64,000 bases of DNA from Impatiens glandulifera (taxonomy: Eukaryota > Streptophyta > Magnoliopsida > Ericales > Balsaminaceae): the NCBI RefSeq assembly GCF_907164915.1, contig NC_061863.1, positions 32,895,133 to 32,959,132 on the forward strand, in the 5' to 3' direction. The notes below the pieces were generated by a model. It was not told where the DNA came from. It worked only from the letters and a program-made list of their open reading frames with translations, and did no database searches. Positions within the stretch are counted from its first letter, which is position 1, and the number at the start of each line of letters is the position of its first letter. Position numbers and translations under genes: made by a program. Shown here piece after piece: positions 1-64,000 of the stretch.

Positions 1-1183
1 TTTACACACTTGATAAAGAATTATAAGAAGGTAACATTATTTACCTTATTCTCAGCTTTGTAAATAATCTTTTTATATAACTGGAATTGGTGCGAGGATC
101 GCAATTCAACCTTCTTGCAAAGGATTTTGTCTGTGCAATCTACTTTTCAAGGTGTGTATATTAATGGGCTCTTTTTGTATCCAAAAAATAAGTATAATCA
201 TGATCCAATAATACAAAATTTCTATACTAAATAAACAAACATTACACTGTAGTTTTGATCACGATCTAGAAAATGATCTCCTACCATACCAAAAGAAACA
301 AAAAGATCTCCTACTAAACCGAAAAAAAACTCAGTTTTAACTTGAGATTGTGATTGAAAAATTCTAGCTTCCTGTTTAGTATCATGGTTTTTCAAGTTGA
401 TCAATATTAAAAAAACATCTATAGAATGATTTAGATCACAATTTAGAAAATAATCTGAATCCTCATTTTTATACCAAACAAAAAATAAAATCAGTTTGCA
501 TTTCACTTTTCTGATCTTCTAATGGGAATAGTAGTTATGAGCAGTTTCCAAATTGATATGATTTGATTTGCAGAATGAGGAAGAAAATTGGAAGTTTAAC
601 TTATCTAATATATTCCTTGTGTCTATGTGAAGCAGGACTAGGATTATCAAATGAAAGACCACACCAAGTAATCTTTCATCCATAAACCGGTCTCTGTGTG
701 CTAAGGAAATTACTGACAGACCCGTTGAAGCTGGAGCCGTGTACAAGATCGGATGCTTAGACCTATACAAACCAGAAAACATTAACAGTAAAAGGAACTT
801 ATTTCTACTTGAAGGCAGACAAATTGGGGAATCAGCAAAAATTTAGCATCTTGTGTACAAACAAAAGTACAAAATGGGAAATGATATCTGATTCAAAGAT
901 GCGCCTATCTTTTAGAATAGACGATGGTATAATTGTTTGTCTGGATGTAGAACCCGACACCAATATATCCTAATCACAAATAGATGCAAGTGCTTGAGTA
1001 AAAGTAATAATTGTGATCCTGGAAGCCAATGGTTCAAACTTATTAACAGCTCTACAAGCACTTGTACTGAAAAATTACCTTTTCTTAGTTTGACTTCTTA
1101 AAAAATGACTTCTTAAAAAATGACTTCTTATGGATCTCTCATGTAAGTTGCTTCGATTACCCAGTACAAGCGGGTCGCCGCGA
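1..1183. repeat. Direct duplication, copy 1 (1.18 kb)
   Basis: This block is repeated almost base for base at 5552-6720 in the same orientation. Visible differences are a few substitutions, single-base indels and one 15-bp unit near 1100 (ACTTCTTAAAAAATG, extra copy here). No convincing gene is seen; a short open stretch on the minus strand at 519-782 matches nothing I recognise. The last 60 bp (about 1125-1184) are related to the amidophosphoribosyltransferase fragment at 6657-6735, so the block probably duplicated together with part of that pseudogene. Window position 1 cuts the block, so its true left boundary is unknown. Confidence 0.9.
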
Positions 1184-1393
1184 TATAAACTAGTAGAATA
1201 TCCTACGTTGTACGGAAAAAATATAAACGAATTTTTTATAAAATATTTAATTTAATAAAAAAATATTTATATGAAGAGAAAATATAATATATATATATAT
1301 ATATATATATAATTATAAGGAAAATAGAAAAAAGAAATTAATCATTTTTAGTTATTTCATAATATAAGTCAATTGTATAAAAATAAATAAATA

Positions 1394-2821
<1,428 letters not shown>

Positions 2822-3608
2822 TCTATATATATATAATGATGCTTAATTTTTAAAGTGTCCGGATTGCCGGGTCGAGAGCTGTGGTTAATTTGGATATATG
2901 TGAGAGTAAATGGATACTAGGGTCGGATTGCGGGTTGACCCGCCCATAAACTTAAAACGGTTAAAAATAAAATTAAAAATGCTATAGGTATGGTTCGAAC
3001 TTGCAACCTAACAAAATAAGTACAACTTTTTAACCAACTAGGCTAATAACACTTTATATTTTAAATTCAACCCAAAATTTGATAAACGCGTGACATTTTA
3101 ACAATATAAGTTCAACTTTTTAAATAACTAATCTATATATATATATATATAATTAGCTGTGATTAATTTGGATATATGTGAGAGTAAATGGATACTTGGG
3201 TCGGATTGCGGGTTGACCCGCCCATAAACTTAAAACGGTTAAAAATAAAATTAAAAATGCTTATAGGTATGGTTCGAACTTGAAACCTAACAAAAACAAG
3301 TACAACCTTTTAACCAACTAAGTTAATAACACTTTATATTTTAAATTCAACCAAAAATTTGATAAACGCGTGACATTTTAACAATATAAGTTCAATTTTT
3401 TAACTAATTAATCTATATATATAATGATGCTTAATTTTTAAAGTGTCCAGATTGCCGGGTCGAGAGCTGTGGTTAATTTGGATATATGTGAGAGTAAATG
3501 GATACTTGGGTCGCATTGCGGGTTGACCCGCCCATAAAAATTTTACCATAATATTTTTTTCACGGTTTTTACACTATTACTCGTGCAAATGCACGAGATA
3601 CATGCTAG
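2822..3608 (+). mobile_element. Helitron-like non-autonomous element with repeated 5' modules
   Basis: The left end begins TCTATATATA after an A, and the right end has a 7-bp-stem hairpin (CTCGTGC/GCACGAG, 3580-3597) followed 7 bases later by CTAG (3605-3608). A TC start with a hairpin plus CTRR end is the terminal signature of plant Helitrons. Inside, the same module recurs three times (from about 2836, 3152 and 3424): a GTCGAGAGCTGTGG-type segment, then GGGTTGACCCGCCCATAAA. The first two modules carry a reverse-oriented tRNA-like piece with a TTCGAAC box. The base after CTAG is C rather than the expected T, so the exact end is uncertain. No Rep/helicase coding sequence is present. Confidence 0.5.
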
Positions 3609-3750
3609 CTATAATTTATAATGTAATTTAAAAATGATGAAAAGAAACCTACAAAATCACAAATTGCATTTTCCATTGAGGTCAACAATAAATATACACT
3701 TATAAGCAAAAATATTTGAGACACTTAAAAGTAAAAATATTAAATTTTGA

Positions 3751-3883
3751 ATTATTACCTTGTCAAGGATCTATATATATCATTTAATACCTAACATATA
3801 TTCTTATAAAACCATTTTGAGTTATTACCTTGTCAAGGATCTATATATGTAATTTAATACCTAGCATATATTCTTATAAAATC
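3751..3883. repeat. Tandem duplication, about 70-bp unit, two copies
   Basis: A unit running from GAATTATTACCTTGTCAAGG to ATTCTTATAAAA occurs at about 3751 and again at about 3821 with a few substitutions. Confidence 0.8.
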
Positions 3884-4716
3884 GGAATTCTAAATCATAA
3901 TATTAATTAAACTACTTCTTATTTTCCCTTCAACTATATAGAAACTTAAACCGTATATACTTTTCAACCAAATAATGAAAGCTTCTTTTGAAGCCAAAAA
4001 AATAATAAACTTCAATGAACCGAATTGAGATTTGCTTAAGGGTTGATTAATATACAATATTTATAGGGAATCAAACAAAGTATATCTCATATGAACCTGA
4101 TCCCGAATTCTCAATACAAAAGTGTTTTCTTTTGAGCAGGAGAATGGAGGCTTTGAAGCAAAATGTCGGGCTAAGAGTCTAAGTTATGATCCCTATCTCA
4201 CAATTCATAATATATAACATCATACTAGAATGATAATTCTTAATCTATTGATTGTCTTTCCATTTTATTTTCATTCAGTAATGACTTTGTTGCATAAATC
4301 ACCACTCATTTTGTAGCAGCCTTCCTGCCCAATGATCCTCAAAATCCTAATATCAATATCATATCATATCGGAACCACTCCTCCTCAGAATACCTTATTT
4401 TTGTAAAATGACCATTGAAAATAAACACAATCAGAAATACTTCATCAACAGAATACCATTCAGCAATTGGTAACATTAAAAAAATAATGTCGTTGATTAT
4501 TCACAAACCTCTTGTCTTCCGCAAAGCATGGTAAGTAGTGTCACATGAACCTGCAATAGTGTTTATTTACATATTAGTACCAATAAGAATAACATATGAA
4601 CAATTATCACAACTTACTAATATGCTATATTACTATCATTTGCAACAAAATTCAATATATTGAAATGACGACCTTTTAGGGATGACCTTACCGTAGGTTT
4701 TCATCTTCCGAAGTCG
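3884..4716. other. Intergenic DNA, no gene seen
   Basis: Moderately AT-rich sequence between the tandem duplication and the ATase pseudogene. It may hold introns or UTR of the same broken gene on the minus strand, but no exon-like frame is recognisable. Confidence 0.5.
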
Positions 4717-4985
4717 TCACCCAGCGTCTGCCGATATCGAGGACCGCTCATCCGACGGTCTTTTAGGAACAAACAACACTGAAAGTCTAGAATATACAAC
4801 AATAACAATATAAACCTGAATGAGAGATGATAAAAACACTGAAATCTCTAATTCATTTAAGAAGGCTCGATGAAAGTTCGACATACGTAGTGTGATCTTA
4901 TCAAACCATGCTGAAACACAAATCCTGCTTTGGCTATGAAGCCTAGAGAAGCGACAACTCACGAATCAGGGACGGCTATCACCAA
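4717..4985 (-). pseudogene. Amidophosphoribosyltransferase (ATase/PurF) pseudogene, PRTase-domain fragment 1
   Basis: Read on the minus strand from about 4985, the translation contains VECDLVIAVPDS, a stop, [12 protein letters not shown], then [19 protein letters not shown]. This follows the plant glutamine phosphoribosylpyrophosphate amidotransferase sequence at the start of its phosphoribosyltransferase domain. The enzyme catalyses the first committed step of purine synthesis in plastids, making phosphoribosylamine from PRPP and glutamine. A stop replaces the Gly codon after VPDS, and the frame becomes nonsensical after the FIEPS motif. The tail (about 4717-4750) resembles a segment also found near 6712 and 6955. 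The identification rests on motif recognition; a BLASTX search would settle it. Confidence 0.75.
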
Positions 4986-5129
4986 GTCGCATTCGACTGG
5001 GGATTCTGTGGGCAGGAGTTATTAAATTCAATATAAAGTTTGTTTTCAATCAAGATGCTTTTTTAAATAGGATTCCAATTTGAAACTCTTTTATACTTTA
5101 TAATTATTCAATAATGTGAACCTATGGTT

Positions 5130-5250
5130 ATCATCAATTGTAATCTTATCAAACCCTGCTGAAATACAACTCATGCTTTGGCTGCGAAGCCTAGAGCAGC
5201 GGCAACGCCCGAATCAGGGATGGCTATCACCAGGTCGCATTCGACAGAAA
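5130..5250 (-). pseudogene. Amidophosphoribosyltransferase pseudogene, PRTase-domain fragment 2
   Basis: A second copy of the same exon segment. The minus-strand translation gives VECDLVIAIPDSGVAAALGF, then AAKA, a stop, and VVFQQGLIR. It lies about 240 bp from fragment 1 and keeps the Gly-Val that fragment 1 has lost, but has its own stop. Surrounding non-coding DNA is also duplicated (compare 5035-5105 with 5270-5345), so this is local tandem duplication of an exon plus flanks, not retrocopying. Confidence 0.75.
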
Positions 5251-5551
5251 TAATTAAATTCAATATAAAAATTGTTTTCAATCAAGATGCTTTTTCAATA
5301 GGATTCCAATTTGAAATGCTTTAATACTTTATAATTATTCAAACATGTGAACCTAAGATTATCATCAATTTAAATGCCAAATTGCAATAATTCAATTTGG
5401 TTTTCCAGGACAGCTTACATGTAAAGAGTTTGAGATTTCAATTCGCAATAATTCAATACAAATTGTTGTTACCTGATTTTTCGTCTGCATGAGATCCAAG
5501 TGTCACTTTAATGTCATCTCATCAAACTTCCAGAGAGAAGGCTACTAAGAC

Positions 5552-6720
5552 TTTACACACTTGATAAAGAATTATAAGAAGGTAACATTATTTACTTTAT
5601 TCTCAGCTTTGTAAATAATCTTTTTATATAACTTGAATTGGTGCGAGGATCGCAATTCAACCTTCTTGCAAAGAATTTTGTCTGTGCAATCTCCTTTTCA
5701 AGGTGTGTATATTAATGGGCTCTTTTTGTATCCAAAAATAAGTATAATCATGATCCAATAATACAAAATCTCTATACTAAATAAACAAACATTACACTGT
5801 AGTTTTGATCACGATCTAGAAAATGATCTCCTACCATACCAAAAGAAACAAAAAGATCTCCTACTAAACCGAAAAAGAACTCAGTTTTAACTTGAGATTG
5901 TGATTGACAAAATTCTAGCTTCCTGTTTAGTATCATGGTTTTTCAAGTTGATCAATATTAAAAAAACATCTATAGAATGATTTATATCACAATTTAGAAA
6001 ATAATCTGAATCCTCATTTTTATACCAAACAAAAAATAAAATCAGTTTGCATTTCACTTTTCTGATCTTCTAATGGGGATAGTAGTTGTGAGCAGTTTCC
6101 AAATTGATATGATTTGATTTGCGGAATGAGGAAGAAAATTGGAAGTTTAACTTATCTAATCTATTCCTTGAGTCTATGTGAAGCAGGGCGAGGATTATCA
6201 AATGAATGACCACACCAAGTAATCTTTCATCCATAAACTGGTCTCTGTGTGCTAAGGAAATTACTAACAGACCCGTTTAAGCAAGAGCCGTGTACATGAT
6301 CGGATGCTTAGACCTATACAAACCAGAAAACATTAACAGTAAAAGGAACTTATTTCTGCTTGAAGACAGACAAATTGGGGAAATAAGCAAAAATTTAGCG
6401 TCTTGTGTACAAACAAAAGTACAAAATGGGAAATGATATCTGATTCAAAGATGCGCCTATCTTCTAGAATAGACGATGGCATAATTGTTTGTCTGGATGT
6501 AGAACCCGACACCAATATATCCTAATCACAAATAGATGCAAGTGCATGAGTAAAAGTAATACTTGTGATCCTGGAAGCCAATGGTTCAAACTAGTTAATA
6601 GCACTACAAGCACTTGTACTGAAAAATTATCTTTCCTTAGTTTGACTTCTTAAAAAATGACTTCTCATGGATCTCTCATGTAAGTTGCTTCGATTACCCA
6701 GTACAAGCGGGTCGCCGCGA
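5552..6720. repeat. Direct duplication, copy 2 (1.17 kb)
   Basis: Second copy of the block at 1-1183. It ends at the same GGGTCGCCGCGA; beyond it copy 1 continues into AT-rich DNA while copy 2 continues into further ATase-like sequence. Copy 2 therefore probably keeps the original right-hand context. Confidence 0.9.
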
Positions 6721-7060
6721 TCGAGTATCGCTCATCCGACGGCCTTACTTCTCCTGGATTGACTTCTCTTATGGGCTTTGGGTTGTGTGTGGCATTAGAT
6801 AGAGTGATTCAACAACTTCTTTGTATACTACAATGACTTCTCCTGGTTGAACACCTTCTTTATATACTACAATGACTTCTCCTAGATCTCTCAAGTAGGT
6901 TGCTTCGATTAGGTCTAAAGCGCATGTTTTAGACGCTTACCCATTATAAGCAGGCGCCTTTTAGGGTTAAGATCGCTCATCCTTAAGATTAGAGAAAGAC
7001 CTGCTGCTTATGCCCGAAACCCGCGAGATTTCTCTTCTTTACCCGGTCACTCAAGTAAGC
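6657..7060 (-). pseudogene. Amidophosphoribosyltransferase pseudogene, upstream fragments (glutaminase/linker region)
   Basis: On the minus strand, frames switch but recognisable pieces follow in order. RLLIMGKR (about 6940-6965) corresponds to the RPLVMGRR region. TCALDLIEATY comes next, then GEVIVVYKEGVQ twice in tandem with a final SLYLMPH. A second degraded copy, IEATYMRDP, lies at about 6660-6695. In the intact plant enzyme these motifs run in the same order just before the VECDLVIAVPDS segment found at 5.2 and 4.9 kb, so gene order on the minus strand is conserved. Frameshifts and stops exclude a functional product. Confidence 0.75.
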
Positions 7061-7476
7061 GCGTGTATGTCACCTTGAAAGAAAATACTTAAGCATCATT
7101 AGTTATATATAGATATGAAAAAAACAAGAAGTTAACTTTAAAAAGCTAATATATTTAAGATAAATTCCAAAACTTTCTTACAAAAATAAAAATGAACTCT
7201 AGATCCGATAACATTATCTCATTACTGCAAAAAAATGATATAATACGGACTTGAGAAACGTCATCAACACGATTGGAGATATGAGCAATAGACGACCCAA
7301 AAAAATTACGAATATTATTCGGATTACAAAAATTCAAGATAATAAATTCAATTGGACTAAACTTGTTATGTTTTAACTATATTGACATTTTGGACACTCA
7401 TTTCATTTTTATAAATTTGGAAGAACCATTTTAAAAAAACTAAAAAATTTATATATAAAATAATTGAAATGTGTAA

Positions 7477-7507
<31 letters not shown>

Positions 7508-7509
7508 TA
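7061..7509. other. AT-rich spacer between ATase pseudogene and gypsy element
   Basis: No gene is supported. A (TA)n run at about 7480-7502 directly abuts the broken 3' end of the gypsy integrase; no copy of the LTR seen at 11544-12008 is present here. Confidence 0.6.
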
Positions 7510-7519
7510 TATTTCTTCA

Positions 7520-8290
7520 TTCTTTTTGTATCCTTGGCGAGGTGGGCTTGTACTTTGTCGGCTTCCTCATGCCATCCTTTGGCGAACTTAAAGGCTGTAG
7601 GACTTGGGCCCTTATATCCCATTGCCAAAGTATGTGGCGTTAAGGGTTGTTGACCAATAGCGATCTCAAAGGGACTCCTCCATGTTGACTCACTTTTTTG
7701 CAAGTTGTACGAAAATTGGGCTATGTCAAGCAACTTTGTACAATCTCTTTGGTTGGCGCTTACGTAGTGCCTTAAGAACAACTCAAGCAAGGCGTTCACC
7801 CTCTTTGTTTGTCCATCGGTTTGTGGGTAAAAACTGGTAGAAAAGTTGAGTTCGGATCCCATAAGCTTGAACAAATCCGTCCAAAACCTTCCAATGAAGC
7901 GAGTATCTCGATCGCTCAAAATGGATTTTGGAATGCCCCAATATTTCATCACATATTTAAAGTACGAATGGGCAACATCTTCAGCTGTGAAATTTATACT
8001 CATGGGGATGAATACTCCATACTTGCTAAACCTATCTACCACGACCATGATGTTGTTATATCCATCGGAGTTTGGTAGGCACGTGATGAAGTCCATGAAA
8101 ATACTTTCCCAAGGTCTCTCCGGAGTTGGAAATGGTCCAGCTATCCTATAGTCTTGTGTTGATCCACCTTATCTTGTTGACACACAAAACACGTCTTAAC
8201 GTAGACTTCAATGTCGTCTCTCATCTAAGGCCAATAATAACCCCGTTCCACGAGCGCCAATGTACGATGTGTTCCTGGATGTCCAGCCCA
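7520..8290 (-). pseudogene. Gypsy integrase, broken
   Basis: The zinc-binding region is readable at about 8160-8290 (HDSRWAGHPGTHRTLALVERG, then CFVCQQDK in another frame). The catalytic core starts at 8096 with MDFITCLPNSDGYNNIMVVVDRFSK (first Asp), followed by ILSDRDTRF (second Asp). The third catalytic residue is lost: the usual QTERVN motif reads QTKRVN. After about 7525 the frame runs into Ile-Tyr codons of a TA repeat, so the C-terminus is missing. The protein would normally insert the cDNA copy into chromosomal DNA. Confidence 0.88.
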
Positions 8291-8950
8291 TCTTGAGTCG
8301 TGGCACTCTTTTTGGATGGCTTTTTCTTAATCCTCCCCATTTTGGTACATAGATTCTATCTCCTTTTGTAACGAACACTCCATCCCTTAGCCAAAATTGG
8401 TGAGTGTTCCCCTTCTTTGCCAATTCTTTTAAACTCTTGGCTTGCGGGTCGTGCTCAATTCCTTCCTTAATTTGATCTACCAAAGAAAAATTAGTACTCG
8501 TAATGGCGGCTAACTCTGCCTTCCTACTCAGGGCATCAACTACCAAATTGGCTTTTCCCAGTTTATACTCCATAACAAAGTCGAACTCTACAAGAAAAGA
8601 TTGCCACCTTGCTTGTTTTGGGGTCAACTTCTTTTGTATGATAAAATAACTTGCTCCACATTGTCGGTCTTCACAACGAACTTAGCCCCAAGAAAATTGT
8701 GTCTCCATTTTCGCAATCTATGGACAACCGCGGTCATCTCCTTCTCTTAGACGGTGTACCGACGTTCGTCATCATTGAGCTTGCGACTCTCATAGGCGAC
8801 GGGGTGGCCTTCTTACATCAAAACTTCACCAAGGGAAAATTTTGAGGCATTTGTATGAATTTCGTAAGCCAAGGTGTGATTTGGTTGTACCAACACAAGT
8901 TCCTCCATCACCGTTTGTTTCAGCTTCTCAAATGCCTCTTTGCATCACGT
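8291..8950 (-). pseudogene. Gypsy RNase H, broken
   Basis: The minus-strand translation shows LAYEIHTNASKFSLGEVLM, then HPVAYESRKLNDDERRYTV, then RKWRHNFLGAKFVVKTDN, and in the next frame MTPKQARWQSFLVEFDFVMEYKLGKANLVVDALSRK. This is the complete gypsy-type RNase H layout. The first catalytic Asp of the TDAS motif reads TNAS, and there are stops and frameshifts. The domain would degrade the RNA strand during reverse transcription. Confidence 0.85.
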
Positions 8951-9952
8951 ATCCCAATTCCACGACTTATTCTTTTTTAATAGGTCCGTTAATGAAGATG
9001 TGATTGAAGAGTACCTCCTTATAAACTTCCAATAGTAATTGATAAGGGCGAGGAAAGATCGCAGCTTAGTAACCTTCTTCGGTCGCTTCCAATCTTCAAT
9101 GGCTTGAACCTTGGCCATGTCCATTCGAAGTTGTCCCTTTCCCACGATGTGCCCAAGAACATCACTTCTGGATTTGCTAATTAACATTTCTCCTTATTGA
9201 CGAACAACTCATTTTCCCTTAGTACTTGGGAAACTTGTTATAGGTGTTGAAGATGATCCTCCAACATTCTCATATATATCACTATATCTTTCAGGTTTAG
9301 CGTTCGTTAAGCCAAAAGGCATAACTAAGAATTCGAAAGAGCCATACCTCGTAACAAAAGTAGTCTTGGGCTCATCTCCCTCCGCTATTCTTACTTGGTA
9401 GTAACCTGACCGTAAATCTAGCTTTGTGAACCACTTTGCATCATCAAGTTGGTCAAACAAGTCAACAATCAATGGGATGGGGTACTTGTTCTTTATTGTC
9501 AACTTGTTGAGCGCCCGATAATCAATGAACATTCGGAGTGACCCATCACGCTTCTTTTGGAAAAGCATTAGTGCTCCATAAGGTGCCTTAGATGAATTTA
9601 TGTAGCCTGCCTCCAATAACTCCTTAAGTTGCCTCCTCAGTTCCTCCAATTCGGGAGGTGCCATGCGATAAGGGACCGCTGCAGGTGGTTTAGTACCTTC
9701 GACTAACTCTATTTTGTGGTCCACTTCTCTCTTCGGAGGGAGTTTCTTCAGTAATTCAACGGGCATTACATCTTTAAACTTCTCTAGGACATTCATGACT
9801 TCTAGAGGTGTCTTCTCTTGGGACGTAATTTTCTCGTCTTCTTTCAAGGTAACAAAGAATTTTGGATGGGTGTTCTTCACACCTTTGGAGAGTTGCATGG
9901 CAGAAAGATGCCTAGATTCTATCATGCCCTCTCTTATTAAGGTATCATGCAA
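8945..9952 (-). pseudogene. Gypsy reverse transcriptase with deleted YxDD core
   Basis: Classic motifs appear in order: [80 protein letters not shown]. Directly after this (about 9290) a deletion joins the chain to a remnant readable as DIVIY in another frame, so the catalytic YxDD segment and the preceding helix are missing. A later piece (about 8945-9187) has the LGHIV...SFLALINYYWKFIRRYSS thumb/connection sequence. Confidence 0.92.
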
Positions 9953-10463
9953 TTATTGTATTGCTCTAGAATACACATAGTATTGGCAAAAGGGAGTGGG
10001 AAAGCATTTATCTTGTCTAGGAACTCTATGTCGAGAACCATCTTGTGGTTGTCCATGTCAATGATGGAAAAATCTAGGAGGCCAGTCCACTCCCCCAAGT
10101 TGATCTTTACATTACGAACAACTCCATAAATTGCACTTGGTGCCAAGTTGACTGCTTTAAACCACTCCTGCTCTTTAGGTAATTAATCCATAGTCTTCCC
10201 GCATCTTTTGCCTCTAGAAAGTTGTTGTTGGCTCCCGTGTCCAACAGAGCTTTAACCATGTGATTTCCAACATTTGTTTCCACGAACAATCGTCTTTTCT
10301 TCGCGGATTTTGTCTCCTCAAACTTTTCTTTATTGGCACTAAGGAGGTGTAGCGACCCAATCGAGACTCTTCCTAAAAGCGTTCTTACTCCTCCATTAAT
10401 GCTGATAGTTTGTTCTTCGTAGGAAACTCTCTTGCTTTGTGTGGTCCCTCGCAAAAGAAGCAC
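9937..10463 (-). pseudogene. Gypsy aspartic protease region
   Basis: Contains VKALLDTGANNNFLEAKDA, with the active-site D-T-G and the usual A/S-NNF continuation of plant gypsy proteases, then the flap region LGEWTGLLDFSIIDMDNHKMVLDIEFL in a second frame. It lies between gag and RT as expected. The protease would cut the Gag-Pol polyprotein. Confidence 0.82.
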
Positions 10464-11525
10464 CTTATCCGTGGTCTCTCTCCACTTTTTTCGTCCCGAT
10501 CTCCTCCTCCATTGGGATTGGTACCATTCCTCCCCTTGTCACTCCTATCGTGGGTAGACTTTCATTTTGTCTTGTCTTCTCATTTCAACAAGAGATTCAA
10601 TAACATAAATAACGGTGTGTAGATCTTGGACACCAAGTCGTTCCAACTCTAGTTTTGCCCACATTTGTAGACCATCATTGAAAGAGAACAAGGCTTCTTC
10701 GTCTGAGTAGTTAGAGATATCAAGGAGAGTAGCGATGAACTCCTTGACATACTCTTTGATACTCCCCCTATGTGAGAGCCGCCGCAGCTTAGCCCTTGCT
10801 TCTTGAATGGCGTTTTCAGGATAGAACTGCCTCTTGAGTTCCTCCTTGAATTCTCCCCAGGTATTGATAGAACACATACATCTTTCTATGTCACTACTCC
10901 TTCGCCTCCACCACAACATTGCAGTGTCTTTTAGGTATGTCGTGGCAATATCTATCTTTCTCTCCTCTTCAACTAGGCTGAGTGCTTTGAAGTACTAATC
11001 CAGATCCCATAAGAAATTGTCGATTTCTTTTGCGTTCCTTTCACCTAAATAAGCTTTAGGTCTTGAAACGTCTATCCTCGTTGGATTAGAAACTCCTATA
11101 AGCGCACGTCCGCACTCTTACGCAACCGCCTTCTTGAGTACCACCAATCCCTCGAGTTTCTCGTTTAAGGTGCTTATATCACCAAAGAGTGTCTACTCCA
11201 TAATTTGAGTTTTCTCTTGACATTTGGACAACCCCTCATTCAAGGCACCTTACATCCCTTTTCTGAGCTCATCTCTCTCATTCTCGAGCTCGACGATGTG
11301 TTCTTCTAGGTCCCTAGAGTTATCTTATCCGTAAGCCATGGGGAGTTCTACATTCTCCAACCTGGAGAGAATGTCAGCGATACTGTCTCTTGATCTCTCT
11401 ATTTCTTTAAAAGTCTTGGATCCTTCCGCTTGAACCTTGTGAGGGTTCATATCTTCTCCACTCCCGTGGGGAAGTTTCTCAACTTCATCCACGAAATTTG
11501 CATTTCCGTTTGATTTCTTCATCAT
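10464..11525 (-). pseudogene. Gypsy gag
   Basis: The first methionines (11525/11522) lie just downstream of the primer site, giving MMKKSNGNANFVDEVEK. The central part (about 10545-10919) carries a retrotransposon gag domain: WGEFKEELKRQFYPENAIQE, then LRRLSHRGSIKEYVKEFIATLLDISNYSDEEALFSFNDGL. A zinc-knuckle remnant may lie near 10440-10460 just before the protease. Several frame changes and in-frame stops separate the pieces. Confidence 0.82.
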
Positions 11526-11529
11526 CTCC

Positions 11530-11541
11530 GCTCTGATACCA
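11530..11541 (-). other. Primer-binding site, tRNA-iMet type (gypsy element)
   Basis: On the minus strand the sequence reads TGGTATCAGAGC, complementary to the 3' end of plant initiator tRNA-Met, two bases inside the LTR boundary. Confidence 0.93.
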
Positions 11542-11543
11542 AT

Positions 11544-12008
11544 TGTCACGGGCTCATTCTTTCTATCAATGATCCGTGCAACACTAGTTACGATCTTCGG
11601 TAGAACGAGTAACTTGTCAGCATTACTCGAAACAAAACTCGATGTTTGCTTAAATAAATGTAAAAACTCTAGAGAGATACAAAGAGAACTCTTGCAAAGA
11701 AAAATATTTTATCACTCGAATACTTGATAATTACATTGAAATAAATCAAAGGTATTTATAGGACATATTATAGCTATTATATTAATGACACACTAATTTA
11801 GGGCATTCCTTATAAGTTCCAATTAGTGATGCATTAATTTAAGGTTTTCTTTATAATTGTCAATTAATAATGCACTAATCAAGAACATGTTTTTTAATTG
11901 TCAATTAATAATGCACTAATCTAGCACATGCCTTCCAACTATAATATTCCTTGGGTTGGGCCTAGGTCTCCTCCTCCTCTTGGGCTAGGAAGATTGGGCT
12001 CCGTGACA
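11544..12008 (-). repeat. 5' LTR of the gypsy element
   Basis: 465 bp bounded by an 8-bp perfect inverted repeat, TGTCACGG/CCGTGACA, with the primer site directly inside. On the minus strand it ends ...CCGTGACA and is followed by ATTGGTATC. A TATTTATAGG-like TATA region lies near 11750-11760 (minus strand CCTATAAATACC). No partner LTR is present. Confidence 0.92.
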
Positions 12009-12289
12009 ATTTGCACAGAAAATAATATATTTAAAATATTATTTATTTATATATATTTTAGATAAAATTAATATTATCCAAATCTAATTAATTTAAAATT
12101 AGTTTTAGTTTAAAAAATTAAGTTTAATCTTAAACTTAATGTTAACATATATTTTATATACTCTCGATACCCCACTTAACCCCTCAATTTACCATCATCT
12201 TGTGACTCACACTTTTTTATATATCTTTTTTATCTCCTCGGGAAATTGTCCACCAATCTTAGTCGACCTCAATTGATGATACATCTCTT
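12009..12289. other. AT-rich DNA between gypsy LTR and satellite, no gene seen
   Basis: AT-rich sequence grading into C-rich repeat-like DNA at about 12160. No feature could be supported. Confidence 0.6.
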
Positions 12290-14005
12290 ATCTCTCGTCA
12301 AACTCAACCACAAATCTTAATTCCGACCTTACACTCGACAAACCACCCACCTGACCTCCATTTCATGACATCACACTTTCAAATTCTCGTCAAACCAACC
12401 ACTAATTTCGACCTCACACTCGACAAACTACCCACCACCCGACCTCTATCTCATGACATCACACTTTAAATGCTCTCCAAACCAACAACTAATTCCGACC
12501 TCACACTCGACAAACCACCCACCACCTGATCTCCATCTCGTCAACTCACATTTTCAAATGCTCACTAAACCAATCACTAATTCTGACCTCACACTCTACA
12601 AATCACCCACCACCCAACCTTCATCCCGTGACCTCATACTTTCAAATGCTCGCTAAACCAACCACTAACTCCGACCTCACACAATAAATCACCCACCACT
12701 CGACCTCCATCTCATGATGTCACACTTTCAAATGCTTGCAAAACCAACAACTAATTCCGACCCACACTCGACAAATCACCCACCACCCGACCTCAATTCT
12801 CGTGACCTCACACTTTCAAATAATTGCTAAACTAAAAACTAATTCCAACCTCACACTCAACAAACCACCTATCACCCGACCTCCATTTCGTGACTTCACA
12901 CTTTCAAATACTCGTCAAATTAACAACTAATTCTGACCTCAAACTCGAGAAACCACCCACCACCCGACCTCCATCTCGTGACCTCGAACATTTAAATGCT
13001 CGTCAAACCAATAACTAATTCCGACCTCCCACTCGACAAACCACCCACCACCTGATCTCCATCTCATTACCTCACACTTTCAAATGTTCGCCAAACAACC
13101 AAATAATTCCGACCTCACACTCTACAAATCACCCACCACCCGACCTTCATCTCGTGACCTCACACTTTCAAATAATTGTTAAACCAACAACTAATTCCAA
13201 CCTCACACTTGACAAACCACCCACCACCCGACCTCCATCTCGTGACCTCACACTTTTAAATGCTCGTCAAACTAAGAACTAATTCCGACCTCACACTCGA
13301 GAAACCACCCACCAACCGACCTCCATCTCGTGACCTCACACTTTCAAATGCTCGTCAACCAATCAAGTAATTCTGACCTCACACTCGACAAACCACCCAC
13401 CACCCGACATCCATCTCACGACCTCACACTTTCAAATGCTCATCAAACCAACAACTAATTCCGACCTCACACTCGACAAACCCCCACCACCCGACCTCCA
13501 TCTCGTGACCTCACACTTTCAAATGCTCGCTAAACCAACTACTAATTCCGACCTCACACTCGACAAACCACCCACCACCCGACCTCCATCTCGTGACCTC
13601 ACACTTTAAAATGCTCGCAAAACCAATAACTAATTTCGACCTCCCATTCGACAAACCACCCACCACTCGACCTCCATCTCGTGACCTCACACTTTCAAAT
13701 GCTCTCTAAACCAACAACTAATTCCGACCTCACACTCGACAAACCACCCACCACTCGACCTCCATCTAGTGACATCACACTTTTAAATGCTCGTCAAACC
13801 AACAACTAATTCCGATCTCACACTTGAAAAACCACCCACCACCCAACCTCTATTTAGTGACCTCATACTTTCAAATGCTCGCCAAACCAACCAATAATTT
13901 CGATATCACACTCAACAAACCACCCACCATCCGACCTCCATCTCGTGACCTCACACTTTCAAATGATCACCAAACTAACCACTAATTTCGATCTCAAACT
14001 TTCAA
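12290..14005. repeat. Tandem satellite, 88-bp monomer, about 19 copies
   Basis: Monomers repeat with a period of 88 bp (for example the TCTCGTGACC start at 13501 and again at 13589). Typical blocks are CTCACACTTTCAAATGCTCG, AACTAATTCCGACCTCACAC and TCGACAAACCACCCACCACC. The plus strand is strikingly C-rich and G-poor. Monomers are most uniform at 13200-13800 and more diverged at the ends, as expected for unequal crossing-over arrays. Apparent Pro/Thr-rich open frames here are by-products of the repeat. Confidence 0.96.
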
Positions 14006-14009
14006 ATGC

Positions 14010-14092
14010 CTTGTATAATTTGTTTTGGGATTCGAACCCTGGTCTCAAGCATAAAATTTGAACACTTTAACGATAGAGTACTTGAGATTGTA
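14010..14092 (-). repeat. tRNA-related SINE-like remnant
   Basis: On the minus strand the sequence has an A-box-like CTCTATCGTTAAAGTG and, about 35 bases on, a perfect B box within GGGTTCGAATCCC. It lacks a clover-leaf of tRNA quality, so a tRNA-derived SINE or solo promoter fragment is more likely than a tRNA gene. Confidence 0.45.
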
Positions 14093-15278
14093 AAAATAAT
14101 TTTATATAGGTATATATATTTTATATTTAATGTTTATTACCCATTAGTTCATTTTTATCTTAACCAAAAAATTATATATATATATATATATATATGAGAA
14201 AAGAAAAAATGTATAATAAAAGATATAATGTATTTATATAAAATTAATAATGAAAAATAATATATATATATATTATTTATATAAATTATTAATAAAAAAT
14301 ATATATTTTATAATTAGTGAGAATATATATAATTAATGAGTGAGAAAATAATTAGGAAAAAAATATAAGATAAAATATATTTATAATCTTTAAAATTTAA
14401 TTAAGAAAGGGAAAAAGAGAGAAGAGAGAGAAAATAATTTAATGAAGTATATTTTGATGATTAGATTATTGTTGTGCTTGTTAAGTTTAAGCATTATTAT
14501 ATGTATAGATTATAAATTAATTATTTATTATTTAAAAGAAAATTATAATTATAAATTTAAAATTTAAAATATTATTTTAACTATATATTAACGTTAAGTA
14601 TATTATTATTTAAATAATATAATAATATATTGATTAATCAAATTTAAAAAGCTATTTGTGTAAAATTGGCATTATATATCATTGATAAATGTTTAGGTTT
14701 TTATAATTACATTAAAGTTTTGAATTTACATTGTTACTAAAATATATGTTATTTATTCTAAATTTGATGAAATATTGCAAAATTGCTAAGTATTCCAATT
14801 AAAATTGTTAAGTTATTTCTTTTGATAAAATTAAAAAACGCCTCACAATATTTGGGCTTTTGCTTAGGGTATATTATAATGTTTAATTATTAATCATTTA
14901 TTTGTTTTTTATGAGAGTTTAAATGTATATTAATACTCGTGAACAGGTTAACCACATGTGATATCAATTAAGATATTTTTTCCAAAATTATAAATATAAA
15001 TAAAAAATCTTAATTATTTAATGGTTAACATTTTCATAATCCATAATAAAATCTAAAATTTGAACAAATCATGTACAAAATGTTAGAGAAATAAAAAAAA
15101 GTATGAGTGAGTAAAAATTATATAGGTAAGACAATGCTGACAAGTTCATTGGTGTAAGAATGTCAAACCCTAAGTAAGAATGTAAAATATAAATTTTAAA
15201 AATTTATAAAAATTTATATATTACGAGAGGTTGGTTGTCCCGTTTATGTAAAATACACGAAATGTAGAAGGTAATGAA
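14093..15278. other. AT-rich intergenic DNA, no gene seen
   Basis: Very AT-rich with short TA runs (14171-14192). No coding or structured element recognised. It is the left flank of element F. Confidence 0.65.
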
Positions 15279-16006
15279 TGTTGAAATTTTAAACTAATTT
15301 CATTAATTAAATGAAAATAAAAATTTGGATAAATAAATTAAATATAATTTAATCCAAATAAATATAAATTTATACCAAATTCAAATATGATTTTTTTTTT
15401 GAAATTTAATGTTAGTGGATAAGATCGAATGCCAATGGATAAGATCGAATGCTAAGAGTCTTGAAATGTCAAGAGTTTAGAAATGGCAGTCGTAGGATGA
15501 ATTATCAACCGTTGTATTGATAAATGAATTTATTGTGATAGTTTAATTTCCAATTATAAATATCCCTTTCATGTTGGAACTCTGAAAATATATCATATTT
15601 ATTCTTCACTCATTTCATTATCTATTTAGAATTCGAAAGATTTTTCTTTGTTTTCTTGAGTGTTCTTCGAGTTCCTCACTCAATCGAGTGTTCTTCGAGT
15701 TTCGACTCGTCGTATTTCCATTAAAACCATGTGATTGATTCAGATACTTTATCAAGTTCATTGCGTAGTGTTTATGGTGCTAAATCACTACTAGATTCGT
15801 TGTACATTGGGAGACAGTCATCCGCGATAAGCTCCAGCACAAAAGGAGACAGTAGAACTGTTTTAAGGGAAATGTGTTAAGTACATGTATCGAATTAACC
15901 TTTTATTCTGGTGATTTCATTCTTTGTAATATTTTATTTAATTAATTTATTTGTAACATCATATATATATATATATATTTGTTATTTCAATACAATATAT
16001 CTAACA
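15279..16006 (+). repeat. 5' LTR of element F
   Basis: Starts TGTTGAAATTTTAAAC and ends CTAACA. It aligns throughout with 39404-40127, including AATGCCA(A)TGGATAAGATCG and GATTCGTTGTAC.TTGGGAGACAG blocks. A TATAAATAT box lies at about 15554-15562, fitting plus-strand transcription. No convincing primer site follows, as expected after heavy decay. Confidence 0.85.
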
Positions 16007-17324
16007 ATCTTAAAACAATTTTAGTGTTTTAAGCTATTTAGTAACTTTTGCCGTCGAAAATCTTTGTCTTTAATATTTCAGAAATACGAGTTGCGATGTT
16101 GCAAAAAAGATGATACTCATTTCGACAAGTTGAAATTATTCATCTTAAATAAGAGAAGATTCGACTAATAAATATAAGTCTTTATTATACACGTATATAT
16201 GTTAATTGTTAACATTTTTTTTCGTGTTAAAAAGCTTAATTTTATAAGCTAATATATGTTGACATATAATTTTTTTTAAGAAAAATTGTATATATTTAAT
16301 ATACAAACGTTATCTTGAAAATAAATTAGAAAAAATAATTTGTTTTCTTTTTAGTTAAAAATTTGATAATTACTAAAATTATTATTAATAATAAATCAAA
16401 AATAACTAAAAAATTAACTTATAATTTTAAAAAAAATAATAATTATATTTATTAATATTAGTTATGATTGAAACATATTTTCAGTTTAAAATTAATTAAT
16501 TATAATATATATATTTTAATTAATTAAGTGTCGATAATTAATAAGGTGCGATGGTGAATACTAAATAAGAAGAGATTATCTATTTATTTTCAAATTATAT
16601 TTGTATTATGGTACCAATATATGATATTTAAATGTGTATATATTTATTTGTTGACAGAATTGAGTCAAGGAAAAAGAATAAAATTATCTAATTACAGAAA
16701 ATAGAAGGTCGTAATAACGATAAAGTTGGAGACTAAGAAATTGAAGAGTTGTGTAGATTGAATTTGAAGAGCTAAAACGAAGACTCATAATTATGCGGTA
16801 TTAATAGAGATGGCTTATTTGTTCTAGATCTCAATAATAAGATCTTGTTTGATTTGGTCTTACAAGGAAAAATCTTAATTGATTTGAGAAATGATGTGGC
16901 ATATGTGCTGACATCATCGAATGCAAACGTGCAACCGAAAATAAATGTTCAAGCGACTTTGGCTAAAATATTTGAAACATTTTGATTTCTTTTGTCGAAA
17001 TAATGTGACATGATGATGAATATATTTATTTGATTAAATATTCTAATATCTTTTATAGAAATAATATGTTGAAATGAATATTTTAATTGATTCAACATTA
17101 TAGTTTCTTATATAGAGATGATGTGAATATGAATAAACATTCTAATCTCTTATATAGAAATTATATATGAATGATTTAATCAATTAAATATTCATAATAA
17201 TAGTTATCTTATTAATTTAATGATAAGTACAACACAATAATTGTGTGGTAATCTCTTGATTAAAAAAACTTTGGATTTAATTCATATAGATGTGTGTTTT
17301 ATAAATGTACCACATGAATGTGGG
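16007..17324. other. Decayed interior of element F, no frame recognised
   Basis: AT-rich DNA. A less AT-rich part at 16640-16990 has short open stretches but nothing I can match to a copia domain with confidence. Confidence 0.5.
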
Positions 17325-17907
17325 GGCAGAGTAATGATATGGGGAGTGAAAGATTTGCAGAAAATGTGCAACAAAATGATGTGAAAGACAGACATGATGA
17401 CTCAAACATTTCAAATATTTATTTATCTCTCTTATTCATTAATAATTTCTCTCTTTTCTTTTTATTATTCATTTATTTTTTATATCTTCAATCTTCATTA
17501 ATAATTTATCTATATTATTAATTTATAACTATATATTTATATATTTTATTATTTAACTTATTTATTTATAAAATTTAGAATAATAATAGAGATAATAATA
17601 AATCAAATAAAAAATAACAAAATATATATTATATTTGATAAATATATATAGAAGAGAATAAAAAATTAAATATAAAAATTCTTACTTTTTTAATTAATTA
17701 TTTCATTTTCTTGTGAAATGTATTATAAACTCAATCAATTAACTCAAAATTTTATAAATTCTCTCTTCTTATATTATCAAAGGGTTAACTCTTATCATAA
17801 AGTATTTTTTCTTTTTATTTATGATGAAATATTAATATATCATAGTTTGAGTTATATTTATTTTGAATATTAGTACGGTTTAATTTGAGTTAGTTCATCT
17901 TGATAAA

Positions 17908-17948
<41 letters not shown>

Positions 17949-18345
17949 GAGGAGAGAAATAATTAATTAAAAAATTAAGAATTTTTATATTTAATTTTTT
18001 ATTCTCTTAAATATAATATATATTTAAAAATATATATATTGTTATTTTTTATTTGATTTATTATTGTCTCTATTATTATTCTAAATTTTATAAATAAATA
18101 AGTTAAATAATAAAATATATAAACATATATTTACAAATTAATAATATAAATAAATTATTAATGAAGATAGAAGGGATAAAAAAATAAATGATTAATAAAG
18201 AGAAAAAAAAAATTATTCATAAATATGAGAGAGATAAATAAACATTTGAAATGTTGAGTCATCATGCCTAGTGAGTCTTCCACATCATTTCGCTGCACAT
18301 TCGCTGCAAATCTTTCGCCCCTATCATTACTCGTAGAGGCAAATG
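17325..18345. mobile_element. Snap-back MITE (large inverted repeat)
   Basis: The left arm (about 17325-17710) and right arm (about 17953-18345) are inverted copies. The outer part of each arm reads GTAATGATA..GGG, GAAAGATTTGCAG, GATGACTCAA and CATTTCAAATnTTTATTTATC. The inner part is AT-rich. Arms of about 390 bp surround a 240-bp loop containing a TA run. The right arm is nearer the presumed original sequence (GCAGCGAATGTGCAGCG). Host target duplication was not identified. Such an element could fold into a long hairpin RNA. Confidence 0.8.
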
Positions 18346-18639
18346 TTTTTAGTGATAATAACACAAAGTATTATTGTGTATATTATGATAAATAAATGGA
18401 TGATCTATTGTTATATAAACAAAAGATAAAGTTGTGTAACTTAACCTAACGGAAAATAACTTGTTTATATTTGCTTAGTTGGTGCTCAATTTAATTTTTT
18501 AAGGTTTGAAATCAAGATACACATTTTTCTTTAATATTATTTTCATACAAATTATTAGAACTAATATCTTCAAAATAAATTTTCTAAAATAAATTAATAA
18601 AGAAAAATTTGCTTATGATGTTTTGTATGACTTATAACA

Positions 18640-18965
18640 ATGTTTATAATAGTGGTATGAAAATTTTGATTTTAACTGAAAAGTTAATAAATGTGATAAT
18701 TGTGTATATCATGAAGACAACGAAAGTGATTATTTCATTACGTGTATTTATACGATATTTTTATTGTTGAAAATTACGATAAAAATGATAAAATTCACTA
18801 AGGATGTGAGTTGCACTAAATGATGTATCATATTGTTATCAAATGATAAAGTGATATGAAAGACTTTACGTCTACAAGCGAATATGTTTACACTTCAAAG
18901 TGCAACTATATGGGTGGAAATCTTCTAACGATTTTTTTTGTGAAATCTGTAATCTTTTACTCAAA
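18640..18965 (+). pseudogene. Copia reverse transcriptase/RNase H remnant of element F
   Basis: The plus-strand translation contains KVNKCDNCVYHEDNESDYF, ITCIY, matching the copia RT region just before and into the YVDD motif (the DD pair is lost). About 190 bp later comes DMKDFTSTSEYVYTLQSATI, matching the copia RNase H segment normally reading D.KS/TSTSGYVF.L.....SW. The intervening RT is mostly deleted. This supports F being a copia-class element. Short matches make this a moderate call. Confidence 0.5.
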
Positions 18966-19139
18966 GGAATAATAGTTCAAAAAATTTTTATCTACTAGTT
19001 AGCCAAGTAAACAATATTTTTCACAAAAGAATGTTTAAATGATAAGTTTGTATGAATGACAATGTTTATTAGAAGATATTCCAAGATTATCTAATTTTTT
19101 TTCTTCTAATAATGCAATACTACAAAGGAGGCATGAGAA

Positions 19140-20589
19140 ACGGTGATTCAACTCCATGAAGGAAATGAAATAACCAAGGAAAACAAGATAATGGTGGCTA
19201 TCTAGAAGTTTGAAAACATCAAAATGAGGCCAGGTGAAACCATGAAGGAGTTTAGTGATCGTTTCACGAATGTGGTAAATTAATTATCTGTTCTTGGGAA
19301 GAAATATGATAACAAGGAAACAATCATCAAAGCTCTGAGATATCTTCCTAGTGCATGAGATATAAAGACGATGGTGATGAGGGAATCAAACTGCCTAGAC
19401 AAGATGAAGCTACATGATGTATTTGAGGATCTGAAGGCATATGAATTCGAGATGAGATCCAGGATTGAAAATGAAGCATCAACGTATACCGCTACTAAGG
19501 CACTAGTTACATCCATAGTACCAGCAACCGCCGTACTGATCAAATCCGCAGAACAATTTTCTGAGGATGCAATGGCAATGCTCGCATAGAAGTTTAGCAG
19601 ATTCATGAAGAAAAGCCAACCGACAAACAACTACAACTACAACTACGGTGTGATAAATCTAACGTTAGGTGTTATAATTGTGATGGTTTGGGACATTACA
19701 GGTGGTAATGCAGAAAACCAAGACGGGATGACCGGAAACCGGATGATAAAAACCAAAGAAACAACTATCCACAAACCGGTGAAGGAAAGGAAATTCAGAA
19801 AGCGATGATAGCCAATGATGGAGGAAGTCTATGGGCTCACAGTGACAGCGATGATGAAATCTCTTGTCTCATGGCAAATGAGGAACAAGTATTTGATTTT
19901 TTCTATGATGAATTTACTAAAGATGATCTAGTTACGACACTAAATGTTATGGTAGCAGAGTATAAACATTTATCAACTTTAGTATCAACCCGGCTTAACC
20001 TTGAAACCGATAGCGTCAATGAGATCATAGAAATCGAGGCAACGTCTAAACTATCCTCTAAGAATGAACAACTCAAGGAGTCAGCTCAGGAGTTGACCGA
20101 AGAAGAAAATGAACGAACCAAGTACTTAATGGCAACATGTTAGAGATCTAGTGAAGCAGTTAGTAAAATGTCAAACTATTGAATACTCTATAAGTGTAAA
20201 TTTGGTATCGGTTATGATAGTAAGACACCCACCCAACAAAAACCCGTTAACAGATTGAATCTCACCAAAGACAAGCTTCCATTCATAAGCTTTGTCAAGA
20301 GCTCTTCAACCAATACTGAATCATCTCATGATTCAAAACTAGCTAAAGAAATAAAATATGTAGGTCCGACTGACACAACCAAATTATTTCGTCCTGAGAG
20401 AAGAAAACCTACTCAATTAAACAACATGTACACATCTTACACCGACCAAATCTCATCCCAACATCACAAGGCACCAATAAGTAGACATAAACACACCAAA
20501 CCTAGCGCATATAGAACCATCAAAACCATCTCTGGGAGAATTATGCGAATAATTAAGGTATGGATACCCAAGGGACTAATCAACCACGG
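19140..20589 (+). pseudogene. gag of element C, C-terminal two-thirds
   Basis: Translation of the plus strand, across stops and frameshifts, gives EITKENKIMVA..., MRPGETMKEF, LSVLGKKYDN, MRESNCLDKMKLHDVFEDLKAYEFEMRSRIE, a degraded CCHC knuckle (CYNCDGLGHY.., then RKPRRDD), SDSDDEISCLMANEEQVFDFF and finally IKVWIPKGLINHG. Each piece has a counterpart in the Gag of element A (23290-24764), so this is a diverged member of the same UBN2-type copia Gag family. It ends abruptly at element A's LTR. Confidence 0.85.
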
Positions 20590-20749
20590 TGTTGGGTCAA
20601 ATTATTTTGACTAAGTATTGAAATAATTTACCCTCTGATATTTTTGATGATGAAATAATTTATGAGTTTTGATACAGGTGTATTGAGACAAGATGTCTTA
20701 AGACTTGGATCTAATGAGGGTCATTAGACCGATCTTGATTTTCATTCGT

Positions 20750-21965
20750 ATTAAATTAGACGCACAGTCTAACTCATCGGAGTTATACGTGCACTCTAAT
20801 AGACGTGTAATTAGACGGACGGTCTAATAGTTACACAGAATTAGACGTGAGTCTAATGGAATTAGACGTGAGTCTAATGGAATTAGACGTAAGTCTAATA
20901 TATTCAGAATTAGACTCACAGTCTAACTCATCGGAGTTAGACGTGTAAGTCTAATAGATGTGTAAATAATTAGACGCAAGTCTAATAAATACACGGAATT
21001 AGACGTAAGTCTAATAGAATTAGACGTACAAGTCTAACTCATCGGAGTTAGAGATGTAAGTCTTAATAGATGTAAAGAATTAGACGGATGGTCTAATGAA
21101 TACACGAAATTAGACGTAAGTCTAATGGAATTAGACGTACAGTCTAACTCATCGGAGTTAGACGTGTAAGTCTAATAGATGTAAAGAATTAGACGGATGG
21201 TCTAATGAATACATAGAATTAGACGTAAGTCTAATTTGAATTAGACATACAGTCTAACTCATCGGAGTTAGACGTGTAAGTCTAATAGATGTAAAGAATT
21301 AGACGCAAGTCTAATGAATACGTGGAATTAGACGTGAGTCTAATGGAATTAGATGTAAGTCTAATATATTCGGAATTAGACGTACAGTCTAACTCATCGG
21401 ACTTAGACGTGTAGTCTAATATATTTGTAATTAGACGGGTAGTCTAATTGAAACCAGAATTAGACGTGGCAGTCTAACTCAGTGGAGTTAGACGTGCCAG
21501 TCTAATGGTTATTGTAAAATTAGACGTGTGGTCTAATTAGTGAATGTTAGACGTGCGTCTAACTCCTTCAGACAAGTCTGAGGTAGAACCGGAATTAGAC
21601 GTGGCAATCTAACTCAGTAGAGTTAGACGTGCCAGTCTAATGGTTATTGTAAAATTAGACATGTGGTCTAATTAGTGAAAGTTAGACGTGCGTCTAACTC
21701 CTTCAGACAAATCTGAGGTAGAACCGGAATTAGACGTGGCAGTCTAACTCAATTGGAGTTAGACGTGCCAGTCTAATGGTTATTGCAATTAGACGGGTAG
21801 TCTAATTAGTGAAAGTTAGACGTGCGTCTAACTCCTTCAGACAAGTCTGAGGTAGAACTGGAATTAGACGTGTAGTCTAACTTAGTGGAGTTAGACGTAC
21901 CCGTCTAACTGTTATTGTAATTAGACGCGAGTCTAATTCTATTAGACCAGGCGGTCTAATAGATG
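20750..21965. repeat. TTAGAC...GTCTAA inverted-motif array (A, 5' LTR)
   Basis: Dozens of TTAGAC(G) and GTCTAA(T) hexamer/heptamers alternate, usually paired as small palindromes such as TTAGACGTAAGTCTAA or CTAACTCATCGGAGTTAG. Two higher-order patterns are visible: short 30-70-bp units at 20750-21430, and about 130-bp units at 21440-21960 containing CTCCTTCAGACAAGTCTGAGG and TGGTTATTG. The motif spacers vary while the hexamers are conserved. Confidence 0.95.
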
Positions 21966-22350
21966 TTTTTCATTAGAAGGAGTTGACCTATTTCAATAGA
22001 CTGATTTTTACAATCCGTCTAACTGAAATATGTCTAATGCTCAATTTAAGTAGTACGCTTGAATCTAGCATTTCTCCTACCCACGTGCTATAGCTGTACC
22101 CTACTTCTGCTCCACTTTCTTGTGAAGATTATTACAGCAGCTATATGCATCCAATCAAGGAATGCCACGTAAGGGAATTTTCCTCACATTACCCATTTTG
22201 CAGGTACATCCCTGATGGAATATTCGGCGCACTACCAGTTCTGTACGGCCACGATCCTTGTACTCAGACCCTACTGTGTACAATGGAGGCTTTCCAATGA
22301 AAGAGTGCCACGTATCATCCTTGAAGATTTGACCGTTAGCTCCTACTATG

Positions 22351-22357
22351 TATTTAA
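22351..22357 (+). promoter_or_regulatory. Candidate LTR TATA element (A)
   Basis: TATTTAA, followed by ACCAATCC. Element B keeps TATTTAATCAATCC at the equivalent place in both LTRs (minus strand, 57983-57989 and 48978-48984). Position between the motif array and the U5-like block suits the LTR promoter that would drive gag. Inference from conservation and position only. Confidence 0.45.
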
Positions 22358-22923
22358 CCAATCCTAAGGACAACGGACAATCTGCCTCACGAACAAGTTA
22401 ATACGAACGAACAAGCATTCTGATTTTGCAGAGAGAGAAACTAATCAATCATCTTGCTTACTGAACTTATTCTGTGAAGCTTCTTTCTGATTGTACTGTG
22501 TGTGAATTGAGAGAGAGAGCTAGAATCAAAACACCTTTAGCTGAGTGATATTCTTCATCTTGTAATTGAACAGAAAGTGTTCTGTTCAATAAGTGAGCTA
22601 AGTGTGTGTAAACTGTATTTGATTCTCATAATATTATAGTGAATCCTTCCGGTGGTTGGAAGAAGGGGTGACGTAGGAGAGTTTCTCCAAACATCCATAA
22701 ACAAACTGTTGTGTTATTCATTTCTGTCATCTTTTCATATTTCATCTTGTGCTTCAAACCCAAGTAAACAATTTCGCCTTGAATCTGTTTCAAGTGTTTA
22801 CACAAGTTTGCGTATAATAGAAAGCGAATCCAATCCCTAACAGGATTTATTTCAAACTGTTTTTCATAAGCCTTCATCCTTAGCTAGACCCCCGTCTCTA
22901 TCGATAAAGCCGATCCTATCAAT

Positions 22924-22935
22924 TGGTATCAGAGC
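22924..22935 (+). other. Primer-binding site, tRNA-iMet type (element A)
   Basis: TGGTATCAGAGC, two bases inside the 5' LTR end, complementary to initiator tRNA-Met. Confidence 0.95.
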
Positions 22936-22966
22936 CTTGTTTCTATTCTCAAGCCTTTCCTGAAAT

Positions 22967-24764
22967 ATGTCGAACATACCCAAAGATGCCAATGCTACAG
23001 CCATTCCAACATTCTCTCGTGAAAACTACATTGTTTGGAAGAAAAGAGTTCGTGCTCATCACTCTTCTCTTCATGATGACATGTGGAGTGTTGTCACAGA
23101 AGGTCCTATCAAGATTGATAAAGAAAAGTCCGACTGGACCGCTGATGAAAAGAGGCAGAATAACCTCAACAACATGGCTCTTGATGTTCTGTACAAATAT
23201 CTCGATGACAGTATGTTCAACTACATCATCGAATGTGACACTGCCAAAGAGGTCTGGGACAGACTCACTCAACTAGGTGAGGGCAACGAGCAAACCAAGG
23301 AAAACAAGATCATGGTTGCCACTCAACAGTTCGACAACTTCAAAATGCGTCCTGGTGAAACAATGAACGATTTCGACACCAGATTCAGCAAGATCGTCTC
23401 CTCTTTGTCCATCCTAGGAAAGACCTATAACAACTGGGAGCTTGCTATCAAGGTCATGCGTGCTCTTCCAAGAGAATGGGACATAAAGACTATAGCGATG
23501 AGAGAATCCAAAGATCTGAACAAGATCTCTCTCTTTGATCTCTTCGCTGATCTCAAGGCCTATGAGTTCGAGCTGAACTGTAGGATGGAAGAAGATCAAC
23601 CCTCGTCCGTTATTATTGCCAAGGCGTTGGTGACTGCTGAAGAGCCACCAACCGCTCTAGACGTGAAGATGGCAGCTCAGCAGCTGAGCAGCGATGCCAT
23701 GTCTCTCTTCGTGAAGAAGTTTGGCGACTTCATGAAGAAGAGCAACTCTAACTCAAATTCTTCAAATTCTAATGATAATAAAAAATCTAAAGCTAATGTT
23801 ACTTGTTTTAATTGTGGCATTAAAGGTCATTATGCATCGGAATGCCGGAAACCAAAGCGTGAAGATGCCAAGGAAGATGGAAAAGAGATGAAGGCTCTTA
23901 TGGCTGGTGATGGAAAGAACAGAGGAAGCAGCCGTGGTCTCGTACTTTTCATCCAGTGAAAGTGATGAAGAAGATGTGGCTTGCTTCATGGCCAGAGAAG
24001 ATGAGGAAGGAACTCAGGAGACTGAGGTATTTGATTTCTCTTTCGAAAGGTTTTCAAAGGAACAACTGATAGCTGCACTAGATGACATGGTCATCGAGTA
24101 CAGAAAGCTAGCAGAATCTCTAAAAGAAACTAAATCTTCATCAGATTTCAATGAACCAAATCTTCCTAAAGAGGAAGAGTCACATGTTCTTGAAAAGAAG
24201 ATTGAAGAGATCTCATCTGAAAATGAGATGCTCAAGGAACAGATTCAAACTCTTTCATCTGAAAACAAAAGGCTAAACTATGTTGTCTGTGCATGGACAA
24301 GGTCTGGTGATGCTGTCAAATATCAGATCAGCATGTTGAAACCTGCTGGATCTAGATCCGAATTGGGATTTGATAGCAATGATCCTAACAAGTCCTACAA
24401 AAAGTCAAAGCCAAATGACAAGTTTAAGCCTATAAACTTTGTCAAAGGAAGTATGAATGACAATGAATCTGATCTTATTCATGAAGAAGTTGCTTTCAAA
24501 AATGAAATAGTTTATGTTCCACCGACTGTTAGCTGGCTTAAGAATAAGCTATAAAAGGCTAATAAGTTTGGTAATCTAAAACCTGACTCTAAGTCAAGGA
24601 GTTTTAAAAGAAAATTTTCTTCAAAAGTTAAAGGATCAGTGGCTAGTAGGAAGTCATCTGCTAAGTCAAAATCTTATGCATTAATCACAACACAAAATGG
24701 GAAATCCATTAGAATAACTCAAATATGGATTCCTAAGGGACTAATTGATCGAGGACCCAATTAA
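22967..24764 (+). pseudogene. gag of element A (about 600 codons, one frameshift, one stop)
   Basis: Starts MSNIPKDANATAIPTFSREN, an N-terminal DUF4219-like segment (FSRENYIVWKKRVRAH), followed by a UBN2-type Gag domain (about residues 60-215: VWDRLTQLGEGNEQTKENK, MRPGETMNDFDTRFSKIV, ALPREWDIKT). A zinc knuckle CFNCGIKGHYASEC (CX2CX4HX4C) lies at about residue 285. An acidic stretch and a coiled-coil (about residues 350-430, LEKKIEEISSENEMLKEQI) follow, and a basic tail ends IRITQIWIPKGLIDRGPN. One extra base near 23938 (CGTGGTCTCGTAC versus the shorter form in B) shifts the frame, and a TAA at 24552 interrupts the tail; B keeps the open version of both sites. It would form the virus-like particle and bind element RNA. 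Confidence 0.92.
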
Positions 24765-25640
24765 GTATGGGTACTAAAATGTGTAAATAGTTTATTTTGT
24801 AGGTGATGTAGGAGGATAGCAGGAAGGAAGCTAGAAGAGTACTCCTCTGAGTACACAGCTTGGAAGATCAACCATGGCACTTGCCATTCTGGAAGAATAA
24901 ATGTTTTTATCTGTTAAAAATGTTTTTGGTCTTTGGACCACAAAAATTGTTTATAAAACTCTAATGTCCATATTCATTATGATAAGAAAACTTTCTTTGG
25001 AATTAAAGATATTCTCTGGACGAATATTCTTAATCGGTCTAATTAGACAAGGGTGTCTAAAAGAAACAGTATGTATTTAGACGTATTTTTGCTCACAATT
25101 CATACATCTAAGTCTATATGTTGAGGTTTTATACCTACGCAATTAGACGGACACGTCTAATAGACGTTAGACGTTTTTACGTCTTGAGCAAAAGGATGCT
25201 CACGTCTAATAAACACACGTCTAACACATGGTGTTTATGCAGAATTAGACGTACACGTCTAATAAACATTAGACGTACACGTCTAATAAACATTAGACGG
25301 ATTTGTTATAAACACGGAATTAGACGTATGCGTCTAATACACTCGTCCGTTTAATAGACGCTGTGTTATATTGGATTTGTGGAGTAAGAAAAACGTCTAA
25401 CTATGTGTCGATTAGACTGATCAAGGACAACTGTCCCACGTTGAGAGCTATCTGCTTTTCCCGCTCAAAACATTAAACAGTCATCTCTTAATAACATGAA
25501 GACACATGTCTATTAAGTTTAGAGAAAATGACTGATATACCCTCATTTTTTAATGACGATTTCTTGAAAAATGACGTCTAACATTTATTAATGGGCCATA
25601 CCCCTAGAATAGACGGTTATTATGTATCTCCATTTTTCAT
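24765..25640. other. Non-coding interval replacing pol (element A)
   Basis: Between gag and the aORF promoter no coding sequence is recognised. The interval has a counterpart in element B (54750-55578), including GGAGGATA..AGGAAGGAAGCTAGAAGAGTACTC and TGGTCTTTGGACCAC. In a complete copia element protease, integrase, RT and RNase H would occupy this place. Confidence 0.85.
25030..25425. repeat. TTAGAC...GTCTAA motif array upstream of aORF (A)
   Basis: About 20 copies of TTAGAC(G)/GTCTAA in both orientations, for example TTAGACGTACACGTCTAAT repeated around 25245-25290. Same motif as in the LTR but with different spacing and without the 130-bp unit. It lies 200-600 bp upstream of the aORF TATA box, and the equivalent array exists in element B. 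Confidence 0.9.
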
Positions 25641-25650
25641 CTATATAAGG
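25641..25650 (+). promoter_or_regulatory. Internal TATA box for aORF (element A)
   Basis: CTATATAAGG, a good plant TATA match, lies 120-129 bp before the aORF ATG. The intervening leader is C/T-rich and ATG-poor. Element B has CTATATATGG at the matching distance. Nothing else requires a TATA box here, so an independent aORF transcript is likely. Confidence 0.65.
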
Positions 25651-25769
25651 ACATTACTGCATGATTTTGAAAACTTTCAATCTCACGAAATCTCTAAGAA
25701 CCCTAGCTTTCTTGCATTTCTCTCACTAAATCTCTCTGAAATATCACGTCGATTCACATTCTCTCAAAA

Positions 25770-28700
25770 ATGGTGAAGAAAATCACTCTCGGTCACTGTA
25801 CTCTGCAGGTGGACTTTCCATCGGTGTATTCTTTTGATCAACCGGAGGTGGTGAAGATGTTCCAAACTCTAGAATATTCTAGGTTAAGGAAGTATCTGGG
25901 CGGACCTTTCATCTTCTATGAAGACGAAGTTTGCGAGTTCTTCAAGACAACAGTTATGGTAGATGACTCCATCGTAGCAACCGTTAACGGAAAGAAGATT
26001 TCTTTTGATGAAGCAGTTTATGCGGAGTTCTTTGAACTTCCGACGGAGGGTCATCTGTTTGACTTGGTGTTCCCTTCAGAAATCATGGAGGAAATGAAGA
26101 CCACTTTCTCTACAGACGGCTCTAAGATCCATGTGAATGGATACAAGAAGGTATTCAAACTCCACTTCATTCTTCTAAACGATGTGGTGGCGAAGGCGTT
26201 GCAAGGGAAGGCTGGCTCCTTCAATCTCTATAATCAAGACCGTTTTGACTATATGTGTGCCATTTCTAAAGGGATCCAGGTAAACTGGGCTCATACCTTG
26301 TTTCAGAATCTGTGTTACTCTATCAGCCAGACGAACAAGGAGAGTATCACATATGCGGCTCAACTGAGTCACCTGTTGAAGTACTTGGGGGTTCCCGTTG
26401 GTGAACCAGCGCAGATCAACTCTCCAAGAGTTTTTACTACTTTTACGGTGGCTAACACGCTGACGAGGTTGAAGAGCAACCTAGAGTCTACATCTAGTGC
26501 TTCTAGTTACCAGACAGGTGGAAAGCCTTCCACTCGATCAAAGCCCTCTGCTTCTGTTCTTTCAACAGGGGCAAAGAGAACCAAAACTGTGAACGAATCG
26601 GAGGCCAGTTCCTCCAATATGAAAAGTCCAAACAAGAAGAACTCCGAATCCGTTTATTCAAGGGTAAAGCAAGGTCCAAACGTACTTGTTGCAACCCCAA
26701 TGACATCGTTATTCACTCCCTCAACATATTTGAGGAAACCTTCTAGGTCATGTGCCTCAAAGGAGAAGAAGACTAAGGCGCCCCGCGCGTCTAAATATGC
26801 TAAGGTAAAGTCTTCTAAATCTTTGGCTGCTGTGCCAAAATTTGATGTTCCCTAAGTGGAACAAGCTGAATCTGTTTTCTCTCCTTTGAGAGAATCTGCT
26901 GAAGGGTCTGTTGTTGAGTCAGCCGGTCCAAATGATGAAACTGTTGACAGGGCTGAGTCTCATGTTATGCAATATGATCATGTAGCCGCCGGTGCTACAT
27001 AGTCGTCACAACCAGAACAAGGTGCTATTCTTACCCTTGTTTCTGGTGAACCCAACATTCCTGCTCCCAAATATTCCTTGGTGGTCGGAAAGATTGTTTG
27101 TAGAAAGCTTCTTGCTGAGTTCTGCTTGAAACCTCAATCTGCCTTTGAGCTGTTGCGGTCCAGAAAAGGGACAAAAAGATTTGTGATTGGTGAACCTAGA
27201 CCAGCTCCAAAACCCATAGAGGTTGTTGGAAAAGGAAAATTCATTGCAATTCAAGCTCCTAAGAAGGTATCTGAAGCAAGAGGCATCGTTGACCTTATTC
27301 TGGATCAAGTGAAAGGTCTCTCTGTTGAAAAGTTGGGAATATATGATTCCTGGTCCACTGAGAGGCTGTCTTCTAAATACAACGATTCTATGTCTAATGT
27401 TGTCATAGCAAAAAAATGGAAGAAGAGGGTGGAAAACGAAAAGAAAATCTTGAAATGGGCTAGAACTTCAGATGTGGGTGAAGCTCTGAATAAAAGAGAA
27501 CTGGTGGAAGCATGTATCCTTGGAAAAGCTCTCTTTCCAATTTATGCAGCCAGGAAAGCTAACTTCAACCCTGATGCAAAAGGAGCTGATGTTGAAGCAA
27601 AAGTGTTGAAAAAGTTGAATGATATCCTGGAAAGTTATGTCACTACTGCTTTTAGACATATTCATGGCGCCGATAGCTCTAGCGCGGAACCTCTCAACGA
27701 AGAAGAAGCAATGGATATTCCAGATGCTAATGAATTAGATGCTGCTCTCCTGATCGAATTTGGGAATCTTTCTGCCGAAGAGAGACGCATTCTAGATCAT
27801 CCTGTCCAAGGACTTTCGAATGAAGAAGAAGAAGTTGTGAATATTCAAGAGCCTGAACAAGCTCTTGAAACAAATAATGAAGAAGTCATCATAGAAGATG
27901 TGACTGAGGAGGCTTTGAAAGCTCCTATTGAAGAAGAAGTGATTTTAACCCCTGTTGCGACATAGGTTGTTCAAGAAAAACTGGCCGAGGTCACTCAGCC
28001 AGAGACTGCAAGAACTGAGGGGGAACCCTCAAAAGAGAAAGACAATGAAGAAGAAAGTTCTTCTTCTAAGGAGGAACAAGATGAGCAACCAACGTTTGTG
28101 AAGCTCCGCTTATTTCCCGATGGCGTTGTGGGAAGTGTTCATGAAAACATCAACATTCCCCGTCACTATTCTGGAAATTTGCTTTAAAGATTTGAAAGGG
28201 CATAAAAAGAAATTGAAGAAGAGGCACGAGAAAAAGCTGCTAAGAATGCTGAAATGAATCAGACGGAGCAATCCTTGCAGGTTCATACAAACTTTGAGCC
28301 TATTCAAAGTATGACAGCTGAATCTGAAGAAGTGTCGTCTCACGAAGAGTCATCTGCTGGAGGAAACAAAGTGCTAAGATCTATGAGGACTATGATCTCC
28401 TCAATTCAGAAGACCATGTGTCATACAATGAACTCCAAGGAAGAAGAAAGTGCGAATTTTGGCAATATCTTCAAGATCCTCACTGAGCTGGATAAAACCT
28501 TGAAAAAGAACACTTATGAGACTCACATTGCTAATGTAAACTTCTCAAAGTTTGAAAAGGATCTCTTCAGCCGTCAAAGTGAATTATTTGACATTGAGAG
28601 GCATATAACGATGAACGCCACAAGGAAACTTTGGATGAATTCAGTCTGGTGAAGAATCAGATGGTAGAAATGCAGGGTTGCATGAGCAGAAATGATAATG

Positions 28701-29107
28701 AACGTCAAGCATTTACTGAGACCATTGCTAGGAAGTTTCAAGCAAAGGAGGATGCAATGGCCAATGCTGAAGGTGCTCAACCTCGACCAATTCAAGGTGA
28801 GTCAAGCAGAAGGAATGATGGTGTGTCAACCGAGACAAGATCCAGGCGAGCTCCAAATTCTGATGACAATCCTAGGCCAACCAAGAGGGGTGGTGGTCGA
28901 AGCGTTGCTGAGCGTGGAGGTCGAAGTGGTAGCGGCCGGAGCAGGCTATCAAATGTTGATCAAGGTGGACGTGCAAGTGTTGCTGAACGTGGAGGAAGAT
29001 CAGGTGCAGCCGGTCGTGGTGGTCGAGGCTATCCTTCTTTCTTCAACATGCTTCCAGGGCAAGAGATGAGTCCAACCGATCCTCGAGTTAAAAGGGAAGA
29101 ACAATAA
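25770..29107 (+). pseudogene. Accessory gene aORF of element A (about 1,110 codons; putative plant-transposon-protein family)
   Basis: Starts MVKKITLGHCTLQVDFPSVY. Residues about 1-230 form the conserved domain shared with three copies in element C: an LxxFLxxPxIFYxxxVxEFF-like block, a TVNGKKISFDEAVYAEFFELPTEG block and a VNWAHTLFQNLCYSI block. This resembles the plant proteins annotated as putative transposon proteins and abundant in Lamiales; no enzymatic motif is seen. A Ser/Thr/Lys-rich linker follows, then a second conserved segment (27078-27680, VVGKIVCRKLLAEFCLKPQSA), an acidic Glu-rich region, a coiled-coil-like part (28360-28760) and an RGG/Gly-rich tail (28880-29040) ending FFNMLPGQEMSPTDP. 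Stops at 26853, about 27000 and 27963 and others at 28184-28205, plus a one-base deletion near 28605, break it. B retains a near-parallel copy. Confidence 0.85.
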
Positions 29108-29269
29108 TTTCTCTTCTTTTACTCTATTTTAATTTTATTAAACATGGTTTCTTGATGATTTCTCGAATACTGGTTTCTGGATGAATTATGTAAGTGAACA
29201 AAGTGTTTGTTTGTTTGTATGATGAATGCATGCTTTGATATATGTATGCAGGTCTACAATTTCTTCATC

Positions 29270-29283
29270 AAAAAGGGGGAAAT
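29270..29283 (+). other. Polypurine tract of element A
   Basis: AAAAAGGGGGAAAT directly before the 3' LTR start TGTTGGG. Primes plus-strand cDNA synthesis in LTR retrotransposons. The matching tract in B is at 51111-51124 on the minus strand. Confidence 0.9.
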
Positions 29284-29779
29284 TGTTGGGTCAAATTATT
29301 TTGACTAAGTGTTGAAATAATTTACCCTCTGATATTTTTTATGATGAAATAATTTATGAGTTTTGATACAGGTGTATTGAGACAAGATGTCTTAAGACTT
29401 GGATCTAATGAGGGTCATTAGACCGATCTTGATTTTCATTCGCATTAAATTAGACGCACAGTCTAACTCATCGGAGTTAGACGTGCGGTCTAATAGACGT
29501 GTAATTAGACGGACGGTCTAATAGTTACACGGAATTAGACGTAAGTCTAATATATTCGGAATTAGACGCACAGTATAACTCATCGGAGTTAGACGTGTAA
29601 GTCTAATAGATGTGTAAATAATTAGACGCAAGTCTAATAAATACACGGAATTAGACGTAAGTCTAATAGAATTAGATGTATAAGTCTAACTCATCGGAGT
29701 TAGACGTGTAAGTCTAATAGATGTAAAGAATTAGACGGATGGTCTAATAAATACACGGAATTAGACGTAAGTCTAATGG
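29284..29779 (+). repeat. 3' LTR of element A, truncated to 0.5 kb
   Basis: Identical in layout to the first 0.5 kb of the 5' LTR (20590 onward), including the start of the TTAGAC motif array (from about 29447). It stops inside the array at about 29779, where element C integrase sequence begins without a gap. About 1.8 kb of LTR is missing. Confidence 0.9.
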
Positions 29780-30319
29780 AATGGCCTGGCTGAGAGAAGA
29801 AACCGAACTCTCAAGGAAGCCGCGAGGTCTATGATAGCCGATTCAGGTGTTGCTCAAAAATTTTGGGCCGAAGCTATTAGTACTGCATGTTATACACAAA
29901 ACCGGTCTATGATTAACAAGCATCGCAATAAAACACCATATGAAGTATACTTTGATTGAGTAACTCACATTCAGTACTTTAGAAATTTCGGTTGTAAATG
30001 TTACATCCACATGAATGAAAAAACCTACTTAAATGCTTTTGATGTAAAATCTGATGTTGGGATAATGCTAGGATACTCAGCAGTTAGTAAGGCATATATA
30101 GTATATAATACTAGAACCTTAACTGTAGAAGAATCTCTTCATGTTGTATTCGATGAATCAATTGAAAATAACACTGCATCATCCTTTAATCTACACAACA
30201 AATTGGAAAATCAAAATATCCATTCTGATAGTGAAGATGAAATTCCAGTATTTAGACGGTTTGTCCATGACCAAATGGGTATTGTTGAAACCCAGCCGGA
30301 TCAAGCTGCCAAACAATAG
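29780..30319 (+). pseudogene. Copia integrase, C-terminal part (element C)
   Basis: The frame opens with NGLAERRNRTLKEAARSMI, which contains the third catalytic residue (Glu) of the copia integrase DDE core, then FWAEAISTACYTQNRSMINK, HRNKTPYEVYFD, and GCKCYIHMNEKTYLNAFDVKSDVGIMLGYS, typical of the copia integrase C-terminal region. A stop (TGA) replaces a codon near 29958. Upstream catalytic Asp residues and the HHCC region are gone with the deletion at the A/C junction. Confidence 0.9.
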
Positions 30320-32094
30320 GAAGCTGACACCTCAACTTCAATTGAGGAAATCGGTCGGTCTGACATCATTGTTCAGCCTACTGATATGTCTAGCCTTGAT
30401 CAAATAACCGGTAATTTGGTAGACATCTCTAAACCGAATTTCAAAAGAAACACAAATCATCCTCCTGAGCTTGTTATATGTAGCCCTTCACTACCCATCC
30501 GAACAAGGTAACAACTACTGGAACAATATGAAAATTCCGCTTTCATATCCCAGATTGAGCCGAAAAAGGTGGATGAAGCATTGTTGGATCCAGATAGGAT
30601 TTTAGCAATGCAAGAAGAGTTAAACCAGTTTGAGAGTAATAAGGTCTGGTACTTAGTTCCTAAACCGAAAGATCATCCGGTTATCAGAACAAGATGGGTA
30701 TTCAGAAATAAGCTCAATGAAAACGGTTTGGTTACGAAGAACAATGCTAGATTAGTGGCACAAGGATACAAAATGGAAGAAGGCATTGATTTTGAAGAAT
30801 TATTTGCTCATGTAGCTTGAATTGAAGCCATTAGAATTTTTCTAGCATTTGTTGCTTTCAAAAATTTTAAGGTATTTCAAATGGATGTTAAAAGTGCATT
30901 CTTAAATGGTGAATTACGTGAAGAAGTATATGTTGAACAACCACTCGGTTTTAAAAATACTAACCTGATTAATCATGTGTATAGACTTAATAAAGCTCTT
31001 AACGGTTTAAAACAGGCTCCCAGAGCTTGGTATGACACCTTAACAAAATTCCTGATCAATCATGAATTCACCATAGGTTCAGTAAATAAACTTTATTCAA
31101 ATTTGAGAAGAAGGAACACATTTTACTTGTTCAGATATATGTAGATGATATCATTTTTGGTTCAGTTGATCCTAAGCTATGCGATAAATGTTCAACACTA
31201 ATGACTAATAAGTTTGAAATGAGTATGATGGGAGAACTAAACTTCTTCATTGGTCTTCAGGTTCGACAAATCGAAGGAGGAACATTTATTAACCAGTCTA
31301 AATACACAAAGGAATTACTAAAGAAATTTGGGATGGAAACATGTTCTCCTGCCTCCACTCCAATGAGCTCCTCAATCAAGTTGGATAAAGATGATGACGG
31401 TCAGGGAGTAGACTTGACAACCTATCGAGGAATCATTGGTTCATTGCTCTACCTGACAACAAGTCGATCGGATATATTGTTTGCGGTCGGAGTATGTGGA
31501 AGATTCCAAGCCAATCCCAAACAATCTCACTACACAACCGCTATACAAATTCTAAAATATCTAAAGGGAACCCCAGAAGTCAGACTGTGGTATCTAAAGG
31601 ACTCCAGTTTTAATCTAACAAGCTATTCTGATGCAGACTATGCAGGTTGTAAAGTTGATAGAAAAAGTACCAGTGGAACATGTCAATTTTTTAGAGATCA
31701 GCTCGTTTCATGGTACAGTAAGAAGCAAACATCGGTTGCTACGTCAACCGCAGAAGCTGAATACCTGGCAGCCGGAAGTTGTTGTGCTCAAATTCTATGG
31801 ATTCAACAACAACTAAGAGACTTCAGTGTCACCGCCAAAGAGTCTCCAATATTCTGTGATAACACAAGTGCCATAACAATCACATACAATCCGGTTCTAC
31901 ATTCAAGAACCAAGCATATTGATATAAGACATCATTTCATCCAGGAACATGTCCAGCAGAAGCACATCCGGTTAGAATATGTTTCAACCGATCAACAAGT
32001 TGCTGACATCTTCACAAAACCTTTACAGGAAGCTAAGTTCTCTTTCTTCATAAATATTCTTGGCCTTGCCGATATGAATCAACTTATTTCTTAA
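30320..32094 (+). pseudogene. Copia reverse transcriptase and RNase H (element C)
   Basis: RT begins around 30569: [83 protein letters not shown], then after a frameshift near 31085 the catalytic YVDDIIFGS (about 31138-31165). From 31201 a 297-codon open stretch runs through MGELNFFIGLQVRQ, TYRGIIGSLLYLTTSRSDIL and RNase H motifs SDADYAGC, STAEAEYLAAGSC, CDNTSAI, RTKHIDIRHHFI, ADIFTKPL. Stops at 30819 and about 31144 and the frameshift inactivate it, but the 3' half is well preserved, so C is younger than F or E. Confidence 0.95.
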
Positions 32095-32559
32095 ACCAAA
32101 ATGCTATTTCTTTAAAAAGAAACATCGGCTCAGACAGACAAAACCAGCAGTTCTTCTCAACATGTCGGAAAATTGAATTACCTATGTATTTATTGAAAAA
32201 CCGCATTGCCTATCAGTTGCAGTAAACCGACCAGTTATTTAGTACCTAACCAAATAACTGCATCGGAACCAATAACTGAAAACTAACCGGTTTGGATATA
32301 CTTTACTTTGGAATATTTGGCTTTCCAACAAAATGGAATAACTAATTGTGTTTGGACATATCTGTTCTGAAAAGATTCATTTTCAAAACAAAGCAGTCAT
32401 GCCTCAAAAGACATGAAGATATGATATCTCTCACCGTCTAGGCCTATGACTTGCATTCATAGGGTACCAATCACCCCAAAATCTTGGAAAGATTTCTTAT
32501 CCAACGGTTAATAAAATACAACGTGCATTATCCACTAGTTAACACCATCAACTGTCTAA
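32095..32559. other. Spacer between RNase H and first accessory ORF (element C)
   Basis: No coding sequence. It contains several AACCGG/ACCGAC-type motifs and ends in the TATA region of the first aORF relative. Confidence 0.6.
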
Positions 32560-32567
32560 TATATAAG
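32560..32567 (+). promoter_or_regulatory. TATA box for accessory ORF 1 (element C)
   Basis: TATATAAG, 86 bp before the ATG at 32646, with a C/A-rich leader after it. Confidence 0.55.
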
Positions 32568-32645
32568 ATAGATGCACATCAACACATAATCACACATCTA
32601 AAATACTCAGCACCTCTCAGAAATCTCTCATCCTACTAGAGAAAA

Positions 32646-33395
32646 ATGTCTCACATCTCTTTCCAAAACATCCTTCAAATTGAGTTTGATTCCGCCCTAG
32701 GGACAAACCATTTTGAGATATACAAAATGTTCAAATCAATTGTAAACTCTGGTCTAAGGAATTTTCTGGATGACCAACACATTATATTTCCTGATACCGT
32801 TATGGAATTTTTCCAAAACACAAGAGTTTTTCGCGGTCCCCCCTTTTTCGACACTCTCATCCAATCCAAGGTGAGAGGCACTGTCTTTGAGTTCACCGAG
32901 AAAGATTTTGCTCGGTGTTACGACCTACCAAGAGAAGGTCTCACCGACCTCTCTCCTTCAACGGAACAAAAGGCCGCAATGTTTCAACATTTTTCTCGCT
33001 CTCTTCTTCCTGTTGATGATCACGGGGCAAGATCATCGTTGAGGGATGAATATCAGCTGCTCAACGACATAGTTGGTAAATCCCTCCTTGGAAAGGAAGT
33101 TACCAACGTTTTCTGTACCAAGTCTTTTGACAGCATGACCGCCATCACCAATGAAGTTTCGGTCAACTCGTAAAGGTTGCTTTTTGACAACCTCATCTAG
33201 ATGATCTCCACTCGTCACACCGACTTCATTCCCCAAATCAGCACTCTCCTTTTTTATCTCAATGTTCCTCTCTGTCCGGGCGTAGGGTTAAGCCCACTTC
33301 AAATCATGACAGGAGACTCGGCCGACGCATTCTTCGACCGCTTTGAGAAAGCCTGGAAGAAGAAGCAGAGAGAAAGCTCCTTCTCCAGCCGCTAA
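32646..33395 (+). pseudogene. Accessory ORF 1 of element C (aORF N-terminal domain only)
   Basis: Starts MSHISFQNILQIEFDSALGT. It is 175 codons to the first stop, then continues in recognisable form (FIPQISTLLFYLNVPLCPGV) to about 33395. It has the same domain plan as the aORF of A: LRNFLDDQHIIFPDTVMEFF, VRGTVFEFTEKDFARCYDLPREGL, YQLLNDIVGKSLLGK. The Ser/Lys-rich linker and the long C-terminal regions of A's gene are absent; it ends with basic KAWKKKQRE. No function is known. Confidence 0.7.
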
Positions 33396-33766
33396 GGAAC
33401 CATCTTTTTGGACAACTGGTCATTTTGTTGCATGCACCGATTATATATTTTTAATTATGTTGATCTTTTGTGTGTTTCTCTTGTTTTCCTGTGATACTAC
33501 TTCACATCGGTCTAATATATTACATACTCTTATTTTATCTACTCTTGGCATATTAAATTCTAATTGCATAAAAACTACAAAACATTAAATTCAGTTAGTT
33601 CTCAACTAGATTCTCCACCTCGGACCAGTCAAAAACTCTCACTTTCCAAGAAATATGTTTTGAAAACATAAATATTCCTCTTACCTTAAAGCATTGATAG
33701 GACATCTCATAAATGACAAAATCCTATAATAAATGCCCTTATGTTATCCTTCTCTCTTCTACATCC

Positions 33767-33774
33767 TATTTAAG
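33767..33774 (+). promoter_or_regulatory. TATA-like box for accessory ORF 2 (element C)
   Basis: TATTTAAG, 93 bp before the ATG at 33860; the following leader again is C/A-rich (CACACTTTC.., CACAACC). Confidence 0.5.
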
Positions 33775-33859
33775 GAGCCTCACACTTTCTTTCACAACTC
33801 ACAATACATCTTGCAAGATCTCAAAGAACACAACCTCCCTCTCTAAGCACATTCTGAAA

Positions 33860-34452
33860 ATGTCTCACCCAACACTTCGAAACTTTCTCAGTGTTAACTT
33901 TGAATCCATGCTCTCTTCCGATGACATTGAAACAAAATAGATCGTATTTGATTCACTCGTTGACACCGGCCTTCGCGGATTTCTGGAAGTATCCAAACCC
34001 ATTCTTCTTCTTGAGGTATTGGAGTTCTTCTCAAATGCTTCCATGCTTGACGATCTCATCGTCTCCATCATCAACGATACCACTATCATTCAAATCTCGG
34101 AAGATACCATTGCTGAAATGTTCAACCTCCCGACTGAGGGATTTTTGGATTTCCCCCCCGGGTGAACGGAACGCATGATGAGTACGCTGACCTGTTCTCC
34201 ATTTCTGAAACTCTGGTTCAAAACAACGGCCTCAAAGCCCAACTTGCCCCTCACATTCAGATACTTCATGAGATCGTCAACCGATCTATTCTGTGTCAGG
34301 TTCCGAATCAGAACTACACCAAAAACGCTTTCAATATGATGACCTATATCATAAGTCCAACTCCAATCAACTGGGCCTGGGTCATTTTTGAAAACCTGAA
34401 AACAATGGTTGTAACCAAGAAAAGGCTCAGCTACGCTCATCAGCTAAGCTGA
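33860..34452 (+). pseudogene. Accessory ORF 2 of element C (aORF N-terminal domain)
   Basis: Starts MSHPTLRNFLSVNFESMLSS, has an early stop at about 33940, then continues IVFDSLVDTGLRGFLEVSKP, VLEFFSNASMLDDLIVSIIN, ISEDTIAEMFNLPTEG and, after a frameshift near 34160, QILHEIVNRSILCQVPNQNY and INWAWVIFENLKTMV. Each block aligns in order with the domain in accessory ORF 1 and with the aORFs of A and B. It ends at about 34450. Confidence 0.7.
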
Positions 34453-34828
34453 ATCATTCGATCAACCGATCCAAGTCTTGGACCGGGATCACATGTGAAT
34501 CCAACGAATGTTCTCACCAAGGAATCGGCGGAAGAAAAGATGACTAGGATGGTTAATAGATTGTTTCACTAGGTTCTCTCTAGAACGGTTTTCCTATTTC
34601 ACCGTTCATGCTTTTCCAACCGATGTAACATCGGTTCTATTTTCAATATGTCAATGTACTTCTTTTCTTATAATTAAAAAATCTTTGATCGATTTCATCA
34701 TTACCTATCATCAAAATTTTACCGCTAAAAGTTACCGCCAACAGTTTTGGAGGGAAACTTTGGCGCCTTTTTATTGATTTGACAGTTCAGTGCGCCGGTT
34801 CGCATTCTGAGACGCGCCCCATGCGGTC

Positions 34829-34836
34829 TATAAATA
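34829..34836 (+). promoter_or_regulatory. TATA box for accessory ORF 3 (element C)
   Basis: TATAAATA, 101 bp before the ATG at 34930, after a GC-richer stretch; the leader is again pyrimidine-rich. Confidence 0.6.
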
Positions 34837-34929
34837 CATTACATCCCTCACAAATTCATTTTTACGCTCTTTGCTTTCTCTTTGTTGCAATAACTCTCAA
34901 AAATTCAAGCGTTCGATCAAACTTCTAAA

Positions 34930-37245
34930 ATGGGTCATGATTCCGCTCTTTTTGTCCACATCGTACAAGTTGACTTCGAAGAAATTCAAAGCAACAGTTC
35001 GGAGGATGCTCGACACGTCATAGAGCTAATCACCGCCTTGGGTCTGGAGAACTTCCTGAACGACCCGTTCGTCATCTATCAGGAGGCGGTGACGAAGTTC
35101 TTCACAAATGCCAAATTAAACGATGAAACCATCTCATCAACGGTCGATGGACAATTATTTGAAGTCACAAAAGACTTACTCGCCGAAGTTTTTCAATTGC
35201 CAACAGAAGGTCATGATTTCACCGAGGATGGGAATGAAGATGAAACCCTAACGGTGTGCTGTGAGTTATCCTGCACCAACGAACCGGTGGCAGTATCCGG
35301 TAAGAAAGGCGACCTGCAACCGGAATACAGGCCGCTCGCGACATCATATCTATATCAATTCAGGCAAGGAGAGGAAATTTCGATAGCCTCACCAACTTAA
35401 AAATTGAAACAATGGCCGGTATAGTCAAACGAGACAAGATAAACTGGGTCGATGTCATATTCTCCAGCCTATGTGAGATGGTGGATCCCAATTCGAACCG
35501 TTCTCATGGATATGCTATTCCACTCGGCAAACTTCTCCTTCATCTTAACGTCAAGACCGGTCTAGGGATCCTCCTCCCAAGCAGCAAGATAGTGAAATCC
35601 GTTCACTTTACAAGAAACGGCAAGATGAAAGTCTTAGCAGTTAAACAACCGAGGACTCAAGTCAAGAAACCCAACCAAAGAAGAAAAAGGCTCTAGTGGT
35701 AGAAGAAACCGGAAGCGAAAGGACGAAATCCGCTCCTCATGTATCAGGCTCGGTGGATGTTCAGACATATGTTCCAAACCCGACTGTCTCCACGGCCATC
35801 ATTTCTAGCCGCTCCAAGGACAGTTCAACACATCAAGTAAACACTTCTTCTAAGTCCTTAACAAAGAAACCGAGAAAGATCGGTCAGATAATGTGGATAA
35901 GGCAAGTAACAAAGGGAAGGAGAATGTAGTCAATCAAGCGGATGACAATGAAGGACATCCAACGTTCAATGTTGAAAATGAAACCGGTTCAGTCAATCCA
36001 CCGGAAACCAATGAAGAACCCGAATCTGTGGATGATCTCATTAAAAAGATGGGGAATACAGTTATATCCCAGGTCATCAAACAGCTTGATGAGAAGGCAA
36101 TCGAACGAAGTAACGTATTCTATGAATGGGCTTCTATAAGAGCGGAGATCGGATTTGCTAACATACTTCTAGAATGTCCTGCCCATATGAAATGGGAAAC
36201 GTTGATGAAACTCGAGAATGCAGTTTTTGATCTAGCAAAGACAAAGAATGTTGCGGTTGCTGTTAAGAGAGGAACGCTCATGGAGACACATGCCAGATTA
36301 ATAGAAGTCACCGAGTTTATCCTCGGCATACAACAATGCCCTGATATGAACATCATTGATCAGATGGTGCTGGAGGCACTATATAAATCGGCTCAGGGAT
36401 TAACTGACACAATGACGCGGCTAGAATCAGAGGCCGGTCAAGAGGATGAAGCTCCACACCATTCTCGGTCAAAATTTAACGATGAAGAATGAGTACAAAG
36501 ATCAGAACCTGACGTCGGACAACCTTCAAGGAAGGCCGCCAACACCTCTCCTCCACCAATGTCCCCGGCCAAGACTTCCTCGAGTAAGTCTTCTAAACAA
36601 CAACACGTTAACTTCGATACAGATGATCTGGTATCCGGTCTGAATGAACATACAAGCAACGATCCACCGATAAAGTCGGTCATATCTAAAGAAATGATCA
36701 AGGAATGTCTTGAAGAACTCTTCCGAGACACTATTGCACCGTGGCAGGCTAAGATGGATGAAGAAGAAAATGCCAATCCGGACTTAACAGAATAGACTAC
36801 ATCCTCTACTTCGGCTATCCATACAACGCGAGCTGAGACAAAGAAGAGAAAGAAATCTGAAAGAGCAGCGGCCAAAAGGGCTCAACCGGTGATGGACGAT
36901 TCTGCTGAACCAACCGGTGTATCGCTAGTAAACTCGGATCACTTGGATTTCGATGAAGATGAGGAAAATGTTCCACCGCTACAGAAAAGAACGCGGGTTG
37001 TTCTAATCAATGTAATGCCACTACAATCAATTCCTCCAGGTCCCTTCCCTCAAAGAACTCCGATTTATCAAGCACCTCCTGCTCCACCAATACGGCCTTC
37101 ATCAGCAACCGGTCACTCGGGTACACGAGCATCCTCCTCAAGACCGGGCTACGATCCATGTAATCTAGGCAAAGTATTGATGTCTGAGTATATCCGAGAA
37201 ATTATACACAGGGACAACAAGAAGAACGGAAAGAAGAGGGATTAA
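34930..37245 (+). pseudogene. Accessory ORF 3 of element C, long form (about 770 codons)
   Basis: Starts MGHDSALFVHIVQVDFEEIQ. The domain is present: LGLENFLNDPFVIYQEAVTKFF, VDGQLFEVTKDLLAEVFQLPTEGHDF, then INWVDVIFSSLCEMV in another frame. A Lys/Pro/Ser-rich linker, a conserved central region (35893-36430, VISQVIKQLDEKAIERSNVF.. and AVKRGTLMETHARLIEV) and a Pro-rich tail (GPFPQRTPIYQAPPAPPIRP) follow, ending KVLMSEYIREIIHRDNKKNG. Stops at 36490 and 36793 and a frame excursion at about 35240-35900 disrupt it. Unlike A and B it has a Pro-rich rather than an RGG tail. Confidence 0.75.
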
Positions 37246-37390
37246 AATTCTACTTACTCATTTTATATCTACTTTAGTTTATCCTATGTTTAACTTCTAA
37301 TATTTTCTATATATATATAAAGTATTTTTGCAAAACCGGCCTATTGCTTACCTCTTGCATGGTTTTGAATATTTTAAATAAAATAATCAA

Positions 37391-37578
37391 AAAGGGAGAA
37401 ATTGATAGATAAAAGATAAAAATTTCCAAAATTTTCAAAGTCAAAATTTTTCTCAAAATATTTCACAAAATTTTTCAAAGTCTTTTCTAAAACATTTCTC
37501 AAAACAACAAACCCTTTAAAAGACCACCGGACGCATGGTTTTGAATATTTTAAATAAAATAATCAAAAAGAGAGAAAT
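37391..37578 (+). repeat. Duplicated polypurine-tract region of element C
   Basis: A block beginning GCATGGTTTTGAATATTTTA and containing AATCAAAAAGGGAGAAATTG occurs at about 37357-37410 and again at about 37532-37590. Both end in a purine tract followed by TGNTAGATAAAA. Only the second leads into the full LTR. Confidence 0.8.
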
Positions 37579-38752
37579 TGTTAGATAAAATTGACCGGTT
37601 AACAGAACTTAACAAAACAAACTTATTGTGCAGGAACGGTCAAGAACTTTGAACGGTCAAGAACTTCAACCGGCAAAGATATCAAACCAGCTAGAAGAAG
37701 TAATATCCAAAACCTGAAGCCATCCGGTTGAACTGAATAACCTATCAACATGATCAGTTGGAATGAAGTACTCAATCCAAATCCAAAGAACAAATCCAAC
37801 GAGAAGACTATTTAGAGAAAGAATTCAAGGATATCAAATTGAGAATAATGTACAAATTGGTGCAAACAAACATTTTAGGTATATGCCGAAGATGATATCA
37901 AAGCCTCAGACTGTGATATTCCCATATTGGTGCAAGTCTGATGATATGCTGCAGGCTACAAAAGATTGCCTGGAAAACAGTTACCATTCTGGTATAAGTC
38001 AAAGGAGCAACCTCCCAGGTGCAGGCAACTGTCCAACCGACAGTTGCTATAATCAAGCAAAGACAAATCAAGACGGTCTGCTCCATGCCTTGGAAGCCTA
38101 AACCGCATTTAATGCTATGATGATCTTCTGAAGGTATCCATTGAAGAAATGTGACCGTTGACACATTTCACCTATAAAAGGAGAAGCTGAAGAATCAAGA
38201 ACATGTAGTGTGAAGAACAACAATTTGAGATTGTCTAAGTGATCAAAAGTTCTTATCTCTCTAAAAGATTCAAAGCTTGTGTGTGTATGTGTGAAGAGTA
38301 TTACAACTTCTGTGAGAATTGTAAGAGTGATTATCGAGCAGTAAATAAGACTCGATCGTGTATTGTGTTTGTGTATTCCTTAGTGAATATCCTTCTCGTG
38401 GTTTGAGAAGAAGGGGTGACGTAGAGTTTTATCTCCGAACATCCATAAAAACATGTCTCGTACTTTACTTCCTACCGGTTATATATTCTAACCGACTCAT
38501 ATTACTCTAACCACCTCAATAACCTTAAAACCGATATTCTCCAAACTCCATCTATATTCATCCTGTGTGTGTGTTGCTTCAATCTGAAACAAACCACTTC
38601 CGCACTTGAACTCGGTTCAAGGGTTTGTGATAGTTTGTGTAGTATTGAAACTGGTGTTAATTCTTAACCAGATTAGCGCCAACCGTTGAGTGTTGTCAGA
38701 GATTCTCCCTTAGCCGGACCCCGGTCCGCCATCGATGATCTAGATCCTAACA
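37579..38752 (+). repeat. 3' LTR of element C (1.17 kb)
   Basis: Starts TGTTAGATAAAATTGACCGG and ends GATCCTAACA, giving a 6-bp TGTTAG/CTAACA terminal inverted repeat, with a polypurine tract directly upstream. Near the 3' side, GAAGAAGGGGTGACGTAG and ACATCCATAAAA (about 38406-38450) match the U5-like block of the A and B LTRs. It lacks the TTAGAC array. The 5' partner is not present in the window. Confidence 0.85.
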
Positions 38753-39403
38753 TAATGTCATTAGATTATACTCTCTAGGAGAGTTATCACATTTGACTAT
38801 GTTATTAAATGATAATATTGTGTATCAACTAATCAAACTATTGAATGGAGAGTTAGTTTAAAGTCTTTTGAGACATTAGCCTACTATAATCTGGTATGAA
38901 GGAAAACCCAACCTATGCAGACTGAAAATCCCAAGAACTAGGTTCAATGGGACAACCTAATCGTACTAACATGGAAGATTATTGTTGAGGATTAATTTTA
39001 TAACAAAACAATATATATATTTGATGAGGATAAGCATATCGCTTTTAATGATTGTTTGTGAGAAAAGAGATCACCTATGTGAGGGAGAAGTGGGGCCGCT
39101 TCGAAGGAATTGCACGGCTCAATTCTAGACCCTCTCACAGAAACATACGTGTATTCCATGGCCAAAACGGACACAACCATGAGAGCTTGACATGTATCAA
39201 GAAGAATTCTATTAGAAAGTGTGTAATCGTTTATACAAAAGGTAGGATAGTTCAAGAACATCGAGTTTACTAATCGGTTAGTAAAGTTATATACTTTCAT
39301 AAGGGAAGGTACAAAGGGCTATACCCCTACCTATCCTATTTAGAATTCAATTGTTGAAACCTTTCACCAGGTTAATCTTTCAATTTCTATTAATGTGGGA
39401 GAT
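38753..39403 (+). other. 3' untranslated remnant and polypurine tract of element F
   Basis: Contains GAAGGAAAACCCAACCTATG and CCAAGAACTAGGTTCAATGG, phrases typical of the untranslated 3' region of a widespread plant copia lineage. ATGTGGGAGAT sits immediately before the LTR at 39404 as the polypurine tract. No protein-coding frame is supported. Confidence 0.65.
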
Positions 39404-40127
39404 TGTTAAAATTTTAAACTAATTCCATTAATTAAATGGAAATAAGAATTTGGATAAATAAATTAAATATAATTTAATCCAAACAAATATAAATTCATAC
39501 CAAATTCAAATGTGATTTTTTTTGAAATTTAATGTCAGTGGATAAGATCGAATGCCAATAGAAAAGATTGAATGCCAAGAGTCTTAAAATATCAAGAGTC
39601 TAGGAATGGCAGCCGTTGGATTGATAAATGAATTTATTGTGATGGTTTAATTTCCAACTATAAATATCTCCTTAATGTTGAAGCAAAATATCTCATATCT
39701 CTTCTTCACTCATTTCATTATCTCTTTAGAATTCGAAAAGTTTTGTTTTTGTTTTTTTTGAGTGTTCTTCGAGTTCTTCACTCAATAGAGTATTTTTTCG
39801 AGTTTTGATTCAACGTATTTCTGTTGAAACCCAATGATTGATTCGGGTACTTTGTCAAGTTCATTGCGTAGTGATTCGGTGTTGAATCACTACTAGATTC
39901 GTTGTACTTTGGGAGACAGCTATCTACGATAAGCTCCAGCATAAGAGAAGACGGTGTAACTATTTTAAGGAAAATGTGTTAAACAAATATCTCAAATCAA
40001 TCTTTTATTCTGTTAATTTCGTTATTTGTAATATTGTATTTAATTAATTTATTCGTAACATCATTTATTTATTTTTATATATATATATATATATTTTATT
40101 ATTTGAAGACAAAGATATTTAAACATG
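39404..40127 (+). repeat. 3' LTR of element F
   Basis: Starts TGTTAAAATTTTAAAC and ends AAACA; aligns over its length with 15279-16006. Differences are numerous substitutions plus changes in the TA run, indicating an old insertion. TATAAATAT is retained (about 39659). Confidence 0.87.
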
Positions 40128-40941
40128 AAGACAGTTGTAATAAGATATTTAAATTGGTTGGTTGGATTATTTTTATAAAAATTCAAAGTGTTCTATAAAG
40201 AATAATATTTAATGAATATATGTCTAAGTAAATTGGTCAGTAAAATTTGGTCTCTGATACTGATACTAAGACAATTGTTTATAACACTATAAGAGTTTAT
40301 AACATTTTGGATATCTAAGGATTTTTTAAAATTTTGTTAAATTTTTATTTTTTTTTTGGATGAAAAAGTAAATTATTTGAATTTTTTATTTGTTAAATTA
40401 CTATAATTTTTTTTATATTTAAGAATTAATTTTTTTAAATATAAAATAAATATATTTTAATATTTAATTTGATGAAATGACTAATTTAGCTGTTTAAATT
40501 AAATTGATAATGTAATAGGTTAGAAATAATGTATTATGATAGACAAAGAATATATAAAAAATTGAATAAAATCTCAAAATAATCTTAAAAAAATCTACAT
40601 TACTTCATCCATCACGCCTAGTCTAATGGCTTGATGTGTGCTAGTTTGATTTAAAACATTCTTTCTAAATAAATTAGAACATTGTTGGATTGTTTTTTTT
40701 TAAAAAACAATTAACTATAATAAAAAATTATGTTATATATAGATTCTAATCAATTTTATGAATCAAGATATTAAAATATTTTATCATTATATAGTAACTC
40801 CTTTTCATTTTTTTTCAAAAAAAATAAACACACCTTTTCAAAATTATTATCAATAAACATATTTTAAATAATACAAAGTTTATTTACAAATATCTAGTCA
40901 AATCCTAATAATGAAAGTTATTTTGAATAAAAATAAGTCTC

Positions 40942-40982
<41 letters not shown>

Positions 40983-42300
40983 TTATTTATTTATTTATTT
41001 TTTTAATAAATAAATTGAATGGTATGAAATGTATCTAATTCATTACAACAAATAAACTAAATCAAATTAAACCTTAAATTTGTTTGATTTAGATAGATTA
41101 CAAATATATTATTCTTTTACTATTATGTTTAATATTTTATAAATAATTTTAAGTTATACAACAAGTTTGGAAAAAGTAGTGAAGGTGGCTAGCTGTCATC
41201 TAAGTTGGGCAAGTGGGGGCCAGGGATCGTAGTCATGTGATGCTGCTAAATGAATTATATACATATATTTTTTTTTATATTTTATTGGGGAACAACAAAA
41301 TAAGAAAGCATTGATACCACTTTCATCTCTTTCCTCAATTAAATAAAGGTTTTCAGATCAAATTTACTTTGATGGAATCAAACAGTTTTTTATTATAAAT
41401 TTTGGGGATGGGATTCAAGTTATTTAAATAATTGGATTATTTAAATAATTTATTATGTTTTTGAAGTAAATATATATATATATATTTATAATAAAAATAC
41501 CTAAATGATATTAATGTATAATAATAAATATTTAATAAATAGTTTTTTTTTTGAATTTTGGTTAATTAAATAAAAGTATCCAGATCAAATTTAGTTGGAT
41601 ATCAAACAATTTATTATTATAATTGTTGGGTCTTATTCGGATTCGAATTATTTAAATAACCCAGTTATTTAAACGATTAAGGATGTTTGAAGTTTATATA
41701 TATATATATATATATTATAAAAAACTTAAATTATATAATGATGATAAATAAATAATAATAATTAAAAATATAAAATATTTTAATATTTTAGTTAATGACT
41801 TAAGTGAAATGAAGTGATGAAGGGGTGGTTATGGTTTGTTTGTGAATCACTCATCAATTATCATATATGTTTTTTTTTTGTTTTTTTATGATTTTTTAAA
41901 TATTTTATTCCATATTAATTAATTAATCCTTTTAAAAGATAATAATCTATTTTTTAATTAATAATTAATTTTTTATAAAAATAATTATCTATTTGAACTT
42001 AAGTACACAGTTCATAATAAGTATTCAAAATCTACCGATCAACATAACTTTTACTAAAAGCCTAAAAAATTCCTCCATTAATGTGCATTTCAAATATACG
42101 TCATTAATATATAAATTAATACAAATATCCCATATAATGCTTAATGTTAGATTATCCAATCTTTACACCACAACCCATAGTCAGTTTTGTGAGGGTAAAT
42201 GGGTAGAGTTGTTGGTTAGCAAGTTAACTAACCCTTATAGAGCTTAATTAGAAAGTATATTACTAAATTTGAAACCCATCATTATATAATGTGCATCAAT
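40128..42300. other. AT-rich intergenic DNA with small repeats
   Basis: No gene found. A (TA)n then (ATTT)n run lies at 40947-41002. A diverged direct duplication of about 150 bp is visible between about 41338-41490 and 41570-41725 (CAGATCAAATTTA, ATCAAACA, TTATTTAAATAA blocks, each ending in a TA run). Confidence 0.65.
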
Positions 42301-43300
42301 ATAACCAACTAAGCTATTTACCTTTTTTTTTTTAAATTCAACTAAAAGTGATTTTATAAACATATAAACACAAACCTCTGACATTTTATATTTAATAATT
42401 TTTTATAAAATTTATTTTTTTATGTTAGAAGATATTTTTTTTAATATGATTTGAATTATTTATTCTGAAAGGTTAGTCATATAGTTTTATATTTATACAT
42501 AAATATAAATGAACAATCTTAACTGTTCTAATGATTTAAGTGTTTATAGTATACAATAAAATCATTTAAAGTTTTAATTCCGTATTTTAAATTGAAACAA
42601 TTATATAAATGACCTATCATTATATGTGAAATAATATATATAATTTCCTTAACATTTATATTTAAAATTAAACCAAAATGATTTTATAAATATACAATCT
42701 GACAATTTTATTTATTAATTTTTTATAAGTTTTTTTTATGTTAGAGTATGATATTTTTTTTATTCTGACTTGAATAATTTATTTTGAATTGTTAATTATA
42801 TTAATTAAATATTTAATACACAAAATTATAAATATAAATTAACAACTTCAGATGATCTCATGATTTAAGTGTTCATAATAATAAGACCAATTATTTAATC
42901 CAGCATATGTAAATTTAAAACAATTATAAGAATTTATATGAATGAGTATTGATGGTTATATATAAGCTACTTGACATTTATATTTAACATTCAACCAAAA
43001 TAAATTTATAAACATACATGGATGAACCTCTAACATTTTTTATTTATTAATTTTTATAAGTTTTATTTTTTTTTCAATGTTAAAAAATGATATTTTTTTA
43101 ATATGAGCTGAATAATTTATTTTGAATGGTTAGTCATATAATTGTATATTCATACACAAAATTATAAATATCAATAACAATCTTAATTGATTTAAAAGTT
43201 AAAGTGTTCATAGTACACAATACATACCAAGATTCATATATGCAAATGTGAAACAGTTATAAAAATTTATATGAAGTATTAATGCTTACATATGTGAATG
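42300..43300. repeat. Diverged tandem repeat, about 310-340-bp unit
   Basis: At least three units (about 42424, 42737 and 43077) share ATATTTTTTTAATATGA, GAATAATTTATTTTGAATGGTTA, CACAAAATTATAAATAT and GATTTAAGTGTTCATA blocks. A fourth unit begins near 44235 and resumes at 60680, split by element E. Parts with TGGTTAGC and GTGTTCATA look tRNA-related. Confidence 0.7.
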
Positions 43301-43507
43301 AATTTTTTTTTTTGTTGATCCAAAGGAGGTTAAAATATATGTAATGATGAGATGTACGAGATGAGATGGTTGGTTGAAGTAAAAAGTAATGATGAGATGG
43401 TTGATACAAAATGCTTGAAGTGATGTCACAAAGGTATTTAAAAGATATAATATTGATAATCAAAATGTATTTGTTATTTGTGTTTCTAAGATTATATGGG
43501 TTGTGAC

Positions 43508-44148
43508 TAGAGTCGTCAATTTGGGTTAGGCCCGTTGGGTTAGGCCCGTTGGGTTGGCCTGCCTCGTCAAACAATTTAGACGGGTTGATTTGAAATATTA
43601 GCAACTCATTTGAAAGTGGTGGGTCTACACGGGCTAGCCCGCTTGTGTCACGGGCCTAGGCGGGTCGGGCTTGGATTGGAAAAAAAAATATAATCTAATT
43701 TATAGCCTTATAGGCATATGTCGCATTGAAGAAAAAGATGATGAAAGAAAAAGATTTGACATTGATTATATCTCGATTGATGATATTTAATGAATGTTGA
43801 CTTTACTGAAATTTATATTTTATAAAAAATTCAAATTTTAGTTATTTTGTTGAAATATTTGGTCAATTAATGTGTAACAATATAAAAGACTCTTGTTTAG
43901 TGTGTATTATGACTATTTGATCATGTTCTTAAACTCTTGTTTTCTAGAACTATTAATGATTTTTATTTATTTTTATTTGTAGTGAGACAACCCGCGGACT
44001 AGCCCGCCTAATCCGCAACCCACATTGGGTTGGGTTGGGGATTTTCAGCCCACCGGGATGGTGGGCCGACCCTCCGTCGACGCATCAAACGATGAGGTTT
44101 GGTGGGTAGGCTTGCCCCCGCCATAGATTGGCCCGTCTGACCGCTCTA
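43508..44148. mobile_element. hAT-type MITE with perfect 8-bp target duplication
   Basis: Flanked by GTTGTGAC at 43500-43507 and 44149-44156. Termini are TAGAGTCGTCA and, inverted, TAGAGCGGTCA. Subterminal regions are rich in GGCCCG/GGGTTGG/AGCCCGC motifs in both orientations, while the centre is AT-rich. An 8-bp duplication with TA.AG-type ends is characteristic of hAT elements. No transposase frame is present, so it is non-autonomous. Confidence 0.88.
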
Positions 44149-44321
44149 GTTGTGACTTAGTTGAAATTTGTAATTTGTGTGCATATTAAATTAAAAAAAG
44201 AGAGCAGATAGTGAGAAGGCTTGAGTACTAAGAATAAAAGATATTTTTTTTACGAGTTGAGTGATTTATTTTTATTTGTTAGTCATATCAATTATATATT
44301 TATATATAAAATTATAATATA

Positions 44322-44456
44322 TGTTAGTGGATAAAATATAATATATTATATATTATATTATATTTATCATATTTTCTTAATGTAACTCAAGTATAAATAC
44401 CTCTATTATATTAAATATAAACACACAATATTATTCTCTTTCTATTTCTTCTTGAA
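44322..44456 (+). repeat. 5' LTR of element E (short, about 135 bp)
   Basis: Starts TGTTAGTGGATAAAATATAA and includes TAATGTAACTCAAGTATAAA, TACCTCTATTATATTAAATA, which recurs at 60604-60650. A TATAAATA box is at about 44391. Its end is placed just before the primer site TGGTATTAGAG. Confidence 0.78.
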
Positions 44457-44611
44457 TGGTATTAGAGTTTAGGTTTTTGACCGTTTAGAGTTTAGGGTTT
44501 AGGGTTTAGGGTTATATTAAATTTAAACACACAATATTATTCTCTTTCTCTTTCTTCTTGAATGGTATTAGAGTTTAGGTTTTTGACCGTTTAGAGTTTA
44601 GGGTTTGTGGT
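44406..44611 (+). repeat. 106-bp duplication of U5 and primer site with telomere-like (TTTAGGG)3
   Basis: The segment TTATATTAAATATAAACACA through the primer site TGGTATTAGAGTTTAGG to GTTTAGGG is present twice with a 106-bp period (from 44406 and 44512). At the joint three exact TTTAGGG units occur (44491-44511), equal to the plant telomere repeat. TGGTATTAGAG is a one-base variant of the iMet primer site. Confidence 0.85.
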
Positions 44612-44739
44612 CAATCTTCTATCTTTTCATTCTCATTGAGTATCATATTGATTCAACTTTATTGGATAAATTGTCTCAATATATCTCCAATCCTATCAAT
44701 ATTATCTTTGATGGTACATATGGGCGGAAAAAAATTATA

Positions 44740-45953
44740 GTTTTTTTAAAGGTAGAGACTCCTATGGAGCATAATTACTAGAGAAATCCATAAATAAATA
44801 AAATAGATGGAGAATCTAAACATGTCATTACAGATTGCCTAGTCAATTGGGATGGCATGAACCATAAAATTATGACATGGTTTCACAGTACATGTACTAA
44901 GGCATTTAAGCTCGATTTTCAATGTTTTGACACTACACAAGATGTATGAGATTTTTAAAGAATCTATACTCTATATCTGATGATGTCAACCAATTTCAGT
45001 TATATAGAAGACTTCATCGAATGTAACAACAACCTGGTCAAACAATTCATAGTTATGTATCAGAATTACAAAAATTTTGGGATCGTATTGCACATGAAGA
45101 TCCTAGATGGCCGAGTACTGATGCAACTACAATTATATCAATTTTTGTAGTCGTCAACATACATGGAATTTGTTAATGACTCTCCGATTGGATTTTGAGT
45201 ATATTCGAAGTTCTATTCTTCATCGAGGATCACTACCTAACCTCGATAGTGTGATTAAAGAATTAACCACTGAAGAAGCTCTCTTACAAGCCCTTCGTGT
45301 AGAAAAATCTATTACATCATCGGTTGATTCTATTTTGGCTGTTCAAAAATCTCCTACATTCTACAAAAATCCTAACGATGTCACTTGAAATTACTGTAAG
45401 AAATATGGACACCGTATTTCTAAATATAGGAATTGATTTATAAAAATTATACACAAGATAATTCATCCAAATCTTTCAAACGTGTATTTTATACCATTGT
45501 TGATGCCACATATACTACATTAGAAAATACATTTCCATTAAAGAGCACTTCTCCCAAATTTTCTCTTAAAGACCTTCAATCCCTCTTCCAACAACTCCAA
45601 TAAGATTATGTTACTACATCTTCCTTAGTTTTGTTTATCACACCAGGTACTTCCACCTCATGTTTTTTTATTCAGGATGTTGTAATCATACGACTTCTGA
45701 ATTTTCTATCCTTACATACACTAGAAAGCCTATTCTTCCACATGTTGTCCATATTGCTATTATAGTACTTTGTATGTTCAAACTATTGGTACCGCTCAAA
45801 CTTCATATTATCATTACCAAAAACTTTTTTGTTTCAAAACTTTATTTAAATCTTATCTCTATTGGACAATTATGTGATTTAGGTTTTAACTTATATTTTA
45901 GAGTCATGGTTGTATTGTACACGAACCTTAGACAAACAAGATCCTTGAAATAG
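44740..45953 (+). pseudogene. gag and protease remnant of element E
   Basis: Readable pieces are VNWDGMNHKIMTWFHST (gag UBN2-type), FEYIRSSILHRGSLPNLDSV, IKELTTEEALLQALRVEKS, then NYCKKYGHRIS (first half of a zinc knuckle). From 45660 SGCCNHTTSEFSILTYTRKP and FVSKLYLNLISIGQLCDLGF follow, matching the copia protease/gag-pre-integrase region. Many stops separate the pieces. Confidence 0.8.
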
Positions 45954-46216
45954 GGCGTTGGACGATTGGTTGAACTAACTTCTATATCTCCTCCATCACA
46001 ATCCTTTGTAGGAGCTGTGTTCAAAAATCTGGCACTCTCGATTATGTCATCCATCTATAGATTGCTTGAATTCCTTAAGTTTTAATGGTTCTTTAGGCTC
46101 TAGTAAGACCAAAACTTTTGATTGTGTTTATTGTCAACTTTCTAAATGACATGGCTTACGTTTTTTGCCTAATGATTCTAATTCTTTACCACCTTTTAAT
46201 ATGATTTACTCTAATA

Positions 46217-46480
46217 TTGTTACGAGCATACTTTGATGTTGATTGGGCAGGTGATCCAACTGATCGTCGATCCACTACTGACTATTGTTTCTTTCTTGGT
46301 ACATATCTAATTTCATGGAGAAATAAGAAACAAATTGCTATTTCTTGCTCTAGTATAGAATTCGAATATCGTGCTCTTGCGGTTACTATCTTTGAGATTC
46401 TCAAGGTACAATGGTTACTTCAAGATATAGATGTTCCTTCATCCGATGTTATTCCTCTTTTTGTGATAATAATAGTGAAA
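46217..46480 (+). pseudogene. RNase H remnant of element E, part 1
   Basis: AYFDVDWAGDPTDRRSTTDY, FFLGTYLISWRNKKQIAISC and YRALAVTIFEILKVQWLLQD are copia RNase H motifs, with SS.EFEYRA in place of STAEAEYRA. It follows directly after gag-pre-integrase sequence, so integrase and RT were deleted. The frame is cut after CDNNSE by the hAT-like insertion. Confidence 0.88.
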
Positions 46481-46481
46481 T

Positions 46482-48151
46482 TAGGGATAACAACGGGTAC
46501 CCTACCCACCGGGTAATGAAGTACCCATCTCCGAACCCGATTTTCAATTTATTACCTGACATGTATCTCTATTTATATCTCCATCCCCGATTCGTCGGGT
46601 ACCCCGATCCCCGACGGGTAAACCATTAATCGATACTAAACAAAATTATTATATTTTAATTAAATAATTATATAAAATTATATAAATTAAATATAATATA
46701 TTAACTAATATGTTACTTCAAAATATAATTAACCTAAAATTATTAATACATATTTTATCCTTAAATAATAGACCGTTAATCATCCACACTATATAATAAA
46801 AATTCATCCATTCTACATAATATAAATTCATCCATATTACATAAATACAAATAAACTTAAAACTGATAGTAGATAATTCTTAATTACACAAACTTCAAAA
46901 ATCATTACATCAGTTTTCTAAAAAAAAAAAAAAAAAAATATTCTTCTTAAATACACTTCTTCAACACATGTAAATTACAATATACAAAATTAATAAATAA
47001 AAACAATAACAATTAAAAAATATAAAAAATTGAATTAAGATTAAAGTATATAACTAATAACATACCTCAAATCTTCGATAAACAATTCATTATTTAAAAA
47101 ATAAATTATTCGTTAGGATCACATATATTACATACTAATATTTATAAAAATGATTAATAAATAATATATTGAACTTTTATTCTCTAAACATAGTTACATG
47201 GTAAATTATTTAATATTTAATATATTTCTAATAAGTTTATTGATTTATAAAAGTGATTTAGAATTAATAATGACTTATAATTTCAAAAATTCTTCAAAAG
47301 GATTAGGTGCTTAAAAAATTGAACCTTTATTTTGCCTTAAAAAACTAACCCTTTATTTTTTCTTTAAAAAATTGACCTTTTATTTTTGCCTTAAAAACTG
47401 ACCTTTGTTTTTTCCTTAAAACACTAACCTTTTAAAAATTAGTTATATCAAATGGAAATAATACAAAACATAACTTACCAAATAATAAATAACTTTAAAA
47501 ATAGTAATATCAAAACTAAAAAATATATAATAAAAGTATTACTTCCCTATCTACATATATTGTAGTATTTGTAGAAGTTACAGAATCAGTCAACTTTGTT
47601 GTTGTTAAAACGCAAGAAGAAACTACAAAATAGATTGAAGATTAAGTTAATAAATAAGTATAAGATTGTAAAAGTTGGTAACAATCATAACTTTATTAAA
47701 TAACATTAAAATATGTAATATCAAATTTTAAAAACACAAATGAAAACATTACTTACTTACAATTTGTTTTGTTATTGAAGACTTGAAGTTGAACAAAACC
47801 TCGAAAGAAGATATAATTTGAAGTAAGATTGAATGTAGAATGAAAATGAAGATTTACAAATTAATGAAATGATGTTAATGTGATGGGTGAGTAATAATTA
47901 AATAATTAATATATTTATTTAATAATGGTTATGACTTATGATGCGGAATTTGAAAAGACATTTAAATTTCAATATATATATATATATATTAATATATTCA
48001 GGATTCGGGGTTTCCAACACTCCCCATTCCCGACCCCGAATCCGAACCCAATCGGGTAATATATTATACTTCCCATCCCCGACCTCAACCCCGAACCTGA
48101 TTATCGGGTACCCACGGGTATCAGGTATACAAGTACCCATTGTCATCCCTA
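46482..48151. mobile_element. hAT/Ac-like non-autonomous element (1.67 kb)
   Basis: Ends are TAGGGATAACAACGGGTACC and, inverted, TAGGGATGACAATGGGTACT, similar to the Ac/Ds-type terminus. Sequences next to both ends are related (AGTGAAAT left; AGTATAAAAT right), fitting an 8-bp duplication that has since mutated. Removing the element restores the E RNase H frame (CDNNSE then MQIVYNDVFHEHTKYIEIDC). GC-rich subterminal CGGGTACCC motifs flank an AT-rich core without a transposase. A roughly 35-bp tandem repeat (ACCTTTTATTTTTGCCTTAAA) lies at about 47307-47440. Confidence 0.8.
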
Positions 48152-48388
48152 AGTATAAAATGCAGATTGTTTATAATGATGTATTTCACGAACATACCAA
48201 ATACATAGAAATTGATTGTCATCTGACACGATATCATGTCGTTAATGGTACCATACATTTGATTCCAATTTCTTCGCAAGCTCAGATTGCTGATATTTTT
48301 ACCAAATCTCATCCTCTTTGACTTTTTTAAGATTTAGTCTCCAATATTAAGTTGTTCAATTCTCTTCCACCTTGAGCTTGAGGGAAGG
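48152..48388 (+). pseudogene. RNase H remnant of element E, part 2, with polypurine tract
   Basis: MQIVYNDVFHEHTKYIEIDC and SQAQIADIFTKSHPL are the end of copia RNase H. TTGAGGGAAGG (about 48378-48388) is the polypurine tract before the 3' LTR. Confidence 0.87.
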
Positions 48389-48415
48389 TGCTAGTGTATA
48401 TAATATAATATATTA
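48389..48415 (+). repeat. 3' LTR of element E, left piece
   Basis: TGCTAGTGTATATAATATAA, matching the 5' LTR start, then interrupted by element B. The right piece resumes at 60516. Confidence 0.75.
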
Positions 48416-51110
48416 TGATAGGATCGGCTTTATCAATAGAGACGGGGGTCTGGCTAATGATGAAGGCTTATGAAAAACAGTTTGATAGAAATCCTGTTAG
48501 GGATTAATATCTCTTTCTATTCTACGCAAACTTGTGTAAACACTTGAAACAGATTCAAGGCGGAATTGTTTACTTGGGTTTGAAGCACAAGATGAAATAT
48601 GAAAAGATGACAGAAAAGAACACAGCAGTTTGTTTATGGATGTTCGGAGAAACTCTCCTACGTCACCCCTTCTTCCAACCACCGGAAGGATTCACTATAT
48701 GATGAGAATCAAATACAGTTTACACACACACTTAGCTCACTATTGAATAGAACATTTTCTGTTCAAATTCAAGAAGATGAAGAATATCACTCAGCTAATG
48801 GTGTTTTGATTCTAGTCTCTCTCTCGATTCACACACAGTACAATCAGAAAGAAGCTTCACAAAATAACTTCAGTAAGCAAAGTGATTGAGTAATCTCTCT
48901 CTGCAAAAATGAGAATGCTTGTTCGTAAGATTGGTTAAGGCAAGATCTGGTGCTTCGTCCGTTGCTCTAAGGATTGATTAAATACTGAGCAAGAGCTAAT
49001 GGTCGAATCTTCAAGAATGATACGTGGCGCTCTTTCATTGGAAAGCCTCGATTGTACACAGCAGGTTCTAAGCACAAGGATCGTGGCCGTACCGAACTGG
49101 TAGTGCGCCGAATATTCCATCAGAGATGTACCTGCAAAAAGGATGATGTGTGGAAAATTCTCTTACGTGGCATTCCTTGATTGGATGCATATATCTGTTG
49201 TACTAATCTTCACAGGAAAGTGGAGCAGGAGTAGGGTACAACTATAGCACGTGGGTAGGAGAAATGCTAGATTCAAGCGTACTGCTTTAACAGAGCATTA
49301 GACGTATTTCAGTTAGACGGAATTGAAAAAATCAGTCTAATGAAAAAAGTCAACTCCTTCTAACGAAAAGCGTCTAATAGACCACCTGGTCTAATATAAT
49401 TAGACTAGCGTCTAATTTACATAACCATTAGACGGGTACGTCTAACTCCACTGAATTAGACTACACGTCTAATTCCGGTTCTACCTCAGACTAATCTGAA
49501 GGAGTTAGACTCACGTCTAACTTTCACTAATTGGATAACCCGTCTAATTAAAATAACCATTAGACCGACACGTCTAACTCCACTAAGTTAGAATGCCTCG
49601 TCTAATTGTGGTTCTACCTCAGACTAATTTGAAGGAGTTAGACTCACGTCTAACTTTCACTAATTAGACAACCCATCTAATTAAAATAACCATTAGACCG
49701 GCACGTCTAACTCCACTGAGTTAGACTGCCCCGTCTAATTCCGGTTCTACCTCAGACTAATCTGAAGAAGTTAGACTCACGTCTAACTTTCACTAATTAG
49801 ACAACCCGTCTAATTAAAATAACCATTTGACCGGCACGTCTAACTCCACTGAGTTAGACTGCCCCATCTAATTCCGGTTCTACCTCAAACTAATCTGAAG
49901 GAGTTAGACTCACGTCTAACTTTCACTAATTGGATAACCCGTCTAATTAAAATAACCATTAGACCGGCACGTCTAACTCCACTAAGTTAGACTGCCTCGT
50001 CTAATTCTGGTTCTACCTCAGACTAATCTGAAGGAGTTAGACTCACGTCTAACTTTCACTAATTAGACAACCTGTCTAATTAAAATAACCATTAGACCGG
50101 CACGTCTAACTCCACTGAGTTAGACTGCCCCGTCTAATTCCGGTTCTACCTCAGACTAATCTGAAGGAGTTAGACTCACGTCTAACTTTCACTAATTAGA
50201 CAACCCGTCTAATTAAAATAACAATTTGACCGGCACGTCTAACTCCACTGAGTTAGACTGCCCCGTCTAATTCCGATTCTACCTCAGGCTAATTTGAAGG
50301 AGTTAGACTCACGTCTAACTTTCACTAATTAGACAACCCGTCTAATTAAAATAATCGTTAGACCGACACGTCTAACTCCACTGAGTTAGACTGCCCCGTC
50401 TAATTCCGGTTCTACCTCAGACTAATCTGAAGGAGTTAGACTCACGTCTAACTTTCACTAATTAGACAACCCGTCTAATTAAAATAACCATTAGACCGGT
50501 ACGTCTAACTCCACTGAGTTAGACTGCCCCATCTAATTCCGTTCTAACTCAAACTAATCTGAAGGAGTTAGACTCACGTCTAACTTTCACTAATTAGACA
50601 ACCCGTCTAATTAAAATAACCATTAGACCGACACGTCTAACTCCACTGAGTTAGACTGCCACGTCTAATTCCGCGTATTCATTAGACCATCCGTCTAATT
50701 TTTTACGTCTATTAGACTTACACGTGTAACTCCGATGAGTTAGATTGTACGTCTAATTTTATTAGACTCACGTCTAATTCCGCGTATTCATTAGACTACC
50801 CGTCTAATTCTTTACACATCTATTAGACTTACACGTCTAACTCCGATGAGTTAGAGTGTACGTCTAATTCTATTAGACTCACGTCTAATTCATGCGTCTA
50901 TTAGACTGCCCGTCTAACTCCGTTGAGTTAGACTGTGCGTCTAATTCTTATGCGAATGAAAATCAAGATCGGTCTAATGACCCTCATTAGATCCAAGTCT
51001 GATAACATGTTGTCTTAATACACCTGTATCAAAACTCATAAATTATTTCATCATTAAAATATTAGTGGGTAAATTATTTCAACACTTAGTCAAAATAATT
51101 TGACCCAACA
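48416..51110 (-). repeat. 3' LTR of element B (2.70 kb)
   Basis: Bounded by TGATAGGATC and GACCCAACA on the plus strand, i.e. TGTTGGGTC...GATCCTATCA on the element strand. Holds the TTAGAC array (49290-50960), a TATTTAA-type TATA (48978-48984) and the U5-like block (48640-48690). About 400 bp shorter than the 5' LTR because it has about three fewer 133-bp units. Confidence 0.95.
49290..50960. repeat. TTAGAC...GTCTAA array, B 3' LTR (about nine 133-bp units)
   Basis: Higher-order units of 130-134 bp each begin around TTCTACCTCAGACTAATCTG (near 49484, 49615, 49747, 49880, 50012, 50146, 50278, 50410 and 50540). Each unit has about eight to ten TTAGAC/GTCTAA hexamers and paired palindromes such as CTAACTCCACTGAGTTAG. 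A different, shorter-spaced motif block follows at 50660-50960, matching the A LTR start. Confidence 0.95.
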
Positions 51111-51124
51111 ATTTCCCCCTTTTT
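51111..51124 (-). other. Polypurine tract of element B
   Basis: On the element strand CAAAAAGGGGGAAAT directly before the LTR, identical in form to that of A. Confidence 0.9.
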
Positions 51125-51287
51125 GATGAAGAAATTGCAAACCTGCATACATATAACAAGACATGCATTCATCCAATAAATAAACAAACAACTTTTTCAC
51201 TTACACCAACCATTTAGAAGAACAAGTATTCGAAAAGCTTATCAAAAACCATGTTCAATAAAGTTAAACAGAGTAAAAGAAGAGAGT

Positions 51288-54200
51288 TCATTGTTCTTCC
51301 CTTTTTACTCGAGGATCGGTTGGACTCATTTCTTGCGCGGGAAGCATGTTCATGAAATGAGGATAGCCGCGACCACCACGACCTCCTGCATTCGATCTTC
51401 CTCCACGCTCAACAACACTTCCACGTCCACCTTGATCAACATTGGACAACTTACCTCGGCCGCCACCACTTCTACCACCACGCTCAGAACCACTTCGACC
51501 ACCACCTCTCTTGGTTGGCCTAGGATTGTCATCAGAAATTGGGCCCTCTTGGATCTGGTCCCGGTTGACACACCATCATTCCTCCTGCTTGACTCACCTT
51601 GAGTTGATCGAGGTTGAGCATTTTCAGCATTGCCCAAGGCATCCTCCTTAGCTTGAAACTTTCTGGCAAGGTTCTCGGCAAAAGCTTGTCGTTCATTGTC
51701 ATTTTTGTTCATGCATCCTTGCATTTCTACCAGCTGATTCTTCACCAAACAGAGTTCATCCAAGGTTTCCTTGTGGCGTTCGTCATTGATGTGCCTCTCA
51801 ATGTCAAATAGTTCACTTTGGTGGTTGAAGCTTTTATGTTGAAATTTTGAAAACTTTACATTCGAGACATGGGTCTCATACGTATTCATCTTCAGGGTCT
51901 TATCCAACTCAGTTAGGATCTTGAACATGTTGCTGAAATTCGCTCTTTCCTCTTCCCTGGAGATCATTGACTGACACATAGTCTTCTGCATTGAGGAAAT
52001 CATAGACCTCATAGATCTTAACATTTTATTTCCTCCAGCGGATGGACCTTCGTGAGAAGACACTTCTTCAGACTCTGCAGCCATACTTTGAATAGGCTCA
52101 AAGTTTGTATGAACCTGCAAGGATTGCTCAGGCTGAATAACTTCAGCATCCTTAGCCGCTTTCTCTTGTGCCTCTTCATCGTCAACTTCTCTTTTGGCCT
52201 TTTCAAATCTTTCGAGCAAACTTCCAGAATAGTGACGGGGAGTGGTTATGTTTTCTTGAACACTTCCAGAAATAGATAGGTCTTAACAAACTTTGGTTGC
52301 CCATCCTGTTCCTCCTTAGAAGAGGAACTTTCTTCTTCATCACCTTTTTCTTTAGAGGGTTCCCCCTCAGTTCTTGCTGTCTCTGGCTGAGTTACCTCGG
52401 CCAATTTCCCTTGAGCACCCTCTGTTCTCGCAACAGGGGTTACCAGCACATTTTCTTCAATAGGAGCTTTTGAAGCCTCCTCAGTTACACCTTCCAAGAT
52501 TACTTCTTCAACATTTATCTCAAGAGCTTGTTCAGGCTCTTGAACATTCACCATTTCTTCATCTTTATTAGGAAGCTCTTGAATAGGATGATCTTGAATG
52601 CGCCTCTCTTCGGCAGAAATATTCCCGAATTCGATCAGGAGAGCAGCATCTGATTTATCAGCGTTTGGGATGTCCATTGTCTCTTCTTCGTTGAGCCGTT
52701 CTACGCCAGAACAATCGGCGCCATGAATGTATCTGGAAGCAGCAAAAACATAGCTTTCCATGACATCATTCAACTTCTTCAGCACTTTGACCTCAACATC
52801 AGCTCCTTTTGCGTCAGGATTTGAAGTTTGCTTTCCTGGCTTCATAGATTGGAAACAGGACTTTTCCAAGAATGCAAGATTCCACCAGTTCTCTTTTGTT
52901 CAACGCTTCACCCACATCTGAAGTTCTTGTCCACTTCAGAACTTTCTTCTCATTTGCTACTCTCTTCTTCCATTCTTTTGAGATGGCAGCATTGGACAAA
53001 GAGTCGTTGTACTTAGATGACAGCCTCTCAGTACGCCAGGAATCATAAATTTCTAGTTTTTCAGAGGAGAGAACTTTTACTTGATCCAGAATGAGATCAA
53101 CAATACCTCTTGCTTCAGATACCTTCTCAGGAGCCTGAAACGCAATGGACTTACCTTTTCCAACAACCTCTACAGGTTTTGGAGATGGTCTTGGTTCACC
53201 AATAACAATTCCTTGTGTCCCTTTCCTGGCCCGCAACAGTTCGAAGGCCTATTGAAGTTTCAAACAGAGCTCAGCAGGAAGCTCTCTACAAACAATTTTT
53301 CCGACTACCAAGGAATCCTTGGGAGAAGGAATGAAGGGTTCACCAGCAACAATGGTAGAAACAACACCTTGTTCTGGTATAGACGACTCTATAGCACCGA
53401 CGGCTACCTAATTAGATTGAGTAACAGGGGACTTCGCCCTGTTAATAGATTCAACATTTGGACCGACTGACTCAACAACAGGCCCTTCAGCAGATTCTCT
53501 CAGGGGAGAGAAAACAGATTCAGCTTGTTCCACTTCAGGAACAACAAATTTTGGCACAGCAGCCAAATACTTAGAAGATGTTACCTTAGCGGATTTAGAC
53601 GCGCGGGGCGCCTTTTTTTCTTCTCCTTTGAGGAACAAGACCTCGAAGGTTTCCTCAAGAAGGTTGAGGGAGTATATAATGATGTCATCGGGGTTGCAGC
53701 AAGTACTCCTGGACCTTTCTTCACCCTTGAGTCGATAGATTCCGTGTCCTTCTAACTTGGACTTTTCATGCTGGAGGAACTGACCTCCGATTCATTTACA
53801 GTTCTGGTTCTCTTTGCCCCTGTTAACATGATAGAGGCAAAAGGCTTTGATCGGGTTGAAGGCCTTCCACCAGTCTGGAAACTAGAGGTCCCAGATGTAG
53901 ACTCTAAGTTGCTCTTCACCCACAACAGAGTGCTGGCCACCGTAGAGGCAGTAAAAACTCTTGCAGAGTTAATCTGCGCCAATTCACCAACAGGAACCCC
54001 TAAAAACTTCAACAGGTGGCTCAGTTGAGCCGCATAGGTGATACTCTCCTTGTTCGTCTGACAAATAGAGTAACAGAGATTCTGAAACAAGGTATGACCC
54101 CAGTTCACTTGGATTCCTTTGGAGATCGCGCACATATAGTCAAATCGGTCTTGACTGTAGAGGTTGAACGAGCCAGACTTCCCTTGCAGCGCCTTCGCCA

Positions 54201-54618
54201 CCACGTCATTTAGAAGAATAAAGTGGGGTTTGAATACCTTCTTATATCCATTCACATGGATTTTAGAACCATCAGCAAAGAAGGAAGTCTTCATTTCCTC
54301 CATGATTTCAGAAGAGAGCACCAAATCGAACAGATGACCCTCTGTTGGAAGTTCAAAGAACTCTGCATACACCGCTTCGTCAATAGAGATCTCTTTTCCG
54401 TTGACGGTTGCTACGATGGAATCATCCACCATAACCGCCGTCTTGAAAAACTCACGAACTTCATCTTCATAGAAGATGAACGGTCCGTCAAGATACTTCC
54501 TCAACCCAGAATATTCTAGGGTTTGGAACATCTTCACCACCTTCGGCTGATCAAAGGAGTACACCGATGGAAAGTCCACCTGCAAAGTACAGTGACCGAG
54601 CGTGATTTTCTTCACCAT
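51288..54618 (-). pseudogene. Accessory gene aORF of element B (about 1,110 codons)
   Basis: The chosen start is the ATG giving MVKKITLGHCTLQVDFPSVY, as in A, although the frame is open upstream to 54726. The first 289 codons of this frame are intact (to 53752), covering the N-terminal domain (LRKYLDGPFIFYEDEVREFF, VNWGHTLFQNLCYSI). Later parts are in several frames: the VVGKGKSIAFQAPEKVSEAR segment, an acidic region, a coiled-coil-like part (about 51600-52100) and the Gly/Arg-rich tail, ending NMLPAQEMSPTDP. A and B are colinear throughout, so the two help define each other's lesions. Function unknown; RGG-type tails commonly bind RNA in other proteins. Confidence 0.87.
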
Positions 54619-54736
54619 TTTGAGAGAATATGAATCGATACGATATCTCAAAGAGTTTTTGTGAGAGAAATGAAAGAAAACTAGGGTTCTTAGAGATTTC
54701 GAGAGATTGAAAGTTTTCAAAATCATGAAGGAATGT

Positions 54737-54748
54737 CCATATATAGAT
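54737..54748 (-). promoter_or_regulatory. Internal TATA box for aORF (element B)
   Basis: On the minus strand CATCTATATATGG, about 125 bp upstream of the aORF ATG, equivalent to CTATATAAGG in A. Confidence 0.62.
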
Positions 54749-54959
54749 GAGAAATGGAAATACTGAATAACCGTCTAGTCTAGGGGTATGTCCCATTAAT
54801 AAATGTTAGACATCATTTTTCAAGAAGTAATCATTAAAAATGAGGGTATATTAGCCATTTTCCTTAAACTTGATAGACACGTGTCTTCATGTTATTAAGA
54901 GATGACTGTTCGATATTTTGAGCGGAAAAGTAGATAGCTCTCAGCGTGTGACAACTGTC

Positions 54960-55320
54960 CCTGATCAGTCTAATCGGCAAGTAGTTAGACGTTTTTATTA
55001 CTTCACAAATAACACAACGTCTATTAGACGGATGAGTGTATTAGACGCATACGTCTAATTCCGTGTTTATAACAAATCCGTCTAATGTTTATTAGACGTG
55101 TACGTCTAATTCCGCATAAACACCACGTGTTAGACGTGAGCATCCTTTTGCTCAAGACATAAAAACGTCTAACGTCTATTAGACGTGTCCGTCTAATTGC
55201 GTGGATATAAAATCCCAACATATAGACTTAGATGTATGGATTGTGAATAAAAATACGTCTAAGTACATGCCTTTTCTTTTAGACAACCTTGTCTAATTAG
55301 ACCGATTAAGGATATTCGTC
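54960..55320. repeat. TTAGAC...GTCTAA array upstream of aORF (B)
   Basis: About 20 motif copies in both orientations at the same place as the 25030-25425 array of A, for example CATACGTCTAATTCCGTGTT and TTAGACGTGTACGTCTAAT. Lies in the interval between gag and the aORF promoter. Confidence 0.9.
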
Positions 55321-55578
55321 TAGAGAATATCTTTAATTCCAAAGAAATTTTCCTTCTCAAAAAAATGAGTATGGACAAAAGAGTTTTATAAACAATTTTT
55401 GTGGTCCAAAGACCAAAAATATTTTTAACAAATAAAAAAAAATTAATCTTCCAGAATGGCAAGTGCCATTGTTGATCTTCCAAACTGTCTACTCAGATGA
55501 GTACTCTTCTAGCTTCCTTCCAGTTATCCTCCTGCATCACCTATAAAATAAACTATTTACAAATCTTGGTACCCATAC
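55321..55578. other. Non-coding interval downstream of gag (element B)
   Basis: Colinear with 24765-25030 of A. No pol sequence. Confidence 0.8.
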
Positions 55579-57374
55579 TCAATTGGGTCCTCGATCAATT
55601 AGTCCCTTAGGAATCCATATTTGAGTTATTCTAATGGACTTCCCATTTTGTGTTGTGATTAATGCATAAGATTTTGACTTAGCAGATGACTTCCTGCTAG
55701 CCACTAATCCTTTGACTTTTGAAGAAGGTTTTCTTTTAAAACTCCTTGACTTAGAGTCAGGTTTTAAGTTACCATACTTATTAGCCTTTTCAAGCTTATT
55801 CTTAAGCCAGCTAACAGTTGGTGGAACATAAACTATTTCATTTTTTAAAGCAACTTCTTCATGAATAGGATCAGATTCAATGTCAGTCATACTTTCTTTG
55901 ACAAAACTTATTGGCTTAAGTTTGTGAATTGGCTTTGACTTTTTGCAGGACAGGTTAGGATCATTGCTATCAAATCCCAATCCGGATCTAGATCCAGCAG
56001 GTTTCAACATGCTGATTTGATATTTGACAGCATCACCAGACCTTGTTCATGCACAGACAACATATTTAAGCCTTTTGTTTTCAGATGAAAGAGTTTGAAT
56101 CTGTTTTTGAGCATCTCATTTTCAGATGAGATTTCTTCAATTTTCTTTTCAAAAGCATGTGATTCTTTTTCTTTAGTCAGATTTGGTTTATTTAAATCTG
56201 ATGAAGATTTAGTTTCATTTAGAGATTCTGCTAGCTTTCTGTACTCGATGACCATTTCATCTAGTGCAGCTACCAGTTGTTCCCTTGAAAACTTTTTGGA
56301 GGAGAAATCAAATACCTCAGTTTCCTGAGTTCATTCCTCATCTTCTCTGGCCATGAAGCAAGCCACGTCTTCTTCATCGCTTTCACTGGATGAGAAGTAC
56401 GGGCCATGGCTGCTTCCTCTGCTCTTTCCGTCACCGGCCATAAGAGCCTTCAGCTCTTTTCCATCTTCCTTTGCATCTTCACGCTTTTGCTTCCGGCATT
56501 CCGATGCATAATGACATTTAATACCACAGTTAAAACAAGTAACATTAGCTTTAGATTTTTTATTATCATTAGAATTTGAAGAGTTTGAGTTAGAGTTGCT
56601 CTTCTTCATGAACTCGCCAAACTTCTTCACAAAGAGAGACATGGCATCGCTGCTCAGCTGCTGAGCTGCCATCTTCACGTCCGGAGCAGTTGGTGGCTCT
56701 TCAGCAGTCACCAACGCCTTGGCAATAATAACGGACGAGGGTTGATCTTCTTCCATCCTACAGTTCAGCTCGAACTCATAGGCCTTGAGGTCAGCGAAGA
56801 GATCAAAGAGAGAGATCTTGTTCAGATCTTTGGATTCTCTCATCGCCATAGTCTTTATGTCCCATTCCCTTGGAAGTGCACGCATGACCTTGATAGCAAG
56901 CTCCCGGTTTCTATAGGTCTTGCCTAAGATGGACAGAGAGGAGACGATCTTGCTGAATCTGGTGTCGAAATCGTTCATTGTTTCACCAGGACGCATTTTG
57001 AAGCTGTCGAACTGTTGAGTGGCAACCATGATCTTGTTTTCCTTGGTTTGCTCGTTGCCCTCACACAGTTGAGTGAGTCTGTCCCAGACCTCTTTGGCAG
57101 TGTCACATTCGATGATGTAGTTGAACATACTATCATCGAGAGATCTGTACAGAACATCAAGAGCCATGTTGTTGAGGTTGTTCTGCCTCTTTTCATCAGC
57201 AGTCAAGTCGGCCTTCTTCTTATCAATCTTGATAAGACCTTCTGTGACAACACTCCACATGTCATCATGAAGAGATGAGAGATGAGCACGAACCCTTTTC
57301 TTCCAAACAATATAGTTTTCACGAGAAAAAGTTGGAATGGCTGTAGCACTGACATCTTTGGGTATGTTTGACAT
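55579..57374 (-). pseudogene. gag of element B (about 600 codons)
   Basis: Starts MSNIPKDVSATAIPTFSREN at 57374. The UBN2-type domain and the motifs listed for A are conserved. The zinc knuckle reads CFNCGIKCHYASEC, with Cys replacing Gly before the His; metal-binding spacing is kept. A nonsense change (TGA for GGA) at about 56331-56333 and frameshifts near 56040 and 56255 break the C-terminal part; the tail ITQIWIPKGLIDRGPN is intact. The first about 348 codons are open, better preserved than the rest. Confidence 0.92.
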
Positions 57375-57405
57375 ATTCCAGGAGAGGCTTGAGAATAGAA
57401 ACAAG

Positions 57406-57417
57406 GCTCTGATACCA
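57406..57417 (-). other. Primer-binding site, tRNA-iMet type (element B)
   Basis: On the minus strand TGGTATCAGAGC, two bases inside the 5' LTR. Confidence 0.95.
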
Positions 57418-57419
57418 AT

Positions 57420-60400
57420 TGATAGGATCGGCTTTATCAATAGAGACGGGGGTTTGGCTAATGATGAAGGCTTATGAAAAACGGTTTGATAGAAATCCTG
57501 TTAGGGATTAATATCTCTTTCTATTCTACGCAAACTTGTGTAAACACTTGAAACAGATTTAAGGAGAAATTGTTTACTTGGGTTTGAAGCACAAGATGAA
57601 ATATGAAAAGATGACAAAAGAAGAACACAACAGTTTGTTTATGGATGTTCGAAGAAACTCTCCTACGTCACCCCTTCTTCCAACTATCGGAAGGATTCAC
57701 TATATGATGAGAATCAAATACAGTTTACACACACACTTAGCTCACTATTGAACATAACACTTTCTGTTCAATTACAAGAAGATGAAGAATATCACTCAGC
57801 TAATGGTGTTTTGATTCTAGCTCTCTCTCTCGATTCACACACAGTACAATCAGAAAGAAGCTTCACAAAATAACTTTAGTAAGCAAAGTGATTGAGCAGT
57901 CTCTCTCTGCAAAATCAGAATGCTTGTTCGTAAGATTGGTTAAGGCAAGATCCGGTGCTTCGTCCGTTGCTCTAAGGATTGATTAAATACTGAGCAGGAG
58001 CTAACGGTCGAATCTTCAAGAATGATACGTGGCGCTCTTTCATTAGAAAGCCTCCATTGTACACAGCAGGTTCTGAGTACAAGGATCGTGGCCGTACCGA
58101 ACTGGTAGTGCGCCAAATATTCCATCAGAGATGTACCTGCAAAACGGGTAATGTGAGGAAAATTCTCTTACGTGGCATTCCTTGATTGGATGCATATAGC
58201 TCTTGTAATAATCTTCACAGGAAAGTGGAGCAGAAGTAGGGTACAGCTATAGCACGTGGGTAGGAGAAATGTTAGATTCAAGTGTACTACTTGAATAGAG
58301 CATTAGACGTATTTCAGTTAGACGGATTTGGAAAAATCTGTCTAATGAAATAAGTCAACTCCTTCTAATGAAAAGCGTCTATTAGACCGCCTGGTCTAAT
58401 ATAATTAGATTCGCGTCTAATTTACATAACCATTAGACGGGTACGTCTAATTCCACTGACTTAGACTACACGTCTAATTCTGGTTCTACCTCAGACTAAT
58501 CTGAAGGAGTTAGACTCACGTCTAACTTTCACTAATTAGACAACCCGTCTAATTAAAATAACCATTAGACCGGCACGTCTAACTCCACTGAGTTAGACTG
58601 CCCCGTCTATTTCCGGTTCTACCTCAGACTAATCTAAAGGAGTTAGACTCACGTCTAACTTTCACTAATTAGACAACCCGTCTAATTAAAATAACCATTA
58701 GACCGACACGTCTAACTCCACTGAGTTAGATTGCCCCGTCTAATTCCGGTTCTACCTCAGACTAATCTGAAGGAGTTAGACTCACGTCTAACTTTCACTA
58801 ATTAGACACCCCGTCTAATTAAAATAACCATTAGACCGACACGTCTAACTCCACTGAGTTAGACTGCCCCGTCTAATTCCGGTTCTACCTCAGACTAATC
58901 TGAAGGAGTTAGACTCACGTCTAACTTTCACTAATTAGACAACCCGTCTAATTAAAATAATCATTAGACCGACACGTCTAACTCCAATGAGTTAGACTAC
59001 CCCGTCTAATTCTGGTTCTACCTTAGACTAATCTGAAGGAGTTAGACTCACGTCTAACTTTCACTAATTAGACAACCCATCTAATTAAAATAATCATTAG
59101 ACCGGCACGTATAACTCCAATGAGCTAGACTGCCCCGTCTAATTCTGGTTCTACCTCAGACTAATTTGAAGGAGTTAGACTCACGTCTAACTTTTACTAA
59201 TTAGACAACCCGTCTAATTAAAATAACCATTAGACCGACACGTCTAACTCCACTGAGTTAGACTGCCCCGTCTAATTCCGGTTCTACCTCAGACTAATCT
59301 GAAGGAGTTAGACTCACGTCTAACTTTCACTAATTAGACAACCCGTCTAATTAAAATAACCATTAGACTGACACGTCTAACTCCACTGAGTTAGACTACC
59401 CCGTCTAATTCCGGTTCTACCTCAGACTAATCTGAAGGAGTTAGACTCACGTCTAACTTTCACTAATTACACAACCCGTCTAATTAAAATAATCATTAGA
59501 CCGGCACGTCTAACTCCAATGAGTTAGACTGCCCCGTCTAATTCTGGTTCTACCTCAGACTAATCTGAAGGAGTTAGACTCACGTCTAACTTTCACTAAT
59601 TAGACAACCCGTCTAATTAAAATAACCATTAGACTGACACGTCTAACTCCACTGAGTTAGACTGCCCCGTCTAATTCCGGTTCTACCTCAGACTAATCTG
59701 AAAGAGTTAGACTCACGTCTAACTTTCACTAATTATACAACCCGTCTAATTAAAATAATCATTAGACCGGCACGTCTAACTCCAATGAGTTAGACTGCCC
59801 CGTCTAATTCTGGTTCTACCTCAGACTAATCTGAAGGAGTTAGACTCACGTCTAACTTTCACTAATTAGACAACCCGTCTAATTAAAATATCCATTAGAG
59901 CGACACGTCTAACTCCACTGAGTTAGACTGCCCCGTCTAATTCCGGTAATACCTCAGACTAATCTGTAGGAGTTAGACTCACGTCTAACTTTCACTAATT
60001 AGACAACCCGTCTAATTAAAATAACCATTAGACCGGCACGTCTAACTCCACTGAGTTAGACTGCCACGTCTAATTTCGCGTATTCATTAGACCATCCGTC
60101 TAATTCTTTACGTCTATTAGACTTACACGTCTAACTTCGATGAGTTAGACTGTACGTCTAATTCTATTAGACTCACGTCTAATTCCGCGTATTCATTAGA
60201 CTACCCGTCTAATTCTTTACACATCTATTAGACTTACACGTCTAACTCCGATGAGTTAGACTGTACGTCTAATTCTATTAGACTCACGTCTAATTCATGC
60301 GTCTATTAGACTGCCCGTCTAACTCCGTTGGATTAGACTGTGCGTCTAATTCTTATGCGAATGAAAATCAAGATCGGTCTAATAGCCCTCATTAGATCCA

Positions 60401-60515
60401 AGTCTGATAACATGTTGTCTTAATACACCTGTATCAAAACTCATAAATTATTTCATCATCAAAATATCAGTGGGTAAATTATTTCAACACTTAGTCAAAA
60501 TAATTTGACCCAATA
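57420..60515 (-). repeat. 5' LTR of element B (3.10 kb)
   Basis: Same borders as the left LTR except that the terminal CA (plus-strand reading) has become TA (CCCAATA at 60509-60515). The remainder aligns closely. Candidate TATA on the minus strand at 57983-57989; U5-like block at about 57641-57690. Confidence 0.95.
58300..60360. repeat. TTAGAC...GTCTAA array, B 5' LTR (about twelve 133-bp units)
   Basis: Units begin near TTCTACCTCAGACTAATCTG at about 58484, 58615, 58748, 58880, 59014, 59147, 59281, 59414, 59547, 59681, 59814 and 59947. Unit-to-unit identity is high, with recurring variants such as CCACTGAGTTAG versus CCAATGAGTTAG and AATAACC versus AATAATC, showing an alternating pattern consistent with two-unit amplification. 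Confidence 0.95.
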
Positions 60516-60679
60516 TATTATTATATTATATAGTGTATATAATATAATATATTATTATATTATAAAATATAATATATTATATTTATTGTATTCACTTTAT
60601 ATTGTTAATGTAACTCAAGTATAAATACCTCTATTATATTAAATATAAACACACAATCTTTTTTTCATCTCTTCTTACA
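60516..60679 (+). repeat. 3' LTR of element E, right piece
   Basis: After the TATTA duplicated target, continues TA-rich and then TAATGTAACTCAAGTATAAA, TACCTCTATTATATTAAATA, as in the 5' LTR, ending CTTCTTACA. Confidence 0.82.
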
Positions 60680-60689
60680 ATATAAATCA

Positions 60690-60795
60690 AAAATATTAAG
60701 TGGTGTAATGATTAAGTGTTCATAATATATAATAAAGATCAATGTTCGAATCTAGTTAGGTGTAAATTTGAAATAATTATAAAATTTTATTTAAA
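60690..60795 (+). repeat. tRNA-related SINE-like segment
   Basis: AGTGGTGTAATGATTAAGTG (A-box-like) and TGTTCGAATCTAG (B-box-like) about 50 bp apart, then GGTGTAAATTTGAAA. It is the continuation of the tandem repeat unit split by element E. Confidence 0.45.
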
Positions 60796-60807
60796 AGAGT
60801 AATGATA

Positions 60808-61330
60808 GATAAATATATGAATTAGATTGTTGGTTAGCCTAAATTTCAGTAAAATGTGTGTAATGACAACACAATTCTTGAAATGATAGTTTGATTGGAG
60901 AACAAGAGAAATATTAGGTTACCAAAGTGAGATGATAAAATGTTGGTAATGATAAGATGACTGATCACAAAATACTCAGAATGATGTCACGAAATAGTAA
61001 TAAGAGGTTAATTGAGAAAGGAAATAATGATAGGTAAATATGTGAATGATATTAATCGTTGGCCGAAGTGAGGAGATGTCATTAATATGAATGTTCGAAG
61101 TGATAGTTCAATTGGAGAATAAGAGAAATATTGGTTGACCAAAGTGACATGATAAGAGACCAGTAATGATGTTGGTATAAAAGTGAGGAGTCATGATATT
61201 TGTAACGAGATGTCGGTTGAGAATAAGAAATAATAATAATTAAATATTTGGTTGACCGAATAAGAAGATGTTAATAATATGAATGATCGAAGTGATATAT
61301 CACAAGATTAGTAACTACAATACAAAAGTT
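60808..61330. repeat. Diverged tandem repeat, about 200-220-bp unit, three copies
   Basis: Units starting near 60808, 61027 and 61215 share ATAGGTAAATATGTGAAT, GTTGACCGAA.TGA.GAGATG, AATATGAATGTTCGAAGTGA and TTGGAGAATAAGAGAAATAT blocks. Confidence 0.65.
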
Positions 61331-61460
61331 AGTATTATATAGTGGTTGTAAATGATATTTTATTTATATCTTTAACTATGCAAATGTACAAAAATTCTAC
61401 TAATTAACTAAATACAACCAACCAATTATATAAAACAACATATATATATATATAAAACCT

Positions 61461-61590
61461 ACTAAGGTAGCCTAGTGGTAAGAGTCGGCTTAAAAGACCA
61501 AAATGTCATAGTTCGATTCCATCTGAAAGCGCTTTGAGTTGAAGCGGGGGCCATGAATGTGGAATGTCATACTAGTTCTCTTTAAAACCT
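61461..61590 (+). repeat. tRNA-derived SINE
   Basis: The head reads GGTAGCCTAGTGGTAAGAGT (A box TAGCCTAGTGG) and CATAGTTCGATTCC (B box), 35-40 bp apart, followed by a unique body GAAAGCGCTTTGAGTTGAAG. A short TTTAAAACCTA-type stretch is found on both sides (AAAACCTACTA near 61454; AAAACCTACAA near 61584), a candidate target duplication. A true tRNA is excluded by the missing acceptor pairing. Confidence 0.6.
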
Positions 61591-61762
61591 ACAACTTCTA
61601 TCTCCACGTTTTTCCCTTTAAACTCTCTTTTGTATAATAACTCGTATGCGTAATTACGAATCATAAGGAGATGTTTATTCTCTAGGATTCATTATATATA
61701 TGCATTGTATTGTACTTATGTTATAATTACAAAACCTCATTTCTTTCTCTTCGCTATAGTCC

Positions 61763-64000
61763 ATGACTGTAACAGCCAATACGACCCCTAGAAAGCGAGA
61801 TCCGAAAACCGAATGCTTCATTCGCCATGAGATGACCGAGGAAACAACGACACTTCAAACAGTCTCTACAACTGAATTCAGCAAAAATAAGGCAGCTCTA
61901 CAACACGTGACAGAACAACTCACGCTAATCACGAATTCATTAATTAATTAACAAATGTCGTCCATATCCCAAAACATGCCCTTTTTCTCTCGATTCCCTA
62001 CACAGCCTATTCCGGCTATGTTTACTCCCATTAATCCTAATCCCACTGGTCCTCAAACACAAGAGGATGTCTCATACTATGAGGACTCTAAAGAACACTT
62101 CGACCACACCACATAAGCTCAACACGAGACACATGATGATGAACCCAACCCCATGGCAGATCTATTCTGGTGGTTGAACAACCACCCTCTACAGAATATG
62201 AGTGCCAAATAACTAAAGTTCAAGCCATGGAGGCTAAAATGCAAGCCCAACTATACAAAATAGCTAAGGTAAAAAGTATTGATAAAAACTACGACTAGAA
62301 AGATGCCATGAAAAGTACTGAAAAACAATCATTCCATTAGGCATCAAGTTACCATCCATATCTAAGTACATTGGAAAAAACGATCCGTCTATCTTATTCA
62401 AAATGTATACATCCATAATGACCCTATTGCAACTTGGACAATTGACAATTCTCCATCTATTCTCCCAATACATCGACGACGCCGCTTTACACTGGTATTA
62501 CCAAAAAAGGTATCATATTTTGAAACTATCGAGGAATTGGCCGCAACGTTTATATAACGCTTCTCCATGCACCTTAATCTGGAACAACCATAGAAAATGT
62601 TGAAGAACATTAAACAAGGAGAAAATGTGAAATTCTCCTACATTGAAAGATGGAAACTGTCGCTGAGGAAATTGATTCCCTCCCAAGTGAGTAGTAAAAA
62701 CTCGATATGATATTGGAAAGCGTTAACAACAAATATTCTATAGAATTCCTGTCAAAACCTTCTAAAACATGAAAAAGATTATGAAAATTGGTAATAATAT
62801 CGATGATGCTACCGAGAAAAAAGAAAAGAGGGAAAAGCGGTCATAACTTACCCACCTTCGGGTCGCTTCCCAAAGAAGGAAAAGACAGAAGTACACCAGA
62901 TAACAACCGTCTAGTAGGAATGTCCTCCTTAAAAGAAGAGCCCAAACAATTTTACACAGGCTAAGACAAGTACCAACCCTTACCAAACCTGTGACGCCAA
63001 TGGCACATAGACCACTTAGAGTCTTTGATGACATAGGTATGCCTCTGTGTCAGGTCATAAAAATTCTTTAGGAAAATTATTTGATCAAACCCCTTACCCC
63101 AAGAATGGAAAAACCACTCATGCGAAAGTATGAGAATTCCTGGTACAATTATCACCAAGAAAAGGGACACGCTATTGACAGTTGTAGCGCCCTCAAACAT
63201 CTATTCCAAGACTTGATCGATAAGAATGAAATCGCCAAGCTCGAAATAGCTAAGAATCCGCTACCGGATAATCAAGTTAATATGATCACAATTAATGAAG
63301 TGATGTTTAATACTAACGCATTACTGGATCTAATCCACAATACCGAGACAAAAATCAAAATGATTAATCCCTGGACTAAAAAGAAGTCCAAAGCCCATCA
63401 TGACAAACTTACAAATTGTGGGAGTCAAGAATGACCGCCCAAACTCATGCCCTAATAGACATCGTATTAACATGAGGTGGAACTGATTTCCAATAAAGCT
63501 TTAAGAAAACCATGACGGCCAATGTAACGTCAACTTCCCAACCGCCTTTATGGAAAAGAAAGGAAGACGAGCCTAGAGCTCTCAACCCAAAAGAAAGTCT
63601 CATGAGTCAACTCAGATGGACAATCGCTAATATTTCTATATAGGAAATCCTAATATACTCTACCGGGCATAATAAAGAAGTTCTTAACGAGTTAAGCAAG
63701 ACTAATGTCCCTACCAACACTACTCCAAAGGAACTAGTAGGAATCATATCCACTAGTTTTCATCATAACATGATCGACATTGAAGACAAAGATCTTCCGA
63801 TAGCTGAATCAGACCAGGCTAAAGCCCTATACATTTCTATGCAAATGGAGGGGAAAACCATTCCAATGTTTCTAATAGACAATGAATTCACTCTCAACAT
63901 ATGTCTTTGGCGGACTCTTGAGAGAATAGACATATCTAGATACATGATCTTACCATCTAACCTATGCATTACAAGATTTGACAGTTCCCTGCAAGAAATA
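61763..64000 (+). mobile_element. Gypsy-type retrotransposon gag and protease region, runs off the right edge
   Basis: Across frames, the gag part includes FPTQPIPAMFTPINPNPTGP, LPSISKYIGKNDPSI, MYTSIMTLLQL and YIDDAALHWYYQK. A knuckle-like segment is SWYNYHQEKGHAIDSCSALK with HLFQDLID (about 63139-63224); the first Cys is lost. From about 63740, VGIISTSFHHNMIDIED, DQAKALYISMQMEGKTIPMF, LIDNEFTLNICLWRTLERI match the protease-like region of plant gypsy elements, with IDNEF in place of VDNGS. RT would lie beyond 64000. A 5' LTR and primer site were not recognised. Confidence 0.75.

Follow-up and report, generated by a model that had tools for sequence, protein, structure and literature searches.

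Two Sirevirus-like Ty1/copia copies without pol keep gag, an env-position gene and their end signals

Elements A and B, two LTR retrotransposon copies in the window (the whole stretch of 64,000 nucleotides of Impatiens glandulifera DNA that was analysed), are read with good confidence as pol-less Sirevirus-like Ty1/copia copies that keep gag, an open reading frame in the env position (aORF) and their end signals, and that likely borrowed the enzymes of a pol-bearing Sirevirus. Both show the same layout: LTR, tRNA-Met primer site, gag, an interval of 1 kb, aORF, polypurine tract, LTR. The earlier note had described two insertions on opposite strands with the same order, and the LTRs, the primer site, the polypurine tract and the gene order bear this out. 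A lies within a third element, C. Papers are cited here for passages of their text. The features are as follows.

19111-20589, + strand: broken gag of C, up to the insertion point of A
20590-29780, + strand: element A overall, 3' LTR incomplete
20590-22921, + strand: 5' LTR of A (TG...CA), with a palindrome array spanning 134 to 1448 bp inside the LTR
22922-22935, + strand: primer junction of A, ATTGG spacer and primer site TATCAGAGC (tRNA-Met), in the pattern of PMC2829016
22967-24764, + strand: gag of A
24765-25769, + strand: interval of A without pol (1,005 bp), palindromes at 25043-25337
25770-29107, + strand: aORF of A, ~1,112 codons
29274-29283, + strand: polypurine tract of A, AGGGGGAA (29274-29281) followed by AT
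29284-29780, + strand: 3' LTR of A, which ends early and abuts the integrase of C
29780-32091, + strand: integrase end, reverse transcriptase and RNase H of C, broken
32646-37242, + strand: three tandem aORF-like genes of C, broken (starts 32646, 33860 and 34930, the middle one assessed by eye)
60515-48416, - strand: element B overall, 12.1 kb
60520-60516, - strand: target-site duplication of B, TAATA, 5' side
60515-57420, - strand: 5' LTR of B, with a palindrome array of 133-bp units
57374-55579, - strand: gag of B
55578-54619, - strand: interval of B without pol, colinear with that of A, four palindromes
54618-51288, - strand: aORF of B
51120-51111, - strand: polypurine tract of B, AGGGGGAA (51120-51113) followed by AT
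51110-48416, - strand: 3' LTR of B
48415-48411, - strand: target-site duplication of B, TAATA, 3' side

The 5-bp direct repeat TAATA flanks B at both ends (in flanks this AT-rich, a 5-mer shared by chance has a probability of 0.4%), and no clear empty-site paralogue of B is present within the window. The 5' LTR of B starts with TA, while its 3' LTR has TG at the same place. In the case of A, the 3' LTR is broken off at ~29780, with 497 of ~2,330 bp remaining, and because of this A has no testable target-site duplication.

The absence of pol was assessed by tblastn with 22 queries (18 pol parts from relatives and 4 pieces of C), which gave 175 rows at E<=10 across the window. No trace of pol was found at this threshold in A (28 rows, best E 1.5) or in B (20 rows, best E 0.32). 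As controls, the polyproteins of relatives detect the decayed pol of C with E down to 2e-110, and the 22 queries detect other copia remains at 46 kb with E down to 5e-12; a hit at 31 kb with an E of 0 is C matching itself. The internal regions of A and B align end to end with small gaps only (the largest is 24 bp), and the natural stops of gag and aORF (24762 and 29105 in A) are common to both. The claims of the earlier note that both copies lack pol and that their gag-aORF intervals are colinear are therefore upheld. Since the interval is colinear, the pol-less junction predates both insertions, and pol was lost before A and B separated, as had been proposed. Because this junction is shared by two insertions that both postdate their common ancestor, the pol-less form was mobile.

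The distances between LTRs separate the two insertions. The A-B LTR distance (K2P) is 0.088-0.103 over the last ~980 bp, the distance between the LTRs of B is 0.047, and that between the LTRs of A is 0.029 over 457 sites. As the A-B distance exceeds both within-element distances and the flanks differ, A and B are not copies of one insertion. Membership of one family and location in one window would be expected of segmental duplicates as well, but the unlike flanks already refute such an origin, B has its own target-site duplication TAATA, and the LTR distances leave this explanation practically no probability, in agreement with the earlier note. It could also be supposed that the low divergence of the LTR, gag and interval reflects gene conversion between A and B in place, instead of recombination before insertion, given that the two copies form inverted repeats with matching arms 22-39 kb apart (among the longest 25 pairs). 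Conversion after insertion would bring the two 5' LTRs closer, whereas over the last ~980 bp they differ by 0.088 and the two LTRs of B by 0.051, which makes this very improbable. Segmental duplication and local gene conversion were both rejected on the LTR distances.

Both genes are broken in both copies today. The gag of A carries a 1-nt insertion at 23937 and a premature stop at 24552, and that of B two premature stops and a frameshift; in the aORF there are five premature stops and one frameshift in A, and three premature stops and several frameshifts in B. A and B are dead copies, and their activity therefore lies in the past. Both gag genes encode the copia-type gag domain PF14223, with 302/323 residues identical between the copies in frame, and in A the gag further includes a zinc knuckle and an extended C-terminal portion in which a leucine-zipper-like match stays below threshold. 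The N-terminus of the aORF resembles PF20167 (Transposase_32) with 18.0 (A), 24.3 (B) and 24.4 (third gene of C, C3) bits, all under the Pfam gathering score of 45 that was taken as the membership cut-off. Three Impatiens glandulifera proteins match the aORF, with 67-69% identity across 32-44% of the query, and a homologue search with the aORF alignment yielded none beyond these. AlphaFold2 models of the N-terminal part (4 sequences) have a mean pLDDT of 34.8.

Nevertheless broken today, gag and aORF both evolved under purifying selection. Between A and B, dN/dS is 0.18 for the gag core (95% interval 0.10-0.32), 0.26 for the whole gag (0.17-0.40) and 0.21 for the aORF (0.17-0.25); a control reading of the aORF, shifted by one base, gives 0.82. 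The dN of the gag core is 0.029, against ~0.038 expected by post-insertion decay alone (half of the summed LTR distances of A and B).

The two copies are mosaics. Silent divergence is 0.15 in gag and climbs to 0.47 in the aORF, and silent and non-coding divergence together break at 25829 (25701-25934), at the start of the aORF, with a chi-square of 105.6 that is reached in 0 of 2,000 permutations (largest value 24.5). The 3' tails of A and B differ by 0.22 over 175 sites, a distance that drops to 0.05-0.07 once the first 160 bp of the LTR are reached. The younger module is itself uneven, with one 200-bp stretch of the LTR at 0.18-0.19 and the final 430 bp of the interval at 0.12-0.13. Since gag lies in the young module together with the junction, selection on gag belongs to the pol-less phase. 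The aORFs predate the shared junction, so part of their selection may date from pol-bearing carriers; with two copies only, selection on the aORF may be older than the pol-less phase. The proposal that Gag and aORF were kept because both help the spread of the family is supported for gag by purifying selection since the A-B ancestor (dN 0.029 vs ~0.038), and only in part for the aORF, which was selected (0.21) and yet has an older divergence (dS 0.47 vs 0.15). A passive parasite that needs no protein of its own, with dN/dS as a remnant of a pol-bearing ancestor, would agree with the older aORF divergence and with the broken state of both copies; it is rather doubtful, as gag, which belongs with the junction to the younger 5' module, still has a dN/dS of 0.18 and its dN does not rise above the level from post-insertion decay.

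In respect to the cis-signals, most of those tested fit published Sirevirus hallmarks, and it is by these that A and B are called Sirevirus-like, no pol having been found in either for placement in a reverse transcriptase/RNase H clade. The 5' junction CA/ATTGG/TATCAGAGC is exact in both copies and matches the Sirevirus pattern (PMC2829016). At the 3' end both have AGGGGGAA-AT/TG, a variant of the Sirevirus polypurine tract AGGGGGAG followed by AT/TG; such a variant is known for ToRTL1 and Tnd-1 (PMC2829016). A poly-C integrase signal ~20 bp from the LTR end fits the written description in PMC2829016. The palindrome TTAGACGTnnnnGTCTAA, allowing <=1 mismatch on both strands, matches 82 times in the window, where 0.02 would be expected, and every match falls within A or B. 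Separate counts of the palindromes give 38-53 per LTR, with a further 5 in A and 4 in B in the interval that directly precedes the aORF. The palindromes thus occupy the upper LTR and the region upstream of the env position, as described for Sireviruses. They have no CGG-CCG core, likewise those of Tnd-1, and palindromic repeats are reported in 13/21 elements of the Sirevirus survey (PMC2829016).

Other signals are weaker. Clustered identical polypurine tracts near the 3' LTR were not seen; each copy has two octamers, the terminal one and one in the aORF 1.3 kb away. No TATAWA occurs in the two LTRs tested for it (5' of A and 3' of B), and no mid-LTR TATA box was seen among three LTRs, apart from one TATA-like site with two mismatches in the 5' LTR of B; two published Sireviruses also have none (PMC2829016). 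An inverted repeat around the junction of the polypurine tract and the 3' LTR pairs 11/13 bases in A and 13/15 in B; 25/200 shuffles (of A only) are as good, and it is missing in three published Sireviruses (PMC2829016). Upstream of the aORF start, TATATAAG lies 128 bp ahead in A and TATATATG 127 bp ahead in B, and TATAWA is present at -140 to -60 in 4/5 aORFs (A, B, C1 and C3, not C2), with a chance of ~5-11% per aORF; A and B do not count as independent cases. Folded as RNA, the palindrome array is strongly structured, with a z of -19.8 over 571 nt (interval -7.4, another part of the LTR -1.3); any inverted-repeat array must fold in this way, and no function is claimed for it.

A pol-less way of life is already known in other plant elements, and A and B are close to this known biology. 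The earlier note had named TR-GAG elements, which share gag, LTRs, primer site, polypurine tract and the lack of pol with A and B, and of which a gag-only element moves in ddm1 (PMC8704663). They have a single gag ORF, whereas A and B also have a selected aORF of ~1,112 codons and are not gag-only; B, at 12.1 kb, is also longer than their median of 4.8 kb in PlantLTRdb (PMC8704663, PMC10025401). TR-GAG as the nearest relative is not supported: the Athila families are closer in structure (PMC2410132) and RLC_Giselle by lineage (PMC5738225). The pol-less Athila families of Arabidopsis have LTRs, gag and an env-like gene, and entire families are non-autonomous (PMC2410132, Marco and Marin 2008); purifying selection is about 0.2-0.4, and recombination exchanges gag and env among lineages (PMC2410132). 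The Athila type, with gag, an ORF in the env position, no pol and several insertions, describes A and B as well (two insertions). However, Athila is Ty3/gypsy and known by many copies, whereas A and B are Ty1/copia (gag PF14223) with Sirevirus signals and known here by two. Barley RLC_Giselle is a copia element with a potentially intact gag and no reverse transcriptase or integrase, with RLC_Inga as proposed partner; it differs in its monocot host, and the passages of PMC5738225 mention no additional ORF. PMC2829016 lists an Inga among the Sireviruses with ENV, linked to RLC_Inga by name only. In env-bearing Sireviruses, env sits where A and B have the aORF (Bousios 2010, PMC2829016), but the Sireviruses of that paper have gag/pol, where no pol was found in A and B, and up to 32 palindromes per element, compared with 38-53 per LTR in our own count.

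In the passages of open-access literature searched, no Sirevirus came up that lacks pol and has both gag and a gene in the env position. New are the Sirevirus-type signals, the selection on gag and aORF, and the mosaic divergence. If the reading is true, the pol-less gag-plus-env way of life extends beyond Athila to Sirevirus-like Ty1/copia in another plant group; A and B give evidence that gag was selected after pol loss and that recombination moves the aORF as a module, and whether elements of this kind are cheats or contributors becomes testable in a many-copy genome.

In the proposed life cycle, the LTR would drive genomic RNA and Gag, and the own Gag would package this RNA. Protease, reverse transcriptase and integrase would come from a pol-bearing Sirevirus, priming at the primer site and the polypurine tract and integrating via the AT/TG and CA/ATTGG ends. 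Given the palindromes and TATA immediately upstream, a promoter of its own is predicted for the aORF, and the aORF with the 3' tail was likely swapped between co-packaged RNAs by template switching. A bolder version is a split retrotransposon genome, with an RNA of gag and aORF (the latter with its own promoter), separate pol RNAs and traded aORF cassettes, in which the elements without pol would be contributors and not just parasites, providing Gag and aORF protein for the community at large; we consider this version speculative and unlikely.

No helper with LTRs matching those of A and B was found. The earlier note had put forward C as a candidate helper lineage, and its pol remains, its aORF-like genes and the GGGAGAT/TG junction that opens its probable 3' LTR speak for this. 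The case is weak: the gag of C is only 53% identical to that of A over 175 residues, no closer than gag proteins of other origin (P0004 53%, P0005 49%), its pol is broken, and its probable LTRs, 73% alike, have no match to the A and B LTRs at E 1e-10 and 150 bp. That the lineage of C was the helper is accordingly improbable, and C as a close relative was rejected on the same gag comparison; C is a dead, distant relative. In the gag tree, A groups with P0041 of I. glandulifera.

The window is plant DNA carrying nested retrotransposons, as found by self-comparison and reading of the element ends. Two insertions (A and B) of one LTR element lacking pol are delimited by the following repeats:

60515-57420, minus strand, LTR of element B
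51110-48416, minus strand, LTR of element B
20590-22921, plus strand, 5' LTR of element A
29284 to near 29780, plus strand, 3' LTR of element A, broken off at its end

The motif TAATA is present at either end of B. The gag region of C, a pol-bearing copia element, stops at 20589, roughly where its protease is expected to start, and its integrase resumes near 29780, directly past the shortened 3' LTR of A; A was therefore inserted within C. We infer that a later deletion removed the remainder of this LTR and part of the protease-integrase region of C. The direct repeats at 15276-16435 and 39401-40582 (the latter preceded by GGGAGAT/TG) are 73% alike and probably the LTRs of C, which would be old. 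A self-complementary stretch at 17329-18332 (79% over ~1 kb) is perhaps an inverted-repeat transposon within the 5' region of C.

The absence of pol and the colinear gag-aORF interval proposed in the earlier note (aORF being the additional large ORF after gag) are borne out. The pol queries pick up C and degraded copia remnants in other parts of the window, and reach a best E of only 0.32 within A or B. The non-coding interval (1,005 bp in A, 960 bp in B) has an identical sequence order. The LTR-LTR distance is 0.029 within A (457 sites) and 0.047 within B, and that between A and B is 0.088-0.103 (last ~980 bp of the LTR). At the rice rate of 1.3e-8 changes per site per year, the insertions would be ~1 (A) and ~2 (B) million years old. 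The common pol-less junction predates both, so the pol-less form was mobile at least twice, and the claim that pol was lost before the spread stands, for two copies that are both dead.

The gag frame of ~600 codons (counted across indels) ends at a stop found in both elements. Against a cut-off of 27 bits, its product matches PF14223, a domain of copia type, at 80.8 bits for A and 82.7 bits for B, and a zinc knuckle is detected in A. The 41 relatives of this gag that were retrieved come mainly from Primulina and Henckelia; 24 carry at least one of the presumably pol-type domains PF22936, PF13976, PF00665, PF25597 or PF07727, and 17 carry none of these. Pol-bearing members thus exist in this gag lineage.

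The aORF (~1,112 codons) has a terminal stop common to A and B. Its N-terminal part resembles PF20167 with a score under the cut-off; according to the available text of PMC11728184, an additional ORF of sunflower Athila is also matched by this family. The protein search returned three relatives, all from Impatiens glandulifera, which makes a balsam the probable host. In one annotated protein (P0003), PF00808, which we take to be a histone-fold family, is joined to an aORF-like stretch, perhaps by a gene-prediction fusion. Past RNase H, C seems to have three tandem aORF-like genes rather than one (32646-37242; starts at 32646, 33860 and 34930). The first and third show 34-35% and 28% identity to the aORF of A, and the second shares an aORF motif judged by eye only.

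Of the Sirevirus hallmarks described in the accessible part of PMC2829016, A and B show the 5' junction, the poly-C signal, palindromic repeats both within the LTR and before the env position, and a variant polypurine tract (PPT) junction, recorded there in two members. Clustered PPTs were not found in A or B, nor, apart from one weak site in the 5' LTR of B, was a TATA box in the three LTRs covered. Around the junction of PPT and 3' LTR, an inverted repeat pairs 11 of 13 bases in A and 13 of 15 in B, and 25 of 200 shuffles of A do equally well. The palindrome TTAGACGTnnnnGTCTAA has 82 matches in the window (at most one mismatch, both strands) versus 0.02 expected, every one inside A or B. In A, the observed/expected CpG ratio is 1.37 in the LTR array, 1.88 in the interval repeats and 0.61 in the remainder of the LTR, the G+C content of the CpG-rich repeats being merely 36-37%. 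Most of the upper part of the LTRs (20590-22921, 57420-60515, 48416-51110) is made up of a short, imperfect palindrome whose arms are separated by 4, 5 or 6 bases (27, 30 and 34 cases in the 5' LTRs of A and B); in B, these palindromes form units of 133 bp. Folded as RNA, the array is predicted to give dense hairpins (z -19.8).

Ahead of the aORF there are five palindromes in A and four in B, followed in both by a TATA box 127-128 bp upstream of the start. A TATA box is also found at the first and third aORF-like genes of C, and the same check finds none at the second. Extra repeats are linked to env presence in Sireviruses (PMC2829016, in part), and an own promoter is recorded for the aORF of Grande (as cited in the available text of PMC11963269). 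The aORF thus occupies the env place and probably has its own promoter.

Between A and B, dN/dS is 0.18 for the gag core, 0.26 for whole gag and 0.21 for the aORF, whereas dS is 0.15 in gag versus 0.47 in the aORF, and third positions differ in 56 of 597 versus 255 of 1,103 codons (Fisher p 4e-13). Silent and non-coding positions (2,876 in all, 434 of them different) show a break at 25829 (range 25701-25934), where divergence jumps from 0.090 to 0.229; none of 2,000 permutations reaches the observed chi-square. The 3' tail is still divergent (0.22), and the start of the LTR falls to 0.05-0.07 (160 bp). The young part is uneven, with one 200-bp stretch deeper in the LTR at 0.18-0.19 and the final 430 bp of the interval at 0.12-0.13. 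For the most part, then, the common ancestor of LTR, gag and interval is recent, and that of the aORF and 3' tail is older. Local gene conversion between A and B is unlikely to have produced this pattern, because their 5' LTRs are not unusually alike. Template switching before insertion is the likely source of the mosaic, and would likewise require reverse transcriptase supplied from elsewhere. Given the two ages, selection on gag falls in the pol-less phase and the aORF ratio blends in earlier phases; purifying selection within the pol-less family therefore holds for gag, while that on the aORF is not confined to this phase.

Pol-less Athila families, reported in 2008, resemble A and B in having gag and an env-place gene, purifying selection and recombination (PMC2410132, in part). 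Like A and B, the RLC_Giselle family of barley belongs to copia and has gag but lacks RT and integrase; it is presumed to depend on Inga (PMC5738225, available text), and transposition of a TR-GAG has been observed (PMC8704663, excerpt). The pol-less way of life is thus already known; the novelty is a pol-less, Sirevirus-like copia element that has gag and an aORF at the env place, a combination for which no example was found in the accessible parts of the open-access literature searched.

Elsewhere in the window, a tandem array of 88-bp units (12237-14007) shows a strong G/C strand skew (-0.68 over 12001-14000) and adjoins a decayed element, gypsy-like by eye. Direct repeats at 1-1184 and 5552-6721 are 95% alike and spaced by ~5.55 kb, with AT-rich DNA between them.
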